Shown here piece after piece: positions 1 to 64,000 of a stretch of DNA of 64,000 nt (its first letter is position 1; every line of letters starts with the position of its first letter). The stretch covers positions 67,547 to 131,546 of the forward strand of contig DBPX01000022.1 in assembly GCA_002305045.1 (NCBI GenBank). Direction: 5' to 3'. The notes beneath the pieces are model-generated. The model searched no databases, had not been told where the DNA came from, and saw nothing but the letters and a program-made list of their open reading frames with translations. The position numbers were made by a program, and so were the translations under genes. The DNA comes from Ruminococcus sp. UBA1409. Lineage in GTDB: Bacteria; Bacillota; Clostridia; Oscillospirales; Ruminococcaceae.

Positions 1-2
1 CC

Positions 3-821
3 ACGAGGACCCGCTGCTCCTTCGAGGTTGCCGCAAGGGACCTGGGAGCTTTCACAACATATCTTGACCCATCAGGCTCCCAGATAGGGAAAAAGGAGTC
101 TATAAAGGATACTGCACGGGTGCTCTCAAGGCTTTATGACGGAATTGAATACCGTGGCTTCGGTCAGGAGATAGTCGAGACTCTCGCTAAGTATTCTCAG
201 GCGCCGGTCTGGAACGGTCTTACAAACGAATTCCATCCCACCCAGATTCTCGCCGATTTTCTCACCATCAGGGAGCATTTCGGCAGGCTGAAGGGGATAA
301 AGCTGTGCTACATGGGCGACGCCAGGTATAACATGGGCAACTCGCTGATGGTCGGCTGTGCAAAGCTGGGTCTTGACTTTGTGGCGTGTGCGCCGGAAAA
401 ATATTTCCCCAGCAGCTCCCTTGCCGACTACTGCCGCCGTCTCTGCGAGGAATCGGGAGGCTCGGTCAGCTTCGTAAGCGACCCTCTTTTGGGTCCTGCC
501 GGCGCAGATGTAATCTACACCGACATCTGGGTCTCAATGGGAGAGCCTGACGAGGTCTGGTCGGAAAGAATCGACGAGCTGTCGCCCTATCAGGTAAACA
601 GCCGTGTGATGGACCTAGCGTCCCCTGACGCCGTGTTCATGCACTGCCTCCCCTCCTTCCACGACCTTGGCACCTCTATCGGCAGGGAGATTAAGCAAAA
701 GTTCGGTCTTGACTGCATGGAGGTAACAGACGAGGTCTTTGAGAGCAGCCGCTCCATCGTCTTTGACGAGGCGGAAAACCGTATGCACACCATCAAGGCG
801 GTCATCGCCGCAACGCTCTAG
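3..821 (+). CDS. argF: Ornithine carbamoyltransferase, 5'-truncated by the window edge
   Basis: Ornithine carbamoyltransferase makes citrulline from ornithine and carbamoyl phosphate in arginine synthesis. The reading frame is open from base 3 and gives 272 residues; the family is about 330, so roughly the first 60 residues lie outside the window. The carbamoyl-phosphate motif STRTR survives only as TRTR at the very edge. Downstream are HPTQ (the beginning of the substrate site) and HCLPSFHD, the OTC active-site Cys motif that separates it from aspartate transcarbamylase. The frame is uninterrupted across the GTG at 120, so that internal GTG is not the start. It is transcribed towards the purine operon and is followed by an intrinsic terminator. 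The carbamoyl phosphate it needs is also used by PyrB further along. Confidence 0.96.
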
Positions 822-848
822 CCTCTAATCCAAAAGTAACATAAAGCT

Positions 849-882
849 ATCGCCGTCCACCCAGGGCGGCGATTCTCTTTTT
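849..882 (+). terminator. Intrinsic terminator of argF
   Basis: A 7-bp stem (ATCGCCG at 849-855 with CGGCGAT at 867-873) is followed by TCTCTTTTT. It lies 28 bases after the argF stop and is oriented to end argF transcription. Confidence 0.85.
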
Positions 883-930
883 CATCCTAGTACAGCGTTC
901 AGCCTGCCAGGAGCCGCTTCTTAGGAAGCG

Positions 931-1088
931 GTGCAAAGGCAGCCGCCACGGCTTTCGCCGTGGCTTATGGATTGCCTGCCCGCTATAAAAAAGCCTCCCG
1001 AGGCTTCCCGGGAGGCGCATAATTGCAGGCTCTTAAGAAATTCTAAGGGCAATCCATCGGTCAGCGTCGCTGACAGCTGCCTTTGCAT
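931..1088. repeat. Four-way-junction element, copy A
   Basis: This 158-base element folds into four helices around one junction. P1 pairs 932-943 with 1076-1087 (12 bp). P2 is a hairpin, 945-952 with 957-964, with a TTTC loop. P3 pairs 967-976 with 1048-1057 (10 bp). P4 is a hairpin, 1060-1065 with 1069-1074. Linkers between helices are only one or two bases. A second copy at 31664-31823 keeps the same helices while several pairs change together (G-C to T-A and C-G to G-C in P1, A-T to C-G in P2, G-C to T-A in P3). It sits between the convergent argF and purL genes, and its P3 arm carries a terminator for the minus strand. I do not recognise it; it could be a structured RNA, a DNA cruciform or a degenerate MITE. 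Confidence 0.75.
987..1016 (-). terminator. Intrinsic terminator inside element A, minus strand
   Basis: GCCTCCCG (993-1000) pairs with CGGGAGGC (1009-1016). On the minus strand the hairpin is followed by six T (A-run 987-992). It lies in the P3 arm of the junction element, about 200 bases past the purL stop, and could act as a back-up terminator for the purine operon. Confidence 0.75.
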
Positions 1089-1145
1089 GAGCGGGATTCC
1101 CCATCAAGCTTCGAATAAGCTATCACCGCCGTCAGGCGGGCTTAT

Positions 1146-1177
1146 CTGCGAAGCAGCCTAGCTTGCCGTCAGGCGAA
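1146..1177. repeat. Shared 32-bp hairpin module, copy A
   Basis: This 32-base stretch matches 31533-31564 in 28 of 32 positions. It contains the small hairpin CTGC-GAAG-CAG and the string GTCAGGCGAA. Both copies lie in the same two intergenic regions as the four-way-junction element, but on opposite sides of it. Confidence 0.6.
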
Positions 1178-1211
1178 AAACCAGCCGAGCGCCTATTAGA
1201 GCACTCGGCTG
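1175..1211 (-). terminator. Intrinsic terminator of the purine operon (after purL)
   Basis: CAGCCGAG (1182-1189) pairs with CTCGGCTG (1204-1211); on the minus strand the stem is followed by GGTTTTTC (A-run 1176-1180). It starts 7 bases after the purL stop codon. Confidence 0.85.
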
Positions 1212-1217
1212 TCTGCT

Positions 1218-4200
1218 TTACTTAAAGTAGCTCACTGCCGCCTCGAACATCCTAAGGTCGTAGTTGCCGGGGACATTCCTGTACAGCCCGGAGCCTATTC
1301 TTTCGGAGTGACCCATCTTGCCGAACACCCTGCCGTCGGGGGAGGTTATGCCCTCGATGGCGTAGGCGGAATCGTTGGGGTTGAAGCGGATGTCGCCTGT
1401 GGCGTTGCCGTCGAGGTCGACATACTGCGTGGCTATCTGGCCGTTTTTGGCAAGCTCCCTAATCTGCTCCTCACTGGCAAGGAATCTTCCCTCGCCGTGG
1501 GATATCGGGACGCTGATAATGTCTCCGACATTTACAAGGCTCAGCCAGGGCGACTTGTTGGAGGCTACCCTTGTCCTTACTATTCTCGACTGGTGGCGGC
1601 TTATTGTGTTGAAGGTGAGCGTCGGGCAGTCCTTATCGGTGTCGATTATCCTGCCGTAGGGCACTAGTCCCAGCTTTATTAGAGCCTGGAAGCCGTTGCA
1701 TATTCCGCAGATTAGACCGTCCCTCTTTTCAAGGAGTGCCGTCACGCCCTCCTTAATCTCGGCGTTTCTGAAGAAGGCGGTTATAAACTTTCCGCTTCCG
1801 TCAGGCTCGTCTCCGCCGGAGAAGCCTCCGGGGATGAATATCATCTGTGCGGTCTCAAGGCTCCTTGCGAAGCCTTCGACGCTTCTTTGTATGCCCTCAG
1901 CCGAGAGGTTGTTTATGACCAGTATCTTAGGCTCTGCGCCGGCGTCTAGGACAGCTTTTGCGCTGTCATACTCGCAGTTTGTGCCGGGGAAGGCGGGAAT
2001 CAGCACGGTAGGCCTTGCAGTCCTTACAGCCGGAGCCCTGCGCTCTGAGGCGGTGTAGCTGAAGTTCTCGAAGCTGGTGCCGCTGTTCTTGATGTTGCAG
2101 CTGTAGACACTCTCGAGCTTGTCCTCGTAGACCTTTAGAAGCTCGTCAAGAGCTACCGACTCCTCTGCAAGGGAGATTCTGCCGTCGTCCGTGGTGAAGC
2201 CAAGAAGCTCGCCCTCGGTAGCGTCGACAGTCTCTAGGATAAACGAGCCGTAGCTGTAGCCAAAGATATCCTCGGCGCTGACGCCCTTGCTGTAGCTGAA
2301 GCCGACAGAGTTTCCGAAGCACATCTTCATGACCGCCTCGGCGATGCCTCCCATTCCGGGAGTGTAGCAGGCTACCGCCTTTTTGGAGCGAAGAAGCCCT
2401 GTCACGGTGTCAAACAGCTTTAAAAGGGAGGCTGTCGTCGGCAGACCGTTCCTATCAAGCTCGGGACGAAGAATTACGACCCTGTGACCCTTGTCCTTAA
2501 ACTCGGGAGATACTATGCTGGAGGCCTTCTCGGTGGTCACCGCAAAGGATACGAGCGTGGACGGGACATCCAGCTTCTCGAAGCTTCCGCTCATCGAGTC
2601 CTTTCCGCCTATTGCGCCTATTTTCAGCTCAAGCTGAGCCTTGAAGGCTCCTAAAAGCGCCGCAAGAGGCTTACCCCAGCGCTTGGGGTCCCTGCCGGGA
2701 TGCAGGAAATACTCCTGGAAGGTAAGATAAACATCCTTAAACTCAGCGCCTGTTGCTATGAGCTTGCATACCGACTCTACTACAGCCAGATATGCTCCGT
2801 GATAGGGGCTTTGGTCGGTTATGAACGGGTTGTAGCCAAAGGACATCAGCGAGCAGTCGTCGGTGTGCTTTTTCTCCACCGATATCTTCTGTACCATCGC
2901 CTGTATCGGGGTGAGCTGGTTTTTGCCTCCGAACGGCATAAGCACCGTTCCTGCGCCTATCGTGGAGTCAAACCTCTCGGAAAGTCCCCTCTTTGAGCAG
3001 ATGTTTAGGTCTCCCGCAAGCTCCAAATAGCCCTCCCTGAAGGAGCCGCAGACCTTCTTTTTGACCTCCGACGCCGCCTCGCAAGACGCCGTTATGTGCT
3101 TGGGAGCGCCGTTTGAGTTTAGAAAGTCACGGCTGATGTCCACAATCCTTCTGCCGTTCCAGTTCATGACAAGCCGCTTTTCCTCCTTGACGACTGCGAC
3201 CTGGCACGCCTGGAGGTTTTCGCTCGCAGCAAGCTCCAAAAATCTGGGAAGGCTTTCCTTTTCGATGACCACCGCCATGCGCTCCTGGGACTCGCTTATT
3301 GCAAGCTCTGTGCCGTCAAGGCCCTCGTACTTCTTGGGGACGGCGTTAAGGTCTATTTCAAGACCGTCTGCAAGCTCTCCTATAGCCACCGAGACTCCGC
3401 CCGCTCCGAAGTCGTTGCACCTTTTTATCATCAGGCAGGCTTCCTCGTTTCTAAACAGCCTCTGGAGCTTTCTCTCCTCCGGGGCGTTGCCCTTTTGGAC
3501 CTCGGCTCCGCAGCTTTCCAGTGACTTCTCGGTGTGGGACTTAGAGGAGCCGGTTGCGCCTCCGCAGCCGTCACGCCCGGTGCTTCCGCCGAGCAGCACC
3601 ACGATGTCCCCGGGGGCGGGAACCTCTCTTCTTACATTCTTAGCGGGAGTAGCGGCAATTACCGCACCTATTTCCATCCTCTTGGCGGCGTAGCCGGGAT
3701 GGTATATCTCGTCGACTATTCCTGTAGCAAGACCTATCTGGTTGCCGTAGGAGGAATAGCCTGCGGCGGCTGTGGTGACAATCTTTCTCTGCGGGAGCTT
3801 GCCCTTTATAGTCTCGCTTATCGGCTTGAGAGGGTCGGCAGCTCCAGTGACCCTCATGGCTCCGTAGACATAGGACCTGCCTGAGAGCGGGTCTCTTATA
3901 GCTCCGCCTATGCAGGTTGCCGCTCCTCCGAACGGCTCTATCTCGGTGGGATGGTTGTGGGTCTCGTTTTTAAAGAGCAGCAGCCACGGCTCGCTCACGC
4001 CGTCCACCTCGACATTTATCTTGACCGTGCAGGCGTTTATCTCCTCCGACTCGTCAAGCTTGTCCAAAAGACCGTCTGCTCTTAGCTTCTTTACGGCTAT
4101 GGTGGCAATATCCATGAGGCAGATGGGCTTATTCCTGCCAAGACTCCTTCTTACCTCCAGATACTCCTCGTAGGCGCTCTGCAAAAGCTCATCCTCGAAG

Positions 4201-4904
4201 CTCACCCCGTCTATCTCGGTGAGGAAGGTGGTGTGGCGGCAGTGGTCGGACCAGTAGGTGTCTATCATCCTGATTTCGGTTATGGTGGGGTCACGCTTTT
4301 CAGACCTGAAATACTCCTGACAGAAGGCGATATCGTCTAGGTCCATGGCAAGAGCATATTCCGAGACAAAGTCCTCAAGCCCCTTTCTGTCAAGCTCTAT
4401 GAAGCCCTCAAGAGTTCTGACGGCGGTGGGAATGTCATAGCTCACGGCGAGGGTCGCCGGCTTTTCAAGGGACGCCTCCCTTGCCTCAACCGGGTTAATG
4501 ACATACTTTTTAATCTGGGCAAGCTCCTCGTCGGACAGCTCGCCGTAAAGGGCATACAGCTTTGCGGTGCGGATAAGAGGCCTTTCGCCCTGAGAGATTA
4601 TCTGTATGCACTGGGCGGCAGAGTCCGCCCTCTGGTCAAACTGACCGGGCAGGTACTCGACCGCAAACACTCTTGCGCCGTCTAGCTCGACCTCGTCCGA
4701 GGCGATATCTAGCTGAGGCTCCGAGAAAACCGTTTTTATTGCGTAGTCAAAAAGCTCCGGCGAGATGTTTTCAGCGTCGTAGCGGTTGATTATCCTGACA
4801 TCCCTTAAAGCTTCGATTCCCAAAAAGGCTCTGGCATCCGAAAGGAGCGCCTTTGCCTCATGGGAAAGCTCCTTCCTTTTTTCTACATAAACTCTGTAAA
4901 CCAT
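1218..4904 (-). CDS. purL: Phosphoribosylformylglycinamidine synthase, single-chain PurL-PurQ
   Basis: FGAM synthase converts FGAR, glutamine and ATP to FGAM, the fourth step of purine synthesis. At 1228 residues this is the long single-chain form, with N-terminal and two synthase domains followed by a C-terminal class I glutamine amidotransferase equivalent to PurQ. The amidotransferase nucleophile is in GLICGICNGFQAL (about residue 1065), and SHGEGRF follows (about residue 1140). Synthase motifs such as KNETHNHPTEIEPFGGA and GGVSVAIGELADG are intact. A separate purS or purQ is therefore not needed, and none is seen. It is the last gene of the operon, 41 bases after purD, and its own glutaminase half is complete, unlike that of the PurF homologue upstream. 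Confidence 0.97.
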   Translation of the reverse strand: MVYRVYVEKRKELSHEAKALLSDARAFLGIEALRDVRIINRYDAENISPELFDYAIKTVFSEPQLDIASDEVELDGARVFAVEYLPGQFDQRADSAAQCIQIISQGERPLIRTAKLYALYGELSDEELAQIKKYVINPVEAREASLEKPATLAVSYDIPTAVRTLEGFIELDRKGLEDFVSEYALAMDLDDIAFCQEYFRSEKRDPTITEIRMIDTYWSDHCRHTTFLTEIDGVSFEDELLQSAYEEYLEVRRSLGRNKPICLMDIATIAVKKLRADGLLDKLDESEEINACTVKINVEVDGVSEPWLLLFKNETHNHPTEIEPFGGAATCIGGAIRDPLSGRSYVYGAMRVTGAADPLKPISETIKGKLPQRKIVTTAAAGYSSYGNQIGLATGIVDEIYHPGYAAKRMEIGAVIAATPAKNVRREVPAPGDIVVLLGGSTGRDGCGGATGSSKSHTEKSLESCGAEVQKGNAPEERKLQRLFRNEEACLMIKRCNDFGAGGVSVAIGELADGLEIDLNAVPKKYEGLDGTELAISESQERMAVVIEKESLPRFLELAASENLQACQVAVVKEEKRLVMNWNGRRIVDISRDFLNSNGAPKHITASCEAASEVKKKVCGSFREGYLELAGDLNICSKRGLSERFDSTIGAGTVLMPFGGKNQLTPIQAMVQKISVEKKHTDDCSLMSFGYNPFITDQSPYHGAYLAVVESVCKLIATGAEFKDVYLTFQEYFLHPGRDPKRWGKPLAALLGAFKAQLELKIGAIGGKDSMSGSFEKLDVPSTLVSFAVTTEKASSIVSPEFKDKGHRVVILRPELDRNGLPTTASLLKLFDTVTGLLRSKKAVACYTPGMGGIAEAVMKMCFGNSVGFSYSKGVSAEDIFGYSYGSFILETVDATEGELLGFTTDDGRISLAEESVALDELLKVYEDKLESVYSCNIKNSGTSFENFSYTASERRAPAVRTARPTVLIPAFPGTNCEYDSAKAVLDAGAEPKILVINNLSAEGIQRSVEGFARSLETAQMIFIPGGFSGGDEPDGSGKFITAFFRNAEIKEGVTALLEKRDGLICGICNGFQALIKLGLVPYGRIIDTDKDCPTLTFNTISRHQSRIVRTRVASNKSPWLSLVNVGDIISVPISHGEGRFLASEEQIRELAKNGQIATQYVDLDGNATGDIRFNPNDSAYAIEGITSPDGRVFGKMGHSERIGSGLYRNVPGNYDLRMFEAAVSYFK

Positions 4905-4924
4905 CTTTTATCCATACCTCTCCG

Positions 4925-4942
4925 TGCGGCGCAGTCGCCGCA
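4925..4942. other. Small hairpin between purD and purL
   Basis: TGCGGCG (4925-4931) pairs with CGCCGCA (4936-4942) around a four-base loop. There is no T-run on either side. A similar small hairpin occurs at 23803-23822, so it may be a scattered mini-repeat or an mRNA-processing or stability element. Confidence 0.5.
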
Positions 4943-4945
4943 TTA

Positions 4946-6214
4946 CTAGTCTTTTAAGGCTTCAAGCGCCCTCTTTCCTATGTCATGGCGGTAATAAGCA
5001 TTCTCAAAGCTGATTTTCCCTGCCATATTGTAGGCGGCGTCAACAGCCTCGCTCAGGCTCTTTTTTACTGCGGTGACGCCAAGCACCCGTCCCCCACTGG
5101 TGACAAGCCTGCCGTCTTTTAGCTCTGCTCCTGCGATGTACACGCTGTCAGAAAGCTCCTGCGGGATAAAAATCTCACAGCCCTTTTCATATGCGCCGGG
5201 ATATCCCCTCGACGCCATGACCACACAGCAGGCTGAGCCTGACCTGAAGCGGACCTCGAGGTCGCCGAGCCTTTCCTCGGTCACCGCCTGCATGATGGTA
5301 AGAAGGTCGGTCTCGAGCATAGGAAGCACCACCTGAGTTTCGGGGTCGCCGAAGCGGCAGTTATACTCGATTACCTTAGGGCCGTCCTTTGTGAGCATCA
5401 GCCCGAAGTAAAGGCAGCCCTTAAAGCTCCTGCCCTCCTGATTCATGGCGTTTACGGTGGGGAGGAATATCTCGCTCATGCACCTTTTGGCTATTTCGTC
5501 TGTATAGTAGGGATTGGGAGCTATAGTCCCCATTCCGCCGGTGTTGAGTCCCTTATCGCCGTCAAGAGCACGCTTATGGTCCATAGAGGAGAGCATTGGG
5601 ACTATCGCTTTGCCGTCGGTAAAGGAAAGCACCGAGACCTCGGGTCCCTCCAAATACTCCTCTATTACGATCCTCTCGCCGCTTGCGCCGAACTTTCTGT
5701 CCTCCATTATCTCCCTGACGGCGTCCTTTGCCTCCTCGAGGCTAAAAGCGATTATCACTCCCTTGCCAAGAGCAAGACCGTCCGCCTTGATGACCGTGGG
5801 GATAGGGGCGCTGTCAAGGTACTCAAGAGCCGCCTGCGGACTATCAAACACCTCGTATTTTGCCGTTGGGATGCCGTACTTTTTCATGAGGTTCTTTGAA
5901 AAGACCTTGCTTCCCTCTATAATGGCGGCTTTTTTGTTAGGACCGAAGCAGGGTATCCCCTTTTGCTCAAGAGCGTCCACACAGCCGAGCACCAAGGGGT
6001 CGTCCGGCGCAACCACGGCGTAGTCGACGCTTTTTTTCACGGCGAAGTCGACTATCCCGGGGATGTCCTTAGCCCCTATTGCTACGCACTCGGCGTCCGC
6101 CGAGATTCCGCCGTTTCCCGGCAGTGCGTAGATTTTTTCAACGCTTTTGTTCTCTTTTAGCTTTTTTATTATGGCGTGCTCCCGTCCCCCGGAGCCTACT
6201 ACTAATATCTTCAT
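4946..6214 (-). CDS. purD: Phosphoribosylamine-glycine ligase
   Basis: GAR synthetase joins glycine to phosphoribosylamine with ATP, the second step of purine synthesis. It has 422 residues, the usual length. The N-terminal part begins with the nucleotide-fold motif KILVVGSGGREHAI, followed by the ATP-grasp region with VIKADGLALGKGV (about residues 142-154) and the metal-binding end of the fold, IEYNCRFGDPETQ (about residues 287-299). It lies between the AICAR transformylase gene (19-base gap) and purL (41-base gap), all on the minus strand, as expected for one transcript. Its substrate, phosphoribosylamine, would come from the unusual PurF homologue of the same operon. Confidence 0.97.
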   Translation of the reverse strand: MKILVVGSGGREHAIIKKLKENKSVEKIYALPGNGGISADAECVAIGAKDIPGIVDFAVKKSVDYAVVAPDDPLVLGCVDALEQKGIPCFGPNKKAAIIEGSKVFSKNLMKKYGIPTAKYEVFDSPQAALEYLDSAPIPTVIKADGLALGKGVIIAFSLEEAKDAVREIMEDRKFGASGERIVIEEYLEGPEVSVLSFTDGKAIVPMLSSMDHKRALDGDKGLNTGGMGTIAPNPYYTDEIAKRCMSEIFLPTVNAMNQEGRSFKGCLYFGLMLTKDGPKVIEYNCRFGDPETQVVLPMLETDLLTIMQAVTEERLGDLEVRFRSGSACCVVMASRGYPGAYEKGCEIFIPQELSDSVYIAGAELKDGRLVTSGGRVLGVTAVKKSLSEAVDAAYNMAGKISFENAYYRHDIGKRALEALKD

Positions 6215-6233
6215 ACCCGCTCACCGCTTTCTA

Positions 6234-7418
6234 TCAGTGATGGAACAGCCTCATGCCGGTGAACGCCATAACCATGTTATAGCGGTTGCAGCGCTCTATG
6301 CAGACATCGTCCCTTATCGAGCCGCCGGGCTGTGCTACATACAAGACTCCGCTGCGGTGCGCCCTCTCGATGTTGTCGTCGAAGGGGAAGAAGGCGTCCG
6401 AGCCGATGGAGACTCCCTTTATCGAGTCGAGATACTCCCTTGCCTCGCTGTCAGTAAGAGGCTCGGGACGGACGGTAAAGTATTTCTGCCATACTCCGTC
6501 CGCACAGACATCCTCCTCGTTTTTGTTAATATAGCCGTCTATTACATTGTCCCTGTCCGGCCTTTTTACGCTGTCCTTAAAGGGAAGCCCCAGCACCTTG
6601 TCGTGCTGACGCAGGAACCAGGTGTCCGCCTTTGTTCCGGCAAGACGGGTGCAGTGGATTCTCGACTGCTGACCCGCTCCGACGCCTATCGCCTGTCCGT
6701 CGTAGGCGTAGCAGACCGAGTTGGACTGGGTGTATTTTAGGGTTATCAGGGAGATGATAAGGTCCCTCACTGCGGACTCGGGCAGCTCCTTGTTGTCTGT
6801 TACTATGTTGTTAAGAAGCTCCCTGCCGATTTTAAAGCTGTTTCTTCCCTGCTCGAAGGTTATGCCGTAGACATGCTTTCTCTCGATAGGCTCAGGGCGG
6901 TAATCAGGGTCGATTTTAACGATGTTGTAGGCTCCGTTCTTCTTTGACTTGAGGATGGATAAAGCCTCCTCCTCGTAGCCGGGAGCGATTACGCCGTCAG
7001 ATACCTCCCTTTTAATGAGCTTTGCGGTTGTCACATCGCAGACATCCGAAAGAGCTACCCAGTCGCCGAAGGAGCACATTCTGTCCGTTCCTCTTGCCCT
7101 TGCGTAGGCGCAGGCCAGAGGCGAGGAGTCAAGCTCCTCGATGTCGTCGACGAAGCAGGCTTTTTTTAGCTTGTCTGAGAGCGGGATGCCGACCGCCGCA
7201 GAGGTCGGGCTGACATGCTTGAAGGAGGTCGCTGCGGGAAGCCCCAGAGCCTCCTTCAGCTCCTTGACGAGCTGCCAGGAGTTAAAGGCGTCCAAAAAGT
7301 TGATATATCCCGGTCTGCCGTTGAGAATCTCTATAGGCAGGTCCTCGCCTGAGTCCATAAATATCCTAGAGGGCTTCTGATTGGGGTTGCAGCCGTACTT
7401 GAGTTCAAATTCCTTCAT
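6234..7418 (-). CDS. purH: AICAR transformylase without the IMP cyclohydrolase domain (PurH C-terminal type)
   Basis: The 394-residue product matches only the formyltransferase half of PurH, which adds formyl from 10-formyl-THF to AICAR. Visible family motifs are LKYGCNPNQKP at the start, SFKHVSPTSAAVG (Lys-His of the active site, about residues 66-78), and GAGQQSRIHCTRLAG with the final AQPGGSIRD. The MGS-like IMP cyclohydrolase domain that normally occupies the first 200 residues is absent. The gene immediately upstream, one base away, encodes a PurO-type IMP cyclohydrolase, which supplies the missing last step. The start at 7418 is at the beginning of the conserved domain, so this is a genuine stand-alone form and not a truncation. 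Confidence 0.93.
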   Translation of the reverse strand: MKEFELKYGCNPNQKPSRIFMDSGEDLPIEILNGRPGYINFLDAFNSWQLVKELKEALGLPAATSFKHVSPTSAAVGIPLSDKLKKACFVDDIEELDSSPLACAYARARGTDRMCSFGDWVALSDVCDVTTAKLIKREVSDGVIAPGYEEEALSILKSKKNGAYNIVKIDPDYRPEPIERKHVYGITFEQGRNSFKIGRELLNNIVTDNKELPESAVRDLIISLITLKYTQSNSVCYAYDGQAIGVGAGQQSRIHCTRLAGTKADTWFLRQHDKVLGLPFKDSVKRPDRDNVIDGYINKNEEDVCADGVWQKYFTVRPEPLTDSEAREYLDSIKGVSIGSDAFFPFDDNIERAHRSGVLYVAQPGGSIRDDVCIERCNRYNMVMAFTGMRLFHH

Positions 7419-7419
7419 T

Positions 7420-8145
7420 TTAATCCTCCTTGGTGTATTTGTTTATAAGCCTTGTTTCCTCCCTGCCGGTTTTCAGGTCGGTGTATACTACATAAAGGGA
7501 AATCTTGTTGCTCTCGTCGAGATTATCCCACAGCTCGGCTGTAAGCTCGTCTATATCGTTGGGTATTGCAACCCTTTCCGGCTCGCCCTGGAAGGTGGGG
7601 ATCGGGCTGCCGTCGCAGACATAGGTGTGGATAAAGTGCCCCACTCCCTTTACAGGACTGTAGGAGAAGGTGTAGCGGTTGCAGCCGGAGCCGGACTCGT
7701 CCGCACTTTTTAGTATGCTCATCTGGTAGCTGTAGCCGCCGTCGAAGCTGAGCATTGCGCTTATCCTGGGGGTGAGATTGGGAGCGTCAGGCTCGAACTG
7801 CCTTGCAGCAAGCGACTCGCTGAAGCTCTTTCCCGCCTTAACGCCGTCGTAGACGGTGTCGGTCTGGTCGCCGTTGGTGACGATAAGACTGCCCTGAAGC
7901 CTTCTTACCGCAGCGTAGATTATCAGGCTGGGGTCCTCAACCTTAGAGGGGTCAAACGGCTCGGTGAAGAGCGCTCCGTCACGCTCGGTGAATACTCTGT
8001 TTCTGCTGTTTTCGCTCCTGCCCATTATGAAATAGGCGGCGACTGCACTGCTGCCGTCCTCGCTAAGACCCGCAACGATTCCTCTTCCGGGGTAGCTGTT
8101 GCCTCTGAGCCTATCCCCGATTCTTTCTAGGGCGTAAACATTCAT
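7420..8145 (-). CDS. purO: IMP cyclohydrolase, PurO family
   Basis: This 241-residue protein resembles the archaeal-type IMP cyclohydrolase PurO, which closes FAICAR to IMP. Features that point there are the start with the NSYPGRGIVAG segment (about residues 16-26), the conserved YFIMGRSENSRNRVF stretch, the NGDQTD motif (about residues 92-97), and PRISAM in the middle. It is not related to the MGS-like cyclohydrolase domain of bacterial PurH. It ends one base before the start of the transformylase-only PurH, so the two together replace bifunctional PurH. PurO was first described from archaea; I believe clostridial copies exist. Assignment rests on recalled family motifs and this context. Confidence 0.88.
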   Translation of the reverse strand: MNVYALERIGDRLRGNSYPGRGIVAGLSEDGSSAVAAYFIMGRSENSRNRVFTERDGALFTEPFDPSKVEDPSLIIYAAVRRLQGSLIVTNGDQTDTVYDGVKAGKSFSESLAARQFEPDAPNLTPRISAMLSFDGGYSYQMSILKSADESGSGCNRYTFSYSPVKGVGHFIHTYVCDGSPIPTFQGEPERVAIPNDIDELTAELWDNLDESNKISLYVVYTDLKTGREETRLINKYTKED

Positions 8146-8162
8146 CTAAATGACCTCCAAAC

Positions 8163-8774
8163 TTATTTCCTGCTTATAATCTCAGCCGAGACCTTCTCCA
8201 CCGCCGCCGGGAGTATCCTCCACTCAGCCAGCCTCATGACCCTTTTTTGAAGGGTGGCAGGAGTATCGTCCTCCCTGACCGAGACAGCCTTTTGCATGAT
8301 TATCTCTCCGCCGTCGGGAATCTCGTTTACGAAGTGGACTGTAGCTCCCGTGACCTTTACTCCCTTGGCAAGGGCTGCCTCGTGAACCCTCAGCCCGTAA
8401 AAGCCCTGACCGCAGAAGGACGGTATCAGCGAGGGGTGAACATTGATTATCCTCCTGGGGAAGCTTGCGGTGAAGCTCTTGGAGAGTATGCTCATAAAGC
8501 CCGCAAGCACTATAAGCTCGATATCGTACTCCTTAAGCAGTCTCATTATTTCAGCCTCGAACGCCTCCTGCGAGCCAAGCTCCTTCTTTGAGACCGCATA
8601 GCCGGGTATCCCAGCCTTTTTTGCCCTCTCGAGGGCGTAGGCTCCCGGGTTGCTGGATATCACCAGCTCGATTCTTCCGCTTGACAGCAGATTTTTCCTC
8701 TGCGCCCCGATAAGCGCCTGGAGGTTTGTCCCTCCTCCCGATACCAGGACGGCTATTCTAGCCAGATTCGCCAC
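8163..8774 (-). CDS. purN: Phosphoribosylglycinamide formyltransferase
   Basis: GAR transformylase uses 10-formyl-THF to formylate GAR, the third step of purine synthesis. It has 203 residues, normal for PurN. The N-terminus carries the phosphate-binding VLVSGGGTNLQAL. The catalytic Asn and His are in INVHPSLIPSF (about residues 108-118), and the region GATVHFVNEIPDGG (about residues 142-155) ends with the catalytic Asp. It lies between purM (17-base gap) and purO (17-base gap) on the same strand, with an RBS-like AGGTC just ahead of the start, consistent with cotranscription. Confidence 0.96.
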   Translation of the reverse strand: MANLARIAVLVSGGGTNLQALIGAQRKNLLSSGRIELVISSNPGAYALERAKKAGIPGYAVSKKELGSQEAFEAEIMRLLKEYDIELIVLAGFMSILSKSFTASFPRRIINVHPSLIPSFCGQGFYGLRVHEAALAKGVKVTGATVHFVNEIPDGGEIIMQKAVSVREDDTPATLQKRVMRLAEWRILPAAVEKVSAEIISRK

Positions 8775-8791
8775 CTCAAGACCTCCAAAAG

Positions 8792-9835
8792 CTAAACTAT
8801 TTCTATCTTGATGGGGGATTTTTCAATCCTGCCGATTACATAAGCGTCCTCGCCGCAGTCTCTTAGAAGCTCAAGCGCCCTGTCGGCGTCCTCCTTTGAG
8901 ACCACTATGCTCATCCCGACGCCCATGTTGAAGGTGTTGAACATATCCCTTTCAGAGATGCCGCCTGTTTTCATGATAAGCTCGAATATCGGCAGCACCC
9001 TGACGCTGGAGCGGTCTATTATCGCTCCTAAGCCGTCTGGAATGCTCCTTGGGATGTTTTCATAGAAGCCGCCGCCGGTGATATGGCTTATTCCCTTGAC
9101 CGATACGCTCTTTAACAGCTCGGTGACCGGCTTTACATATATTTTTGTGGGAGTCAAAAGCGTGTCCCCGACGGAGGCTCCGCTTAGCTCCTCGCAGGGA
9201 AGCGTAATGTCCCTATTTTCGACATCGAACACCTTTCTTACCAGCGAGAAGCCGTTTGAATGTACTCCGCTGGAGGGAAGTGCGATTATAACATCACCTG
9301 GAGCCATCCTCCTGTTGTCTATTATGCTGTCCTTATCGACTATTCCGACGCAGAAGCCGGCGAGGTCGTACTCCTCGGGCGGGTAGAAGCCGGGCATCTC
9401 GGCGGTCTCCCCTCCGATAAGAGCGGCTCCCGACTGACAGCAGCCCTCGCATACTCCCTTTACGATGTCGGCTATCCTCTCGGGATAGTTTTTGCCGCAG
9501 GCGATATAGTCAAGGAAGAAAAGCGGCTTTGCCCCGCAGCAGATTACATCGTTTACGCACATCGCAACGCAGTCGATTCCGACGGTGTCGTGCTTATCAA
9601 GAATAAACGCCAGCTTGAGCTTTGTGCCCACGCCGTCCGTACCGCTGACCAGCACCGGGTTCTTAATCCCCTCAAGGTCAAGCTTAAAAAGCCCTCCGAA
9701 GCCGCCGACATCGGAATATACGCCCTTTGTCATTGTCCTTGCGATATGCTGCTTCATAAGCTCTACAGCCTTATAGCCCGCAGTTATGTCAACTCCAGCA
9801 GCAGCATAGCTGTCCGATTTTGAGATTTCGTTCAT
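8792..9835 (-). CDS. purM: Phosphoribosylformylglycinamidine cyclo-ligase
   Basis: AIR synthetase closes FGAM to aminoimidazole ribotide with ATP, the fifth step. The product has 347 residues, the family size. It begins with the typical [20 protein letters not shown], followed by [15 protein letters not shown] (about residues 63-77), [11 protein letters not shown] (about residues 141-151) and the C-terminal [13 protein letters not shown] (about residues 250-262), all characteristic of PurM. It follows the purF-like gene by 79 bases and precedes purN by 17 bases in the same direction. Confidence 0.97.
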
Positions 9836-9914
9836 AATCTAGCCCTACCTCCTACTAAAATATAATGTCAGGTCCCTAAGCCAAGCCCTATGTACTTAAT
9901 AAGCCCCAGAGGGA

Positions 9915-11336
9915 CTACTCCCTGCCGTCCCAGCAGTAGGTGCAAAGGCAGTCCTTATCTATCCCTATTGCACGGCAGAGGCCCTCAAGCGTCTGAAACT
10001 CCAGCGAGTCAAAGCAGAGCTTTCTGCATATCTCGCTTCGCATCCTTTTTCCTCTCTCGGTGGAGGGGTCGCTGTACTCCTCGAGATGGTTTGCACCCTC
10101 CTCGCCCTCAAGCTCCATTATGGTGGAGCGGGTTATAAGCTCAAGCTCGCTGGTGGAGCGGGAGAAGGCAAGGTACTTACAGCCGTACATTATCGGCGGG
10201 CAGGCGGAGCGCATATGAACGCTTTTTGCGCCGTGTGCGCTCAGAAACTCCACCGTCTCCCTGAGCTGGGTGCCTCTTACTATCGAATCGTCCACAAAGA
10301 GCAGGCTTTTATCCCTTATAAGCTCGTGGACGGGTATCTGCTTCATCTTTGCGACCCTGTTGCGGTCCTTCTGATTCTCCGGCATGAAGCTCCGTGGCCA
10401 TGTCGGGGTGTACTTTATAAACGGTCTTGCAAACGGGACTCCGCTGGTAAGCGAGTATCCTATTGCGTGCGGGGTGCCGGAATCGGGTACTCCGCAGACA
10501 TAGTCTATGTCCGGCAGGGAGCCGTCCTTAATGTCGTTTAGAGCCATTATGCTGCCGTTTCTGTAGCGCATGGTCTCCACCGTGACGCCCTCGTACTCCG
10601 AGGTGGGGTAGCCGTAATACGACCACAGGAAGGCGCATATCCTCTTTTTTGCCCTCGGAGGCTGCAAAACCGTCTCCCCGTCGCTGTGAAGCTCGACTAT
10701 CTCGCCAGGACCAAGCTCCCTGACAGTCTCGTAGCCCAGCTTGGCGTAGGCAAAGCCCTCAAGGGAGACGCACATGCCATCCTCCTTCCTGCCAACCGAC
10801 ACAGGAAGCCTGCCCCAGAGGTCCCTTGCGGCGATGATGCTGCCATCGTCTCTGAGAATAAGTATATTGGCAGTGCCCTCGATGACGCTCTGGGCGAAGA
10901 TAATGCCCTCCGTAAAGCTCTTTTTCTGGTTTATGAGCGCAGCTATAAGCTCGGTGGAGTTTAGCTTGCCGCCTGTCATGGCGTTGAAGTGAACGGAGTT
11001 TGAGAGCTGCTCGCTAAGAAGCCTCTCCGAGTTGTTGACCACTCCGACTATGCATATAGCATATGTTCCCAGGTGGGAGCGGATAAGAAGCGGCTGAGGG
11101 TCGGTATCGTTTATACAGCCTACCGCCGACGTCCCCCTCATCTGCTCAAAGATATGCTCGAACTTCGTCCTAAACGGTGACGCCGTGATGTTGTGGATAT
11201 TCCTCTGAAGTCCTATTTCAGGGTCGTAGGCGGCTATACCGCCGCTCTTTGTCCCCAGATGCGAATGGTAATCTGTGCCGAAAAACACATCGGAGATGAC
11301 ATCCTGCTTTCCGACTACGCCTATGAACCCGCCCAT
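9915..11336 (-). CDS. purF: Amidophosphoribosyltransferase homologue lacking the glutaminase Cys
   Basis: PurF makes phosphoribosylamine from PRPP and ammonia released from glutamine. The 473-residue product has the PRPP-binding loop LLFVDDSIVRGTQL (about residues 346-359). It also has Cys at the positions expected for the Fe-S ligands of the Bacillus-type enzyme: RICAFLW, MYGCKY and the C-terminal CLCTYC. The N-terminus is MGGFIGVVGK: the nucleophilic Cys after the initiator Met is Gly. Other glutaminase residues are also missing, since the usual HVRYST segment reads VGCINDT. The start is firm, because AAGGAG stands 6 bases before this ATG. The sequence suggests a PRPP aminotransferase fed by free ammonia or by a partner glutaminase, or a regulator. 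A canonical purF elsewhere in the genome cannot be excluded. Confidence 0.9.
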   Translation of the reverse strand: MGGFIGVVGKQDVISDVFFGTDYHSHLGTKSGGIAAYDPEIGLQRNIHNITASPFRTKFEHIFEQMRGTSAVGCINDTDPQPLLIRSHLGTYAICIVGVVNNSERLLSEQLSNSVHFNAMTGGKLNSTELIAALINQKKSFTEGIIFAQSVIEGTANILILRDDGSIIAARDLWGRLPVSVGRKEDGMCVSLEGFAYAKLGYETVRELGPGEIVELHSDGETVLQPPRAKKRICAFLWSYYGYPTSEYEGVTVETMRYRNGSIMALNDIKDGSLPDIDYVCGVPDSGTPHAIGYSLTSGVPFARPFIKYTPTWPRSFMPENQKDRNRVAKMKQIPVHELIRDKSLLFVDDSIVRGTQLRETVEFLSAHGAKSVHMRSACPPIMYGCKYLAFSRSTSELELITRSTIMELEGEEGANHLEEYSDPSTERGKRMRSEICRKLCFDSLEFQTLEGLCRAIGIDKDCLCTYCWDGRE

Positions 11337-11702
11337 ACACTACTCCTTAAGCCTTGATATTGTCCCTGCGCTAAAGCACTTCCTCCGCCCCGGAGGGCGA
11401 CCGCCACGGGGCTTTGCCCCTTTTGCCGCAGAAAAGCCGGCGGCTCCCCGAGGGGGTATCACTCCCTCCGGGAGGGGCCTGCTCCCGCCGGGCGGCTCCA
11501 AAGCCCCGCACAAAGCCTTCCGCCCGGGCTCACCGCCCCGGAAACGCCCGTCCCGCCCCGAGCCGCCCGGCGGCGAAGCAGGCAGGCGTCAAAGGCTCTT
11601 TACACCTGGCGGCGCTCCCGCTCGGGACGCCCTGGCTCTTTTTCCCCGCTCCCTCACAGGGGAGCAGGGCAGTCGAGATGATGTCGCCGACCTCCCATCC
11701 GC

Positions 11703-11789
11703 CTCCACCCCACATCACAGGGGAGCGGGTCCCTCGGGAGAGATAAACGCCGTCACATTGCAGCTCCACCCCACATCACAGGGGAGCGG
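11703..11789. repeat. Two identical 27-bp direct repeats
   Basis: The 27 bases at 11703-11729 recur without change at 11764-11790 (one-base uncertainty in counting). The core is CCACATCACAGGGGAGCG. A degenerate third copy starts near 11648. The period is about 61 bases. They lie in the centre of the inverted-repeat element. Confidence 0.75.
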
Positions 11790-11873
11790 GGCTTGGCGGC
11801 ATGAGCCTTTGACGCCGATACCCCCCCCCGTATTTTTCGGGGAGCCGCACGAGCCGGCTTTTCTGCGGCATAC

Positions 11874-11902
11874 CCCCAGCCTCCCCGGAGGGGAGGCTGG
11901 GG
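11874..11902. other. 13-bp perfect hairpin in the insertion-like element
   Basis: CCCCAGCCTCCCC (11874-11886) pairs perfectly with GGGGAGGCTGGGG (11890-11902) around three bases. There is no T-run on either strand, so terminator function is not supported. In the purine transcript it would be a very stable stem between purE and purF and could change their relative expression. Confidence 0.7.
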
Positions 11903-11958
11903 ACGGCGGTCGCCGGTGCCAAGAGCCGCCTCGGTCCTTTACAGCCTGATTTTGCGGC

Positions 11959-12456
11959 TTATTGACTGGAAAATCTTTTTTCTATGTCCTCATTCTTTTT
12001 TAGGACCTTATAAGAGTCCTCCGAACGCTTTTTTGCCAGCCTGTCGCTAAGCTCGCCGTCCTCAAGAGCCAGAATCTGCGCCGAAAGCAGAGCGGCGTTG
12101 ACGCCGGCATTTATCCCGACCGTAGCCACCGGCATTCCGGGAGGCATCATAACGGTGGATAAAAGAGCGTCCACGCCGTCGAGCACAGAGGATTTGCAGG
12201 GTATGCCGATAACCGGCAGCACCGTGTTGGCGGCGATAGCTCCGGCAAGATGCGCTGCCATTCCCGCCGCCGCAATTATGACTCCGAAGCCGTTTTCCTT
12301 GGCTGAGCGTGCAAAATCCCTCGCCTGGTCCGGGGTCCTGTGTGCAGAGTATACATGAACCTCATACGGAACCTTAAGCGAGGCAAGGGTATCAATAGCC
12401 TTCTCAACGATTGGAAGGTCACTGTCGCTTCCCATAACTATGCCGACCTTTTTCAT
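11959..12456 (-). CDS. purE: N5-carboxyaminoimidazole ribonucleotide mutase, class I PurE
   Basis: PurE converts N5-CAIR to CAIR in purine synthesis. The 165-residue product is the usual length. It starts with VGIVMGSDSDLPI (phosphate-binding Ser-Asp-Ser-Asp, residues 4-16), has SAHRTPDQ (about residues 38-45) with the catalytic His, and AAAGMAAHLAGA (about residues 62-73), all typical of class I PurE. No purK is present in the window. It is the first gene after the operon promoter at 12657-12685; a leader of about 195 bases precedes it, and a 620-base gap with an insertion-like element follows before the purF homologue. Confidence 0.96.
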   Translation of the reverse strand: MKKVGIVMGSDSDLPIVEKAIDTLASLKVPYEVHVYSAHRTPDQARDFARSAKENGFGVIIAAAGMAAHLAGAIAANTVLPVIGIPCKSSVLDGVDALLSTVMMPPGMPVATVGINAGVNAALLSAQILALEDGELSDRLAKKRSEDSYKVLKKNEDIEKRFSSQ

Positions 12457-12488
12457 CCCTTCGCCATCCTTTCAAAATCCGGGTAAAT

Positions 12489-12518
12489 AAAAAAGACTGT
12501 CGAAGCCTCCCGAAACAG
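12489..12518 (-). terminator. Possible attenuator in the purine leader
   Basis: On the minus strand a weak hairpin (12511-12518 with 12497-12502, two-base bulge) is followed by TCTTTTTT. It stands 33 bases before purE, in a GC-rich leader. I looked for a purine or ZTP riboswitch and could not convince myself of either. Confidence 0.35.
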
Positions 12519-12656
12519 GACGCTCCGATATTAAAATGTCCTCCTGACAGACGGGAGCAAGAGCCCAGGGGTGCCGCAGACGCCGGGCTAAGCGCCCTCC
12601 CGCAGCTCCCCGCACAGCCCGCAAAGCCGCTTGACAGGTCGTTTTTTCCTACTTAG

Positions 12657-12685
12657 AGTATAACAAATATTTAATCTACCGTCAA
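12657..12685 (-). promoter_or_regulatory. SigA-type promoter of the purine operon
   Basis: On the minus strand TTGACG (12680-12685) and TATACT (12657-12662) are separated by exactly 17 bases, close to the consensus. Transcription would begin near 12650 and run through a leader of about 195 bases to purE. The -35 box lies only 20 bases after the pyrB stop codon. Confidence 0.85.
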
Positions 12686-12704
12686 GCAGATAGCCCTAAA
12701 ATCG

Positions 12705-13796
12705 CTAATTTTGTCGAGTCTCACAATAGACGCAGCGGTAAATCCCGTTTTCTTTATCAGTAAGCTTAAACGCCTGCACAAGCTCCTGCTCCACCGAGGT
12801 TATGCACCTTGTGTTCCTGCACCTGAAGCGGTTGTAGACTATCTCCTCCTCGCTTTCACGGGGAGCCGGTGCGGCGTCGTCCTTGATAAGCCCTAAGAGC
12901 TTCATGATAAGAGCCATCCTGATGTACCTGCCGTACTTTGCCTGCTTGAAGTAGCACGCCCTGCTGTCGCTGTCGACGGCGACGGATATCTCGTTGACCC
13001 TGGGAAGCGGATGCATTACTATCATGTCACTGCCTGCGAGCCTCATCTTGTCCTCGGTGAGGATGTAGGTATCCTTGAGCCTTAGGTACTCGTCGTCGCT
13101 TACAAACCTCTCCCTTTGTATCCTTGTCATGTAAAGGACATCAAGGCTGGGTATCGCCTCCTCCAGGGACTGGCACTGAACAAACTCTATCCCCTTTTTC
13201 TCGATGTACTCGTACTTGACAAAGCCGGGAAGCCTTAGCTCCTCCGGGGAGATAAGCACGAATTTCACGCCGCTGTACCTCGACATTGCGCTTATGAGGG
13301 AGTGTACCGTCCTGCCGAACTTGAGGTCCCCGCAGAGTCCGATAGTGAGATTGTCAAGCCTGCCCTTTTCATGCCTTATGGTCATAAGGTCGGTCAGGGT
13401 CTGGGTGGGATGGTAATGCCCGCCGTCCCCGGCGTTTATAACCGGGACGCTTGAATGCTGTGCGGCGACTATCGGGGCGCCCTCCTTGGGATGCCTCATC
13501 ACCACTATGTCGGAATAGGCTGAGACCATGGTTGCGGTGTCGGCGACGCTTTCGCCCTTTGAGGCGGAGCTTGAGCCTGCCTCCGAGAAGCCAAGAACGC
13601 TTCCTCCCAGAGACAGCATGGCTGACTCAAAGCTCAGCCTTGTTCTGGTGGACGGCTCGTAGAACAGGGTCGCAAGGATTTTATGCCGGCAGACCTCGCT
13701 GTAGCTCTCGGGATTTTTAATTATATCGTCCGCCACATCTATCAGCCTGTCTATTTCCTCCACCGAAAAATCGAGTATGTTTATAAGATTTCTCAT
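12705..13796 (-). CDS. pyrB: Aspartate carbamoyltransferase fused to a PyrI-type zinc domain
   Basis: ATCase makes carbamoyl aspartate, the first committed step of pyrimidine synthesis. Residues 1-305 form a complete catalytic chain with [15 protein letters not shown] (carbamoyl-phosphate loop, about residues 45-59), [10 protein letters not shown] (about residues 122-131) and [10 protein letters not shown] (about residues 262-271). After a short charged linker, residues 325-363 carry C-X4-C, then C-X2-C (RCRNTRCI and YRCVYCE), matching the zinc domain of the regulatory chain PyrI. The nucleotide-binding allosteric domain of PyrI is absent. In E. coli this zinc domain holds catalytic and regulatory chains together, so the fusion may stabilise the trimer or bind a partner without CTP/ATP control. 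It overlaps pyrE by 4 bases and is last in its operon. Confidence 0.95.
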
Positions 13797-14449
13797 TCTG
13801 CCGCTCCGTAAACCGAAAGATAGTCCCTAATCCTGTTTATGTCCTCGCCCATGCCGCCCTTTGCCTCTAGATACTCGATTATGTCAAAAACATCGACTAT
13901 AGAGTAGACCGGGAAGCCGAACTCCTCCTCTATTTCCTGCATGGCGCCCTTTTGGGTCCTTCCTCTTTCCTTCCTGTCGACCATTATAAGGGTGGCGGCA
14001 ACCTTAACCCCCTCAAGACGGGACAGAATCTCCATGCTCTCTCTTATGGCTGTGCCTGCGGTAATTACATCCTCGGTAATTACTACCTCCTCGCCCGGCT
14101 TAGGGACATACCCGACGAAGATTCCGCCCTCGCCGTGGTCCTTTGCCTCCTTGCGGTTGAAGAAGAAGGGAAGGTCAAGCCCCTTTTCTGAGAGCGCCTG
14201 AGCCGCACTCACCGCTATTGAGATTCCCTTGTAGGCAGGACCGTACAGCACCGTCCTTTTATCTCCCAGACCCTCGGTGTATGCTTTTGCGTAGAAGCCG
14301 CCCAGCCTTCTAATCTGTGCGCCGGTCTTTATCTCGCCGGCGTTTATGAAATAGGGTATCCTTCTGCCGCTCTTTGCTATGAAGTCTCCGAACTTTAAAA
14401 CATTCGCCTCAACCAAAAAATCAATAAATTCCTTCTTGTAATCCTTCAT
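13793..14449 (-). CDS. pyrE: Orotate phosphoribosyltransferase
   Basis: PyrE attaches orotate to PRPP to form OMP. The product has 218 residues, normal for the family. The PRPP loop is [17 protein letters not shown] (about residues 122-138), and the N-terminal half has the [16 protein letters not shown] region and [11 protein letters not shown] (about residues 69-79). The end overlaps the pyrB start by four bases (ATGA-type coupling), and pyrF lies 13 bases upstream, so all three are almost certainly on one mRNA. Confidence 0.96.
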
Positions 14450-14462
14450 CCTAATTCCTCCC

Positions 14463-15161
14463 TCAGTCTACAAACCCCCTTATGCACCGCTCGTATGCCT
14501 CCACAGGGTCAGAGGCTGCGGTTATGGGCCGTCCTACCACTATATAGTCAGAGCCGGCGAGCTTTGCCTGAGCCGGGGTCATCACCCTTTTCTGGTCGCC
14601 TATGTCGCCGTCTGCGAATCTGACTCCCGGAGTAACCGTTAAAAAGCTGTCAGAGCATACTGAGTGTACCTTGCCGGACTCCAGCGGAGAGCACACAACG
14701 CCGTCAAGCCCGCAGTCCGCCGCAGTTTTTGCGTAGTGCATGACAACCTGGTCGATAGGCTCCTTTATGAGAATGTCCCTTTCCATCGACTCCTGGTCGG
14801 TGGAGGTGAGCTGAGTCACCGCAATAAGAAGCGGTCTTGTGCCGTCGGGACGGGTAAGCCCCTCCAAAGCCGCCCTCATCATCTCCTGAGTCCCGGCTGC
14901 GTGGAGGTTTGTCATGTCGACCTCCAGCCCGCTTAAAACGCTCATCGCCTTTTTAACGGTGTTCGGGATGTCGTGGAGCTTTAGATCCAGAAATATCTTA
15001 TGACCTCTTTTTTTAATCTCCCTGACGATATCAGGTCCCTCGGCGTAAAAAAGCTCCATCCCGATTTTGACAAACGGCTTTCTCCCCTTGAAAAGCTCCA
15101 AAAAGGACATCACCCTTTCCCTAGACGGAAAATCGCACGCAACTATTACATCCTTACCCAT
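14463..15161 (-). CDS. pyrF: Orotidine 5'-phosphate decarboxylase
   Basis: PyrF decarboxylates OMP to UMP. The catalytic Lys-Asp set is visible in [13 protein letters not shown] (about residues 56-68), with ACDFPSRE at the start and [12 protein letters not shown] near the end. I place the start at the ATG at 15161 (about 232 residues), because AGGAGG stands 8 bases upstream of it. A GTG at 15168-15170 overlaps that ribosome site and is unlikely to be used. The start lies inside the last codons of pyrD (8-base overlap), showing tight coupling. Confidence 0.95.
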
Positions 15162-16074
15162 TGTGAGCACCTCCTATAATATCCTCAAGCCTTGAAATGC
15201 CAAGGCTGTCCATCACCGAGGGAAGCTCCTCGATTATCCTTTTTGCACAGCAAGGCTCGACAAGGTTCTGAGTCCCTATCTCGACCGCCGTGGCTCCTGC
15301 CAGCATCATCTCTATTACATCCCTGGCCGAGGACACTCCGCCCATTCCGACCACCGGGATTTTAACCGCCTCGTATACCTGATAGACCATCCTAAGCGCC
15401 ACCGGGAATATCGCCGGGCCGGAGAAGCCGCCCATTTTGTTTGCTATGACAGGCCTTTTGGTCCTTAAATCTATCCTCATGCCAAGAAGGGTGTTTATAA
15501 GGCTAAGTCCGTCTGCTCCGGCGTCCTCGCACGCCCTTGCAATTGGCACTATGTCCGTAACATTAGGTGAGAGCTTTACTATGACCGGCTTTTTTGTCAC
15601 CGCCCTTACCGCCCTCGTGACGCTTGCGGCAGCCTCAGGGCTGACCCCGAAGCTCATCCCTCCGCCGTGTACATTGGGACAGCTTATGTTGACCTCCAGC
15701 CAGCCCACCTCCGGGCAGCCGTCCAGCCTTTGGCAGGTGTAGGCATAGTCCTCTAAAGAAAAGCCGCTGACATTCGCCATCACCTTTTTTGAAAATACCT
15801 CCCTGAGCCGTGGCATCTCCTCGGATATAACCCTTTCCACTCCGGGATTCTGAAGCCCGACCGAGTTTATCATCCCCATGCTGCACTCGGCGATTCTCGG
15901 GGTGGGGTTTCCGAATCTTGGGTCCTTAGTCGTCCCCTTAAACGAGAAGCTCCCTAGGATATTGATATCGTAAAGCTCGGCAAACTCGTAGCCGTAGCCA
16001 AAGGTCCCGCTTGCGGGTATCACGGGATTGTCAAGCTCTATCCCGCAAAGAGTGGTTTTAAGCCTGTTTTCCAT
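15154..16074 (-). CDS. pyrD: Dihydroorotate dehydrogenase B, catalytic subunit
   Basis: PyrD oxidises dihydroorotate to orotate using FMN. With 306 residues and the catalytic Cys in [12 protein letters not shown] (about residues 128-139), it belongs to class 1B, the NAD-linked heterotetramer, rather than the quinone-linked class 2. FMN-site motifs include [10 protein letters not shown] near the start and [11 protein letters not shown] (about residues 242-252). The partner electron-transfer subunit PyrK is encoded 4 bases upstream, as in other Firmicutes. The C-terminus overlaps the pyrF start. Confidence 0.96.
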
Positions 16075-16078
16075 TCCC

Positions 16079-16819
16079 TTACCCCCTGTCCCAGATTATA
16101 TCGGAGGAGTCCATGACGGGACCCTCCCGGCAGATTCTCTTAAAGCCTGTAACGGTTTTGCAGGAGCAGCCCATGCACGCCCCGAAGCCGCAGCCCATTC
16201 TCTCCTCGAAGCTGTACTGACCCGAAGTCCTCATGACGCCGTGCATGGCTCTAAACATAGCCTCCGGCCCGCAGCTGTAAAAGAAGCTGTAGGATAGGCC
16301 GGGTATAGCGTCGGTGACAAAGCCGTGACCGCCGTAGCTGCCGTCCGCCGTCATGACGGTTACGCCAGCTCCCAGACGGCTAAATTCCTCCTCGTAAAAG
16401 ACATCCTCAGCCGAGTTAAAGCCAAGCACGCAGCTGACCCGGCAGCCCTTTTCTATAAGCCTTTTTGCAAGGAGGTACAAGGGCGGCACTCCGACTCCCC
16501 CTCCGACAAGAAGCGGGCTCTCCCCGCTTTTTTCAAGGCTGTAGCCGTTTCCTAGGCCGCTGAGGGTATCTACAGCCGTCCCCGGGGCAATAAGGCTAAG
16601 GCTTTTTGTACCCTGCCCGACCACCTTGTAGATTATGGTGAGCCTTCCGTCCTCGCAGTCGCAGACGGATATGGGCCTTCTGAGATAGAAGCCGTCCAGC
16701 CTTAGGTTTACAAACTGCCCGGGACGGGTTATCGGCGAGGTGTCGCCAAGAAGGGTCATTTTGTAGACCTCACGGGCTATCGGGATATTTTCCTCCACCG
16801 TGTAAATAAGCTGCTTCAT
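16079..16819 (-). CDS. pyrK: Dihydroorotate dehydrogenase B, electron-transfer subunit
   Basis: PyrK carries electrons from PyrD to NAD through FAD and a [2Fe-2S] cluster. The 246-residue protein has a ferredoxin-reductase-like FAD part with LRRPISVCDCEDG (about residues 47-59), a NAD-binding Gly-rich LLVGGGVGVPPLYLLA (about residues 102-117), and a C-terminal cluster motif CGFGACMGCSC followed by a further Cys in KRICREGP. Length and motifs are standard. It lies between carB and pyrD with 4- and 9-base gaps. Confidence 0.96.
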   Translation of the reverse strand: MKQLIYTVEENIPIAREVYKMTLLGDTSPITRPGQFVNLRLDGFYLRRPISVCDCEDGRLTIIYKVVGQGTKSLSLIAPGTAVDTLSGLGNGYSLEKSGESPLLVGGGVGVPPLYLLAKRLIEKGCRVSCVLGFNSAEDVFYEEEFSRLGAGVTVMTADGSYGGHGFVTDAIPGLSYSFFYSCGPEAMFRAMHGVMRTSGQYSFEERMGCGFGACMGCSCKTVTGFKRICREGPVMDSSDIIWDRG

Positions 16820-16828
16820 AAAGCCCTC

Positions 16829-19800
16829 CTATTTTGAGTCTATAGTCGAGACGGTTATAGTGGTCTCCTCAAGGACATCAAGGAGCACCCTGACGGTGTC
16901 AAGAGCGGTAAATACAGTGATGTTGTTCTCGGTGCAAAGAGTCCTTATCCTGTAGCCGTCGCTTGCCTGACCCTCTGAGCCGATGTCCGCCGTGTTTATG
17001 ACATAGGCTATATGTCCCTGCCTGAGAAGCTCCGCAAGCTCGTCGCTTCCGTCCGAAAACTTGGCGATCACCCTTGTCCTGATACCGTTTTTCTTGAGGA
17101 AGGCAGCCGTGCCGCTTGTCGCCTCGATGTTAAAGCCGAGGTTGTAAAATCTTCTTATCAGCGGCAGAGCCTCCTCCTTGTCCTTGTCGGCTATCGTGGC
17201 AAAAACAGTTCCGTAGTTTGTAAGCCTCATGCCCGACGCCTGAAGCGCCTTGTAAAGAGCACGGTTTAGCTTGTCGTCATAGCCTATAGCCTCGCCGGTG
17301 GACTTCATCTCGGGGGAAAGATAGGCGTCAAGCCCTCTTATCTTGGAGAAGGAGAATACCGGCACCTTGACAAACCAGCGCTTTTTCTCCTCGGGGTATA
17401 TACCGAATATCCCCTGCTCCTTTAAGGACCTGCCGAGTATCACCTCGGTGGCGATGTCCGCAAGGCTGTAGCCGGTCGCCTTTGAGAGGAACGGAACCGT
17501 CCTTGAGGACCTGGGGTTGACCTCGATTATAAATACATTGTCGTCCTTGTCGACTATAAACTGGATATTGTAAAGACCTATTATCCCGATTCCTATTCCA
17601 AGCCTCTTTGCGTACTGGAGGATTATGCCCTTTACCCTGTCCGAGATGCTGAAGGCGGGATAAACGCTTATGGAGTCGCCGGAGTGGATTCCGGTGCGCT
17701 CTACAAGCTCCATTATTCCGGGGACAAAGACATCCCTGCCGTCGCATATGGCGTCGACCTCGACCTCCTTGCCGATTATATACTTGTCAACAAGCACCGG
17801 CTTGTCCTTGTCTATCTCGACTGCGCTCTTTAGGTATCTTCTTAGCTGCTCCTCGTTGGCGACTATCTGCATTGCCCGTCCGCCTAAGACAAAGGAGGGT
17901 CTTACAAGCACCGGGTAGCCTATCTCAGACGCTGCTCTGACTCCCTCCTCGACGCTTGTCACCGCCTTGCCCTTAGGCTGCGGGATTCCAAGCTCCAAAA
18001 GCAGCTTTTCAAAGCTGTCCCTGTTTTCAGCACGGTCTATGGCGTCGCAGTCCGTGCCTATTATCTTAACTCCCCTGTCGTGAAGCGGCTGGGCGAGGTT
18101 AATTGCGGTCTGCCCGCCTAAAGAGGCTATAACTCCCTGCGGCTTTTCAAACTCGATGATATTCATGACATCCTCGGTTGTGAGCGGCTCGAAGTAGAGC
18201 TTGTCCGAGGTGGTGTAGTCTGTCGAGACGGTCTCGGGGTTGTTGTTTATTATAATCGCCTCGTAGCCCGAGCGTCTAATCGTAGTGACGGCGTGGACGG
18301 TGGAGTAGTCAAACTCGACTCCCTGTCCGATTCTTATCGGTCCCGCTCCCAGGACGACTATCTTCTTCCTGTCTGAGAGCCTGGAGCGGTTTTCTCCCTG
18401 GTAGGAGGAGTAAAAGTAGGGGATGTAGGCGTCGGTATGGAAGGTGTCCGCCATGCGGTATATCGGCATTATGCCGTTATCCCTTCTTAGCTCAAAGACC
18501 TCTTTTTCCTTGATTTGCCAAAGCTCGGCTATATACCTGTCCCCAAAGCCAAGAGCCTTAGCCTGTCTTAATACCTCGACGCTCCCCTTGGCTTCCTTTA
18601 TGGTCTTCTCGAAGTTGACTATTCTTTTTATCGCCTCCAGGAAGTAAGGGGTTATCATGGTGAGCCTGTAAAGCTCGTCTATCCCTGCTCCCAGCCTTAG
18701 AAGCTGAGCTACTGCGAAGATTCCGTCGTCCCTGAAATCCGAGAGGTAGTCAAAAAGCTCCTCCTTAGACATACCGTCAAACTTTGGAATGTGGAAGTGG
18801 CAGCAGCCCGTCTCGAGGCATCTTACAGACTTAAGAAGGCACTCCTCCAGCGTCGAGCCTATGCCCATTACCTCTCCCGTAGCCTTCATCTGGGTGCCCA
18901 GCTTGTTTGAAGCCGAGGCAAACTTGTCAAACGGGAATCTTGGGAGCTTTGCAACCACATAGTCAAGATACGGCTCCCTTGCCGCAGTGGTGTTAGCCAG
19001 CTTTATCTCGTCGAGGGTCATGCCGACGGCAATCTTAGCCGTCACCCTTGCGATAGGATAGCCGCTCGCCTTTGAGGCAAGCGCCGAGGAGCGGGACACC
19101 CTGGGGTTGACCTCAATTAGATAGTATTCGCTGGAATTAGGCGAGAGTGCGAACTGAACATTGCAGCCGCCCTCGATTTTAAGCGCTCTTATTAGCTTGA
19201 CGGCGGAGTCGTTCAGCATTTTAAGGTCGGCGTCGTTGAGGGTCATTATCGGGGCTACTACTATCGAGTCGCCGGTGTGGACTCCGACCGGGTCTACATT
19301 CTCCATTCCGCAGATGGTGATGACATTGTCCTCGCCGTCACGCATCATCTCGAACTCTATCTCCTTGTAGCCCTTGACGCTCTTTTCTATCAGCACCTGA
19401 TGCACGGGTGAGAGCTTAAAGGCGTTCTGAGCTATCTCTATTAGCTCCTCCTCGCTGTTTGCAAAGCCTCCGCCGGTACCTCCAAGGGTAAAAGCGGGTC
19501 TTAAAACCACTGGATAGCCTATATCGTCAGCCGCTTTTTTAGCCTCGTCTATGCTGTAGGATATCTCGGAGGGAATCGTCGGCTCGCCTATCGAGCGGCA
19601 AAGCTCCTTAAACTGCTCCCTGTCCTCAGCCTGCTCTATCGAGGAACTTCTTGTTCCCAAAAGCTCGACCTGGCACTCCTTGAGGACTCCCTTTTTCTCG
19701 AGCTGTATGGCCATGTTAAGACCTGTCTGCCCGCCTATTCCGGGGATGATGGCGTTAGGTCTCTCGTAGCGGAGTATCTTTGCGATGTATTCAAGGGTGA

Positions 19801-20005
19801 GCGGCTCCATGTAGACCTTGTCGGCTATCGAGGTGTCGGTCATGATTGTAGCAGGGTTGGAGTTGCACAAAACCACCTCGTAGCCCTCCTCCTTGAGGGC
19901 AAGACACGCCTGCGTTCCGGCATAGTCAAACTCCGCCGCCTGACCTATAACTATCGGTCCAGAGCCGATTATCATTATCTTCTTTAAGTCGGTTCTTTTT
20001 GCCAT
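16829..20005 (-). CDS. carB: Carbamoyl-phosphate synthase, large subunit
   Basis: CarB makes carbamoyl phosphate from bicarbonate, ammonia and two ATP. The product of about 1058 residues has two ATP-grasp synthetase halves, visible as IGSGPIVIGQAAEFDYAG near the start and its repeat LGAGPIRIGQGVEFDYS (about residues 553-569), and an MGS-like allosteric end. I choose the ATG at 20005 because GGAGG stands 8 bases upstream; an ATG at 20011 is too close to it. The pyrC stop overlaps this region. The small glutaminase subunit CarA is not encoded next to it or anywhere in the window, so CarB must take ammonia from a CarA encoded elsewhere. The product feeds both PyrB here and ArgF at the left edge. 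Confidence 0.97.
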   Translation of the reverse strand: MAKRTDLKKIMIIGSGPIVIGQAAEFDYAGTQACLALKEEGYEVVLCNSNPATIMTDTSIADKVYMEPLTLEYIAKILRYERPNAIIPGIGGQTGLNMAIQLEKKGVLKECQVELLGTRSSSIEQAEDREQFKELCRSIGEPTIPSEISYSIDEAKKAADDIGYPVVLRPAFTLGGTGGGFANSEEELIEIAQNAFKLSPVHQVLIEKSVKGYKEIEFEMMRDGEDNVITICGMENVDPVGVHTGDSIVVAPIMTLNDADLKMLNDSAVKLIRALKIEGGCNVQFALSPNSSEYYLIEVNPRVSRSSALASKASGYPIARVTAKIAVGMTLDEIKLANTTAAREPYLDYVVAKLPRFPFDKFASASNKLGTQMKATGEVMGIGSTLEECLLKSVRCLETGCCHFHIPKFDGMSKEELFDYLSDFRDDGIFAVAQLLRLGAGIDELYRLTMITPYFLEAIKRIVNFEKTIKEAKGSVEVLRQAKALGFGDRYIAELWQIKEKEVFELRRDNGIMPIYRMADTFHTDAYIPYFYSSYQGENRSRLSDRKKIVVLGAGPIRIGQGVEFDYSTVHAVTTIRRSGYEAIIINNNPETVSTDYTTSDKLYFEPLTTEDVMNIIEFEKPQGVIASLGGQTAINLAQPLHDRGVKIIGTDCDAIDRAENRDSFEKLLLELGIPQPKGKAVTSVEEGVRAASEIGYPVLVRPSFVLGGRAMQIVANEEQLRRYLKSAVEIDKDKPVLVDKYIIGKEVEVDAICDGRDVFVPGIMELVERTGIHSGDSISVYPAFSISDRVKGIILQYAKRLGIGIGIIGLYNIQFIVDKDDNVFIIEVNPRSSRTVPFLSKATGYSLADIATEVILGRSLKEQGIFGIYPEEKKRWFVKVPVFSFSKIRGLDAYLSPEMKSTGEAIGYDDKLNRALYKALQASGMRLTNYGTVFATIADKDKEEALPLIRRFYNLGFNIEATSGTAAFLKKNGIRTRVIAKFSDGSDELAELLRQGHIAYVINTADIGSEGQASDGYRIRTLCTENNITVFTALDTVRVLLDVLEETTITVSTIDSK

Positions 20006-20007
20006 TT

Positions 20008-21261
20008 TCATATCCTCCAGAAATCGTTATTGTCCTCACACCCCGAGAGTCCGGGGGCTTTATACACCGCTTTATCATCTATCACGGTCATTATACAGCG
20101 TGCTCCCAGCGTGGCTCCGTCAAAGGGAGTAGCCCTCCCCTTTGTGACAAACCTCTCCGGGATGACGGTATAGGGGACCCCCAGCTCGAACACAGCGGCG
20201 CCGCACGGCTCTATCCCGAAGCGCTCCCTTGGGTTTTTGCAAAGAAGCTCGTAAAGCCTCTCAAGGCTTACAATGCCGTTTTCCACCAGCATGGAGTAGG
20301 AGGCTGCAAAGGCTGTCTCAAGCCCGACCACCCCCATAAGGCTGTCCCTAAGGCCTCTTGACTTCTCCTCGCTGCTGTGGGGAGCATGGTCGGTCGCTAT
20401 CATGTCGATAGTGCCGTCTGCCGCCCCCTCCAGAAGAGCCTCTCTGTCAGAGGCTGAGCGAAGCGGAGGATTCATCTTGAAGCTGCCGTCCTCCCGAAGC
20501 TCGTCCTCGCAGAAGAACAGATAGTGCGGAGCGGTCTCGCAGCTTACATCCACCCCGGAGCGCTTCGCCTGCCTTATCAGCTCGACGCTTTTAGCCGCAG
20601 ATATATGGCAGACATGGTACTTTACCCCGGTCTTTGCGGCAAGCTCTAAATCCCTTGCTATCTGGGCGTACTCGCTCTCCGAGGATATCCCTAGGTGCGA
20701 ATGTCTTTTCGCATACTCGCCGTCATGGATGTAGCCGCCGCAAAGAAGGCTTAACTGCTCGCAGTGAGCCGCCAGCACCCTGTCAAGCTCCTTGACCCTT
20801 TTCATGGCCTCTAGCATAAGCTCGCCGTCCTGAACGCCCCTGCCGTCGTCGGAAAACGCCCTCACATAGGGGGACAGCTCCTCCATCCTAGAAAGCCTTG
20901 CGCCCCTTTCGCCCTCGGTTATGGAGGCGTAGGGATGGACTCCTATCACAGCGTCCCTCTTTATAAGCTCAAGCTGAATGTCAAGATTTTCCTTGCAGTC
21001 CGGCACGGGGTTAAGATTCGGCATGGTCATGACATCGGTGAAGCCTCCCGCAGCGGCAGACCTCGAGCCGGTGGCTATTGTCTCCTTATAAGAAAAGCCC
21101 GGCTCTCTGAAATGAACATGGACATCGCAAAGACCGGGTAAAATAAGATATTTTTTAGAATTGGAAGCAGTAATCAAGCCCTCTGCCGACATAAGCTCAA
21201 GCGCCGTCCTCAGGGAGCTGTCCTTAGGATTGGAAAAGCCGATTATAACAGGCTGGTTCAT
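20008..21261 (-). CDS. pyrC: Dihydroorotase
   Basis: PyrC cyclises carbamoyl aspartate to dihydroorotate. This 417-residue protein is the longer, metal-dependent class I type found in Firmicutes. The zinc ligands are visible in LCDVHVHFREPG (His-X-His, about residues 44-55), with further His in VHPYASIT, LAAHCEQ and KYHVCHIS, and the catalytic Asp in MIATDHAPHS (about residues 288-297). AAGGAGG stands 6 bases before the ATG. It is the first gene of the pyrimidine operon and overlaps the carB start region. Its leader contains a terminator hairpin, so expression is probably controlled by attenuation. Confidence 0.96.
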   Translation of the reverse strand: MNQPVIIGFSNPKDSSLRTALELMSAEGLITASNSKKYLILPGLCDVHVHFREPGFSYKETIATGSRSAAAGGFTDVMTMPNLNPVPDCKENLDIQLELIKRDAVIGVHPYASITEGERGARLSRMEELSPYVRAFSDDGRGVQDGELMLEAMKRVKELDRVLAAHCEQLSLLCGGYIHDGEYAKRHSHLGISSESEYAQIARDLELAAKTGVKYHVCHISAAKSVELIRQAKRSGVDVSCETAPHYLFFCEDELREDGSFKMNPPLRSASDREALLEGAADGTIDMIATDHAPHSSEEKSRGLRDSLMGVVGLETAFAASYSMLVENGIVSLERLYELLCKNPRERFGIEPCGAAVFELGVPYTVIPERFVTKGRATPFDGATLGARCIMTVIDDKAVYKAPGLSGCEDNNDFWRI

Positions 21262-21283
21262 GCTTACCTCCTTTTTATACTCA

Positions 21284-21309
21284 CAAAAAAATCCTGCCGC
21301 ACGGCAAGA
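21284..21309 (-). terminator. Attenuator-type terminator in the pyrC leader
   Basis: On the minus strand a TTGCCG-type arm (near 21303-21308) pairs with CGGCAGG (near 21293-21299), followed by ATTTTTTT (21284-21291), just before the pyrC ribosome site. The upstream segment CTGCCGC (21341-21347) is complementary to the 3' arm GCGGCAG (21294-21300) and could form the alternative antiterminator. This is the layout of pyrimidine-responsive attenuation. A convincing PyrR-binding loop was not found: a weak candidate near 21390-21405 matches only about 8 of 14 consensus bases. Confidence 0.7.
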
Positions 21310-21423
21310 CCCTAAAGATAAGCAGCCAAGCGCCCACAGGGCGGCAGACTGCGGAAAAATCCCGGCGGCGTCACCGTACCGGCAAAATCCGAGACCCTCC
21401 TAGAATCGGAAGCCGTTTTGATT

Positions 21424-21452
21424 AGTATATCAGATTTCCCGCCGGTTGTCAA
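21424..21452 (-). promoter_or_regulatory. SigA-type promoter of the pyrimidine operon
   Basis: On the minus strand TTGACA (21447-21452) is followed after exactly 17 bases by TATACT (21424-21429). This gives a leader of about 155 bases before pyrC, containing the attenuator. Confidence 0.9.
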
Positions 21453-21494
21453 TACTCAAAGACAGCGAATGGCTCCCCTGCTTGTCTGTCGATA

Positions 21495-21587
21495 AACCCC
21501 ACGCACCGCAAAAATTCGGGTTTATTATTGCGTGGGTTGAAACACGGTGTGTTTCTGCCCACTCACCGCAAAAATGTGGATTTATTA
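21495..21587. repeat. Two imperfect 30-bp direct repeats and hairpins
   Basis: Bases 21497-21527 and 21557-21587 share the pattern CACCGCAAAAATnnGGnTTTATTA with few changes. The first copy is also flanked by CCCACGCA and TGCGTGGG (21529-21537), which can form a stem. Between them lies a perfect 7-bp hairpin, GAAACAC with GTGTTTC (near 21539-21555). No gene is seen between 21453 and 21756; the function of these repeats is unknown. Confidence 0.6.
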
Positions 21588-21618
21588 GTTTTTATTAAAT
21601 CGACAAAACGATTGTGTT

Positions 21619-21649
21619 ATTCACAGAGCCGAAAAACGGCCCTGTGAAT
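21619..21649 (-). terminator. Strong hairpin downstream of the lipoprotein gene
   Basis: ATTCACAG-A-GCCG (21619-21631) pairs with CGGC-C-CTGTGAAT (21637-21649), twelve pairs with one A/C mismatch. The + strand side continues TGCATTTTT; the minus side has no T-run. It probably ends or protects the transcript of the lipoprotein gene at 21757, but the direction is uncertain. Confidence 0.5.
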
Positions 21650-21756
21650 GCATTTTTGCCTATTGCGTCAGAAGCCTCTCGTGGTACGCCGGTACAGCTA
21701 TCGGGGCTTTCCTTATCTGCGTGCGCTTCTTGACAGCCGCAGCTTATCTCTCGCCG

Positions 21757-22218
21757 TCAATCCTTTATCTCAAATTCGCAGGCATAGTGCTCGTTCGAAT
21801 CTCCTATGGCTACGCTTTTTACGAATCTGTACCTGCCCTCGGGAAGCTCGCCGTACATATTATCCCAGCTGACCACCTGCGACGCCTCGCCGCCGGGGGT
21901 AATAAACATCTGCTCAAGCGTCCAGTCGACGGCATTTCCCTCGATGTCGCACCAGTCTCCGCCGTCATAAATCTGAAGGAAAAACTCAACGCCCAGGTAT
22001 ATATCCTCCTCGCCGCTGTTAAAAACTATGAACTCCGCCCCGGTTTTGGTGAGGCTTCCCTCCTGCATTTTAACGCCTACCTCCTGCCCGGCTGCAACGG
22101 CGATGTCGCTTTTATGTACGCCCCAGGGATAGTCCTCCTTTGCGCCGCACCCGGATGAAAATACCGTCAGGACAGCCAGAGCCGTCAGAATTAAGAGCCT
22201 ATGTAACAAGTTAATCAA
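21757..22218 (-). CDS. Lipoprotein with a bacterial Ig-like domain
   Basis: The 153-residue product begins with a lipoprotein signal: charged start, hydrophobic LLILTALAVLTVFSS, then the lipobox SSGC with Cys at about residue 24. It should be anchored on the outer face of the membrane. The rest resembles small Ig-like domains of Firmicutes lipoproteins: a strand-rich body, several acidic and aromatic residues, and the ending YGELPEGRYRFVKS (about residues 122-135). The gene lies 14 bases after the protease gene on the same strand, so the two may share a transcript, but its base composition is close to the chromosome average and unlike the AT-rich protease. I cannot assign a specific function. 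Confidence 0.75.
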   Translation of the reverse strand: MINLLHRLLILTALAVLTVFSSGCGAKEDYPWGVHKSDIAVAAGQEVGVKMQEGSLTKTGAEFIVFNSGEEDIYLGVEFFLQIYDGGDWCDIEGNAVDWTLEQMFITPGGEASQVVSWDNMYGELPEGRYRFVKSVAIGDSNEHYACEFEIKD

Positions 22219-22232
22219 CCTCCTATATAAAA

Positions 22233-23417
22233 TCAGTAAACTGTAATACCAAGGGTGGATATGATATTAGCCGCCTTTACATAAATGATATAATTTGTGC
22301 CTCCTTGTTTGCCGGTCATTATTCCTGCAACACGCCGGCTTGAAGATGAGCCTCCTCCTGCAACGATGCCACCACTATCGCCTGAATCACAAGTTGCGCT
22401 AGTGACAACACAATCACTAATATTATACGATGTGGTGTAATTAGTATCGACTATAACTCCGCTCTTGCACCCCGTTGCTTTTCCTTTAGAATAAGTGGTT
22501 GAGCCTACTGCAAGAGTTGTATAGGTGCCTGATATTAAATTAAAATTCCATCCAGAAATATACCTTGTAGCAGAAAAATTAGCATTAGTCCTCTCAACAA
22601 ACACCGCATCAACGCTCCCAGAGAAATAGGGTGTTGAGGCAGTTCCAAAAACTGTTGTGCCTACCCATATGGTGTCTCCTTGAGAAATTGAAGAATGAGG
22701 AGCGGTGATAATTCCAAGATCCCCATTTGCATTTCTTGCCCAAAATCCTGCGCTTCTGGTATATCCTGAATCTGTAATTTCAGCCCCTGGTTCCAAATCA
22801 GCAACAGTAGCATCCTTCCCAGGTGTTGAAATTATTTTAATATTCTCAAAATCTGATATGTTATCCCTAACTTGATTATTAAAAGCGCTAGTTTTTGCAA
22901 CTGCATCTGAGGTGACAACATATAAACTAACTGAATTGTCAGGGAAGGAAATCCCAACACCTGCAATGCTTGATATAAGCAAATCTGAAGAATTTGGGTT
23001 CATTTTTTCTACTATTTCACCATGTGCCTGCTTAAGCTCGTTAAAAGAGTAGCTTACCTCCTCAAACACCACATTTGTGAGGTTGATGATGCTTCCAAAA
23101 TATTCTTCAATGCTGTCATCAAGATAGGTTACCTGAATTACTAGCTCCTTTTCATTATTAATGTAGGCTCCTCCATAAAAATCAGGATAATTAACATTTG
23201 ATTCAGTAACAAACTGGGAGTTTTCCGACCATTCATTCAGTAATTCGTTGTATTTCTCATTCGCTTCGTTTTCTAGCTCCTGCAGTTCATCAGATAAAAC
23301 AGCTAGATTTACATTTGTGTCGGTAGCTTCTTCAAAAGCGACCATATTTGAACTTGGTATAAGCCAGACCGACATTAAAAGAGTAAAGGTCAAAATTACA
23401 GTTATTATTCTATTCAT
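22233..23417 (-). CDS. Secreted chymotrypsin-fold (S1, streptogrisin-like) serine protease
   Basis: A signal peptide of about 30 residues is followed by a pro-region of roughly 180 residues and a C-terminal protease domain of about 180. The catalytic set is suggested by IITAPHS (His), SVDAVFVE (Asp) and TCDSGDSGG (Ser), in the order and spacing of streptogrisin/alpha-lytic-type S1 proteases. The segment near the His has a Pro before it instead of the common GHC. The start at 23417 is chosen because AAGGAGA stands 7-8 bases upstream; an ATG at 23441 lies ahead of that site. The gene and its upstream region are strongly AT-rich compared with all neighbours, suggesting horizontal transfer. It is driven by its own promoter at 23650-23678. 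Confidence 0.85.
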   Translation of the reverse strand: MNRIITVILTFTLLMSVWLIPSSNMVAFEEATDTNVNLAVLSDELQELENEANEKYNELLNEWSENSQFVTESNVNYPDFYGGAYINNEKELVIQVTYLDDSIEEYFGSIINLTNVVFEEVSYSFNELKQAHGEIVEKMNPNSSDLLISSIAGVGISFPDNSVSLYVVTSDAVAKTSAFNNQVRDNISDFENIKIISTPGKDATVADLEPGAEITDSGYTRSAGFWARNANGDLGIITAPHSSISQGDTIWVGTTVFGTASTPYFSGSVDAVFVERTNANFSATRYISGWNFNLISGTYTTLAVGSTTYSKGKATGCKSGVIVDTNYTTSYNISDCVVTSATCDSGDSGGIVAGGGSSSSRRVAGIMTGKQGGTNYIIYVKAANIISTLGITVY

Positions 23418-23649
23418 ATATATATCTCCTTTACAATACATTAAATAACTATGCTATTGTTTTCAGGAAGCGCACAAATTGACAATCATTTTTCCCAATC
23501 TATGCGCATAAATAAACTGTCTTTATTCTACCCCTCCAAATCTGTGTAACTTTCTGCAACCATTTTATAATAAGTCCATTAAAACAATCATACATTATTT
23601 TGTCTCCGATCATAATTGTTACTACAAGCTCTACACCTGTTACAACATA

Positions 23650-23678
23650 AGTATATCACGTCTTAAGTGATAATGCAA
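23650..23678 (-). promoter_or_regulatory. Promoter of the protease gene with an operator-like palindrome
   Basis: On the minus strand TTGCAT (23673-23678) and TATACT (23650-23655) are 17 bases apart. The palindrome TATCAC-N7-GTGATA (23654-23672) fills the spacer, where a bound repressor would block RNA polymerase. The leader to the start codon is about 225 bases. Confidence 0.75.
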
Positions 23679-23745
23679 GGATATTTGTATAGGAATTTGT
23701 AAATTTATTATGAACAAATAATAGTTTTCTGAATAATCCATGTAA

Positions 23746-23775
23746 AATAAAGGGAGTAAGTAAGCTTACTCCCTT
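23746..23775 (-). terminator. 11-bp hairpin terminator between spo0A and the protease gene
   Basis: AAGGGAGTAAG (23750-23760) pairs perfectly with CTTACTCCCTT (23765-23775) around TAAG. On the minus strand it is followed by TATTTTAC. It probably ends the spo0A transcript ahead of the protease promoter. Confidence 0.75.
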
Positions 23776-24040
23776 CAAAAGGACTAATATGTAATCTGCT
23801 TTATGCGGCGCATTAGCCGCATTGGGGACCCCCGGCGAGGGCTCCGCTCCTGCGCTATCCTTTGGCTAAGGCTTCGTCCTCTGCGAAGGACACAAGGAGC
23901 GCCGCCCTAATGACGGCGTCTTTTTGGACCCACCGCCGCCTTTTGAAAAGGGCGGCCTAAAGCCTTTGTATTTTATTCTTTCCTTACAAACGGATTTTTT
24001 AAGGAAGCGAGAGCGCAGGCTGGGCTCGCTTATTTCCCTG
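23776..24040. other. Gene-free stretch downstream of spo0A
   Basis: No gene is supported here. It holds small hairpins: ATGCGGC with GCCGCAT (23803-23822), CGCCG with CGGCG followed by TCTTTTT on the + strand (near 23901-23926), and CCGCCTTTT with AAAAGGGCGG (near 23934-23953). The composition returns to GC-rich. These may be 3'-end structures of the spo0A mRNA. Confidence 0.5.
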
Positions 24041-24865
24041 CTATACGCCCTTCCCCGCCGACGGCACGGCAAGCTCTTCGTGGGAAGAAAAGCCTCTTCC
24101 TAGGCTGTATTTGAGCCGTATCCTGTCGACTATCAGGGCGATAAACTCGCTGTTTGTCGGCTTGCCCTTGCCGGTGTTGACGGTATAGCCGAAGAAGGAG
24201 TTTAGCGTCTCGACATCTCCACGGTCCCAGGCTATCTCGATTGCGTGGCGTATCGCCCTTTCCACCCTTGAGGGCGTGGTGGAGAACTCCTTGGCGACCG
24301 TGGGATACATCAGCTTTGTCACCCTCTCCAGCATATCCGGGTCCGAAACCGAGTGGATTATCGCCCTCCTGAGATAGTGATACCCCTTTATATGCGCCGG
24401 GACGCCCAGCCTGTGTATCATCTCGGTGACGACAAGCTCGATATCCGGGACCTCTCCCGTGACCGAGGTCCCCCTCGAGCCGGAGCCTATGTCAAAGCCT
24501 AAAAGCTGGCTTATCCTCTCCTTTAACAGCCTCGGCTCAAACGGCCTCACAAGGTAGTAGGCGGCTCCCTCCTGCATAACCTGCCTGAGGGCAAACTCGT
24601 TCTCGCAGGGGGCGGTTATTATGAACACCGGGCGTCTTGACTGGGACTTTGAGAGCCTTCTCATAAGCTCTATTGCGTCCATGCCGGGCATCCACAGCTC
24701 GGCGACCACTACATCCGGGGACTCCTGCATACAGCCCTCGTAGACGGCGGGACCCTCCTTCGGCCTCACCAGGCAGAAAAATCCCGCAGCCCTCAGCTCG
24801 GCGGCGCATCTCAGACCGAACTCCTTTGTGTTGTCACCGATAAGCACCTTCAGCTTTTTTGACAT
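24041..24865 (-). CDS. spo0A: Sporulation response regulator Spo0A with an altered phosphorylation site
   Basis: Spo0A is the master transcription factor of sporulation, normally activated by phosphorylation of an Asp in its receiver domain. The C-terminal DNA-binding half is canonical, with TPSRVERAIRHAIEIAW, FFGYTVNTGKGKPTNSEFIA and the recognition region. In the receiver (residues 1-125), the acceptor segment reads DVVVAELWMPGMD where B. subtilis has DVLVLDIIMPHLD, so the acceptor Asp is Glu. The acidic pocket is reduced to GDN (one Asp replaced by Asn), and the conserved Lys before Pro is Arg (VRPFE). Thr in ITAP is kept. The Glu codon is GAG, confirmed by reading the DNA. I take the ATG at 24865 (AGGA 9 bases upstream); 24871 is an alternative. 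The sequence suggests an acceptor-independent or constitutively active regulator. Confidence 0.95.
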   Translation of the reverse strand: MSKKLKVLIGDNTKEFGLRCAAELRAAGFFCLVRPKEGPAVYEGCMQESPDVVVAELWMPGMDAIELMRRLSKSQSRRPVFIITAPCENEFALRQVMQEGAAYYLVRPFEPRLLKERISQLLGFDIGSGSRGTSVTGEVPDIELVVTEMIHRLGVPAHIKGYHYLRRAIIHSVSDPDMLERVTKLMYPTVAKEFSTTPSRVERAIRHAIEIAWDRGDVETLNSFFGYTVNTGKGKPTNSEFIALIVDRIRLKYSLGRGFSSHEELAVPSAGKGV

Positions 24866-24948
24866 TTTCATCTATCCTTTCCTGTAGCTTTATTTTTGGC
24901 TTTCAGATTAAACGAGGCGTTATCCGCTCTTTTATCTGTCTTTTCCAT

Positions 24949-24977
24949 ATTTTAACATACACGCCGAAATTAATCAA
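24949..24977 (-). promoter_or_regulatory. Promoter of spo0A
   Basis: On the minus strand TTGATT (24972-24977) and TAAAAT (24949-24954) are 17 bases apart, with TG just before the -10 (extended form). The start point would be near 24942, giving a leader of about 75 bases. Confidence 0.75.
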
Positions 24978-25046
24978 GGCATTTCATCAATTTTTCCAAT
25001 CTTTGGATAGATGAACAAAAACTCTGAAAAATATTTTTAAGCCGCC

Positions 25047-25053
25047 TGTCGAA
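25047..25053 (+). promoter_or_regulatory. Candidate 0A box upstream of spo0A
   Basis: TGTCGAA, the core of the Spo0A recognition sequence, occurs once in the 334-base gap, about 70 bases upstream of the -35 box of spo0A. Autoregulation through such sites is known in Bacillus. A single 7-base match can be chance. Confidence 0.45.
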
Positions 25054-25157
25054 GGCTGTAAAATAAGCGGGACTTTTCGTCTGTAGACACTAAATATAGT
25101 GTTTTACCCGGATTTAAACCGATATATGGGACTCTCGCCGCCCATTTCGTCGGGGAG

Positions 25158-25191
25158 AAAAAACAGCGTCCCCCTAAGCTAGGGACGCTGT
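25158..25191 (-). terminator. Intrinsic terminator of the GNAT gene
   Basis: ACAGCGTCCC (25163-25172) pairs with GGGACGCTGT (25182-25191); on the minus strand the stem is followed by TTTTTTC. It starts 8 bases after the acetyltransferase stop codon. Confidence 0.9.
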
Positions 25192-25199
25192 ATTATCTC

Positions 25200-25769
25200 T
25201 TATTTCCACGGAAGCTCCCTCTTATACGGCATGACGGGCGGCTGGTCCTCCCTCCTAGGAGCTATCCTTTTTTCCATCCAGACCATATCGTACCATCTTC
25301 CGAACTTCCTGCCGCAGGCCTTAAACTCCCCCACGGCGGCAAAGCCCATATGCCTATGAAAGCTCAGGCTGTTGTCGGTTAAATACTCGTCCGCAGGGCT
25401 TGGGACTCCGACGCAGGCAAACAGGCTCACAATCCCCATTTTCAAAAGAGCCGCCTCCATCACCCCGTACAGAAGTCTGCCGATGCCGAGACCGACAGCC
25501 TCCCTGTCAAGATATATGCTAAGCTCACAGCACCAGTCGTAGGCCGCCCTGCCGACAAATGCTCCGGCGTAGCAGTATCCCTCCACCCTGCCGTCCCTCA
25601 CGGCGACAAAATAGGGGTATTTCTTCACCGTTTTTTCCATCCTTGAAAGAATCTCCTCCGGGGTCGGCGAGAGGTATTCAAAGGAGACTGCGGTGTGCTT
25701 TACATAGTAGTCGTATATCTCTGATATCCTGACGGCGTCCTTTGGCAGAGCCTCTCTTACCGTAATGAT
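25200..25769 (-). CDS. GNAT acetyltransferase (phosphinothricin-acetyltransferase-like) with a non-AUG start
   Basis: A GNAT enzyme transfers acetyl from acetyl-CoA to an amine. The motif VGLGIGRLLYGVM (acetyl-CoA loop), then SLSFHRHMGF and GRKFGRWYDMVWM, resemble the phosphinothricin/methionine-sulfoximine acetyltransferase branch. The first ATG in frame (25640) would remove the first strand and helix. The frame is open upstream to 25856, and the part from 25769 reads as a normal GNAT start, with ISEIYDYYVKHTAVSFEYL. No ATG, GTG or TTG exists in that extension. AAGGGAG (25779-25786) stands 9 bases before an ATC (25769) and 12 before an ATT (25766), so initiation at one of these is likely. 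It follows the PFL gene closely on the same strand and ends at a strong terminator. Confidence 0.8.
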   Translation of the reverse strand: MITVREALPKDAVRISEIYDYYVKHTAVSFEYLSPTPEEILSRMEKTVKKYPYFVAVRDGRVEGYCYAGAFVGRAAYDWCCELSIYLDREAVGLGIGRLLYGVMEAALLKMGIVSLFACVGVPSPADEYLTDNSLSFHRHMGFAAVGEFKACGRKFGRWYDMVWMEKRIAPRREDQPPVMPYKRELPWK

Positions 25770-25786
25770 AAAAACCAGCTCCCTTT

Positions 25787-27142
25787 TTAGTTCTTGAGGC
25801 TGTGAAGCGGAGCGGGAATCTGACCGCCACGGCTTATAAACTTGGAGGGGGACATTTTATTCACCCTCATGACGGGTCCGCAGCCAAACAGACCGCCCCA
25901 GTCAAGCTCCTCGCCGACATCCCTTCCTATAGCGGGAATAACCCTTACTGCGGTGGTCTTTGAGTTCACCATGCCTATTGCCGCCTCGTCTGCTATTATT
26001 GCGGCGATGGTGTCAGCCGAGGTATCGCCGGGGAGGACTATCATATCAAGTCCCACCGAGCATACAGCCGTCATCGCCTCGAGCTTTTCTATGCACAGCG
26101 CTCCGCTCTTTGCGGCGGCTATCATCCCTGAATCCTCCGAGACGGGTATGAAGGCTCCCGAAAGCCCTCCTACCGAGGAGCACGCCATGACTCCGCCCTT
26201 TTTGACGGCGTCGTTCAGAAGAGCCAGAGCCGCAGTCGTGCCGGGCGCTCCGCACTGCTCAAGACCTATCTCCTCGAGAATATGAGCCACGCTGTCTCCG
26301 ACCTGCGGAGTGGGAGCGAGCGAGAGGTCGACTATCCCGAACGGGACTCCCAGCCTCTGGGAGGCGGTCACTCCGACAAGCTGACCCACCCTTGTTATCT
26401 TGTAGGCGGTGGTCTTTATTATGTTTGATATCTCGTTGATGTCCGCCCCGGGATTTTTAGCAAGTGCGGCTCTTACCACTCCCGGACCCGAGACTCCGAC
26501 ATTTATAATGCAGTCAGGCTCGCCGACTCCGTGATAGGCTCCCGCCATGAAGGGGTTATCGTCCACCGAGTTGCAGAAAACAACAAGCTTTGCCGCACCG
26601 AAGCAGCTTGAATCAACGGTCGCCTCGGCGGTCTGCCTGATTATCCTGCCCATGATACGGCAGGCGTCCAGGTTTATTCCTGCCTTTGTTGAGCCGATGT
26701 TTACCGAGGAGCACACCCGTGAGGTCTCGCTGAGTGCCTGCGGGATAGACTCTATCAGCCTCATGTCCCCGGCGGAGAAGCCCTTTTGGACCAGCGCCGA
26801 GTAGCCGCCGATTAGATTTACTCCGACTGCGCTTGCCGCCTCGTCCATAGCCCTTGCCAGCATGACAGGGCTGCCCTCGCACGCCGCTGACACCATGGCG
26901 ATAGGCGTCACCGATATCCTCTTGTTGATTATCGGTATGCCGTACTCCTTTTCTATCTCCTCGCCCACCCTTACAAGGTCCTTTGCCCTTTGGGTTATCT
27001 TGTCATATACCTTAGAGCAGGCACGGCTGATGTCGGTATCTATGCAGTCAAGCAGGGAAATACCCATGGTTATCGTCCTGATGTCAAGACATTCGTCCTG
27101 AATCATTCTGATGGTTTCAAGTATATCGCTTAAATTAATCAT
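25787..27142 (-). CDS. PFL/UPF0210 family protein
   Basis: This 451-residue protein belongs to the UPF0210 (PFL, DUF711-related) family of unknown biochemical role. The start, with [22 protein letters not shown] split over residues 6-27, the ISLLDCID segment and a glycine-rich C-terminal half are typical. It is probably cytoplasmic; no signal peptide or membrane segment is visible. The ACT-domain gene 174 bases upstream on the same strand is its usual companion in Firmicutes and other bacteria, suggesting that a small-molecule-binding ACT protein regulates or joins it. The GNAT gene follows after 17 bases. Length is normal and the frame is intact. Confidence 0.9.
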
Positions 27143-27316
27143 CCTTAATCCCTTCCCGGCAGGAGGAGTAGGACAGCCAAATTGACCTGAAAATTCCCCT
27201 GGCTGTCACCAAAATGTCACCACGGTGCTTTATAGTGCCGTATGTAAGCATTGCAGCGCCGCTCCTGCGCTTTATAATTTAGCCTCTTCGCTTTAAAGCC
27301 TAACCGGCGCCGTCGG

Positions 27317-27586
27317 CTAGATGTGGTGCATGGTGTTGAAGATATCCTCATGCATGACATAGATTGACAGTCCCATGCTCTTCCCAAGCTCGCTCATCCT
27401 GTCGGACAGCTCAGCCAAGGGTATCGAGAGTGCGGAGATGTCAACCAGCATTACCATAGCAAAGACATCCTGCAAAACCGACTGAGTGACCTCGGTGACA
27501 TTGGCGTTGTGCTCTGCACAGACCGCAGAAACCCTGGCGAGGATTCCGACGGCGTCCTTTCCGATAACCGATATTACAGCCTTCAT
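27317..27586 (-). CDS. ACT domain protein (UPF0237)
   Basis: A single ACT domain of 89 residues, a fold that usually binds amino acids and regulates partners. It begins KAVISVIGKDAVGILARVS, followed by the NVTEVTQSVLQDVFAMVMLVD strand-helix region (kept here as positions about 29-49). It is the usual neighbour of PFL/UPF0210 genes, and the pair is separated by 174 bases carrying only small GC-rich hairpins. The ligand is unknown. A good RBS-like AGG precedes the ATG. Confidence 0.9.
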   Translation of the reverse strand: MKAVISVIGKDAVGILARVSAVCAEHNANVTEVTQSVLQDVFAMVMLVDISALSIPLAELSDRMSELGKSMGLSIYVMHEDIFNTMHHI

Positions 27587-27732
27587 AAACTCTTACCTGT
27601 CCTTTCGCTCAGTTAATGGCTTCTAAGCCCTGAAATTCGACCTTGATTATAGCATATTTTTTCTTTGTGTACAAGTACCCTGTAATAATTTGTGCGCCGT
27701 GCAAGGAGGTCCTAAGATAAGCCGCCTTTTTG

Positions 27733-28902
27733 TCAGGAGTATTCGCTAAGAAGCTCTCCAAGGCTCATTCCTACAAGCCTGCCGGCGTATAAAGCCTCGT
27801 CTAGGGAGTTGGCGCTTGAGCCGACCTCAATTAAGAGAGAGCCTTTTGTAAGCTCCTGATTGTAGTTTCTGTCGGCTACAAGAATCGGCCTTGTCAGTCC
27901 GGGATAGTCCTTTTCAAGCTTGGACTGTATCTTAGACGCAAGCCTGAGATTGTAGCGGTATCTCGGGACATTTGTACAGCCGCAGACTATCATGACCTGT
28001 GCGGCGGAGCGTCCGTCGACCTCGCAGACGGGAGCGTATCTCACCCCGGAGTCCTCCATGGCGTCCCTGTGTATGTCAAGGACTATTTTCACGGTGGGGT
28101 ACTCCTCAAGAAGGCTTATGACCCGCTCCGAGCTTCTGTCATAGGCTCCAGAGTACCTTGGATAGTCGTGAACGGCGGTGTCGTGTATAACTCCGATTCC
28201 TGCCGCCTCCAGAGCGTCGGCTATCTCCCTGCCGACGGCGACGACGCTCTTGTCAAGCTCGGTGGTGCGTGAGGAGAACTCGCTGTCGTAGCTCTCCCTT
28301 TGGTACGGCTCGTAGCATTCTGTCGTGTGAGTATGCATAATTATAACCTGCGGCGAGCCGTCAAGGGATATTTCAAGCTCAGGCTCCCTTTCTAACTGCT
28401 CCTTTATGTACTCCATGTCGCTCGAGGAGCTGTTTCTCAGCATCCCGCCGCCGGGAAGCTCTATACAGCTCGAGGAGGGAGTGTAGCTATAGGTCCGCCT
28501 GATTATCCTGCCGCCGTCGGAGTTAAGGGCGTCAGGATAGGGAAGCGGCTCTTTCGGCTCCTCGTTTGGGTCCTCGGGGTCCTCAGCCTCGGCAGGCGAA
28601 TCTCCTAGACTCTGATAAGGGCGATATCCTCCGCCGCCTTCCATGAGCTCAAAAAGCCGGCTGTAATCCGGGTATCCGCCGTCTGCGGAGTCCGCCGTGT
28701 CTGTCTGCGAGGACTCCGTAAGCTGTGGGAAGGACAGCGCCATCGAGCCTCCCGACGCCTCGCTCACAAGCCTGAAAAGACCTCCCGTACCCTTTAAAAA
28801 GAGGGTCAGCCCCACGCCGTACAGCACCGCAAAGGCGAAAAGCCCTCCTGCCGCAAACTCCGTAATGCTCTTTTTGAAACCCGGTCTTTGCATATAAGCC
28901 AC
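27733..28902 (-). CDS. spoIIP: Stage II sporulation protein P
   Basis: SpoIIP is a peptidoglycan amidase and endopeptidase that works with SpoIID and SpoIIM to drive engulfment of the forespore. The 389-residue product has one N-terminal membrane segment (about residues 14-33), a variable acidic/proline linker (to about residue 165), and a C-terminal hydrolase domain. That domain has the zinc-type motif VIIMHTHTTECYEP (about residues 187-200), VLDIHRDAM and LIEVGSSANSLDEA. All visible metal ligands (His, Glu, His) are present. The gene is divergent from the VanY-like gene, with 108 bases between the two start codons. A sigma-E promoter was looked for and only a weak CATAAGAA-like -10 was seen. 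Confidence 0.95.
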   Translation of the reverse strand: MAYMQRPGFKKSITEFAAGGLFAFAVLYGVGLTLFLKGTGGLFRLVSEASGGSMALSFPQLTESSQTDTADSADGGYPDYSRLFELMEGGGGYRPYQSLGDSPAEAEDPEDPNEEPKEPLPYPDALNSDGGRIIRRTYSYTPSSSCIELPGGGMLRNSSSSDMEYIKEQLEREPELEISLDGSPQVIIMHTHTTECYEPYQRESYDSEFSSRTTELDKSVVAVGREIADALEAAGIGVIHDTAVHDYPRYSGAYDRSSERVISLLEEYPTVKIVLDIHRDAMEDSGVRYAPVCEVDGRSAAQVMIVCGCTNVPRYRYNLRLASKIQSKLEKDYPGLTRPILVADRNYNQELTKGSLLIEVGSSANSLDEALYAGRLVGMSLGELLSEYS

Positions 28903-28943
28903 CTTTCTTATGCTTTATTAACTAAAAACTTTTAAAAATTGTC

Positions 28944-28972
28944 TGGACAACTTAGCAAATATGTGCTAAAAT
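28944..28972 (+). promoter_or_regulatory. Promoter of the VanY-like lipoprotein gene
   Basis: TGGACA (28944-28949) is followed after 17 bases by TAAAAT (28967-28972), with TG just before the -10. The -35 box overlaps a palindrome, TTGTC-TG-GACAA, that could be an operator. Confidence 0.75.
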
Positions 28973-29010
28973 GTGATTGGCGAAAATATACTCTAAAGGA
29001 TTTGATTAAA

Positions 29011-30048
29011 ATGAAGAATATAAACCCCAGGGCTTCAGCCCTTATCCTAGCGGCGGCGATGCTTCTATCCGGCTGCAGGTCGGCAGTGCATCCTTCGCCG
29101 GGAAGCGGCAATTCCCTAGCATCGGGCGAGGCTCTTATCACCGCTGAGCCGGACCAAGGCGCCGAGAGCGGGTCTGGCGATGCCTTTTCGCCTGCTTCAA
29201 GCGAGGAAACGGCACCCTCGGAAAGCGAGTCCCTGGAGCCTGATGTCACCCTCCCCGAGTCCGAGTCTGAATCCGAGTCGGAGTCGGAATCTGAATCCGA
29301 GCCGGAATCTGAGCCGGAGTCTGAGCCGGAGCCGTCCTTGGAGGAGGAAGAGCCGTCCTACGAATCAGTCGGCGGGGAGTCCGGGGATGCTAAGGAGGAT
29401 ATTGACATAGACGCATCGGACAACGGCTACATCTTCAGCGAGGAGGACGACTTTTTCTTCCTTGTCAACAAGCAGTATCTTCTGCCGGAGGACTACGAAA
29501 TCGAGACCGAGACGGTGCAGGGCAGCTACGAGATGGAAAAAACCGCCGCCAAGTACATGAGGCAGATGATAGAGGCAGCCGCCCAGGACGGCATCGAGCT
29601 TAAGGTGATGTCCGCATACAGGACGGTGAGCTATCAAAAGAGGCTTTTCGAGCGGAATGTAAGCTCCCGGATGGAGAGCGGCATGAGCTACGACGAGGCC
29701 TACTACGACACCTCTATCAACATAGCTCCTCCCGGCGGGAGCGAGCACAACGCAGGTCTTGCAGCTGACATCATTGACACCGACCACTGGGACACCTACA
29801 CCGCCTTCGAGGACACAAAGGAGTTTGCCTGGCTCCAGGAGCACGCCTGGGAGTACGGCTACATTCTAAGATATCTAAAGGGAAAGGAGGAGATAACCGG
29901 CTATATCTACGAGCCGTGGCACTACAGGTATGTCGGCGTGAAATACGCCAAGGCTGTGAGGGACAGCGGACTCTGCCTCGAGGAATACTTTGAGGAGTAT
30001 GTCCTAAGCGAGGGGGAGGAGCCTAGCTTCCCGTGGCAAAAGCCCTGA
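29011..30048 (+). CDS. Lipoprotein D-alanyl-D-alanine carboxypeptidase, VanY-like
   Basis: The protein starts at 29011 (AAAGGA 10 bases upstream; an ATG at 28939 lies ahead of the promoter). It has a lipoprotein signal with lipobox LSGC (Cys about residue 23), a long acidic linker rich in alternating Ser-Glu and Glu-Pro (about residues 60-115), and a C-terminal VanY/peptidase M15 domain. The domain shows SAYRTVSYQKRLF, SEHNAGLAADI (zinc His and Asp) and EPWHYRYVG (second His). It should trim the terminal D-Ala of peptidoglycan on the outside of the cell. The Ser-Glu repeats are encoded by near-repeats of TCCGAG/TCTGAA (29255-29335) and probably vary in length. The gene is divergent from spoIIP. 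Confidence 0.92.
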   Translation: MKNINPRASALILAAAMLLSGCRSAVHPSPGSGNSLASGEALITAEPDQGAESGSGDAFSPASSEETAPSESESLEPDVTLPESESESESESESESEPESEPESEPEPSLEEEEPSYESVGGESGDAKEDIDIDASDNGYIFSEEDDFFFLVNKQYLLPEDYEIETETVQGSYEMEKTAAKYMRQMIEAAAQDGIELKVMSAYRTVSYQKRLFERNVSSRMESGMSYDEAYYDTSINIAPPGGSEHNAGLAADIIDTDHWDTYTAFEDTKEFAWLQEHAWEYGYILRYLKGKEEITGYIYEPWHYRYVGVKYAKAVRDSGLCLEEYFEEYVLSEGEEPSFPWQKP

Positions 30049-30120
30049 GGGAGTCCCTACAAAGGGAGGTCCTAAAAGGGTAAGCAGAACCTTTTTAACG
30101 ATTAATCAAAGGAGCAAATC

Positions 30121-30570
30121 ATGAATATAGCATTTTTCCTGACAATCAAACAGGATGTCGCCTATGTGTATGAGGACAGCTCTATCCGTCAGGCGCTCGA
30201 AAAGATGAGGCACCACGGATATACGGCTATCCCTGTTATATCAAGGAACGGAAGGTATGTCTCGATGGTGACGGAGGGAGATTTTCTTTGGTTCATGCTC
30301 GACAGAAGCACAGAGGACATCAACGGAGTCTCCATCTATGACGCCGAGGAGCTGTCCCTGAAAAGCATACTCAGGGAGAACTCGGCAAGGGCCGTTAGGA
30401 TAACCGCCTCGATGGAGGAGCTTTTGGAGCTTGCCATGAATCAGAACTTCGTCCCGGTGACCGACGACGACGGAGTATTCATCGGGATTATCACCCGAAA
30501 GAACATCATGAGGCAGTTTATCAAGAGCACCGTCATGTCCTCCTCGGCGGTGGGTCAGGGAAAAGAATAG
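30121..30570 (+). CDS. CBS-domain pair protein
   Basis: The 149-residue protein consists of two CBS motifs: one at about residues 10-60 (VYEDSSIRQALEKMRHHGY then IPVISRNGRYVSMVTEGD), the second at about residues 80-135 (ending VTDDDGVFIGIITRKNI). Such pairs bind adenine nucleotides and usually regulate a partner. There is no catalytic or membrane part. It follows the VanY-like gene by 72 bases on the same strand with AAAGGAG before the ATG and no clear promoter, so cotranscription is likely. A link to cell-wall metabolism is only contextual. Confidence 0.88.
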   Translation: MNIAFFLTIKQDVAYVYEDSSIRQALEKMRHHGYTAIPVISRNGRYVSMVTEGDFLWFMLDRSTEDINGVSIYDAEELSLKSILRENSARAVRITASMEELLELAMNQNFVPVTDDDGVFIGIITRKNIMRQFIKSTVMSSSAVGQGKE

Positions 30571-30758
30571 CCCAAGCCGGGAAAAATATCTGTCGAAACG
30601 GCGGCGCTTAGAGTCCTGCGGTGAAATTTGATTCCGAATACGGCACTCTGCACTTTGACTGCGGCTCTTTAACGCCTCTTTACATGGAAATTTCACCAAA
30701 TTTAAAAAATAAAACTGTACATTTATTACAATGTTATATAAAACAGCACAATAATTTA

Positions 30759-30787
30759 TTGACAACTGCCGCTTTTCGGATTATAAT
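30759..30787 (+). promoter_or_regulatory. Consensus SigA promoter of the small lipoprotein gene
   Basis: TTGACA (30759-30764) and TATAAT (30782-30787) are both perfect and 17 bases apart. This is the strongest promoter in the window by sequence. The AT-rich region upstream (30690-30758) may act as an UP element. Confidence 0.92.
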
Positions 30788-30841
30788 TATCTTGCGATTA
30801 TTCCAATCGACAAAACAAAATATATCGGGGGATTAATTCAA

Positions 30842-31222
30842 ATGAAAAAATTAATTTCTGTAGCGCTCGCCTTCGTAATGGTTATGTGTCTGTTTACCGC
30901 CTGCGGAGCGGCTGTTCAGCCTGCCGGCACCTACGCCGACCAGTACGGTACCTCTATCGTTGAGATTGGGGCTTACGACGCTAAGGAGGAAACCGGCAGC
31001 TTTAAGATGACCAACACCCTTAACGAGGACATTCTCCTTGAGGGAAGCTACACTCTTGAGGTCTGCGAGTCTGACATCTCCAGCTGGGTCGATGTCACCC
31101 TTACCGACGGAACTACCATGACCTTCCTTTACGATGTCACCATGGATGTTCTTCAGGACCAGAACTCTCTTATCAACTACTTCGGTCCTAACGCATCCCA
31201 GGAGGAGGCTCCCGCAGCCTAA
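30842..31222 (+). CDS. Small lipoprotein of unknown function
   Basis: The 126-residue product has a lipoprotein signal (KKLISVALAFVMVMCLF then lipobox TACG, Cys about residue 20), an acidic beta-rich body and the tail EEAPAA. I do not recognise a family. Its 16-kDa soluble part, perfect promoter and GGGGGA ribosome site 9 bases before the start suggest high expression. The codon choice is strongly biased to a few codons (for example ACC, CTT, GAC), as in abundant proteins. It is followed by a structured 3' region and two terminators. It may be a major surface lipoprotein. Confidence 0.8.
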   Translation: MKKLISVALAFVMVMCLFTACGAAVQPAGTYADQYGTSIVEIGAYDAKEETGSFKMTNTLNEDILLEGSYTLEVCESDISSWVDVTLTDGTTMTFLYDVTMDVLQDQNSLINYFGPNASQEEAPAA

Positions 31223-31249
31223 GACGAAGTCTTGTCTTATTAGACGAGG

Positions 31250-31340
31250 TACTGCAGGACCTTGTCCTTAGTGCAGGGTCTTAGCTGACGCCGTCTTAGC
31301 CGCTCTTGGCAGATACCGCCCTTGTGGCGTCAGCCGCCAA
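31250..31340 (+). other. Structured 3' region after the lipoprotein gene
   Basis: Two stable folds follow the stop codon: CTGCA...TGCAG enclosing GGAC/GTCC (near 31253-31277), and CTGACGCC (31285-31292) with a perfect match GGCGTCAG (31326-31333). No ribosome site or gene is visible. It could be a 3'-UTR-derived small RNA or a stabilising structure. Confidence 0.5.
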
Positions 31341-31365
31341 AGCCGGCAGGAGTTAAAGATGCACT

Positions 31366-31417
31366 ACAGCCCGAACGCTCAGGCTTTGCCCAGCAGTGTC
31401 GGGCTGTTCGTCTTTTT
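31366..31417 (+). terminator. Intrinsic terminator after the small lipoprotein gene
   Basis: ACAGCCCGA (31366-31374) pairs with TCGGGCTGT (31399-31407), with a small inner GGC-TTT-GCC hairpin, then TCGTCTTTTT. Confidence 0.88.
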
Positions 31418-31448
31418 GGCTCTCTGCGGGATTCAACCGTCAAACATT

Positions 31449-31484
31449 AAAGCACCGCCAAATTACTGACGGTGCTTTTCTTTT
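31449..31484 (+). terminator. Second intrinsic terminator
   Basis: AAAGCACCG (31449-31457) pairs with CGGTGCTTT (31470-31478), followed by TCTTTT. It is a back-up to the terminator 60 bases upstream. Confidence 0.88.
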
Positions 31485-31532
31485 GGCTGTACTTCCTGCA
31501 GGCTAAAGGACCGACCTTGCCTCCCCGCCAGG

Positions 31533-31564
31533 CTGCGAAGCAGCTTAACTCGCTGTCAGGCGAA
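31533..31564. repeat. Shared 32-bp hairpin module, copy B
   Basis: It matches 1146-1177 in 28 of 32 bases (CTGCGAAGCAGC...GTCAGGCGAA). Further degenerate hairpins with GCGTCAGCCG and CTGCGAAGCAAAG follow to about 31620. Confidence 0.6.
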
Positions 31565-31663
31565 TTTCACTGCAAAGCAATGCCACTCGGCGTCAGCCGA
31601 AATACCGCTGCGAAGCAAAGCCCTCCCAACCGCTCCATCCCACAGAGCAAAGCCGCCCCGGAT

Positions 31664-31823
31664 ATGCAAAGTGAGCCGCCCCGGCTTCAGCCGGGGCGGA
31701 ATGATTGCCGGTTAGCGGGGAGGACAGCCTCCTGCCGTATCTTAGGGGGTGCGTGGGTGTCAGGCTTTAATAAGACCTGCCCGGCAATCAATCGGTCAGC
31801 TAAGCTGACAGCTCACTTTGCAT
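31664..31823. repeat. Four-way-junction element, copy B
   Basis: This is the second copy of the element at 931-1088. P1: 31665-31676 with 31811-31822 (12 bp, extended by one A-T pair). P2: 31677-31685 with 31690-31698 (9 bp, TTCA loop). P3: 31702-31711 with 31781-31790 (10 bp). P4: 31795-31800 with 31804-31809 (6 bp, TAA loop). The P4 stem is identical to copy A, with a different loop; changes in P1, P2 and P3 are compensated. The P3 interior (69 bases) is unlike that of copy A. As with copy A, it lies between convergent genes (the small lipoprotein gene and typA). No ORF or recognised RNA family is evident. Confidence 0.75.
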
Positions 31824-31890
31824 GAGTTTGCCTCTTTATCAAACTGTGGCAGAGATACCGCTGCCGTCAGGCAATCGCTGCCAGGCAGGC

Positions 31891-33723
31891 TCAAAGCTTT
31901 GCCCTTTCCTTGGCACGCTGGACATTTGAAAGAGTCCTCTTTCTTAGCCTGATGCTCTTGGGGGTGACCTCTACAAGCTCGTCGTCGGAGATGAACTCAA
32001 GGCTGTCCTCAAGGCTCATGACCTTGGGCGGGATTAGCCTTAGAGCGTCGTCCGAGCCGCTTGCACGGGTATTTGTGAGGTGCTTTTTCTTACAGACATT
32101 TACAACAAGGTCGTCCGGCTTGGGGGAGACTCCCACTATCATGCCCTCGTAGACCTGCACGCCGGCGCCTATGAACAGGGCTCCCCTCTCCTGAGCGTTA
32201 TAAAGCCCGTAGGTTACCGCCTCGCCCGACTCAAACGCCACGAGCGAGCCGGTGAGCCTTCTCGGGATGTCTCCCTTGTAGGGCTGGTACTCATGGAATA
32301 CTGAGCTCATGATTCCCTCTCCCTTGGTGTCGGTTAGGAACTCGTTGCGATAGCCGAAAAGCCCTCTGGAGGGGACATGGAAAACAACCCTCATTCTTGG
32401 GTTTGCAGAGCCCTGTCCCATCGGATTCATCGAGACCATCTCAGCCTTTCTTGCGCCCATCTTCTCCATAACAGCTCCTACCGAGCTTTCGGGGACATCC
32501 ACCACCAGCTCCTCTATCGGCTCGCAGAGCCTGCCGTCTATCTCCTTGTAGAGGACTCTTGGTGTGCTGACCGCCAGCTCGTAGCCCTCTCTGCGCATGT
32601 TCTCTATGAGAATGGACAGATGCATCTCTCCCCTGCCGGCGACCTTGAAGGAGTCGGTAAGCTCGGTCTCGCTGACCCTTAGGGATACATCCTTTAAAAG
32701 CTCCTTGAAAAGCCTCTCCCTAAGGTGCCTGGAGGTGACATACTTGCCCTCCCTGCCGGCAAAGGGGGAGTCGTTTACCGAGAAGGTCATCTCAACGGTA
32801 GGCTCGCTGATTTTTACAAAGGGGAGCGGCTCGTAGCAGCCGGAGTCGCAGATGGTGTCGCCTATTGTGATGCTCTCGATTCCGCTTATGCAGACGATGT
32901 CGCCGACCTTAGCCGTCTGGACGGGGGTGCGCTCAAGACCCGTTATCTGGTAGAGGGTGACTATTCTGCCCCTGTACTCCTTCTTAGTGTTGTGATAGTC
33001 GCCTATCATGACCTCCTGGTTGACGCTTATGCTTCCCCTTTCTATCCTTCCTATTGCAATTCTTCCGACATACTCGTTGTAGTCTATCGAGGAGACAAGA
33101 AGCTGAAGCGGCTCGTCAGGCTCTCCCTCGGGGGCGGGTATGTACTCTAGTATCTTGTCAAAAAGTGGAGTGAGGTCCTCGCCGGGGACGCTCTGGTCGG
33201 CTGAGGCGGTGCCGTCTCTTCCAGAGCAGAAAAGAATCGGTGACTCAAGCTGCTCGTCACTGGCGTCGAGGTCGAACAAAAGCTCGTAGCACTCGTCTAT
33301 AACCTCGTCTATCCTGGCGTCGGGACGGTCGATTTTGTTTATGACTATAATAATACGGTGCCCCAGCTCCAGAGCGTGCTGGAGGACGAATCTCGTCTGC
33401 GGCATGGGACCCTCGGCGGCGTCGACAAGAAGAATTACTCCGTCGACCATCTTCAAGATTCTCTCGACCTCTCCGCCGAAGTCGGCGTGGCCGGGAGTGT
33501 CCACTATGTTAATCTTAACACCGTTATACATCACCGAGGTGTTCTTTGCGAGAATGGTTATTCCCCTTTCCCTCTCTATGTCGTTAGAGTCCATAACGCG
33601 CTCGTTGACCGTCTGATTAGTTCTGAAGGTGCCGCTCTGCCTGAGCATACCGTCCACAAGGGTGGTCTTTCCGTGGTCGACATGGGCGATTATAGCGACA
33701 TTTCTAAGCTCGGTTCTTTTCAA
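31891..33723 (-). CDS. typA: Ribosome-associated GTPase TypA/BipA
   Basis: TypA is a translational GTPase related to EF-G and LepA that helps ribosome assembly and stress adaptation. The 610-residue product has the usual length and the G motifs AHVDHGKTT (about residues 12-20), DTPGHADFGGE (about residues 75-85) and NKIDRPDA (about residues 129-136). The BipA-specific C-terminal domain ends KRTLSNVQRAKERAKL. The gene has its own promoter 59 bases upstream of the start codon and is convergent with the small lipoprotein gene. Confidence 0.97.
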   Translation of the reverse strand: MKRTELRNVAIIAHVDHGKTTLVDGMLRQSGTFRTNQTVNERVMDSNDIERERGITILAKNTSVMYNGVKINIVDTPGHADFGGEVERILKMVDGVILLVDAAEGPMPQTRFVLQHALELGHRIIIVINKIDRPDARIDEVIDECYELLFDLDASDEQLESPILFCSGRDGTASADQSVPGEDLTPLFDKILEYIPAPEGEPDEPLQLLVSSIDYNEYVGRIAIGRIERGSISVNQEVMIGDYHNTKKEYRGRIVTLYQITGLERTPVQTAKVGDIVCISGIESITIGDTICDSGCYEPLPFVKISEPTVEMTFSVNDSPFAGREGKYVTSRHLRERLFKELLKDVSLRVSETELTDSFKVAGRGEMHLSILIENMRREGYELAVSTPRVLYKEIDGRLCEPIEELVVDVPESSVGAVMEKMGARKAEMVSMNPMGQGSANPRMRVVFHVPSRGLFGYRNEFLTDTKGEGIMSSVFHEYQPYKGDIPRRLTGSLVAFESGEAVTYGLYNAQERGALFIGAGVQVYEGMIVGVSPKPDDLVVNVCKKKHLTNTRASGSDDALRLIPPKVMSLEDSLEFISDDELVEVTPKSIRLRKRTLSNVQRAKERAKL

Positions 33724-33781
33724 ATTAACTCCTCATTTCCTTGCAATAAGCTTTTATCCCTTTTTATCTAACACGGAATAT

Positions 33782-33810
33782 ATTATAGGACTTTTCCTCC
33801 CTTAAATCAA
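33782..33810 (-). promoter_or_regulatory. Promoter of typA
   Basis: On the minus strand TTGATT (33805-33810) and TATAAT (33782-33787) are 17 bases apart, 59 bases before the typA ATG. Confidence 0.85.
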
Positions 33811-33830
33811 TAGCAAAAAGTAACAATACT

Positions 33831-33889
33831 AAAAAGCAGCCCCGCCGTCCCGGTGGTGTAGTTTGACTACCCATCCCCAGCGGCAGGGC
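33831..33889 (-). terminator. Terminator of the esterase gene
   Basis: On the minus strand GCCCTGCCG (33881-33889) pairs with CGGCGGGGC (33839-33847), enclosing an inner GTAG-TTTGA-CTAC hairpin, then TGCTTTTTAG. It separates the esterase gene from the typA promoter. Confidence 0.75.
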
Positions 33890-33940
33890 CGCTTATTATC
33901 CCGCTTTATTTAGTCCCGCTGACCAGCTGGCCAGCCTTGG

Positions 33941-35101
33941 CTAGTCCAAAAGAAGCTCCCTTGACGAAAGGCCCATTATCATGCTCTTTATCAGCTCGTT
34001 GTTCTTTCCGCCGGAGAACGGTGAGGACAGCATTTTACCCTCCAGTCTGCCGCCGTCCTGGATAGTTCTTAGAAGCTCAGACAGCCTCACGGCGTCCTCA
34101 GGTATGAGGGCGTGTCCTGCCGTGTGGAAGCTGCAGGCTATGCTGTTTTCAAAGCCCAGCCTATTAAAAATCCTTGCCGTAAGCTCGAAGCAGCACCACA
34201 TAGAGGGAGCGTTCACCCAATCCTCCCCGGTGCAGGCGGCGACCATGTAAAGGCATCTTCCGTTTCCTCCCGTCAGGGAGCACAAAAGCTGCTGGTCAAA
34301 GGGGAAATCGTCCTCCCTGAGACTCAAAAATTCGTCGTTGAACCAGCCCCTCTCGCCGTCAGACTGCAAGCAGCTAAGAGGCTCGTTCTCGCCGTAGACA
34401 TACGGGGAGTCTATCCCAAGCTCGGAAAAGTCAAAGCCTATGCCGGTGGACCTTGCCCCGAACAAGGCCGTTCCTCCCGCTCCCGAGCATACAGGAGCGG
34501 TCACAAAAAACCTCTTATCAAACGCCCCGCAGACAAGCGCCGCCTTCCCCCATCGGGAGACCCCGGTGACTACAGCTTTTTTTGCCGACGCTCCAAGCTC
34601 GCCGTCAAGACCGCAAAAAAGTGCGTCAAGGAGCTTAGAGCAGCCCCACGCCCAAGCCATCAAAACGCCGGTGGCCTCACGGTGACTGCTTCCGTAGGGG
34701 TAAAGCTCATAGAAGGCTCCCTGCCTTGAAAAGTCGTCTTTTGCGATGTCAAGGCTGAAATTGTCCATGGTTATCACGACTATCCCCTCCCTTGAGAGGG
34801 TCTCCTCGCTTATCCCCCTGTGCATTCCTATGACCACAGGCCTTTCGCCGCTCCAGTCGTAGGAGCCGTCTGCGGGCGGGGTGACTGTAGCCGAAAAGCT
34901 GACGCTTTTGCCGCTCGAGAGCCTTTTAACCGTCAGTAAAAGGCTGCTTCCCGAAAGCTTATAGCTTAGCTCCTCGTCGGAGCTGTCACGCCATCTGCCG
35001 TATACATACCTCTGGTAAAGGCTCTTTATCCTCTCCGACCGCTTTTCCCATGGCAAAAGGCTTTCCCTGTAGGACGGTCCTATCTCGCCAAGAAGCCTCA
35101 T
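33941..35101 (-). CDS. CE15-like glucuronoyl esterase family protein
   Basis: The 386-residue alpha/beta-hydrolase resembles carbohydrate esterase family 15, which cleaves ester bonds between glucuronic acid in xylan and lignin alcohols. Supporting parts are VVTGVSRWGKAALVCGAF (nucleophile Ser, about residues 179-196), APVCSGAGGTALFG (about residues 206-219), RGWFNDEFLSL (about residues 259-269) and FHTAGHAL near the end with the candidate His. There is no signal peptide, so it would act in the cytoplasm on imported fragments, unusual for this family. It has its own terminator and lies between typA and tcdA. A related cytoplasmic esterase specificity is possible. Confidence 0.8.
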   Translation of the reverse strand: MRLLGEIGPSYRESLLPWEKRSERIKSLYQRYVYGRWRDSSDEELSYKLSGSSLLLTVKRLSSGKSVSFSATVTPPADGSYDWSGERPVVIGMHRGISEETLSREGIVVITMDNFSLDIAKDDFSRQGAFYELYPYGSSHREATGVLMAWAWGCSKLLDALFCGLDGELGASAKKAVVTGVSRWGKAALVCGAFDKRFFVTAPVCSGAGGTALFGARSTGIGFDFSELGIDSPYVYGENEPLSCLQSDGERGWFNDEFLSLREDDFPFDQQLLCSLTGGNGRCLYMVAACTGEDWVNAPSMWCCFELTARIFNRLGFENSIACSFHTAGHALIPEDAVRLSELLRTIQDGGRLEGKMLSSPFSGGKNNELIKSMIMGLSSRELLLD

Positions 35102-35143
35102 TAAATCCTCCCTTATGCTGCAATCCTCCCCTTTTTAAGAGTC

Positions 35144-35848
35144 TTAGCTTATAATATCCGTGACTATCTCACGGGCAATTATTATCCCCATCGCCGACGG
35201 CACGAACTGGCAGGACGCCGGGACTCTTCGCCCTGTCTCGTCTCTAAGCTCCTCCCAGGGGATTATCGGCGGCTCGTCCGAAAAAACGGTTTTAAGAGCC
35301 TTTATCCCCAGCCTTTTAAGCCTTGACCTTACCACCCTGGCAAGAGGGCAGACGGAGGTGGAGTAGATGTCCGCCACTCTTAGGCGTGTCGGGTCGAGCT
35401 TATTTCCGGCTCCCATTGCGCTTATTATCGGGACTCCGGCGGCGTCCGCCCTTGAGATAAGCTCAAGCTTGGAGTCCACCGAGTCTATACAGTCGGCTAT
35501 GCAGTCATACCCCGAAAGAGGGTAGCTGTCGGCGTTGCCGGGAGAATAAAATACCTCCACGGCGTTAATTTTTATCCCGGGATTTATATCGAGCAGCCTT
35601 TTTTTCATCGCCAGCACCTTAGGCTCGCCCAGACTGCTCTCAAGGGCGATTATCTGGCGGTTGAGATTGGTTACCGTCACCCTGTCGCTGTCAAAAAGGG
35701 TAAGCTCCCCCACGCCCGACCTTGCAAGGCACTCGCAGACCTGTCCCCCGACTCCGCCTATCCCAAAGACGGCTACATGGGAGCTAAAAAGCCTCTCAAG
35801 CCCCGCCCTTCCAAGAAGCGGGAGCGACCTTTGAAACCGCTCGTCCAT
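35144..35848 (-). CDS. tcdA: tRNA threonylcarbamoyladenosine dehydratase
   Basis: TcdA (CsdL) is an E1-like ATPase that cyclises N6-threonylcarbamoyladenosine at tRNA position 37. The 234-residue protein starts with the Rossmann motif VAVFGIGGVGGQVCECLARS (about residues 28-47), then LFDSDRVTVTNLNRQ (about residues 51-65) with the arginine and aspartate that bind ATP, and the ADCIDSVDSK segment. SAMGAGNKLDPT follows (about residues 142-153). It is 20 bases after the Gx-type membrane protein gene on the same strand and may be the last gene of the Rnf operon transcript. Confidence 0.93.
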   Translation of the reverse strand: MDERFQRSLPLLGRAGLERLFSSHVAVFGIGGVGGQVCECLARSGVGELTLFDSDRVTVTNLNRQIIALESSLGEPKVLAMKKRLLDINPGIKINAVEVFYSPGNADSYPLSGYDCIADCIDSVDSKLELISRADAAGVPIISAMGAGNKLDPTRLRVADIYSTSVCPLARVVRSRLKRLGIKALKTVFSDEPPIIPWEELRDETGRRVPASCQFVPSAMGIIIAREIVTDIIS

Positions 35849-35867
35849 TATATATCCTCCCTCCGGG

Positions 35868-36389
35868 CTAATCCTTCTTTCCTCTTAGCACTTTTAGAAC
35901 GCCGGCAGCCATACTGCCGGTCACCGCTCCCGAGAACGCCCCGAGAGCCAAAAGCATAGGATAGTAGCCAAAGGCTCCCCTTCCCATCAGCACAGCCGCC
36001 GCTATAACCTGCCCGGTGTTGTGAAGCGCTCCGCCTATTATGCTCACCCCTATGGGAGAGAGACTTTTAGTCCTCATGGCAATCAGCATCCCGGCAAGGC
36101 TCAGGCATCCCCCTGCCAGGCTGTATATAAGCGAGGTCACGCTCCCGAACACCAAAAACGCCGTCAACAGCCTTGAGATAAGGAGTATCACGCCGTCCCT
36201 AGGACCTCCCAGGTATATCGCAGTCAGCACCGCTATGTTTGCAAGCCCCAGCCTTGCGCCGGGAAGCATCGGCATCGGTATCAAAAGCTCGAGATAGGAA
36301 AGCCCGAACGCCGCCGCCGCCGTGACGCCCAGATATGCCGCCCTCCCTGCGGGACTCAGCCTCCCGCCGGAGCTAAACGAGAAAGTCAT
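35868..36389 (-). CDS. Gx transporter / heptaprenyl diphosphate synthase component I-type membrane protein
   Basis: The 173-residue protein (start ATG at 36389, GGAGG six bases upstream; a GTG-like start at 36428 is less likely) has five or six hydrophobic segments. It resembles the Hpre_diP_synt_I/Gx family, ECF-S-like membrane proteins. Conserved features are LSYLELLIPMPMLPGARLG (about residues 24-42) and a central GALHNTGQ (about residues 120-127). Despite the family name, its sequence looks like an S-component of a vitamin or substrate transporter rather than a prenyl synthase. It overlaps the NusG-domain-II gene by 17 bases. The same three genes (apbE, NusG II, Gx) often follow rnf genes. 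Confidence 0.82.
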   Translation of the reverse strand: MTFSFSSGGRLSPAGRAAYLGVTAAAAFGLSYLELLIPMPMLPGARLGLANIAVLTAIYLGGPRDGVILLISRLLTAFLVFGSVTSLIYSLAGGCLSLAGMLIAMRTKSLSPIGVSIIGGALHNTGQVIAAAVLMGRGAFGYYPMLLALGAFSGAVTGSMAAGVLKVLRGKKD

Positions 36390-36744
36390 AGCCGCCCTCC
36401 CCGCCGGTAACGGATACCGATATCCCAAACGGCAGGCATATTATGCTCTCGCCGCTGTATTTTATCGGAGAGGAGGCTTGACAGAAGCGGTCGGGACAGC
36501 ACGCCCCGGTTATGTATACGGACCCGTTTTCTATCACTACAGTAAGCCTCCCCTCAAGCTCAAGGCTTGCGTCCTCATAAAGCGGCAGGACGGCTGCGGT
36601 GCCTCCTTTCTCCTCTATCACAACCAAAGCCCCGGGAGACCTTCTAAGCCTCGCCGCAGCAAGCATCAGGGCGCTGAGGAGCAAAACGGCGGCAAGGACC
36701 GCAAAATCCGCTCTGAGCCTTTTTTTCTGATTTTCGCTCAGCAT
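36373..36744 (-). CDS. NusG domain II-containing membrane-anchored protein
   Basis: The 123-residue protein has one N-terminal membrane helix (about residues 13-29) and a small beta domain of the NusG_II (DUF1312) type. The typical motif is CCPDRFCQASSP, followed by GESIICLPFGISVSV (about residues 99-113), with Cys in both parts. The role is unknown; the family is commonly encoded beside Rnf and ApbE genes, which suggests a function linked to the membrane redox complex. It overlaps the Gx gene by 17 bases and lies 25 bases after apbE. Confidence 0.85.
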   Translation of the reverse strand: MLSENQKKRLRADFAVLAAVLLLSALMLAAARLRRSPGALVVIEEKGGTAAVLPLYEDASLELEGRLTVVIENGSVYITGACCPDRFCQASSPIKYSGESIICLPFGISVSVTGGEGGYDFLV

Positions 36745-36769
36745 ACCATCGCCTCACTCCAAAAGCCGG

Positions 36770-37753
36770 TCACTCCCATGAGCAGACCGTGCTGCCGTCC
36801 GCTAATACCCATACGGCACGGGCGGAGTATTCCTCCAAAAGCCTTAAGCCGCTCGTAAGCTCCATGCAAAAAAGCGCAGTCGAGAGGGCGTCTGCGTATG
36901 CCGAGCTTTGGCATATCACCGTCACCGAGCGGTAAAGCTCGGGAGGATAGAGCGTCTCGGGGTCGATTATGTGGGAATATCTCTTTCCGTCCACCAGATA
37001 AAAGCGCTCGTAGTCCCCGCTTGTCACAACCGAGCCGTCCTGCATGTCCAGGACCATCAAAACCCCGCCGTCAGGGTCCTTGATTCCTATCTGCCAATCC
37101 CCCTCCGGCTTTTTTCCGTGGGTCAAGACATTTCCGCCGAGGTCTAAGGCAAAGCTCGCAGCACCCTCCAAGATAAGAAGCTTAGCCGCTTTGTCGCAGG
37201 CGTAGCCCTTTGCAATCGCACCGACATCAAGGCTTACTCCCGGGTCGGTGATTATAATTTCGTCGCTTGACAGCTCTATAGAGTCTATCCCGCAGTGCTC
37301 TGACAGGGAAATAAGCCTTGATTCCTCGGGGAGCACGCCCTGCTCCCTAGCCTCACGCCAGCAGGAAATAACCGAGCCGATTGCGATATTAAGCTTACCC
37401 CCGGAGCTCTTATGCATAGTCCTTCCAAGCTCCAAAAGCTCCAGGATGTCCCCGTGCGGCTCCTTGAGGCTTTTTTCCCGGTTTAGCTGAGACAGCCCTC
37501 CCGATTCCTCGCTGTATATGTCAAAAAGGCGGTCGAGCCTTGTAAGCTCGTCTAAAGCGAGGCTGTAAAGGCTGTCAAACTCCTCCTGGGAGCCGCAGTA
37601 GACGGTCAGCGTCCCTACGGTGTCAAAAAGCTCGGGAAAGCTCCTTGAAAATCTGCTTTTCTGACTCCCGCAGCCAGAAAAAAGCATCGCTATGACGGCG
37701 AGCGCCGCTAATGCCCTCCTAGGACGGCTGAAAGAGGTCTGCCGCTTTGTCAT
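36770..37753 (-). CDS. apbE: FAD:protein FMN transferase, lipoprotein
   Basis: ApbE attaches FMN covalently to Thr residues of target proteins such as RnfG and RnfD. The 327-residue protein has a lipoprotein signal (LAALAVIAMLFSGC, Cys about residue 28), placing it on the outer face of the membrane where the Rnf flavinylation sites also face. Visible family motifs are SLDVGAIAKGYACDKAA (about residues 169-185), FALDLGGNVLTHG and SYSHIIDP-like RYSHIIDPETLYP (about residues 253-265) with the metal and FAD ligands. It overlaps the end of rnfB by 35 bases. There is no strong ribosome site, so it may be translated by coupling. Confidence 0.94.
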   Translation of the reverse strand: MTKRQTSFSRPRRALAALAVIAMLFSGCGSQKSRFSRSFPELFDTVGTLTVYCGSQEEFDSLYSLALDELTRLDRLFDIYSEESGGLSQLNREKSLKEPHGDILELLELGRTMHKSSGGKLNIAIGSVISCWREAREQGVLPEESRLISLSEHCGIDSIELSSDEIIITDPGVSLDVGAIAKGYACDKAAKLLILEGAASFALDLGGNVLTHGKKPEGDWQIGIKDPDGGVLMVLDMQDGSVVTSGDYERFYLVDGKRYSHIIDPETLYPPELYRSVTVICQSSAYADALSTALFCMELTSGLRLLEEYSARAVWVLADGSTVCSWE

Positions 37754-38531
37754 TAAGCTTCACTATTATGCCGGCGGGGCACTTTTTGACGCACTCCCCG
37801 CAGGCTATGCATTTTGTCTGGTCGATGCTGGCAAGGCTCCCGGCGACGCTTATAGCCCCGGTCGGGCAGACCCTGGAGCAGAGTCCGCAGCCGATACAGC
37901 CGCTCTGGCAGGCAGACCTTACCAGCTTGCCCTTTGCGTGGGAGGAGCAGCGCACCGCATAGGAGGCGTCATAGGGGATAAGCTCGATAAGTCCGTTAGG
38001 ACATACGCCTACGCACTTCCCGCACGCCTGGCACTTCTCCCTGTCGACGACCGCAAGACCGTCTATTATCCTTATGGCGTCAAACTGGCAGACAAGAGCG
38101 CAGGTCCCGAAGCCGCAGCAGCCGTAGGAGCAGCTCTTTGCGCCGTGTCTAGGAGCGAGATAGGCTATGCGGCAGTCCTTTTCGTCGAAGTAGCTGTAAT
38201 CCTGAGTGGTTTTTGCACAGCTTCCCGAGCATTTTACGAACGCCGTCAGCCTGACGGAGGGAGCAAGGCTTACTCCCATGATTTTTCCTATCTCCTCACG
38301 GTCGGAGGAGGGGCAGAGCGAGGGGTCTGCACCCTCTAGGACTATTGCGCTTGCGTAGGCGTCACAGCCGGCGTAGCCGCAGCCTCCGCAGTTGCTCCCG
38401 GCGAGGCAGGCTCTCACCTTTTCCTCTCTGGGATCGGTTTCCACCCTGAACCTGTCGTTAAGGACTCCTAAAAGCACTCCCACAGCAACCGAGATTATCG
38501 CTATCACTGCGGCGGCAATCAATATTCCCAT
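37719..38531 (-). CDS. rnfB: Rnf complex subunit B
   Basis: RnfB is the iron-sulfur subunit that receives electrons from ferredoxin. The 270-residue protein has one N-terminal membrane helix (about residues 2-26), then a [4Fe-4S] domain with CLAGSNCGGCGYAGC (about residues 42-56). Several ferredoxin-type clusters follow, including CALVCQFDAIRI, CQACGKCVGVCP, CIGCGLCSRVCP and CIACGECVKKCP. The number and order are typical of clostridial RnfB. It is 12 bases after rnfA and overlaps apbE. Confidence 0.97.
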   Translation of the reverse strand: MGILIAAAVIAIISVAVGVLLGVLNDRFRVETDPREEKVRACLAGSNCGGCGYAGCDAYASAIVLEGADPSLCPSSDREEIGKIMGVSLAPSVRLTAFVKCSGSCAKTTQDYSYFDEKDCRIAYLAPRHGAKSCSYGCCGFGTCALVCQFDAIRIIDGLAVVDREKCQACGKCVGVCPNGLIELIPYDASYAVRCSSHAKGKLVRSACQSGCIGCGLCSRVCPTGAISVAGSLASIDQTKCIACGECVKKCPAGIIVKLNDKAADLFQPS

Positions 38532-38543
38532 GCTCCAACCTCC

Positions 38544-39128
38544 TTAAAGGGTCCCGGAGAAGCCGACAAAGGCTATAGCCATCAGCCCTGCGGTCACCAA
38601 AACTATCGGCATACCCTTAAACGCCTCTGGGATGTCGTTATGCTCGATTCTCTCCCTTATTCCTGCCATGATGACTATCGCCACCAAAAATCCGACGGCT
38701 GTACCCACCGAGTATATCATGGTGTTGACAAGGTCGTATCCCTTTTGTGCGGAGTCTATAGCGACTCCCAGCACAGCACAGTTGGTGGTAATAAGCGGAA
38801 GATAGACTCCCAGCGCTTTATAAAGCGAGGGCATCTTCTTTTTGAGGACTATCTCCACCGCCTGCACGAGTGCGGCGATAATCAGGATGAAAACTATCGT
38901 CCTGAGATACTCCAAGCCGAGCCTCTCTAAGATGTATCTGTTCACCAAAAATGTAACAAAGGAGGACGCCGCTATTACCGCTATTACCGCACTCCCCATT
39001 CCGACTGCGGTCGAGGTCTTTTTGGAGACTCCCAAAAACGGGCAGAGTCCTAAAAATCTGCTAAGAACAACATTGTTGACAAGCGCAGCCGAGATTATCC
39101 CCAGCACGCAGGAAGCTATACCGCTCAT
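38544..39128 (-). CDS. rnfA: Rnf complex subunit A
   Basis: RnfA is an integral membrane subunit of the ion-pumping Rnf complex, equivalent to NqrE. The 194-residue protein is mostly hydrophobic, with six predicted membrane helices. It has the typical NNVVLSRFLGLCPFLGVS (about residues 18-35) with the Cys that shares a [2Fe-2S] cluster with RnfE, and a second conserved NCAVLGVA (about residues 115-122). It overlaps rnfE by 4 bases and precedes rnfB by 12 bases. Confidence 0.97.
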   Translation of the reverse strand: MSGIASCVLGIISAALVNNVVLSRFLGLCPFLGVSKKTSTAVGMGSAVIAVIAASSFVTFLVNRYILERLGLEYLRTIVFILIIAALVQAVEIVLKKKMPSLYKALGVYLPLITTNCAVLGVAIDSAQKGYDLVNTMIYSVGTAVGFLVAIVIMAGIRERIEHNDIPEAFKGMPIVLVTAGLMAIAFVGFSGTL

Positions 39129-39847
39129 CCTCTTGACCTCCCGTCCCTTGTGGTCTCACGAAGCTCTGCGCCTATCGAGCAGGACCTGTCCATGCAGCCG
39201 GCACAGCGTCCGTCGCAGTGAGCGCTTCCCTTGTTGGTTGCGCTGGGCGCTCCCAGCTTGTTCTGAAGAGCGGTCAGCACCGAAAGAGCAAAGAAGGCTC
39301 CCGGGGCAAGCACCATTATCGAGACAGGCTCGTAGCCGCCCGGCATAACCCTGAGTCCGAACACCGTCCCGCTTCCTAGAAGCTCTCTCACGGCTCCTAT
39401 CACCGTGAGGGCGACGGTAAAGCCAAGACCCATTCCAAGACCGTCGAAAAAGGAAGCCGCCGGCGGGTTCTTGGAGGCGTAGCTCTCCGCTCTGCCGAGG
39501 ATTATGCAGTTTACAACTATCAGCGGAATGTACAGCCCGAGGGGTCCGTACAGTTCCCTGACATACGCCTGCATCAAAAGGTCTACTATCGTGACAAAGG
39601 ACGCTACGACCACGATATATGCCGGCATCCTCACGCTGTCGGGTATGAATTTTCTAAGAAGCGAGATTATCAGGTTTGACATCATCAAAACGGCGCAGGT
39701 CGAAAGCCCCATTCCCATGCCGTTTAGAGCCTGAGTGGTGACGGCGAGCGTCGGGCACATTCCGAGCATTAGGACAAATGTCGGATTTTCCTTGATGATG
39801 CCGTTGTAAAGCCTCTCTACAGCTTTTTTCACAAGACCGCCTCCCAT
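39125..39847 (-). CDS. rnfE: Rnf complex subunit E, with a Cys-rich C-terminal tail
   Basis: RnfE is the membrane partner of RnfA, equivalent to NqrD. The 240-residue product shows ENPTFVLMLGMCPTLAVT (about residues 20-37) and NCIILGRAES (about residues 118-127), with Cys at the shared iron-sulfur positions, and six hydrophobic segments. About 30 residues follow the last helix, with HCDGRCAGCMDRSC (five ligand-type residues), outside the usual fold. This tail may hold a metal or be a redox switch; I recall Cys-rich tails in some clostridial RnfE. It overlaps rnfG (sharing one base) and rnfA (4 bases). Confidence 0.96.
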   Translation of the reverse strand: MGGGLVKKAVERLYNGIIKENPTFVLMLGMCPTLAVTTQALNGMGMGLSTCAVLMMSNLIISLLRKFIPDSVRMPAYIVVVASFVTIVDLLMQAYVRELYGPLGLYIPLIVVNCIILGRAESYASKNPPAASFFDGLGMGLGFTVALTVIGAVRELLGSGTVFGLRVMPGGYEPVSIMVLAPGAFFALSVLTALQNKLGAPSATNKGSAHCDGRCAGCMDRSCSIGAELRETTRDGRSRG

Positions 39848-40443
39848 CAGGATATCACGCCGGGGACAAGGTCGGAATATTCTCCCCTGGCGACGCCGAG
39901 ACCGGCGTTTACAGCGTCTAAGACCGCTTCGGTTGTGTAGGTGGCTCCCGAGATGGCGTCGATTCCGCCGTCAGACTGGGCGCCGGAATGTGCTCCCGTC
40001 TCGAAGGATATCCCGACGAACTGCGAAAGCCACTCCTCGTCCTGGCAGTTTGCGCCCAGGCTCACCGTCTCGTTCATCGAGGTGACCAAAACCCCGGTTA
40101 TCCTGCCAAGGGAGTCAACACCCATCGAGACTGTTATATCTCCGCCGTAGCCCTCGTGGGAGGTCACAGAGTAGACCCCTCCTATTATGTTATTCTCGCC
40201 GTCAAGAGCATAAAGGGCGGAATTAAGGGTGGACGAGTAGCCGTCAAGCTCGATAGGAGCGGATAGCGAAATCTCCTCAAACCCGGCAGCCTGGCTGAAA
40301 ACCGACCTGTAGGAGCTTTGAAGCTCCTCAAGCTGAGCCTTTTCTATAGGCTCCTTGGTGAGAGCGTATACCGCCGAGAGAAGCACTCCGGCTATCAGCG
40401 TTATCGTCACCAGTCTTACGGTGTCCTTTAAAATCCTTCTCAC
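39847..40443 (-). CDS. rnfG: Rnf complex subunit G
   Basis: RnfG carries FMN bound covalently to Thr and faces the outside. The 198-residue protein has one membrane helix near the N-terminus (about residues 9-27) and the FMN-binding domain with the attachment motif DAISGATYTTEAV (about residues 162-174). ApbE, encoded downstream in the same cluster, would modify the Thr. It overlaps rnfD by 4 bases, as throughout this operon. Confidence 0.96.
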   Translation of the reverse strand: MRRILKDTVRLVTITLIAGVLLSAVYALTKEPIEKAQLEELQSSYRSVFSQAAGFEEISLSAPIELDGYSSTLNSALYALDGENNIIGGVYSVTSHEGYGGDITVSMGVDSLGRITGVLVTSMNETVSLGANCQDEEWLSQFVGISFETGAHSGAQSDGGIDAISGATYTTEAVLDAVNAGLGVARGEYSDLVPGVIS

Positions 40444-41390
40444 CTTGCCGCCTCCTTTTTCTCAAGACCGAAGGGCCTGGGCGCAGTAAGCTTTTCTATC
40501 AGAGGAGTGAGAAGGTTGGATATGATAATTGCGTAGCTCATTCCCTCCGCCGAGCCTCCGAAAAGCCTTATAAACGCCGTCAAAAAGCCTATCAGGGCGG
40601 CATATATCACCTGTCCCCATCCGGTGACGGGTGCGGTGACATAATCTGTCGCCATGAAAACCGCTCCCGCAAGAAGTCCGCCTCCTAGGATATGGGATAG
40701 TATAAGCTCTGGAGTGACAGCGTCCCCCTTGATAAATCCGAAGCCGGCTATAAACAAGGCGCTTGAAAGAATCACGACTGCGGGAATCCTTATCCTTATT
40801 ACCCCTCTTATTATGAGATACAGGGCGCCTATGAGTATGGCTAGAGCGCTTGTCTCGCCTATCGTTCCCGAGTGATTGCCTATTAAAAGGGTCATAAGGG
40901 GAACGCTTCCGCCGTCCTTTATCACAGCCAGAGGAGTAGCTCCCGAGACGCCGTCCACAGCGGGATAGGCGGTCATCAGCTTAGGGAAGGATATCAGCAA
41001 AAAGCATCTTGCGGCAAGGGCTGGATTCATAAAGTTCTGTCCCAGTCCGCCGAAAAGGCACTTTACCACCACGACAGCAAAGCCTCCCCCTAAAACCGGG
41101 AGCCACCATGGTGCGCTGGAGTAAAGGTTCATGGCAAGAATCATTCCGGTGACCGCTGCGCTGAGGTCGCCCACCGTCACCTTAAGCCCAAGCAGCTTCT
41201 CGTACAAAAGCTCCCAGCCGACACAGCTAGCCACGCTGAGAAGGGTTATAAAAAGCGCTCTGATTCCGAATATGTAGACTCCCGTCGCCATCGGGGGCAG
41301 AAGTGCAATCAAAACATCGAGCATGATTCCCCGTGTAGTGTCCTTCGCCCTGATATGCGGGGAGAGCGAGACATTGTAAAGCTGGCTCAT
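40440..41390 (-). CDS. rnfD: Rnf complex subunit D
   Basis: RnfD is a membrane subunit, equivalent to NqrB, with another covalent FMN. The 316-residue protein has about nine hydrophobic segments and the flavinylation motif DGVSGATPLAV (about residues 147-157). The early SPHIRAKDTTRGIM and the segment QNFMNPALAARCFL (about residues 119-132) are family features. The 4-base overlaps with rnfC and rnfG indicate coupled translation. Confidence 0.96.
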   Translation of the reverse strand: MSQLYNVSLSPHIRAKDTTRGIMLDVLIALLPPMATGVYIFGIRALFITLLSVASCVGWELLYEKLLGLKVTVGDLSAAVTGMILAMNLYSSAPWWLPVLGGGFAVVVVKCLFGGLGQNFMNPALAARCFLLISFPKLMTAYPAVDGVSGATPLAVIKDGGSVPLMTLLIGNHSGTIGETSALAILIGALYLIIRGVIRIRIPAVVILSSALFIAGFGFIKGDAVTPELILSHILGGGLLAGAVFMATDYVTAPVTGWGQVIYAALIGFLTAFIRLFGGSAEGMSYAIIISNLLTPLIEKLTAPRPFGLEKKEAAR

Positions 41391-42757
41391 TTTTCTCCCT
41401 CCTTGCCGCCGGACGGCTCCAAAGACCTCTTCTGTGCCGCCGCCCTTTTATCCGCCAGAACCTGGCGCTTGGCTGCCGTTATAGACTGCGACAGCCTCCT
41501 CTTAGCGGGACAGATGTAGGTGCAGCTTCCGCAGCCTATGCACTCAAGTCCTCCCAGATTCTCAAAGCCCCCGTAGTCAAACCTGTCCGCAAGGGCTTTT
41601 AGCTTTGCAGGCATAAGCCTCTCCGGGCAGACATCAAGGCATCTTCCGCAGCGAATACAGGCTGACGGCTCTTTGGCGGCTGCTCCGTCGTTTTTAAGGC
41701 AGAGTATGCAGGAGGTCGTCTTTGTGACGGGGACATTAAGCCCAGAAACCGAGCTTCCCATCATCGGACCTCCTAGGATTATCTTCTTGGGAGGCTCCAA
41801 AAAGCCCCCGGCAGCCTCGACAAGCTCGCCGGTCGCCGTTCCGAGGGGAACCTCGAAGTTTGACGGCTCCTTGATATCCTCCCCCGTCACGGTGACGATT
41901 CTTGATACTAAGGGCGTGCTGTACGCCACGGCGTCCGCCACTGCGGCGACGGTAGCAAGATTTACCACCACACAGCCAAGCTCTGAGGGGAGCTTTTTCG
42001 AGCTGAGCCTCCTGCCGGTGACGGCGTTTACAACAACCCTCTCGCCGCCCTGAGGGTACTTTGTCTTGAGCGGCTGGACATACATCCTCTTGCTTCCTCT
42101 TACCGCCTCCCCCAGCGCACCGATAGCGTCCGGCTTGTTGTTTTCAACAGCAAAGACTCCCTTGGCGTTTTCAAACAGCCTAAGAAGTATCTTAAGCCCG
42201 AGGACGGCCTTTTCCGTCCTTTCAAGCATCAGCCTGTGGTCGCAGGTTATGTACGGCTCGCACTCCGCTCCGTTTACTATTACATAGTCAATCAGCGAAT
42301 CGTCCTTGACGGCAAGCTTTACGCTTGTGGGAAAGCCTGCGCCTCCCATGCCGACAAGCCCTGCCTCGCTTATAATCCTTCTTATCTCGTCCTTGGACAG
42401 CCTGTCGTAATCCCTAGGGTCGCCGAAGCCCTCAACAGCCTCGTACTCGCTGTCGCTTTCTATGACGACAGACTCTATCATCGTCCCGGCGCCGTTGTCG
42501 ATAGGCTCGACACGCTTCACCGTCCCCGAAACCGAGGATATTATGTTGCAGGAGACGAAGCCGCTTGCCCTGCCTATGACGCTTCCTAGAAGCACCCTGT
42601 CTCCCGGCTTGACGGCAGGCGTCGCCGGCGCACCTATGTGCTGAAGCATCGGGAAAATAAGCTCCCCCTTAGGCTCCAGCCTTACAATCTGCGAGCCGCT
42701 TGACATCTCCTTGCCCCCGGCGGGATGCACCCCGCCCTTGAAGCTCCTTGTTTTCAC
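41387..42757 (-). CDS. rnfC: Rnf complex subunit C
   Basis: RnfC is the peripheral NADH-binding subunit with FMN and iron-sulfur clusters. The 456-residue protein has the flavin/NADH motif VGMGGAGFPTSVKLA (about residues 135-149), the NGAECEPYITCDH stretch, and two ferredoxin-type clusters, CIRCGRCLDVCPE and CIGCGSCTYICPA (about residues 370-425). The start is a GTG at 42757 with GGGGGAAGG about 6 bases upstream. It is the first gene of the operon rnfCDGEAB. A short hairpin, CCGGA with TCCGG followed by TTTT, lies in front of the ribosome site. No consensus promoter was seen in the 189-base gap. Confidence 0.97.
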   Translation of the reverse strand: MKTRSFKGGVHPAGGKEMSSGSQIVRLEPKGELIFPMLQHIGAPATPAVKPGDRVLLGSVIGRASGFVSCNIISSVSGTVKRVEPIDNGAGTMIESVVIESDSEYEAVEGFGDPRDYDRLSKDEIRRIISEAGLVGMGGAGFPTSVKLAVKDDSLIDYVIVNGAECEPYITCDHRLMLERTEKAVLGLKILLRLFENAKGVFAVENNKPDAIGALGEAVRGSKRMYVQPLKTKYPQGGERVVVNAVTGRRLSSKKLPSELGCVVVNLATVAAVADAVAYSTPLVSRIVTVTGEDIKEPSNFEVPLGTATGELVEAAGGFLEPPKKIILGGPMMGSSVSGLNVPVTKTTSCILCLKNDGAAAKEPSACIRCGRCLDVCPERLMPAKLKALADRFDYGGFENLGGLECIGCGSCTYICPAKRRLSQSITAAKRQVLADKRAAAQKRSLEPSGGKEGEK

Positions 42758-42893
42758 TTGCCTTCCCCCTTAAAACCGGAATCTTCCGGCTGATGAAGCT
42801 AAATTATGCCTAAATCCTAAAGCTCAGGCTGCCGATTTGTCCCTGTGAAATCCCGTTTAAACGGCTTTTTACGGCAGTAGCCGCCTGTCTTTT

Positions 42894-42940
42894 ACAAAGC
42901 CAGCCCCGCCCTCCCTAAGAAAGGCGGCAGCCGGCTTTGG
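42894..42940 (-). terminator. Hairpin terminator of the GH5 gene
   Basis: On the minus strand CAAAGCCGGCTGCCGCC (near 42924-42940) pairs imperfectly with GGCGGGGCTGGCTTTG (near 42894-42910). It starts just after the cellulase stop codon and is followed by TAAAAG rather than a clear T-run. Confidence 0.6.
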
Positions 42941-42946
42941 CGTCCC

Positions 42947-44089
42947 CTATTTAAGACCTGCAAGCATACCCTCGTAGTATGCAAGGCTCTCATCATATAC
43001 CTTTAGGTTGTACCTGTCAAACAGACCGTAGCACTCCTCGCCGACGTCTATATGCGCATTGTCCCAGACCACGCACGCCATCCCGCAGGACTTTGCCTTA
43101 GAGACAAAATACTCTCCCCAGGCACGCCTGTCCTCGTCGTTGCCCTTGTTGGTACAGCCGCACTCGGTTATCACGGCGTGGACTCCGTTTGCTACAAACT
43201 TATTGTATATCTTGTCCATGAAATCGTCTATAGACGCCTTTGAAGCGTCGGTAAACTCGTTGATTGCAAGGCTCTTGTTCATCGCCAAATCATAGGGAGT
43301 GTAGGCGTGGATAGAGAGCATCAGCTTGTTAGAGGGGTCCTCGGGCAGAGAATAAGCGTCCGACAGGGCGGAATACGGCGAGCCGCAGTAGGTCGAGGCT
43401 AGAATATACCTATCGGCATTTTTTCCTCCCGACGCCCTTACGACATCCACGCACGCCTGATTGCACTGCCTTATGCAGCTTTCAGCCTCGAGGCATTCGG
43501 GGGAGGATGCGTCAAAGTTCCACTCGTACTGAGTTCCAGTGAGCCTCGGCTCGTTCATCGGCTCGAAGATAAGGTGCTGGTCGTAGTCCTTAAACCTCTC
43601 GGCAATCTGAGTCCAGATTTTGGTGATATAGTTGACCGACTCCTCTGTATGCTCCCCTGAGGGGAAATAGAAGTCGTTGTCGTGATGGGAGTTGAGGATT
43701 ACGAACATATCGTTGTCTAGCGCCCAGTCGACGATGGTGTTCACACGGTCCATCCACTCCTCGTCGATGATATAGTCCGGCGCACCTGAGTTATGCTGTC
43801 CCCACGAGGTGGGTATTCTTATGGTGTTAAAGCCAAGCTCCTTCAGAGCGTCTATCATTTCCCTTGTGGTTTCGGGCTGTCCCCAGCTTGTCTCCCCCTC
43901 GGGAGCGTCAAGCGTGTTTCCAAGATTCCATCCTAAACCCATAGCTTCAATCAACTCCTTCTCCGTATACTCCGAGCCTGAGGACTCGGGGTCCTTGTGA
44001 CTAAGACCGTCCGTCCCGCTGTCAGAGCAGGAGGACAGCAGTCCCAGCGCCATTACAAGCGAAAAAATAACCGCAAATACTCTTTTCAT
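42947..44089 (-). CDS. Glycoside hydrolase family 5 lipoprotein (endoglucanase-like)
   Basis: The 380-residue protein has a lipoprotein signal (VIFSLVMALGLLSSC, Cys about residue 21) and an acidic linker, then a GH5 barrel. Family signatures include GLGWNLGNTLDAP (about residues 51-63), IRIPTSWGQH, ILNSHHDN, IFEPMNEPR (acid/base Glu, about residue 175) and AVITECGCTN (nucleophile Glu, about residue 312). Such enzymes cut beta-1,4 glucans or mannans. It has no cellulose-binding module or dockerin and is membrane-anchored, so it would act on oligosaccharides at the cell surface. It is 19 bases after pgsA on the same strand. The substrate is not determined by sequence alone. Confidence 0.93.
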   Translation of the reverse strand: MKRVFAVIFSLVMALGLLSSCSDSGTDGLSHKDPESSGSEYTEKELIEAMGLGWNLGNTLDAPEGETSWGQPETTREMIDALKELGFNTIRIPTSWGQHNSGAPDYIIDEEWMDRVNTIVDWALDNDMFVILNSHHDNDFYFPSGEHTEESVNYITKIWTQIAERFKDYDQHLIFEPMNEPRLTGTQYEWNFDASSPECLEAESCIRQCNQACVDVVRASGGKNADRYILASTYCGSPYSALSDAYSLPEDPSNKLMLSIHAYTPYDLAMNKSLAINEFTDASKASIDDFMDKIYNKFVANGVHAVITECGCTNKGNDEDRRAWGEYFVSKAKSCGMACVVWDNAHIDVGEECYGLFDRYNLKVYDESLAYYEGMLAGLK

Positions 44090-44108
44090 CTCCCAAAACC
44101 TCCAAATA

Positions 44109-44678
44109 CTATTTTTTCCAGTCTATTGCCGACCTGTAGGCGACAAGGTACTGAATCCCGGACGCCGCAGTGAGCACAGCCGCCAGCCAGACAAGCACGG
44201 TGTCCACCGCAAGCACGGCTCCGGCCGGAATCAGCACTCCAAGCTCCAAAAGCCCGTGCAGAAGAAGCGTAGCGCATATCTCAAGCATGGTAAAGGCGGT
44301 CTTTAGCTTGCCGAACCAGCCGGCGGCTATCACAACGCCGTCCCCCGACTTTACCACCAGCCTAAGAGCAGAAACCATGAACTCCCTGAATAGTATTATC
44401 ATCACCGGCACCGAGCTTACCCAGCCCTTTTCCACAAAGACCAAAAGCGCCGCCATGACCAGCGCCTTGTCCGCAAGGGGGTCCAAAAACTTGCCGAAGT
44501 CGGTAATAAGCCCCTTTTTTCTTGCTATACTGCCGTCAAGGGTGTCGGTAATCGATGCCAGAGAGAAAACAGCCAGCGCAATAAGCGTGTTAGCAGGCGT
44601 AAAGCCCCAGAGGGCGAAAACCACGAAGATGGGTATCATGAAAACCCTGAGCAGGGTTAGCTTATTCGGAAGATTCAT
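44109..44678 (-). CDS. pgsA: CDP-diacylglycerol-glycerol-3-phosphate 3-phosphatidyltransferase
   Basis: PgsA makes phosphatidylglycerol phosphate in the membrane. The 189-residue protein has four or five hydrophobic segments and the CDP-alcohol phosphotransferase motif D-X2-D-G-X2-A-R-X8-G-X3-D-X3-D, seen as DTLDGSIARKKG followed by DFGKFLDPLADK (about residues 42-68). It overlaps the end of rimO by 17 bases, and the order recA, recX, rimO, pgsA suggests one transcript. Confidence 0.95.
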   Translation of the reverse strand: MNLPNKLTLLRVFMIPIFVVFALWGFTPANTLIALAVFSLASITDTLDGSIARKKGLITDFGKFLDPLADKALVMAALLVFVEKGWVSSVPVMIILFREFMVSALRLVVKSGDGVVIAAGWFGKLKTAFTMLEICATLLLHGLLELGVLIPAGAVLAVDTVLVWLAAVLTAASGIQYLVAYRSAIDWKK

Positions 44679-46014
44679 CCCGGTTCCCTCCTTGCACTGC
44701 CTCGCCGAACAAATCGTAGTCGATAGCCTCGGTTATTTTCACCGTTATATACTCGCCGACGGCAACCGGCGACTCCGAGCTAAAGAATATCTTGCCGTCT
44801 ATATCGGGAGCCTCCGAGCTGCTTCTTCCGTAGTAACAGCCGGCGTACCTGTCGTACCCCTCGGCGACGACCTCTATAGTCCTCCCGATATCCTTATCCG
44901 TCATGCCGTCAAGAAGCAGAAGCTGCTCCTGCATGATGATATCGGCACGGCGCTGCTTTGTTTCCTCGTCAAGTTGCTCAGGCAGCCTTGCCGCCGCCGT
45001 TCCCTCCTCCATGGAGTAGGCAAAGCAGCCCAGCCTGTCAAACCTCATGTCCTTTACGAACTGGCACAGCTCCTCGAACTGCTCCTCGGTCTCCCCCGGG
45101 AAGCCGGCGATGAGAGTCGTCCTTAGGATAATTCCGGGAATCCTCTGCCTGAGCTTTAAAATAAGGTCGGTAAGCTCCTTCTTTGTGGACCTTCTGTTCA
45201 TCCTTTTTAGGACCTTGTCGCTGCAGTGCTGTATCGGAATGTCAAGATACTTGACGCAGCGTGGCTCCTCGCTTATGACGCTTATAAGCTCGTCGGTTAT
45301 CCTCTCGGGATAGCAGTAAAGCGTTCTTATCCACTTTATCCCGTCTATCCTGCAAAGCCTTCTTAAAAGCTCGGGGAGCATCCCCCTGCCGTAGATATCC
45401 TCGCCGTACCTGGTAGTATCCTGAGCGACGAGTATTATCTCCTTATAGCCGACCTTAGCCAGCCACTGAGCCTCCGCCACGACGCTCTCAAGCCTTCTTG
45501 AGCGGTATCTTCCCCTTATTGAGGGTATCGCACAGTATGTGCAGCAGTTGTCACAGCCCTCGGCTATTTTAATATACGCGTAGGTCTGGGTGGAGATTAT
45601 CCTTTTTGCGTCTATTATGAGGGAGTATTTGTCTCCGTAAAGATTAACGCCCTCCCCCTCAAGAACACGCCTTATGACCTCCCCCAGATGCTCGTTTGCC
45701 CCTATCCCCAGGGCGGCGTCGACCTCGGGGATTTCCTTTCTAATCTCGTCCCGATATCTTTCGGAGAGACAGCCGGTGACAATCACCGCCCTTATCCTCC
45801 CCTCCGACTTCAGGGCGCAGAACTCCAGGATGGTCTCTATAGCCTCCTGCTTGGCTGCCTCGATAAAGCCGCAGGTGTTTACTATAACCACATCGGAGAG
45901 CGCAGCGTCGGCGACTATCTCGTAGCCCTCCTCACGGAGGTTGTAGAGCATATGCTCGGCGTCCACAAGATTTTTAGGACAGCCCAGCGATACCATTCCA
46001 ACTCTTACCGGCAT
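44662..46014 (-). CDS. rimO: Ribosomal protein S12 methylthiotransferase
   Basis: RimO is a radical-SAM enzyme that adds a methylthio group to an Asp of ribosomal protein S12. The protein of about 450 residues has the N-terminal cluster domain starting VGMVSLGCPKNLVDAE, the second Cys in VIVNTCGF, the radical SAM motif CDNCCTYCAIP (about residues 145-155) and a C-terminal TRAM region. I take the ATG at 46014, preceded by GAGG six bases upstream, rather than a TTG at 46041. It starts one base after the recX stop codon (TAAAATG), so translation is coupled. Confidence 0.95.
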   Translation of the reverse strand: MPVRVGMVSLGCPKNLVDAEHMLYNLREEGYEIVADAALSDVVIVNTCGFIEAAKQEAIETILEFCALKSEGRIRAVIVTGCLSERYRDEIRKEIPEVDAALGIGANEHLGEVIRRVLEGEGVNLYGDKYSLIIDAKRIISTQTYAYIKIAEGCDNCCTYCAIPSIRGRYRSRRLESVVAEAQWLAKVGYKEIILVAQDTTRYGEDIYGRGMLPELLRRLCRIDGIKWIRTLYCYPERITDELISVISEEPRCVKYLDIPIQHCSDKVLKRMNRRSTKKELTDLILKLRQRIPGIILRTTLIAGFPGETEEQFEELCQFVKDMRFDRLGCFAYSMEEGTAAARLPEQLDEETKQRRADIIMQEQLLLLDGMTDKDIGRTIEVVAEGYDRYAGCYYGRSSSEAPDIDGKIFFSSESPVAVGEYITVKITEAIDYDLFGEAVQGGNRDESSE

Positions 46015-46015
46015 T

Positions 46016-46666
46016 TTATTCCTCTTCTTCGTCACAGCCAAGCTCCCCGGAGTCTATATCCCTGAGGGCGGAGTCGATGTCCGAAAAGCAAAAGCCCAGC
46101 CTGCCAAGCGCAGCCTTGAGCTTATGCCTATCCTCAGGCTCAGCCTTCTCCCCGGAAAGATATCCGGGATACCTTGACCTTATTGCTTTTAGTATTCTGT
46201 TTTTTATCTCGGTCTGATCGCTGTATTTTTCGAGAGTCTCGCTTATAACAGCCTCCGGGATTCCCCTTCTTCTAAGCTCCTCCCTGACACGGTAGAAGCC
46301 GTAGCCCTTGGAGTCGTAAAGCCTTCTTGCGATTTCCTCTGCGTATCTGCGGTCGTTTATAAGACCCTTTTCGGAAAGCTCATCCACCACCTGATAGGCG
46401 ACCTCCCCGCCGTAGCTGCATTCTAGCTTCTCGTACAGCTCGACATAGGAATAGTCCCTGCCGTCAAGAAGATAGAGCGCCCTTTCCCTCGCCTTTCTTT
46501 TTTTGTCGGCGAGAAGAAGGTCCTCCAGCGCACTCTCGGGAATGTCGGTGCCGGAAAGAAGATTCATCGCCGATGCGGTCTCGGAGCTGATAAAATGCTC
46601 CCTGCCGTCCTCAAGCTCCAGCCTTAGGGTGCTTCCCTTGTATTTTTCAATTTTAAGTATCTTCAT
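46016..46666 (-). CDS. recX: Regulatory protein RecX
   Basis: RecX binds RecA filaments and limits their activity. The 216-residue protein is mostly helical three-helix repeats, with ARERALYLLDGRDYSYVELYEKL split across about residues 57-79 and GLINDRRYAEEIARR (about residues 100-114) typical of the family. The C-terminus is acidic (GELGCDEEEE). It shares a base with the recA stop region, so the two are translated from one mRNA. Confidence 0.93.
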   Translation of the reverse strand: MKILKIEKYKGSTLRLELEDGREHFISSETASAMNLLSGTDIPESALEDLLLADKKRKARERALYLLDGRDYSYVELYEKLECSYGGEVAYQVVDELSEKGLINDRRYAEEIARRLYDSKGYGFYRVREELRRRGIPEAVISETLEKYSDQTEIKNRILKAIRSRYPGYLSGEKAEPEDRHKLKAALGRLGFCFSDIDSALRDIDSGELGCDEEEE

Positions 46667-47844
46667 CAGCCTTTAACGGGTGTAAACTCCTCAAAATCCT
46701 CGTCGTCAGCCTCCACGACTACCGACTGCCCTGCGCTCACTCCAGAGGCTGCTGCTGCCGCCTCGGTGAGCCTTGCCTTACTCTCTGCCTTTGGGGCGGA
46801 CATCGGCTTTGACGCCTTAGACTCCATTATCCTAGCCTCTATCTCGGCTGTAATCTCGGGGTTGTCTCTAAGATACGCCATGGCGTTCTCCCTGCCCTGA
46901 CCTATCTTGTCGCCGTTGTAGCTGAACCACGAGCCGGACTTGTGGATGATGTCCATCCCGGTTGCGATGTCCACGACCTCGCCCAGCCGTGATATCCCCT
47001 TTCCGAAGAGGATGTCGAACTCAGCCTCCTTGAAGGGAGGCGCAACCTTGTTCTTGACGACCTTGCAGCGAGTGCGGTTTCCTATCTGCTCCGAGCCCTG
47101 CTTTATTGCCTCGCCCTTTCTTACCTCGATTCTTACAGAGGAGTAGAATTTGAGCGCCCTGCCGCCCGGAGTGGTCTCGGGATTGCCGTAGATAACGCCT
47201 ATCTTCTCCCTGACCTGGTTTATAAATACCGCAACGCAGTTGGACTTGGATATTACGCTGGTAAGCTTTCTCATCGCCTGGGACATAAGCCTTGCCAGCT
47301 GTCCCACATGGTTGTCTCCCATCTCGCCGTCAATCTCAGCCTTTGTGACCATTGCGGCGACCGAGTCGAGAACTATTACATCTATGGCTCCCGAGCGGAC
47401 AAGCGCCTCTGCGATTTCGAGCGCCTGCTCGCCGGAGTCCGGCTGGGAGACCAGCATAGAGTCTATATCAACGCCCAGCTGCTTGGCATAGACGGGGTCT
47501 AAGGCGTGCTCGACATCTATGAAGGCGACCTCTCCCCCGAGACGCTGAGCCTCCGCCACTATGTGAAGGGCAACGGTGGTCTTTCCAGAGCTTTCAGGAC
47601 CGTATATCTCGACAATCCTGCCCCTTGGTACTCCGCCGATTCCCAGCGCCATGTCAAGCGTCAGCGAGCCGGTGGATATCGCCTCGACATTCATGGTGTT
47701 GTTCTGCCCGAGACGCATTACCGCTCCAACGCCGTATGCCTTTTCAATCTGGGCTATCGCCGTCTCAAGGGCCTTGTCCTTCTCCTCTTTAGTGGCAGGA
47801 GCAGCCACGGCGGGCTTTTTCTCGGTGGTTTTCTTCATTGCCAT
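46666..47844 (-). CDS. recA: Recombinase RecA
   Basis: RecA forms filaments on single-stranded DNA, promotes strand exchange and triggers LexA cleavage. The 392-residue protein has the Walker A motif GPESSGKTT (about residues 80-88), Walker [22 protein letters not shown] and [13 protein letters not shown]; there is no intein. An N-terminal Lys/Ala-rich extension of about 15 residues and an acidic, alanine-rich C-terminal tail (about residues 345-392) are longer than in many RecA proteins. Its promoter lies about 220 bases upstream. No clear SOS box was found. Confidence 0.98.
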
Positions 47845-47988
47845 AGAAAATCATTCCTTTTTATCTATCTTATCTATTTTATACTGTTAAAATATTCCGG
47901 ACTCTCCCACTAAAAATACAGTCCCTGAACGATGGGCAGGGTCCCATCCGCACCGACCTGTGAGCCTATCAAACGGGAAGCTTTTCGG

Positions 47989-48007
47989 TTTTCGGCAGAG
48001 CCGAAAA
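47989..48007 (-). other. Perfect hairpin in the recA leader
   Basis: TTTTCGGC (47989-47996) pairs with GCCGAAAA (48000-48007) around AGA. It lies between the recA promoter and start codon. A terminator T-run is formed only by the stem itself, so it may be a weak terminator or a stabilising 5' stem. Confidence 0.55.
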
Positions 48008-48067
48008 TTACGAGCACCGTTCGCTGGGCAAGGCCTTCCTAAGCTCAAGTGCGAAGCATTTTAGCTT

Positions 48068-48096
48068 ATTATACCACACCCCACTCCGAAATACAA
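48068..48096 (-). promoter_or_regulatory. Promoter of recA
   Basis: On the minus strand TTGTAT (48091-48096) and TATAAT (48068-48073) are 17 bases apart. The leader to the ATG is about 215 bases. Confidence 0.8.
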
Positions 48097-48327
48097 GGGC
48101 TTTTAGTGCATATGACCTGTTTTTTGGACTGATAATACTCTCTTATAGAGTTCATATTCTTTTAGTGTGGGACTTGGCGGCACAGCTTTAAGAGACGGCT
48201 GGACCGAGCCGGAAGCAGGACGGCTTTTCTTCCAGATATGACAAAGCTCCCGCCGTCTGGATGGGACAGCGAGAGCTTAATATATCGCTGATTTTAGGCA
48301 GCGAACAGGGCAGAAGTCTGCCCTTTG
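48097..48327. other. Gene-free stretch between rplQ and recA
   Basis: Nothing coding is supported. A short hairpin, GGGCAG with CTGCCC (48308-48323), follows the rplQ stop directly and is the only candidate end-structure for the ribosomal operon; it has no T-run on the minus strand. Confidence 0.5.
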
Positions 48328-48669
48328 TTATACCAACTGGATAATTGCCATCTCGGCGGCGTCTCCACGCCTGGGGCCGATCTTAATGATTTTGGTATAG
48401 CCTCCCTTACGGTCTGCGTATCTGGGAGCAATCTCATCGAACAGCTTTTTGGCGGCGTCCTCCTTGGTGACATAGGAAAGAACCTGACGCTTCGCATGAA
48501 GGTCTCCTGCCTTGCCGAGGGTTATCATCTTCTCGGTCATGGAGGCAACCTCCTTGGCTCTTGTTACAGTTGTTTCTATCTTACCGTTTTCGAGCAGATA
48601 GGTGACCATGGCTCTTAGCATAGCTCTCCTCTGGTCGCTTGTTCTGCCCAGCTTTCTTGCGCCTGGCAT
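48328..48669 (-). CDS. rplQ: Ribosomal protein L17
   Basis: L17 is a 50S protein near the exit-tunnel opening. The 113-residue product starts [19 protein letters not shown], the family signature, and ends within the conserved [13 protein letters not shown]. It is the last gene of the ribosomal supercluster, 21 bases after rpoA. Normal length, no anomalies. Confidence 0.98.
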
Positions 48670-48690
48670 AGATATTCACTCCTTACTTTG

Positions 48691-49647
48691 TTATTCCTCT
48701 TCGTAGCTCATCTCAAGGCCTAAGGAAGCAAGCTTCTCCTTGACCTCGTCAAAGGACTTCTTACCGAGGTTTCTTACCTTCATCATTTCTTCTTCGGACT
48801 TTTCTATAAGGTCGTTGACGGTATTGATTCCCGCCCTTTTAAGACAGTTAAAGGACCTTACCGACAAGTCAAGTTCCTCAATGGTCATCTCCAGAACCTT
48901 ATCCTTGGACTTTGAGTCCTTCTCTGCCAAAATCTCGTCAACACTTGTCTCCTCGGACAGGTTGATAAACAGATTCAGATGCTCGTTGAGGAGTTTGGCT
49001 GCCATCGAGACTGCCTCCTTGGCGGAGATAACTCCGTCGGTCCATACCTCGATGGTGAGTTTGTCATAGTCGGTTATCTGTCCGACACGGGTGTTCTCAA
49101 CGGTGTAGTTTACCTTGAGCACCGGCGTGTAGATACTGTCAACGGCGATTACTCCTATCGGAGCGTTAGCCATAAGAGCCTTGTTCTTCTCGGAGGAGAC
49201 ATATCCCCTTCCCTTGTCAAGAACTATCTCCATGTAAAGCTTTGCACCTTGGTCAAGGGTGGCTATGTGCATGTCGGGGACGAGTATCTCGACCTCGGAG
49301 TCCGCCTTTATATCCCCGGCGGTGATTTCGCACTCATCCTCCGCCTCGATATAAACCGTCTTGGGACCGTCGCAGTAAAGCTTGGCGGTAAGACCCTTCA
49401 GGTTTAGGACGATTTCCGCAACATCCTCCTTGACTCCGGGAATGGTAGACAGCTCGTGCTGCACTCCGTCAATCTTAATCGAGGTCACAGCTACGCCCGG
49501 AAGAGATGAAAGCAGCACACGCCTAAGGCTGTTGCCAATAGTCGTGCCATAGCCTCGCTCTAAAGGCTCCAGGACAAACCTGCCGTATGTCCCGTTGCTC
49601 TTGAGCTCGACCGTTTCTATATCCGGCTTTTCGATTTTCTCTAGCAT
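48691..49647 (-). CDS. rpoA: RNA polymerase alpha subunit
   Basis: RpoA nucleates RNA polymerase assembly and contacts activators. The protein of about 318 residues has the N-terminal domain with [20 protein letters not shown] (assembly region) and the C-terminal helix-hairpin domain (about residues 250-310) with [19 protein letters not shown]. The start is taken at 49647, with GGAGG six bases upstream; the ATG at 49659 lies before that site. Upstream spacing to rpsD is 166 bases, longer than most gaps in this operon. Confidence 0.97.
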
Positions 49648-49813
49648 TTTAGCCTCCATTTCTTTTCGGTGACCGACAGCGCAGCCAGCATCGCCGCTCC
49701 GTCAGCCAAATGCCCTCCCGCTTGCGACACGCCACGCCGGGGTATCCCTCGGCGGCGGCGCACCCAGCGATTTTATATTCCGAAATCCGGTTTTAGCCCT
49801 GAGGCTTAAAGGA

Positions 49814-50410
49814 TTACTTGGAATAGAGCTCGACGATCATGTGCTCGGCGACCTCGTAGTCAAGGTCCTCCTTTGCGGGGAGCCTTACAACCTTAGCGCT
49901 AAGGTTATCCTTGTCCATATCGAGCCATGTGGGTATAAGCCTTCCGTTGGTAGCCTCAACTATCTCCTTGAACTTGACGCTCTTCTTGGAGTTCTCTCTC
50001 AGAGCAACGACATCGCCCAGCTTTACTCTGTAGGAGGGGATGTCAACCCTTGCTCCGTTTACATTGAAGTGACCGTGGGAAACAAGCTGCCTTGCCTCTC
50101 TTCTGGTCGTAGCAAGACCCATCCTGTAGGCGATATTGTCAAGTCTAAGCTCCAAAAGCGCCAGAAGGTTGGCACCTGCCTGACCCTCCATCTTCTCCGC
50201 CCTCTCGTAAAGATGCCTGAACTGCTTTTCGAGGACGCCGTATATGAACTTAAGCTTCTGCTTCTCCTTGAGCTGCCTTGCGTACTCAGACTCCTTCTTC
50301 CTGACATTTGCCTTGGGGTCTCTTTTTGTCTCCTTGGCAACACCCATTACCATCGGGCTGATGCCTAATGCCTTACACTTTTTGAGTATAGGCTCCTTAT
50401 TGAGTGCCAT
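49814..50410 (-). CDS. rpsD: Ribosomal protein S4
   Basis: S4 starts 30S assembly and is an RNA-binding regulator in many bacteria. The 198-residue product has the S4 RNA-binding domain with RLDNIAYRMGLATTRREARQ (about residues 87-106). It begins MALNKEPILKKCKALGISP and lacks the N-terminal Cys zinc knuckle of some S4 proteins. In many Bacillota rpsD is elsewhere; here it is in the alpha operon. The 116-base spacer before it contains CCGAGT paired with ACTCGG, a possible S4 or RNA control site. Confidence 0.97.
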   Translation of the reverse strand: MALNKEPILKKCKALGISPMVMGVAKETKRDPKANVRKKESEYARQLKEKQKLKFIYGVLEKQFRHLYERAEKMEGQAGANLLALLELRLDNIAYRMGLATTRREARQLVSHGHFNVNGARVDIPSYRVKLGDVVALRENSKKSVKFKEIVEATNGRLIPTWLDMDKDNLSAKVVRLPAKEDLDYEVAEHMIVELYSK

Positions 50411-50526
50411 AATTATTTCCTCCGTTTTTTAATAGAATATCAGGTCCTGCGCCGCTGTGCGGATTTCTGCATTAGCCTGACGCCGAGTAAAAGCGTTATA
50501 AACTCGGTAGCCCTTTCGCCCAAAGA

Positions 50527-50934
50527 CTAAACTCTGCGGCGCTTGGGCGGACGGCAGCCGTTGTGAGGTATCGGGGTTACATCCTTTATAAGCCTTACCT
50601 CAAGCTCCTCGGACTGAAGCGCCCTTATAGCTGCCTCTCTTCCCTGACCGGGTCCCTTTACATAGACCTCGACGGTCTTGAGTCCGTGCTCCTTGGCTGC
50701 CCTTGCAGCGGTCTCGGCTGCTGTCTGAGCGGCGAAGGGAGTGGACTTCTTGGCTCCTCTGAAGCCAAGTCCGCCTGCTGACGCCCAGGAAATGGCGTTG
50801 CCCTGCATGTCGGTTATGGTGACTATAGTGTTGTTAAAGCTGGACTGGATATGAACCTGTCCCTGCTCGATGTTCTTTCTCTCTCTGCGGCGGCGGATAA
50901 CCGTCTTCTTGCCTGCTGATTTATTTGAAGCCAT
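50527..50934 (-). CDS. rpsK: Ribosomal protein S11
   Basis: S11 is a 30S platform protein near the mRNA exit. The 135-residue product has [20 protein letters not shown] and ends with the conserved [17 protein letters not shown]. It follows rpsM by 15 bases and is normal in length. Confidence 0.98.
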
Positions 50935-50949
50935 GTCTCATATCCCTCC

Positions 50950-51318
50950 TTACTTCTTCTTGTTGGCGATAGTCTTCTTGGGTCCCTTGCGGGTTCTTGC
51001 GTTGGTCTTTGTCCTCTGACCTCTTACGGGCAGACCCTTGCGGTGACGGGTACCACGGTAGCAGCCAACCTCGATAAGCCTCTTGATGTTGAGCTGTACC
51101 TCTCTTCTCTTGTCGCCCTCGACGATAAGATGCTTGTCGATGTACTCACGAAGCTTTGCAACATCATCCTCGGAGAGGTCCTTTACCCTGATGTCGGGAT
51201 TGACGCCGGTTTCCTTGCAGATTTTGGTTGCTGTCGGCTGACCTATTCCATAGATATATGTGAGAGCCGCCTCGATTCTCTTATCTCTGGGAAGGTCGAT
51301 ACTTGCTATACGAGCCAT
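50950..51318 (-). CDS. rpsM: Ribosomal protein S13
   Basis: S13 lies at the head of the 30S subunit and contacts tRNA. The 122-residue product starts [20 protein letters not shown] and ends with a basic tail, including [19 protein letters not shown]. The gene is 26 bases after rpmJ, in the alpha-operon order. Confidence 0.98.
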
Positions 51319-51344
51319 ATTAAATAGGCACCTCCATTAACATA

Positions 51345-51458
51345 TTATCCCTGACGCTGCTTGTGCTTCGGATTGGAGCAAATGACCATTACCTTGCCTT
51401 TGCGCCTTATAACCTTGCACTTGTCGCACATGGGTTTAACAGAAGGTCTTACTTTCAT
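51345..51458 (-). CDS. rpmJ: Ribosomal protein L36
   Basis: This 37-residue protein is found by direct translation between infA and rpsM: it begins [20 protein letters not shown] and ends [11 protein letters not shown]. The C-X2-C ... C-X4-H zinc set is complete, so it is the zinc form. GGAGG lies 6 bases before the start codon at 51458. Confidence 0.97.
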
Positions 51459-51507
51459 TGAAATTCCTCCTTCAAGTCACGGCAGCACTTTAGCCGCCTT
51501 TTGTTGT

Positions 51508-51726
51508 TTACTTAAATCTCCAGGTGATTCTGCCCTTGGACAGGTCATACGGAGACATCTCGACCGTTACCCTGTCGCCCGGGACTATCCTTATGCGGTT
51601 CATCCCCAGCTTGCCGGATACATAGGCGAGAATCTTGTGACCGTTTGCCAGCTCAACCTCGAACTTTGCGCCGGGAAGAGCCTCGGTTACGGTACCCTCA
51701 AGTTCAATTACATCCTCTTTTGACAT
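51508..51726 (-). CDS. infA: Translation initiation factor IF-1
   Basis: IF-1 binds the A site of the 30S subunit during initiation. The 72-residue OB-fold protein starts [19 protein letters not shown] and ends [15 protein letters not shown], as in other bacteria. It follows the KOW protein gene by 9 bases. Confidence 0.98.
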
Positions 51727-51735
51727 TAAAATCCC

Positions 51736-52017
51736 TCATTTACCTTTCATCTCGTCCGGTCGTGCCGGCTTCTGAGAGCCTTGGGTTTCAAGCTCCCTAA
51801 GAAGCCTTTTAAGCTTTCTGTCGGTCAGCCCCTCGAGGTCTATGACCCTGCGTGTGAGCATAAGGTGCTTTAAGTTTTTCCGCTTCGGCTTACTAAGCCT
51901 TCGCTCCTTGCCGTCTGCGATATAAACAAAGCCGTCCCCGGCAGCTACCGCAACGAAATAGCCGCCCTTGTCTCTTCCTGCAAGGCTTTTGACCACCAGG
52001 CCGTTTACTATATCCAC
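51736..52017 (-). CDS. KOW-domain RNA-binding protein (L14e-like)
   Basis: A small basic protein of 93 residues with an N-terminal KOW-type strand pair (VNGLVVKSLAGRDKGGYFVA, about residues 4-23) and a Lys/Arg-rich C-terminal half. Such genes, sometimes annotated as ribosomal L14e-like, lie between map and infA in Clostridia. It probably binds rRNA; its function is untested as far as I know. Confidence 0.88.
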   Translation of the reverse strand: MDIVNGLVVKSLAGRDKGGYFVAVAAGDGFVYIADGKERRLSKPKRKNLKHLMLTRRVIDLEGLTDRKLKRLLRELETQGSQKPARPDEMKGK

Positions 52018-52027
52018 AAGCGCACCC

Positions 52028-52780
52028 CTATTCCGGTCTTGTCAGGATTACCGAGCCGTCCTTGGTTATTGCGATTGTGTGCTCAAAATGCGCCGCCAGC
52101 GAGCCGTCCCTGGTTTTGACGGTCCAGCCGTCGCCAAGCTGCCTTACAGCGAAGCCGCCGCCGGTTATCATAGGCTCTATGGCTATTGTCATCCCCGGCA
52201 TCAGCCTAAGACCGTGCCCCGGCTTGCCGAAGTTCGGGACCTCAGGCTCCTCGTGGAGATTCCTCCCCACTCCGTGACCCACATATTCCCTCACGACTCC
52301 GAAGCCTCTTGACTCATTATACTCCTGAATGGCATGGGATATATCCCCAAGCCTGACTCCCGGGGCAGCCATGCCGATTGCCAGCATGAGGCTCTCGCTT
52401 GTGGAGTCAAGGAGCCTTTTTGCCTCGCCTGAGATTTCGCCCACCGGGAAGGTTGTGGCGGAGTCTGCGTGGAAGCCGTCAAGATAGGTGCCGACATCCA
52501 CCGAAACAATGTCCCCCTCCCTGATTTTCAGGTCTGCGGAGGGTATTCCGTGGATTACGGTGTCGTTGAGCGAGATGCAGCTCGAGCCGGGAAAGCCGTT
52601 ATAGCCCAGAAAGGAGGGCTTCCCGCCGTGGGAGGTTATAAAGCTGTGTATCACCCTGTCAAGCTCCTTGGTGCTCATGCCGGGATGTACAGCTCTTTTT
52701 GCAGCCTCCAGGGCGCCGGCGTTGATTATCCCCGCACGGCGCATCCTTTCGAGGTCGCTTGAAGATTTAATGCTTATCAT
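52028..52780 (-). CDS. map: Methionine aminopeptidase, type I
   Basis: Map removes the initiator Met from nascent proteins. The 250-residue protein has metal ligands in VSVDVGTYLDGFHADSATTF (two Asp, about residues 91-110), VGHGVGRNLHEEPEVPNFG (His), IEPMITGG (Glu) and EHTIAITKDG near the end (Glu). The GNAT-like N-terminal zinc extension of some forms is absent, so it is type Ia. It is 3 bases after adk. Confidence 0.97.
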   Translation of the reverse strand: MISIKSSSDLERMRRAGIINAGALEAAKRAVHPGMSTKELDRVIHSFITSHGGKPSFLGYNGFPGSSCISLNDTVIHGIPSADLKIREGDIVSVDVGTYLDGFHADSATTFPVGEISGEAKRLLDSTSESLMLAIGMAAPGVRLGDISHAIQEYNESRGFGVVREYVGHGVGRNLHEEPEVPNFGKPGHGLRLMPGMTIAIEPMITGGGFAVRQLGDGWTVKTRDGSLAAHFEHTIAITKDGSVILTRPE

Positions 52781-52783
52781 AAG

Positions 52784-53416
52784 CTAGTCGTCCAGCGCAG
52801 CGAGGGTCAGCTCAGAGGTCTTTTGAACCTCCTCCTGTCCTATTACGGTGACAAGCTTTCCCTGTGCGAAGTAGAAATCCTTGAGCGGAGCGGTCTTTTC
52901 GTGATAGACCTTTAGTCTGTCCAAAACCGTGGCAGGCTCGTCGTCCTTTCTTATTACCGTCCTGGAGCCGCAGGAGTCGCAGACTCCCTCAACCCTTGTG
53001 GGCTTGTAATCAAGATGGTAGGAGGCTCCGCAGCCCTCGCAGACTCTTCTTCCGCCCAGCCTTTTTGCGATGGTCTCATCGGGAACATAAATCTCGATGA
53101 CCTTGTCAATCGTGACGCCCATCCTGTCAAGAGCTTCAGCCTGGGGGACAGTTCTTGGAAAACCGTCCAGAATAAAGCCGTTCTTGCAGTCCTCCTCGGC
53201 GATTCTGTCCTTTAGTATGCCGATTACGACATCGTCAGGCACAAGCTCGCCCTTGTCCATATATCCCTTTGCGGCAAGTCCGCTCGGGGTCCCGTTTTTG
53301 ACCGCCTCTCTTAGCATATTGCCGGTCGATATGGCAGGTATGCCCTTAGCCTGGCAGATGACCTCTGCCTGAGTACCCTTGCCGGCTCCCGGCGCTCCTA
53401 GCAAAATAAGATTCAT
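52784..53416 (-). CDS. adk: Adenylate kinase, zinc-LID form
   Basis: Adk interconverts ATP, AMP and ADP. The protein of about 210 residues starts NLILLGAPGAGKGTQAEVI with the P-loop and has GFPRTVPQAEAL (AMP site). The LID contains C-X2-C and C-X2-C (CEGCGASYH and CDSCGSRT), so it is the zinc-binding long form of Gram-positive bacteria. I place the start at 53416 (AGGA about 11 bases upstream), rather than an ATG at 53434. Confidence 0.97.
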   Translation of the reverse strand: MNLILLGAPGAGKGTQAEVICQAKGIPAISTGNMLREAVKNGTPSGLAAKGYMDKGELVPDDVVIGILKDRIAEEDCKNGFILDGFPRTVPQAEALDRMGVTIDKVIEIYVPDETIAKRLGGRRVCEGCGASYHLDYKPTRVEGVCDSCGSRTVIRKDDEPATVLDRLKVYHEKTAPLKDFYFAQGKLVTVIGQEEVQKTSELTLAALDD

Positions 53417-53499
53417 ACTGTCCTGTCCTTTCATCTAAGCGGTGGGGCTTGGACAGCAGGAGCCGAGTCCGCCCTGCCGTCCTGTCACGAATGGCTGGA

Positions 53500-54822
53500 T
53501 TACTCAAGGAAGCCCTTGTGGTGACGCATCATCATCTGAGACTCAAGACCCCTTACGGTCTCCAGAGCTACGCTGACGACGATGAGCACCGAGGTTCCTC
53601 CCAGTGCAAGTCCCGAAACTGCTGCGCTGCCAGAGGTCAGCAGTGTTGCTAGCTGAGTGAAGATTATCGGGAAGATGGCGATGACTCCAAGGAATACAGC
53701 GCCGATTAGAACAAGCCTTGAAACGACTCTTGTGATGTAATCGGCTGTCGGCTTGCCCTGACGGATTCCGGGGATTGCGCCGTTGTTCTGCCTTAAATCA
53801 TTGGCTATCTGCACAGGATTATACTGGATGGATACATAGAAGTAGTTGAACAAAATGATTAGAATGAAGTAGATTGTCGCATAAACGGGATGAGTGTAGC
53901 TGAACACATTGAGGAAGCCGTACCAGAAGGTGCCGACCTCGGGAGTTCCCGTGAACATCATTATCGTCTGCGGTATCGACATGAAGGACATCGCAAAGAT
54001 TATCGGCATAACGCCGGACATCGCAACCTTAATCGGAAGATAGGTTGACTGACCGCCGTACATCTTCCTGCCGACAACTCTTTTAGCATACTGGATGGGA
54101 AGCCGCCTCTCGGCATTGTCCATGAATATGATAAGAGCGATAATCAGGATGAACACAACTACAATTATCGGTATAAGAGCAATCTGAACCGGCTCGCCGG
54201 TGGAGCCAAGGGCAACAAAGGTCGCTCCGAAGGAGGTGGGCAGCTCTGCAACTATACCGGCGAAGAGGAGCATCGAGATTCCGTTTCCGATTCCGTTCTT
54301 GTCGATAAGTGAGCCGAGCCAGATTACCAGCATACCTCCGGCAGTAAAGCAAAGGATGATAACAATCTCAGAAAGGACCTTGGAAAAGCCGGTCGTATAG
54401 GTAAGAGCGCCGTTGTTCTTCAGAGTCAGGTAGTACGCCCATGACTGGAAGAGCGCAATTCCTAAGGTGGTCCACTTGGTTATCTTGTTTATCTTTGCCC
54501 TTCCAGCCTCACCCTCCTTGGCAAGACGCTCCAGCGGGGGGATAGCGTAGGTCAGAAGCTGGATGATAATCTGTGCGTTGATGTAGGGTGTTATCGAGAG
54601 GCACATAAGCGTCGCCTGAGCGAAGGTGCCTCCTGAAAGGGTGTTAAGATAGGCGAAAATGTTGTTGCTGCCGTTGTTTATAAGGTCGCTCATAACCGTA
54701 GCGTCCAGGAAGGGGACTGGAATGTAGCCGCCCAGCCTGTAGATGACGATTATGAGTAGAGTGAACAGAAGCTTTCTTCTTATGTCCTGTATTTTCCAGG
54801 CATTTTTAAGAGTCTCAAACAC
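53500..54822 (-). CDS. secY: Protein translocase subunit SecY
   Basis: SecY is the channel of the Sec translocon. The 440-residue protein has ten hydrophobic helices and family features such as IYRLGGYIPVPFLD near the start, ALGITPYINAQII-like CLSITPYINAQIIIQLL (about residues 75-91) and GIRQGKPTADYITRV (about residues 354-368). It follows rplO directly (adjacent stop and start). Confidence 0.98.
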   Translation of the reverse strand: MFETLKNAWKIQDIRRKLLFTLLIIVIYRLGGYIPVPFLDATVMSDLINNGSNNIFAYLNTLSGGTFAQATLMCLSITPYINAQIIIQLLTYAIPPLERLAKEGEAGRAKINKITKWTTLGIALFQSWAYYLTLKNNGALTYTTGFSKVLSEIVIILCFTAGGMLVIWLGSLIDKNGIGNGISMLLFAGIVAELPTSFGATFVALGSTGEPVQIALIPIIVVVFILIIALIIFMDNAERRLPIQYAKRVVGRKMYGGQSTYLPIKVAMSGVMPIIFAMSFMSIPQTIMMFTGTPEVGTFWYGFLNVFSYTHPVYATIYFILIILFNYFYVSIQYNPVQIANDLRQNNGAIPGIRQGKPTADYITRVVSRLVLIGAVFLGVIAIFPIIFTQLATLLTSGSAAVSGLALGGTSVLIVVSVALETVRGLESQMMMRHHKGFLE

Positions 54823-55263
54823 TTAAATCACCTCTGCCTCTCCGCCGGCCTTCTCAATCTTCTCCTTAGCGGAGGCGGAGTAAGCAGCGGCCTTGACGGT
54901 AAGCTTCTTTGTAAGCTCTCCGCCGCCCAGAACCTTGATGCCGTTGCCGCACTTCTTTACGACTCCGGCAGCTACTAGAAGCTCGCCGTCGACTACGGTG
55001 CCGTCAACAAATTTTTCAAGGTCGGAAACATTTATTGCCGTATACTTAGCTGCAAAAATGTTGTTGAAGCCTCTTTTGGGGATTCTTCTTGCAAGTCTTG
55101 TCTGTCCTCCCTCGAAGCCCGGTCTCACGCCGCCGCCTGAGCGGGCGTTCTGACCCTTATGTCCTTTTCCTGCGGTCTTACCCCAGCCGGAGCCATGTCC
55201 CCTTCCAACTCTCTTGGAAGCCTTGCTGGAGCCTTCAGCAGGTGCTAGATCGTGCAATTTCAT
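54823..55263 (-). CDS. rplO: Ribosomal protein L15
   Basis: L15 is a late-assembly 50S protein. The 146-residue product has the basic glycine-rich N-terminal part [20 protein letters not shown] and the conserved [18 protein letters not shown]. It is 20 bases after rpmD and adjoins secY. Confidence 0.98.
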
Positions 55264-55283
55264 TAATTCGCACCTCCTTGTTC

Positions 55284-55463
55284 TTATGCTTCGGTAACTT
55301 TGATAAGGTGTACGATTTTTCTAATCTTACCCTTAGTCTGGTCGTTATCAGGCTGAACCGTTACATCGCCAATCTTCCTGAGTCCCAGGGAGTTGGCGGT
55401 AGCGATTTGCTCAGCAAGCTTAGAATTGAGGCTTCTTACAAGCTCAATCTTCAATTTAGCCAT
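55284..55463 (-). CDS. rpmD: Ribosomal protein L30
   Basis: A 59-residue protein found by direct translation between rpsE and rplO. It begins [19 protein letters not shown] and contains [11 protein letters not shown] and HLIKVTEA at the end, as in bacterial L30. GGAGG lies before the ATG at 55463. Confidence 0.96.
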
Positions 55464-55476
55464 GCTAAAAACCTCC

Positions 55477-55974
55477 TTAGAATAGTTCCTTGACCGTCTT
55501 GCCTCTTTTCACAGCCACTTCCTCGGCGGACTTAAGAGCCAAGAGTCCTGCAAAGGTTGCTCTTACGACATTGCAGGGATTGTTGGACCTTAGGGACTTC
55601 GTCCTTATGTCCTTGATTCCGGCAGCCTCTATTACCGAGCGGACGGGACCGCCTGCTATAACTCCGGTACCGGGAGCGGCAGGTCTCATAAGAACTCTGC
55701 CTGCGCCGTAAGCGCCGACTATCTCATGAGGGATGGTTGTTCCCTTGAGGCTAACCTTGATGAGGTTCTTCTTAGCGTCTGCAATGCCCTTTCTTATGGC
55801 GTCGGTAACCTCACCGGACTTTCCTATGCCGAAGCCTACTGTGCCGTTGCCGTCACCTACGACGATAAGAGCGGAAAACTTCATGATTCTGCCGCCCTTT
55901 ACGGTCTTGGATACACGGTTGATGGCGACAACCTTCTCGGTCAGCTCCATTGATGAAGCGTCTATTAAAGCCAA
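55477..55974 (-). CDS. rpsE: Ribosomal protein S5
   Basis: S5 takes part in decoding fidelity. The 165-residue product has the double-stranded-RNA-type domain at the N-terminus ([20 protein letters not shown]) and the conserved [19 protein letters not shown]. It is 15 bases after rplR in the spc order. Confidence 0.98.
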
Positions 55975-55989
55975 AGTAATTACCTCCTT

Positions 55990-56349
55990 TTAGAACTTGA
56001 GTCCGCCCTCACGAGCGCCGTCGGCAAGTGCCTTGATGCGTCCGTGGTAGACATAGCCGCCTCTGTCAAAGACGACCTCCTCGATGCCCTTCTCACGGCA
56101 GGCCTTGGCAAGCATCTCGCCTACCATCTTGGCGCCCTCGACATTTCCGCCGTTGCCCTCGAAGCCCTTTTCCATGCTAGAGGCAGCGCAAAGAGTTGTG
56201 CCGGAAACATCGTCTATGACCTGAGCATAGATGTGCTTTGCAGAGCGGAAAACATTGAGGCGGGGACATGCGGGAGTACCGGAGATTTTGGCACGGACTC
56301 TTGTATGCCTTTTAGCTCTTGCCTTAGCTCTGTCAACTGTTTTAACCAT
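55990..56349 (-). CDS. rplR: Ribosomal protein L18
   Basis: L18 binds 5S rRNA. The 119-residue product has [20 protein letters not shown] near the start and ends [24 protein letters not shown] with GLKF, typical of the family. The gap to rplF is 18 bases. Confidence 0.98.
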
Positions 56350-56367
56350 AGCTTTATCCTCTCCTTA

Positions 56368-56919
56368 TTACTTCTTTGCGCCCTTGCCGGCCTTACCTTC
56401 CTTGCGGATGATAACCTCGCCGTCATAGCGAATCCCCTTGCCCTTGTAAGGCTCAGGAGGACGCTTTGCTCTGACCTCGCAGGCAAACTGACCGACCTTC
56501 TGCTTGTCGATTCCGCTTACGACTATCTGGTTGGGCTGCGGGACCTCAAGCTTTATATCCTCGGTCTCTGAAACGATGACCTGATGCGAATAGCCAAGGT
56601 TCAAAACTACATTTTTACCCTGCTTAGCCGCCCTGTAGCCGACTCCCTCGATTATAAGAGTCTTGGAGTAGCCGTTGGTGACGCCCTCGACCATGTTGTG
56701 AACGAGCGTCCTTGTAAGCCCGTGGAGAGCCTTGGACTCCTTCTCGTCGTCGGGGCGGGAGACGCTTATAGAGCCGTCCTCCACCGAGACGGTAAGGCCG
56801 TCGTGAAACTTCTGGGTAAGGGTGCCCTTAGGACCCTTGACAGTGACCGTATTGCCATCGGCGACGGTGACTGTAACTCCGGCAGGGACGCTTATCGGTT
56901 TTAAGCCTATTCTTGACAT
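56368..56919 (-). CDS. rplF: Ribosomal protein L6
   Basis: L6 is a 50S protein near the factor-binding site. The 183-residue product starts [18 protein letters not shown] and has the conserved C-terminal [19 protein letters not shown] basic Lys-rich tail follows. It is 14 bases after rpsH. Confidence 0.98.
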
Positions 56920-56933
56920 AACTTGCAGCCTCC

Positions 56934-57332
56934 TTACCAGACGAATGCGAGAATCTCGCCGCCGACGCCCAGCTCTCTTGCCTTCTTATCGGTGACAATG
57001 CCCTTGGAGGTGGAAACAATCGCAACTCCCAGACCCTTCATGACCTTGGGCATATCCTCGCAGCTCGAGTATATCCTAAGACCGGGCTTGGAAACTCTCC
57101 TAATTCCGGAGATAACGGGCGTTCTGTTCTCGTCGTATTTAAGTGTGATTCTTATGATACCCTGCTTACCGTCCTCAACGCTCTGATAGGACTTGATGTA
57201 ACCCTCATTAAGAAGGATTTCAACAATCGCCTTTTTCACGTTGGAAGCAGGAATGTCTACAGTAGCGTGCTTTGCTGAGCTTGCATTGCGGATTCTTGTC
57301 AGCAAATCTGCTATAGTATCAGTAATCTGCAT
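56934..57332 (-). CDS. rpsH: Ribosomal protein S8
   Basis: S8 is an early 30S assembly protein and, in E. coli, represses the spc operon. The 132-residue product starts [20 protein letters not shown] and ends [19 protein letters not shown] plus EILAFVW. The gene follows rpsN by 25 bases. Confidence 0.98.
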
Positions 57333-57357
57333 ACCGTTTTGCCTCCTTTGCTGAATA

Positions 57358-57543
57358 TTACCAGCTTGCCTTCTTAACTCCCGGAATCTGACCGTCGTGC
57401 GCTAGCTCCCTGAAGCAGATACGGCATACGCCGAACTTGCGAAGGTAAGCGTGAGGTCTTCCGCATATCTTGCATCTGTTGTAAGCACGAGTGGAATATT
57501 TAGGCTTTGCCTGCTGCTTTAAAATCATCGACTTCTTAGCCAT
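57358..57543 (-). CDS. rpsN: Ribosomal protein S14, zinc type
   Basis: The 61-residue short form of S14, with C-X2-C-X12-C-X2-C seen as [20 protein letters not shown] then CF. It needs zinc, unlike the longer zinc-free paralogue. No second S14 gene is in the window. Confidence 0.98.
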
Positions 57544-57557
57544 TTAAAATCCTCCTC

Positions 57558-58106
57558 TTACTTTGCAAACGGAGCGCCGAGCAATGCAAGCAGCTCCTTA
57601 GCTTCTTCGTCGGTCTTTGCGGTGGTGATGAAGTTTATGTCCATACCCCTGACCTTGTCTATCTTGTCGAACTCAATCTCGGGGAAGATGAGCTGCTCCT
57701 TGATGCCGGTGGAGTAGTTGCCTCTGCCGTCGAAGGAGTTTGCGCTGATTCCCTTGAAGTCACGGACACGGGGGAAGGCGACATTGAACAGCCTGTCGAT
57801 AAACTCATACATCCTGTCTCCCCTGAGGGTGACCTTTACGCCTATCGGCATACCCTCACGGAGCTTGAAGTTTGCAACCGACTTCTTTGCCCTGCACACA
57901 ATCGGCTTCTGACCGGTTATGGCAGCGATATCGTTCAAAACGGCGTCGATAACCTTGGAGTTCTCCTTAGCCTCGCCGCAGGCTACATTTATAACTACCT
58001 TGTCAAGCTTAGGTATCTGCATGACATTCTTGTAGCCAAACTTTGTCATAAGAGCAGGAGCAATCTCATTGACATACTGCTCTTTTAATCTTGCAACATA
58101 CGCCAT
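57558..58106 (-). CDS. rplE: Ribosomal protein L5
   Basis: L5 binds 5S rRNA and contacts the P-site tRNA. The protein of about 182 residues starts at 58106, where AGGAGG stands six bases upstream of ATG; the first codons read [19 protein letters not shown]. An ATG-like start at 58133 is inside the rplX end and less likely. [20 protein letters not shown] is the family signature. Confidence 0.97.
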
Positions 58107-58116
58107 AGCTGTCCTC

Positions 58117-58437
58117 CTACTCGAGCTCGGCACCGCAGTGCCTGCAAATTCTAATCTTCTTGCCGTCCTCGTTAAGCTTTACGCCGTACCTTACGCCCTT
58201 CTTGCACTTGGGGCACATAAGCGCTACCTTTGAGGAGTACATGGCTGCCTCTGCCTTAACGATTCCACCGGCCTGCCCCTTTCTGCGGGGCTTAACCGAC
58301 TTGGTTGCAATATTGCAGCCCTCGACTATAACCTTGCCCTCCTTGGGGGATACGGCAAGGACCTTGCCGGTCTTGCCCTTATCCTTGCCGGAAAGGATAA
58401 CTACAGAGTCGCCGGTCTTAACATGAACTTTATTCAT
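58117..58437 (-). CDS. rplX: Ribosomal protein L24
   Basis: L24 starts 50S assembly. The 106-residue product has the KOW motif [19 protein letters not shown] and a C-terminal [11 protein letters not shown] ... CRHCG zinc-ribbon type tail, as in many Firmicutes. It is 10 bases before rplE. Confidence 0.97.
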
Positions 58438-58452
58438 TACAGCGGTTCCTCC

Positions 58453-58821
58453 TTACAGTACCTCAGGGGCGAGGGACATGATTTTTACAAAATCGTTGTC
58501 TCTTAGCTCTCTGGCAACCGGGCCGAATATACGGGTCCCCCTGGGTGTTTTATCTTCCTTGATGATAACAGCTGCGTTCTCGTCGAAGCGGATATAGGTT
58601 CCATCCGCACGGCGCAGACCCTTAGCTGAGCGAACGATTACTGCCTTTACAACATCGCCCTTCTTGACCATTCCGCCGGGTGCTGCCTTCTTGACCGAAG
58701 CAACAACAACATCGCCGATGTTAGCGTACTTTCTGCGGGTGCCGCCAAGGACTCTTATGCACATAAGCTCCTTAGCTCCTGTATTGTCGGCAGCCTTGAG
58801 CCTTGTCTGCATTTGTATCAC
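58453..58821 (-). CDS. rplN: Ribosomal protein L14
   Basis: L14 lies at the subunit interface. The 122-residue product starts [20 protein letters not shown] and has [20 protein letters not shown] near the end, both strongly conserved. It is 33 bases after rpsQ. Confidence 0.98.
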
Positions 58822-58854
58822 AGCAGGTTCCTCCTTTCAGTATTGAAGAAATTA

Positions 58855-59112
58855 TTACTTTGCCTGCTCAATAACTCTGACAAGACGCCATCTTTTGTCC
58901 TTTGAAATGGGACGGGTCTCCATAATCTCGACCTTGTCGCCGATGCCGGCGGTGTTGTTCTCGTCATGAGCCTTAAACTTGACCGTTCTCTTTATAATCT
59001 TCTTGTAGAGGGGATGCATTACATTGTCCTCGATGGCAACGACGATAGTCTTATCCATCTTATCGGAAACGACCTTGCCCACTCTTGTCTTTCTAAGCCT
59101 TCTCTCGCTCAC
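58855..59112 (-). CDS. rpsQ: Ribosomal protein S17
   Basis: S17 is an early 30S protein. I take the GTG at 59112, because GGAGG stands 7 bases upstream and the protein then begins [20 protein letters not shown], the usual start. An ATG at 59130 overlaps the rpmC stop and would add six residues that include the ribosome site. The protein has about 85 residues. Confidence 0.96.
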
Positions 59113-59126
59113 AGTAACTCCTCCTC

Positions 59127-59336
59127 TCATACCCGTGAACCGTCATTTTTAAGCTCTTGTTCACGAATGAAGGTTTTAACACGAGCAATATCCTTCTTAA
59201 CCGCCTTGAGCCTCATAGGGTTGTCAAGCTGGTTTACAGCGTGCTGAAAACGAAGGTTAAACAGCTCTTTTCTAAGCTCCTCAAGCTTGTTGTTCAGCTC
59301 AACAAGAGTCATTTCTTTGATTTCGCTAGCTTTCAT
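59127..59336 (-). CDS. rpmC: Ribosomal protein L29
   Basis: L29 lies at the tunnel exit. The 69-residue helical protein reads [20 protein letters not shown] near the start and [20 protein letters not shown] in the middle. It shares one base with rplP and overlaps the region before rpsQ. Confidence 0.98.
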
Positions 59337-59770
59337 TATTGCTCACCACCCGTTTCATTAGCTGCTTCTTTTACGACGAACTTGCACTTGATGGGAAGCT
59401 TGTGCATGGCAAGACGCATCGCCTCTCTTGCAACTTCCTCACTGACGCCGGCAATCTCAAACATGACTCTGCCGGGCTTAACTACCGCTACCCAGTGGTC
59501 GGGAGCGCCCTTACCTGAGCCCATACGGGTTCCAAGGGGCTTGCTTGTTACAGGCTTGTCGGGGAATATCTTTATCCAGACCTGACCGCCACGCTTGATG
59601 TAACGGGTCATGGCGATACGGGCAGCCTCTATCTGCTGGGAGGTTATCCATCCGCACTGAAGAGCCTGAAGTCCGAACTCACCGTATGCTACCTTGTTTC
59701 CTCTGGTGGCGACGCCCTTCATGCGTCCTCTTTGCTGCTTGCGGTACTTTACTCTCTTTGGAAGTAACAT
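59336..59770 (-). CDS. rplP: Ribosomal protein L16
   Basis: L16 shapes the A site of the 50S subunit. The 144-residue product starts [20 protein letters not shown] and has [20 protein letters not shown] (about residues 82-101). It shares a base with both rpsC and rpmC, showing coupled translation. Confidence 0.98.
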
Positions 59771-60543
59771 TACCTATTACCTCCTTCTCTTCTTTCTGTT
59801 CTTTCAGACCTGTCGCCTCTGGGTCTGCGATCGTCCCTGCGGCGGGGTCTGTCGTCGCCGTTTCTGGGACGGCGCTGTCTTCTGTCGGGTCTTTCCTCGG
59901 TCTTAGGAGCCTGTCCCTTGAGGACCTCGCCCCTGTATATCCAGACCTTGACGCCTATCTTTCCGTAGGTGGTGCTTGCCTCAGCAAAGCCGTAGTCAAT
60001 GTCCGCCCTGATGGTCTGAAGCGGGATGGTGCCCTCGTGATAGCTCTCGCTTCTTGCTATCTCAGCTCCGCCTAGACGGCCGGAGGCCTTTACCTTTATT
60101 CCCTTGGCTCCCAGCTTCATGGCTCTTCCGATTCCGGACTTCATAGCCCTTCTGAAGGAGACTCTGTTCTCAAGGTCCAGAGCTATTCTCTCTGCGACGA
60201 GCTGTGCGCTGAGGTCGGGAGACTTAACCTCGATGATGTTAAGGCTTACGGTCTTGCCTATCTTCTTCTCGATATCCGCCTTGAGCTTGTCTATAGCCTC
60301 GCCGCCCCTGCCGATTACGACGCCGGGCTTGGCGCAGTGGATATTGATTTTAACCTTGTTTGCAAATCTCTCGATTTCTATCTTCGGAACGCCGGCAGCG
60401 TACAGGGTCTTCTTGATGTAGCTGCGGATGTTATAGTCCTCAACAAGAGTATCTCCGAAGGTAGCCTTATCTGCAAACCAGCGGGAATCCCAATCCTTTA
60501 TAACTCCCACACGAAGTCCGTGGGGATTAACCTTTTGTCCCAT
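59770..60543 (-). CDS. rpsC: Ribosomal protein S3, with a long basic tail
   Basis: S3 binds the mRNA entry channel. The first 218 residues are normal: [20 protein letters not shown] at the start, [14 protein letters not shown] (KH domain), and [20 protein letters not shown] near the end. About 35 residues of Arg/Asp-rich low-complexity tail follow ([20 protein letters not shown]), longer than in E. coli or Bacillus. It may help contact mRNA or rRNA. It overlaps rplP by one base. Confidence 0.97.
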
Positions 60544-60562
60544 AGTTTACCTCCTAACAGAC

Positions 60563-60898
60563 TTATTCCTTCTCGGCGAGAACCACGGTGATGTGAGATG
60601 TTCTCTTAAGGATTCTGTGGCCTCTGCCCTTAGATACCGCTCTCATCCTCTTAATTATCGGTCCGGGGCAAACGAAGCACTCCTTGACATACAGACTGTT
60701 CCTGTCCATATTAAAGTTGTTCTCTGCGTTTGCAGCAGCCGAATCAAGAAGCTTTACCAAATACTCGCAGGCGGCCTTGGGAGTGTGCTTGACGATTGCA
60801 AGCGCCGTCTGTAAGTCCTTCCCTCTTACAAGGTCAAGAACTATAGATACCTTGCGGGGCGAAATGCGTGCAGTCTTTAATACTGCTCTTGCTTCCAT
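60563..60898 (-). CDS. rplV: Ribosomal protein L22
   Basis: L22 lines the peptide tunnel. The 111-residue product starts [20 protein letters not shown] and ends [14 protein letters not shown], with the conserved GRGHRILKR loop. It is 21 bases after rpsS. Confidence 0.98.
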
Positions 60899-60919
60899 CT
60901 GTTGTTTCCTCCTTTCGGC

Positions 60920-61201
60920 CTACTTACCGTTATTGGATGTCTTAGAGCCGGCATGACCCTTAAAGGTTCTGGTGGGAGCAAACTCGCCCAGCCTGTGGCC
61001 TACCATATCCTCGGTTACATATACCGGCACATGCTTGCGACCGTCATGGACGGCAAATGTATGACCAACGAAATCCGGGAAGATAACCGACGCACGGCTC
61101 CAGGTCTTGATTGCCTTCTTCTCACCGGTCTCGTTCATGGCGATGACCTTCTTGTACAGGGACTCCTGAACATATGGTCCCTTCTTAATGCTTCTACCCA
61201 T
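60920..61201 (-). CDS. rpsS: Ribosomal protein S19
   Basis: S19 lies at the head of the 30S subunit. The 93-residue product starts [18 protein letters not shown] and has [20 protein letters not shown]. It is 22 bases after rplB. Confidence 0.98.
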
Positions 61202-61223
61202 TATTCATCTGCCTCCCTTCGCA

Positions 61224-62057
61224 TTACTTGTCGTTGCGGCGCTTTACGATAAACTTATCGGAGCGATGATGCTTGGCTCTTGTCTTGTAGCCCATGGTAG
61301 GCTTGCCCCAGGGGGTAACCGGCGAGGGTCTTCCGACGGGGGACTTGCCCTCTCCTCCTCCGTGAGGATGGTCGCAGGGGTTCATTACGGAGCCTCTTAC
61401 ATGAGGTCTTACGCCCATGTTGCGCTTTCTTCCTGCCTTACCGATGTGTACATTCTCGTGGTCGATGTTGCCGACCTGACCGACTGTAGCCATGCACTCC
61501 GAGGGGACATAGCGCATCTCGCCGGAGGGAAGCCTTATTAATACCTTAGAGCCCTCCCTGCCCATAAGCTGAGCCATGTTTCCTGCCGACCTGACAAGCT
61601 GTGCGCCCTTGCCGGGGTAAAGCTCGATGTTGTGGATAAAGGTACCTACCGGGATGCTGATAAGGGGAAGGGCGTTGCCGGGCTTGATGTCCGAGCCGGT
61701 GCCTGCGCTTACTACATCCCCGACCTTTAAGCCGTTGGGAGCTATGATATATCTCTTCTCGCCGTCCTCATACTGGACAAGAGCGATGAAAGAGGAGCGG
61801 TTGGGGTCGTACTCAAGGGAGAGCACGGTTGCGCTCATATCAAGCTTGTTTCTCTTAAAGTCTATTACACGGTATTTTCTTCTCTGACCGCCGCCGTGGT
61901 GACGGACGGTGATTCTGCCATAGCTGTTTCTTCCCGAGGTCTTTCTCATCGGCTCGAGGAGGCTTCTCTCGGGGGCAACCTTGGACAAGCCGCTGTAGTC
62001 GGTAACTGTCATACCTCTGCGGCCGTTCGTGGTCGGCTTATAGCTCTTTATGGCCAT
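61224..62057 (-). CDS. rplB: Ribosomal protein L2
   Basis: L2 is essential for subunit joining and peptidyl transfer. The 277-residue product has the family signature [20 protein letters not shown] (about residues 219-238) with the conserved His, and begins [20 protein letters not shown]. It is separated from rplW by a 136-base spacer of five hairpins, unusual in this tightly packed operon. Confidence 0.98.
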
Positions 62058-62089
62058 GTTTATTCACTCCTTAATAATCTTTGTTTTGC

Positions 62090-62184
62090 GGGGCGGGACG
62101 CCCCATACCTACAAAGCCGAACTTGCGGCTTGCTGCCGGAATGTGCAGCGGCGGCTTAATGCCGCTCTCGGGGGAGTCCCCCCG
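62090..62184. other. Five consecutive hairpins between rplW and rplB
   Basis: The spacer folds into GGGGCG/CGCCCC (62090-62104), AGCCG/CGGCT (62115-62130), GCTGC/GCAGC (62132-62149), GCGGC/GCCGC (62151-62165) and CGGGGG/CCCCCG (62169-62184). Linkers are one to ten bases. There is no ORF and no T-run. Confidence 0.75.
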
Positions 62185-62193
62185 GCTGCAGGC

Positions 62194-62490
62194 TTAAATC
62201 ATGCCGTCAAAGAAGGCGATGGTCTTGGAGCCCTCGGCAAGCGTTACGATGGCCTTTTTCCAGGCGGGAGTCGTACCCTCGTTTCTTCCCATCCTGCGTC
62301 TGCGGCCCCTTACTCTCATGGTGTGAACCGAATCGACCTTGACGCCGAAAATCTCCTCTACAGCGTCCTTTATCTCGATTTTGTTGGCGTTAAGAGCCAC
62401 CCTGAAGGTGTACCTCCCGGCTCTGAGGTCCTCCATAGAGGCCTCGGTGATGACCGGCTTCAAAATAATATCCTGAGCGGTTTTAGTCAT
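62194..62490 (-). CDS. rplW: Ribosomal protein L23
   Basis: L23 is at the tunnel exit and binds trigger factor and SRP. The 98-residue product has AQDIILKPVITEASMEDLRA near the start and RRRRMGRNEGTTPAWKKAIV, both family features. It shares its first base with the last base of rplD. Confidence 0.98.
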   Translation of the reverse strand: MTKTAQDIILKPVITEASMEDLRAGRYTFRVALNANKIEIKDAVEEIFGVKVDSVHTMRVRGRRRRMGRNEGTTPAWKKAIVTLAEGSKTIAFFDGMI

Positions 62491-63113
62491 TAGATGTAAA
62501 CCTCCTCGATCTTCTCGACGGCACCCTTGCAGACGATAAGCTTATCGCTGTTAAGTATGTCGTAAACATTAAGGCTGCCTACAATTGTGGTCTTGACTCC
62601 GGGGATGTTCCTGGAGCTTTTTATGACCTTCTCGTCGACCGACGGCATTACTATAAGAGCCTTGCCGCTTGCTCCGAGAGCGCTCAGCATATTGACGACG
62701 CTCTTGGTCTTTATAGCCTCAAGCTCGATTGAATCTACCACTACTACGCTGTTGTCAGCGAGCTTTGAGGAGAGCGCCGACTTCATAGCAAGCCTTTTTA
62801 CCTTCTTGTTGATGGTGTATCTGTAGCTGCGGGGCTTGGGTCCTAAGGCGATGCCGCCGTGTACCCACTGGGGCGCCCTTATAGAGCCCTGCCTTGCGTG
62901 GCCGGTGCCCTTCTGCCTCCAGGGCTTTCTGCCGCCGCCGGAAACCTCTGTCCTTGTGAGAGTGGACTGTGTGCCCTGCCTTCTGTTTGCCAGGTAGTTG
63001 ACTACCATTGCGTGCATTACGGGGACATTAGGCTCTATACCCCATACTGCGTCGTTAAGCTCAGTGTCGGCAACTACATTTCCCTTAATATCGTAAACGG
63101 AAATCTTAGACAT
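62490..63113 (-). CDS. rplD: Ribosomal protein L4
   Basis: L4 lines the peptide tunnel and represses the S10 operon in enteric bacteria. The 207-residue product has the loop GGGRKPWRQKGTGHARQGSI (about residues 60-79). The gene is 19 bases after rplC. Confidence 0.98.
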   Translation of the reverse strand: MSKISVYDIKGNVVADTELNDAVWGIEPNVPVMHAMVVNYLANRRQGTQSTLTRTEVSGGGRKPWRQKGTGHARQGSIRAPQWVHGGIALGPKPRSYRYTINKKVKRLAMKSALSSKLADNSVVVVDSIELEAIKTKSVVNMLSALGASGKALIVMPSVDEKVIKSSRNIPGVKTTIVGSLNVYDILNSDKLIVCKGAVEKIEEVYI

Positions 63114-63132
63114 TGGTTACTTCCTCCTTCCA

Positions 63133-63768
63133 CTAAGCCTTCTTAACGCTGTTGCAAACGGTAACTATGCCATTCTTAGGGCCGGGAATAGCTCCCTTTA
63201 CAGCGATAAGATTGTTCTCAAGGTCAACCTTGACGACCTGAAGATTCTGAACGGTGACACGCTCAGCACCCAGATGTCCGGGCATTCCCTTGCCCTTGTA
63301 GATTCTCGAGGGCGTCGAGCAGGCTCCCATAGAGCCGGCGTGACGGTGAACAGGACCCGTACCGTGAGTCTCCTTGAGCCTGTGGTTGTTCCAGCGCTTG
63401 ATGGTTCCGGCAAAGCCCTTACCCTTGCTGGTGCCGCAGACATCTACCATTTCGCCCTCGGCGAAGATGTCCGCCTTGATGATGTCCCCTACATTCATAG
63501 AGGAGATATCCTCGAGCCTGAACTCCTTGAGCGTCCTCTTGAGAGCCACATCAGCCTTCTTGAAATGGCCGGTGAGCGGCTTCTTGAGGCTCTTTGCGCT
63601 TGCGTCCCCGAAGCCGTACTGAAGCGCCTCGTAGCCGTCGTTCTCGACGGTTTTCTTCTGGACGACAACGCAGGGTCCCGCCTCGATTACGGAAACGGGG
63701 ATAACCCTTCCGCTTGGGTCAAATACCTGGGTCATACCAAGCTTTTTACCGATAATTGCCTTTTTCAT
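63133..63768 (-). CDS. rplC: Ribosomal protein L3
   Basis: L3 starts 50S assembly. The 211-residue product begins [19 protein letters not shown] and has the conserved [20 protein letters not shown] (about residues 141-160), where Gln is often methylated in other bacteria. It follows rpsJ by 91 bases. Confidence 0.98.
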
Positions 63769-63859
63769 TCTGTTTCCTCCTTTGGTTATTGGTCGGATTT
63801 ATCCGACATGACCTGTCGTGTGACCTCGCTGAGAAATCGGCTTCGATTTCTTTAGGAGA

Positions 63860-64000
63860 TTACTTGATCTCCATTACGATGTCTACGCCAGCAGGAAGCT
63901 CGAGATTCTGCAGAGCCGAGGTGGTCTCGGGAGTGGGGTGCAGAACATCGATAAGTCTCTTGTGGGTCCTAAGCTCGAACTGCTCACGGCTGTCCTTATA
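63860..64000 (-). CDS. rpsJ: Ribosomal protein S10, C-terminal part
   Basis: Only the last 46 residues are in the window, continuing off the right edge. They read ...[20 protein letters not shown] and end [13 protein letters not shown], the S10 C-terminus. S10 is the first gene of the operon in other bacteria, so the start and promoter are outside. Confidence 0.96.

Follow-up and report, generated by a model that had tools for sequence, protein, structure and literature searches.

Two positions in the window (the whole stretch of DNA analysed, 64,000 nucleotides) fold into one and the same arrangement of four helices, and the question raised by this locus is what keeps that fold. The preliminary description left it open between a structured RNA, a DNA cruciform and a protein target, with a MITE as the alternative. 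Conservation of the fold was borne out, and a dispersed DNA repeat is now favoured because there are many copies, because units occur both singly and in pairs, and because orthologous sites are found empty as well as filled.

Two copies in the window

Refolding of copy 1 (931-1088) gave an RNA MFE of -92.1 kcal/mol (z -7.4) and of copy 2 (31664-31823) -92.9 kcal/mol (z -6.9), with 0 of 200 shuffles equally good in each case, in agreement with the common P1-P4 layout first proposed. The paired changes reported between the copies (P1 G-C to T-A and C-G to G-C, P2 A-T to C-G, P3 G-C to T-A) and the identical P4 stems with differing loops were all read directly in the sequences. The P3 interiors had been called unrelated; they are homologous, with AGCCTCC...GGAGGC...CAGGCT common to 22 aligned copies. 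No Rfam family reached its gathering score in the window. The features are as follows.

931-943, + strand: copy 1, P1 left arm, partner 1076-1088
945-964, + strand: copy 1, P2 hairpin, loop 953-956 (from fold)
967-976, + strand: copy 1, P3 left arm, partner 1048-1057 (from fold)
993-1016, - strand: copy 1, terminator-like hairpin within P3, then six T on the minus strand
1048-1057, + strand: copy 1, P3 right arm (from fold)
1060-1074, + strand: copy 1, P4 hairpin, loop 1066-1068 (from fold)
1076-1088, + strand: copy 1, P1 right arm (from fold)
1089-1113, + strand: copy 1, outer tail of type T2, common to other copies (L005, z 10.0)
31664-31676, + strand: copy 2, P1 left arm, partner 31811-31823
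31677-31698, + strand: copy 2, P2 hairpin, loop 31686-31689 (from fold)
31702-31711, + strand: copy 2, P3 left arm, partner 31781-31790 (from fold)
31712-31780, + strand: copy 2, P3 interior, homologous to the interiors of other copies; no terminator-like site found
31781-31790, + strand: copy 2, P3 right arm (from fold)
31795-31809, + strand: copy 2, P4 hairpin, loop 31801-31803 (from fold)
31811-31823, + strand: copy 2, P1 right arm (from fold)
31824-31854, + strand: copy 2, outer 3' stretch carrying the motif TTATCAARCT

The motif TTATCAARCT had seven matches in the genome, all seven adjoining element copies. Copy 1 is flanked convergently by ORF 120-821 (+, OTCace domains) and ORF 1218-4904 (-, FGAR-AT type), and copy 2 by ORF 30842-31222 (+, no Pfam match) and ORF 31891-33723 (-, BipA/TypA). 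A position between convergent genes therefore holds for both window copies but not for the family: with a simple ORF caller, 11 of 27 scored copies were convergent, 16 tandem and 0 divergent. All 27 were intergenic, a few overlapping short ORFs.

Copy number and conserved pairing

The own genome (G000; 1.74 Mb in 22 contigs, 88.5% complete) was searched with a P4/P1 pattern allowing up to 3 mismatches, which matched 24 places (reversed control, 0). A covariance-model search, as the preliminary description had proposed, was run with a model built from 22 complete copies and gave further copies in the own and in related genomes. At E <= 1e-10 it placed the element at 29 or more distinct sites in the own genome, where two copies had been claimed; this is a lower bound because 150 of 837 first-look candidates were scored, and the high scores arise partly by construction, the model rows being among the matches. 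Matched though outside the model were L048, L049, L051, L001, L014 and two places on C20; L001 and L014, whose 5' arm is not intact, were left out of the 22-row alignment, and the two C20 places are absent from the ORF-context count and the tail test below. The spread is uneven, with 17 of the 29 places on three contigs totalling 205 kb (p 2e-9, contigs chosen post hoc). A public contig labelled 'uncultured Oscillospiraceae bacterium' (L025), of the same species, is 99.76% identical to L013 over 1630 bases.

Across the 22 complete copies, 97.9% of 814 pair cells were paired, against 92.7% after shuffling, and pairing fell to 28.5-41.3% in a control with partners slid by 1-3 columns. Changes on both sides of a pair were seen in 39 cells compared with 10.8 in shuffles that ignore the relatedness of copies (0 of 500 as high), and fell on 12 of 37 pairs, which belong to P1, P2 and P3. 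The inference that the fold is kept by compensated changes thus extends from two to 22 copies, and the dispersed-palindrome pattern is real and larger than first stated. P4 is invariant in the 22 rows, in part because the retrieval pattern includes it; among 117 distinct units its first inner pair varies outside the species (A-T 58, G-C 30, T-A 24, G-T 2, other 3). The closest pair within the alignment is 0.90 identical, so that the copies are old or fast-changing, which was counted against a mobile-DNA reading.

Unit architecture and occurrence in other genomes

The element is assembled from units of roughly 50 bases, each made up of one hairpin (P2 or P4) and, next to it, one half of a closing stem. 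In relatives and viral contigs, units of the first type read CAATCCCTCAGTC-loop-GACAGCTCCC, with a terminal hairpin ending GGGAGCC; units of the second type carry CCTCCACC or CCTCATCCGTC. The four-way element combines a first-type with a second-type unit, both facing inward, and the two inverted units pair through P1 on the outside and P3 on the inside to give the four-way junction. The terminal hairpins can no longer be made out in the units of the own copies, so that P1 forms between one unit and the other. Relatives hold solitary units and both inward- and outward-facing pairs.

The covariance model matched 17 of 60 related genomes, the own included, mostly weakly. Of 147 genomes of the order, 37 carried the unit pattern (control, 1 match in total), most often G042 (62 units); 37 is an upper figure because in some genomes, G055 for example, the single match has little stem. 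Among 299 genomes sampled from the phylum the pattern occurred in four, namely G048, of the same order, and three with single matches, which were counted as chance because they equal the control number (3), although two could gain one or two stem pairs. Within this one order, many genomes have their intergenic space filled with repeats of this build. Elsewhere than in the own genome, units sometimes lie within predicted ORFs, and eight outside this species lie between divergent ORFs.

Viral contigs contained 35 stretches with the unit pattern, and units stand singly and in pairs there as in other genomes. The 50-base unit matched 3 of 50,697 phage records and no plasmid. The flanks of two viral units were compared with phages, one giving three records at 67-71% identity and the other none, and two exact gapped patterns for empty sites had 0 matches each in viral contigs. 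A motif-seeded search for full elements gave 40 matches, mostly chance, and was abandoned. A structure-only search gave 67 matches in 823 kb of loci against 4 in 457 kb of shuffled sequence, and serves as illustration only, as chance matches remain and many loci were picked for having units.

Site occupancy and core orientation

One intergenic site was anchored by its neighbouring sequence, in which ten congeners are 88-94% identical to G030 (G021 and G023, at 73-77% identity, were unreadable and left out). Of these eleven genomes, two were empty (G025, G027), eight held units and one, G006, held only a different palindrome (TGTAGGGGCGG...). Of the eight, three (G008, G013, G024) had a single unit, G030 had an inward-facing pair, three (G001, G002, G029) had pairs or clusters, and G019 combined the other palindrome with a unit. 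The spacer between bipA and acpP could be located at 9 of 30 congener loci: it was empty in G006, G013, G024 and G030, held one unit in G008 and G025, and held pairs or clusters in G027, G029 and G002. Because occupancy of orthologous sites varies among congeners, units come and go. In this spacer the G025 unit is enclosed by an outer stem of 8 pairs, and the altered outer stem in G008 retains 6 Watson-Crick pairs, with one G-T and one mismatch. Window copy 2 likewise lies behind bipA, with a neighbour other than acpP.

The T2 tail lies on the right in L003, L005, L007, L013, L015 and L022 (z >= 9) and is reversed, on the left, in L016, L020 and L048 (z >= 8.8) and at lower score in L051, L023 and L017 (z 4.6-6.0). 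The other tail lies on the left in L003, L007 and L011 and on the right in L016, L017, L020 and L048 (z 5.0-14.4), and several copies show neither. L003, L013 and L017 are not independent in this test because the tail strings derive from them, the 5' tails of L018 and L014 were not counted because the position of the 5' arm was misplaced or guessed, and L001 was unscored. Since the tails switch sides reciprocally among copies, the core stands in either orientation between the same tails; one inversion event followed by spread would suffice for both orientations.

Comparison with known systems and search for a mobiliser

Y1 transposase (PF01797) had 0 matches in the own genome, which is 88.5% complete. 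Clear units near a Y1 gene were found in 1 of 20 regions (from 17 of the 20 genomes with both), that region being in G042; L222, also a Y1 region, contained one degenerate unit match. Over 147 genomes, Y1 was present in 20 of 37 unit-positive genomes versus 32 of 110 others (p 0.009), and by hand-made classes the association had p 0.04 (strong) and p 0.26 (weak); it was not built on, because there is little physical linkage. Four genes that, from their motifs, we take to be RAYT-like have palindromes of the GTAGGGG type within or next to their reading frames, a family different from the units.

The preliminary description knew of no family with this layout, whereas REPINs have it: the sections of PMC3116915 on which we draw describe inverted REP doublets in which compensatory changes are common, and one figure legend names a 'clover' fold. 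The element resembles REPINs in its inverted pairs of palindromic units folding on themselves, singlets beside doublets, compensatory changes, ends better conserved than the spacer, and the clover fold (the same sections of PMC3116915), and resembles both REPs and REPINs in its short palindromic units in many copies (at least 29 places), mostly intergenic. It differs in that the GTAG tag at the unit end is absent from the units read, that the own genome has no RAYT/Y1 match and units do not flank Y1 genes in 19 of 20 regions, that two different unit types make up one pair, and that the core is reversible between its tails. The element works like a REPIN but is not classed as one, since the GTAG tag and the Y1 features fail.

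The CGTC and GTAG REPs of PMC3733652, in the part of that article used here, are likewise short dispersed palindromes forming dimers, both head-to-head and tail-to-tail; according to that article the CGTC type is without a dedicated transposase, a lack that the present element would share. The main text of PMC3733652 is without the words Firmicutes or Clostrid-. The second unit type has CCGTC at the foot of its stem in several relatives and in the own copies, at least partly paired, whereas the CGTC tag of REPs is defined as unpaired and at one end. Palindromic candidate RNAs from the human microbiome, as given in part of PMC8040213, number 250 that fold on both strands, 230 of them predicted terminators, and the remaining 20 may be REPs or another class. 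Our literature search gave no recognised description of repeats of this build, and the letters of the unit matched no paper.

Proposed mode of spread

The element is best read as a dispersed, REPIN-like, probably mobile DNA repeat, and we put the probability of the mobile-DNA reading as a whole, with no enzyme specified, at roughly 0.68. On this reading units and pairs would be non-autonomous mobile DNA that spreads when a trans-acting enzyme recognises the folded single strand or cruciform. Pairing would be kept because well-paired elements get recognised, and copying between the arms may contribute. Where P3 contains a terminator-like hairpin, as in some copies, that hairpin would be a passenger and may render insertion behind genes harmless. 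Such a repeat would be a REPIN-like system without RAYT, offering a setting in which to seek the mobiliser. It is possible, though unlikely, that this is a separate, undescribed small-DNA mobility system of the order, in which pairs of units are mobilised as DNA folded into the four-way junction (cruciform or single strand) by some junction-recognising enzyme other than Y1/RAYT, and the core can flip between the P1 arms.

DNA or RNA

If the + strand transcript of each copy were a structured RNA, the four-way fold would be selected in RNA, and the strong covariation would be expected. FMN riboswitches served as control (28 of 30 loci; L180, with a short flank, and L207, the weakest, were omitted). 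Divergence was similar, with a mean identity of 0.74 for the riboswitches and 0.72 for element copies, and double changes numbered 42 in 24 pairs and 36-42 in 37 pairs, respectively. Because the control has similar double changes, covariation does not separate DNA from RNA, and compensated changes in a dispersed palindrome alone do not prove a functional RNA. In 16 of 22 copies the + strand is slightly the more stable (p 0.048), compared with 23 of 28 riboswitches, and units located within predicted ORFs are mostly on the sense strand (sense:antisense 18:5 in viral contigs, p 0.011; 8:0 in G042; 3:2 in others), as might be the case for an RNA. Beside tandem genes there was no strand bias of units (22 same, 24 opposite, three groups).

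Against an RNA stand the non-Watson-Crick cells, of which G-U made up 8 of 29 or 14 of 31, by pairing choice, versus 14 of 20 in the riboswitch (p 0.004 or 0.095). The ratio of G-T to A-C cells in the element was 14:4 as folded and 8:7 if column 16 pairs with column 39, as the covariation of column 16 suggests, and 14:1 in the 28 riboswitches (Fisher p 0.35 and 0.035, respectively). These ratios and the strand-stability comparison weakly favour the DNA level. No promoter-like site was found near either window copy, and none of the 27 scored copies lies between divergent genes. A structured RNA is thus improbable.

Other explanations

A classical MITE would consist of the terminal inverted repeats of a DDE-type insertion sequence, whose transposase would move it and duplicate the target. 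The element is small and dispersed, P1 and P3 form inverted repeats at or near its ends, and congeners have empty sites, all as in MITEs; it differs in being modular, with units that are also solitary or outward-facing. No consistent target-site duplication was seen by eye at two loci, where the species compared are too distant for exact boundaries, and no parent element was seen in a search limited to Y1. We regard a MITE origin as quite improbable.

Arm-to-arm correction of palindromes during replication could make paired changes in a fold that is unselected. In keeping with this, changes on both sides outnumber intermediates in the nested palindrome of the 22 copies, and L049 has several adjacent P1 bases altered on both arms. 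Transversional double changes, considered as a mark of such correction at the DNA level, were rejected because the riboswitch has them at the same rate (18 of 42, versus 16 of 36 or 16 of 42 in the element). Correction as the sole cause is also rendered highly doubtful by the free divergence of loops and P3 interior while stems remain paired (mean pairwise identity over 22 copies: stems 0.90, P3 interior 0.58, hairpin loops 0.38).

A role as an intergenic insulator or bidirectional transcription terminator would suit the 11 convergent and 0 divergent copies among 27 and the minus-strand terminator-like hairpins, which with loops of up to 16 were found in 10 of 22 P3 interiors (shuffled mean 0.3, maximum 3) and with loops of up to 9 in 4 of 22 (shuffled mean 0.6, maximum 3), yet it is very improbable, as 11 of 22 copies, copy 2 included, are without a terminator-like site in P3 on either strand and in the 24 copies scanned the 15 bases beyond the ends contain no run of five T. 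Both genes beside copy 1 have closer terminator-like sites of their own, at 849-873 (+) and 1211-1182 (-).

Distribution and sequence neighborhood of the element

Three contigs of the genome holding the window, C6, C16 and C20, which together comprise 205 kb of its 1.74 Mb, carry 17 of the 29 element places found. Small hairpins in a row adjoin copy 2 at window positions 31538-31610 on the minus strand and bear a likeness to Gut-1 RNA (33.3 bits, E = 1.3e-4, under the gathering score of 50 bits).

Palindromes in other genomes

At four congener loci (L059, L073, L075 and L079), element units were fused with other hairpin modules, GACTTGGC...GCCAAGTC and CAAGTTTGGC...GCCAAACTTG, forming a palindrome mosaic. 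One intergenic site in congeners G006 and G019 (loci L208 and L217) was occupied by a second palindromic family, TGTAGGGGCGGATATTATCCGCCCG...CGGGCGGATAATATCCGCCCCTACA. Two congeners contained the four-way layout in nested palindromes unrelated to the element in sequence:

L168, 3365-3954, nested palindrome
L170, 1138-1219, nested palindrome

GTAG-type palindromes (GTAGGGG...), a family other than the element units, were located within or at the edge of RAYT-like (Y1) reading frames, named so from motifs, in other genomes of the order:

L220, 1994-2185, RAYT-like gene with GTAG-type palindromes
L226, 2100-2332, the same
L227, 2103-2297, the same
L221, 2171-2623, the same
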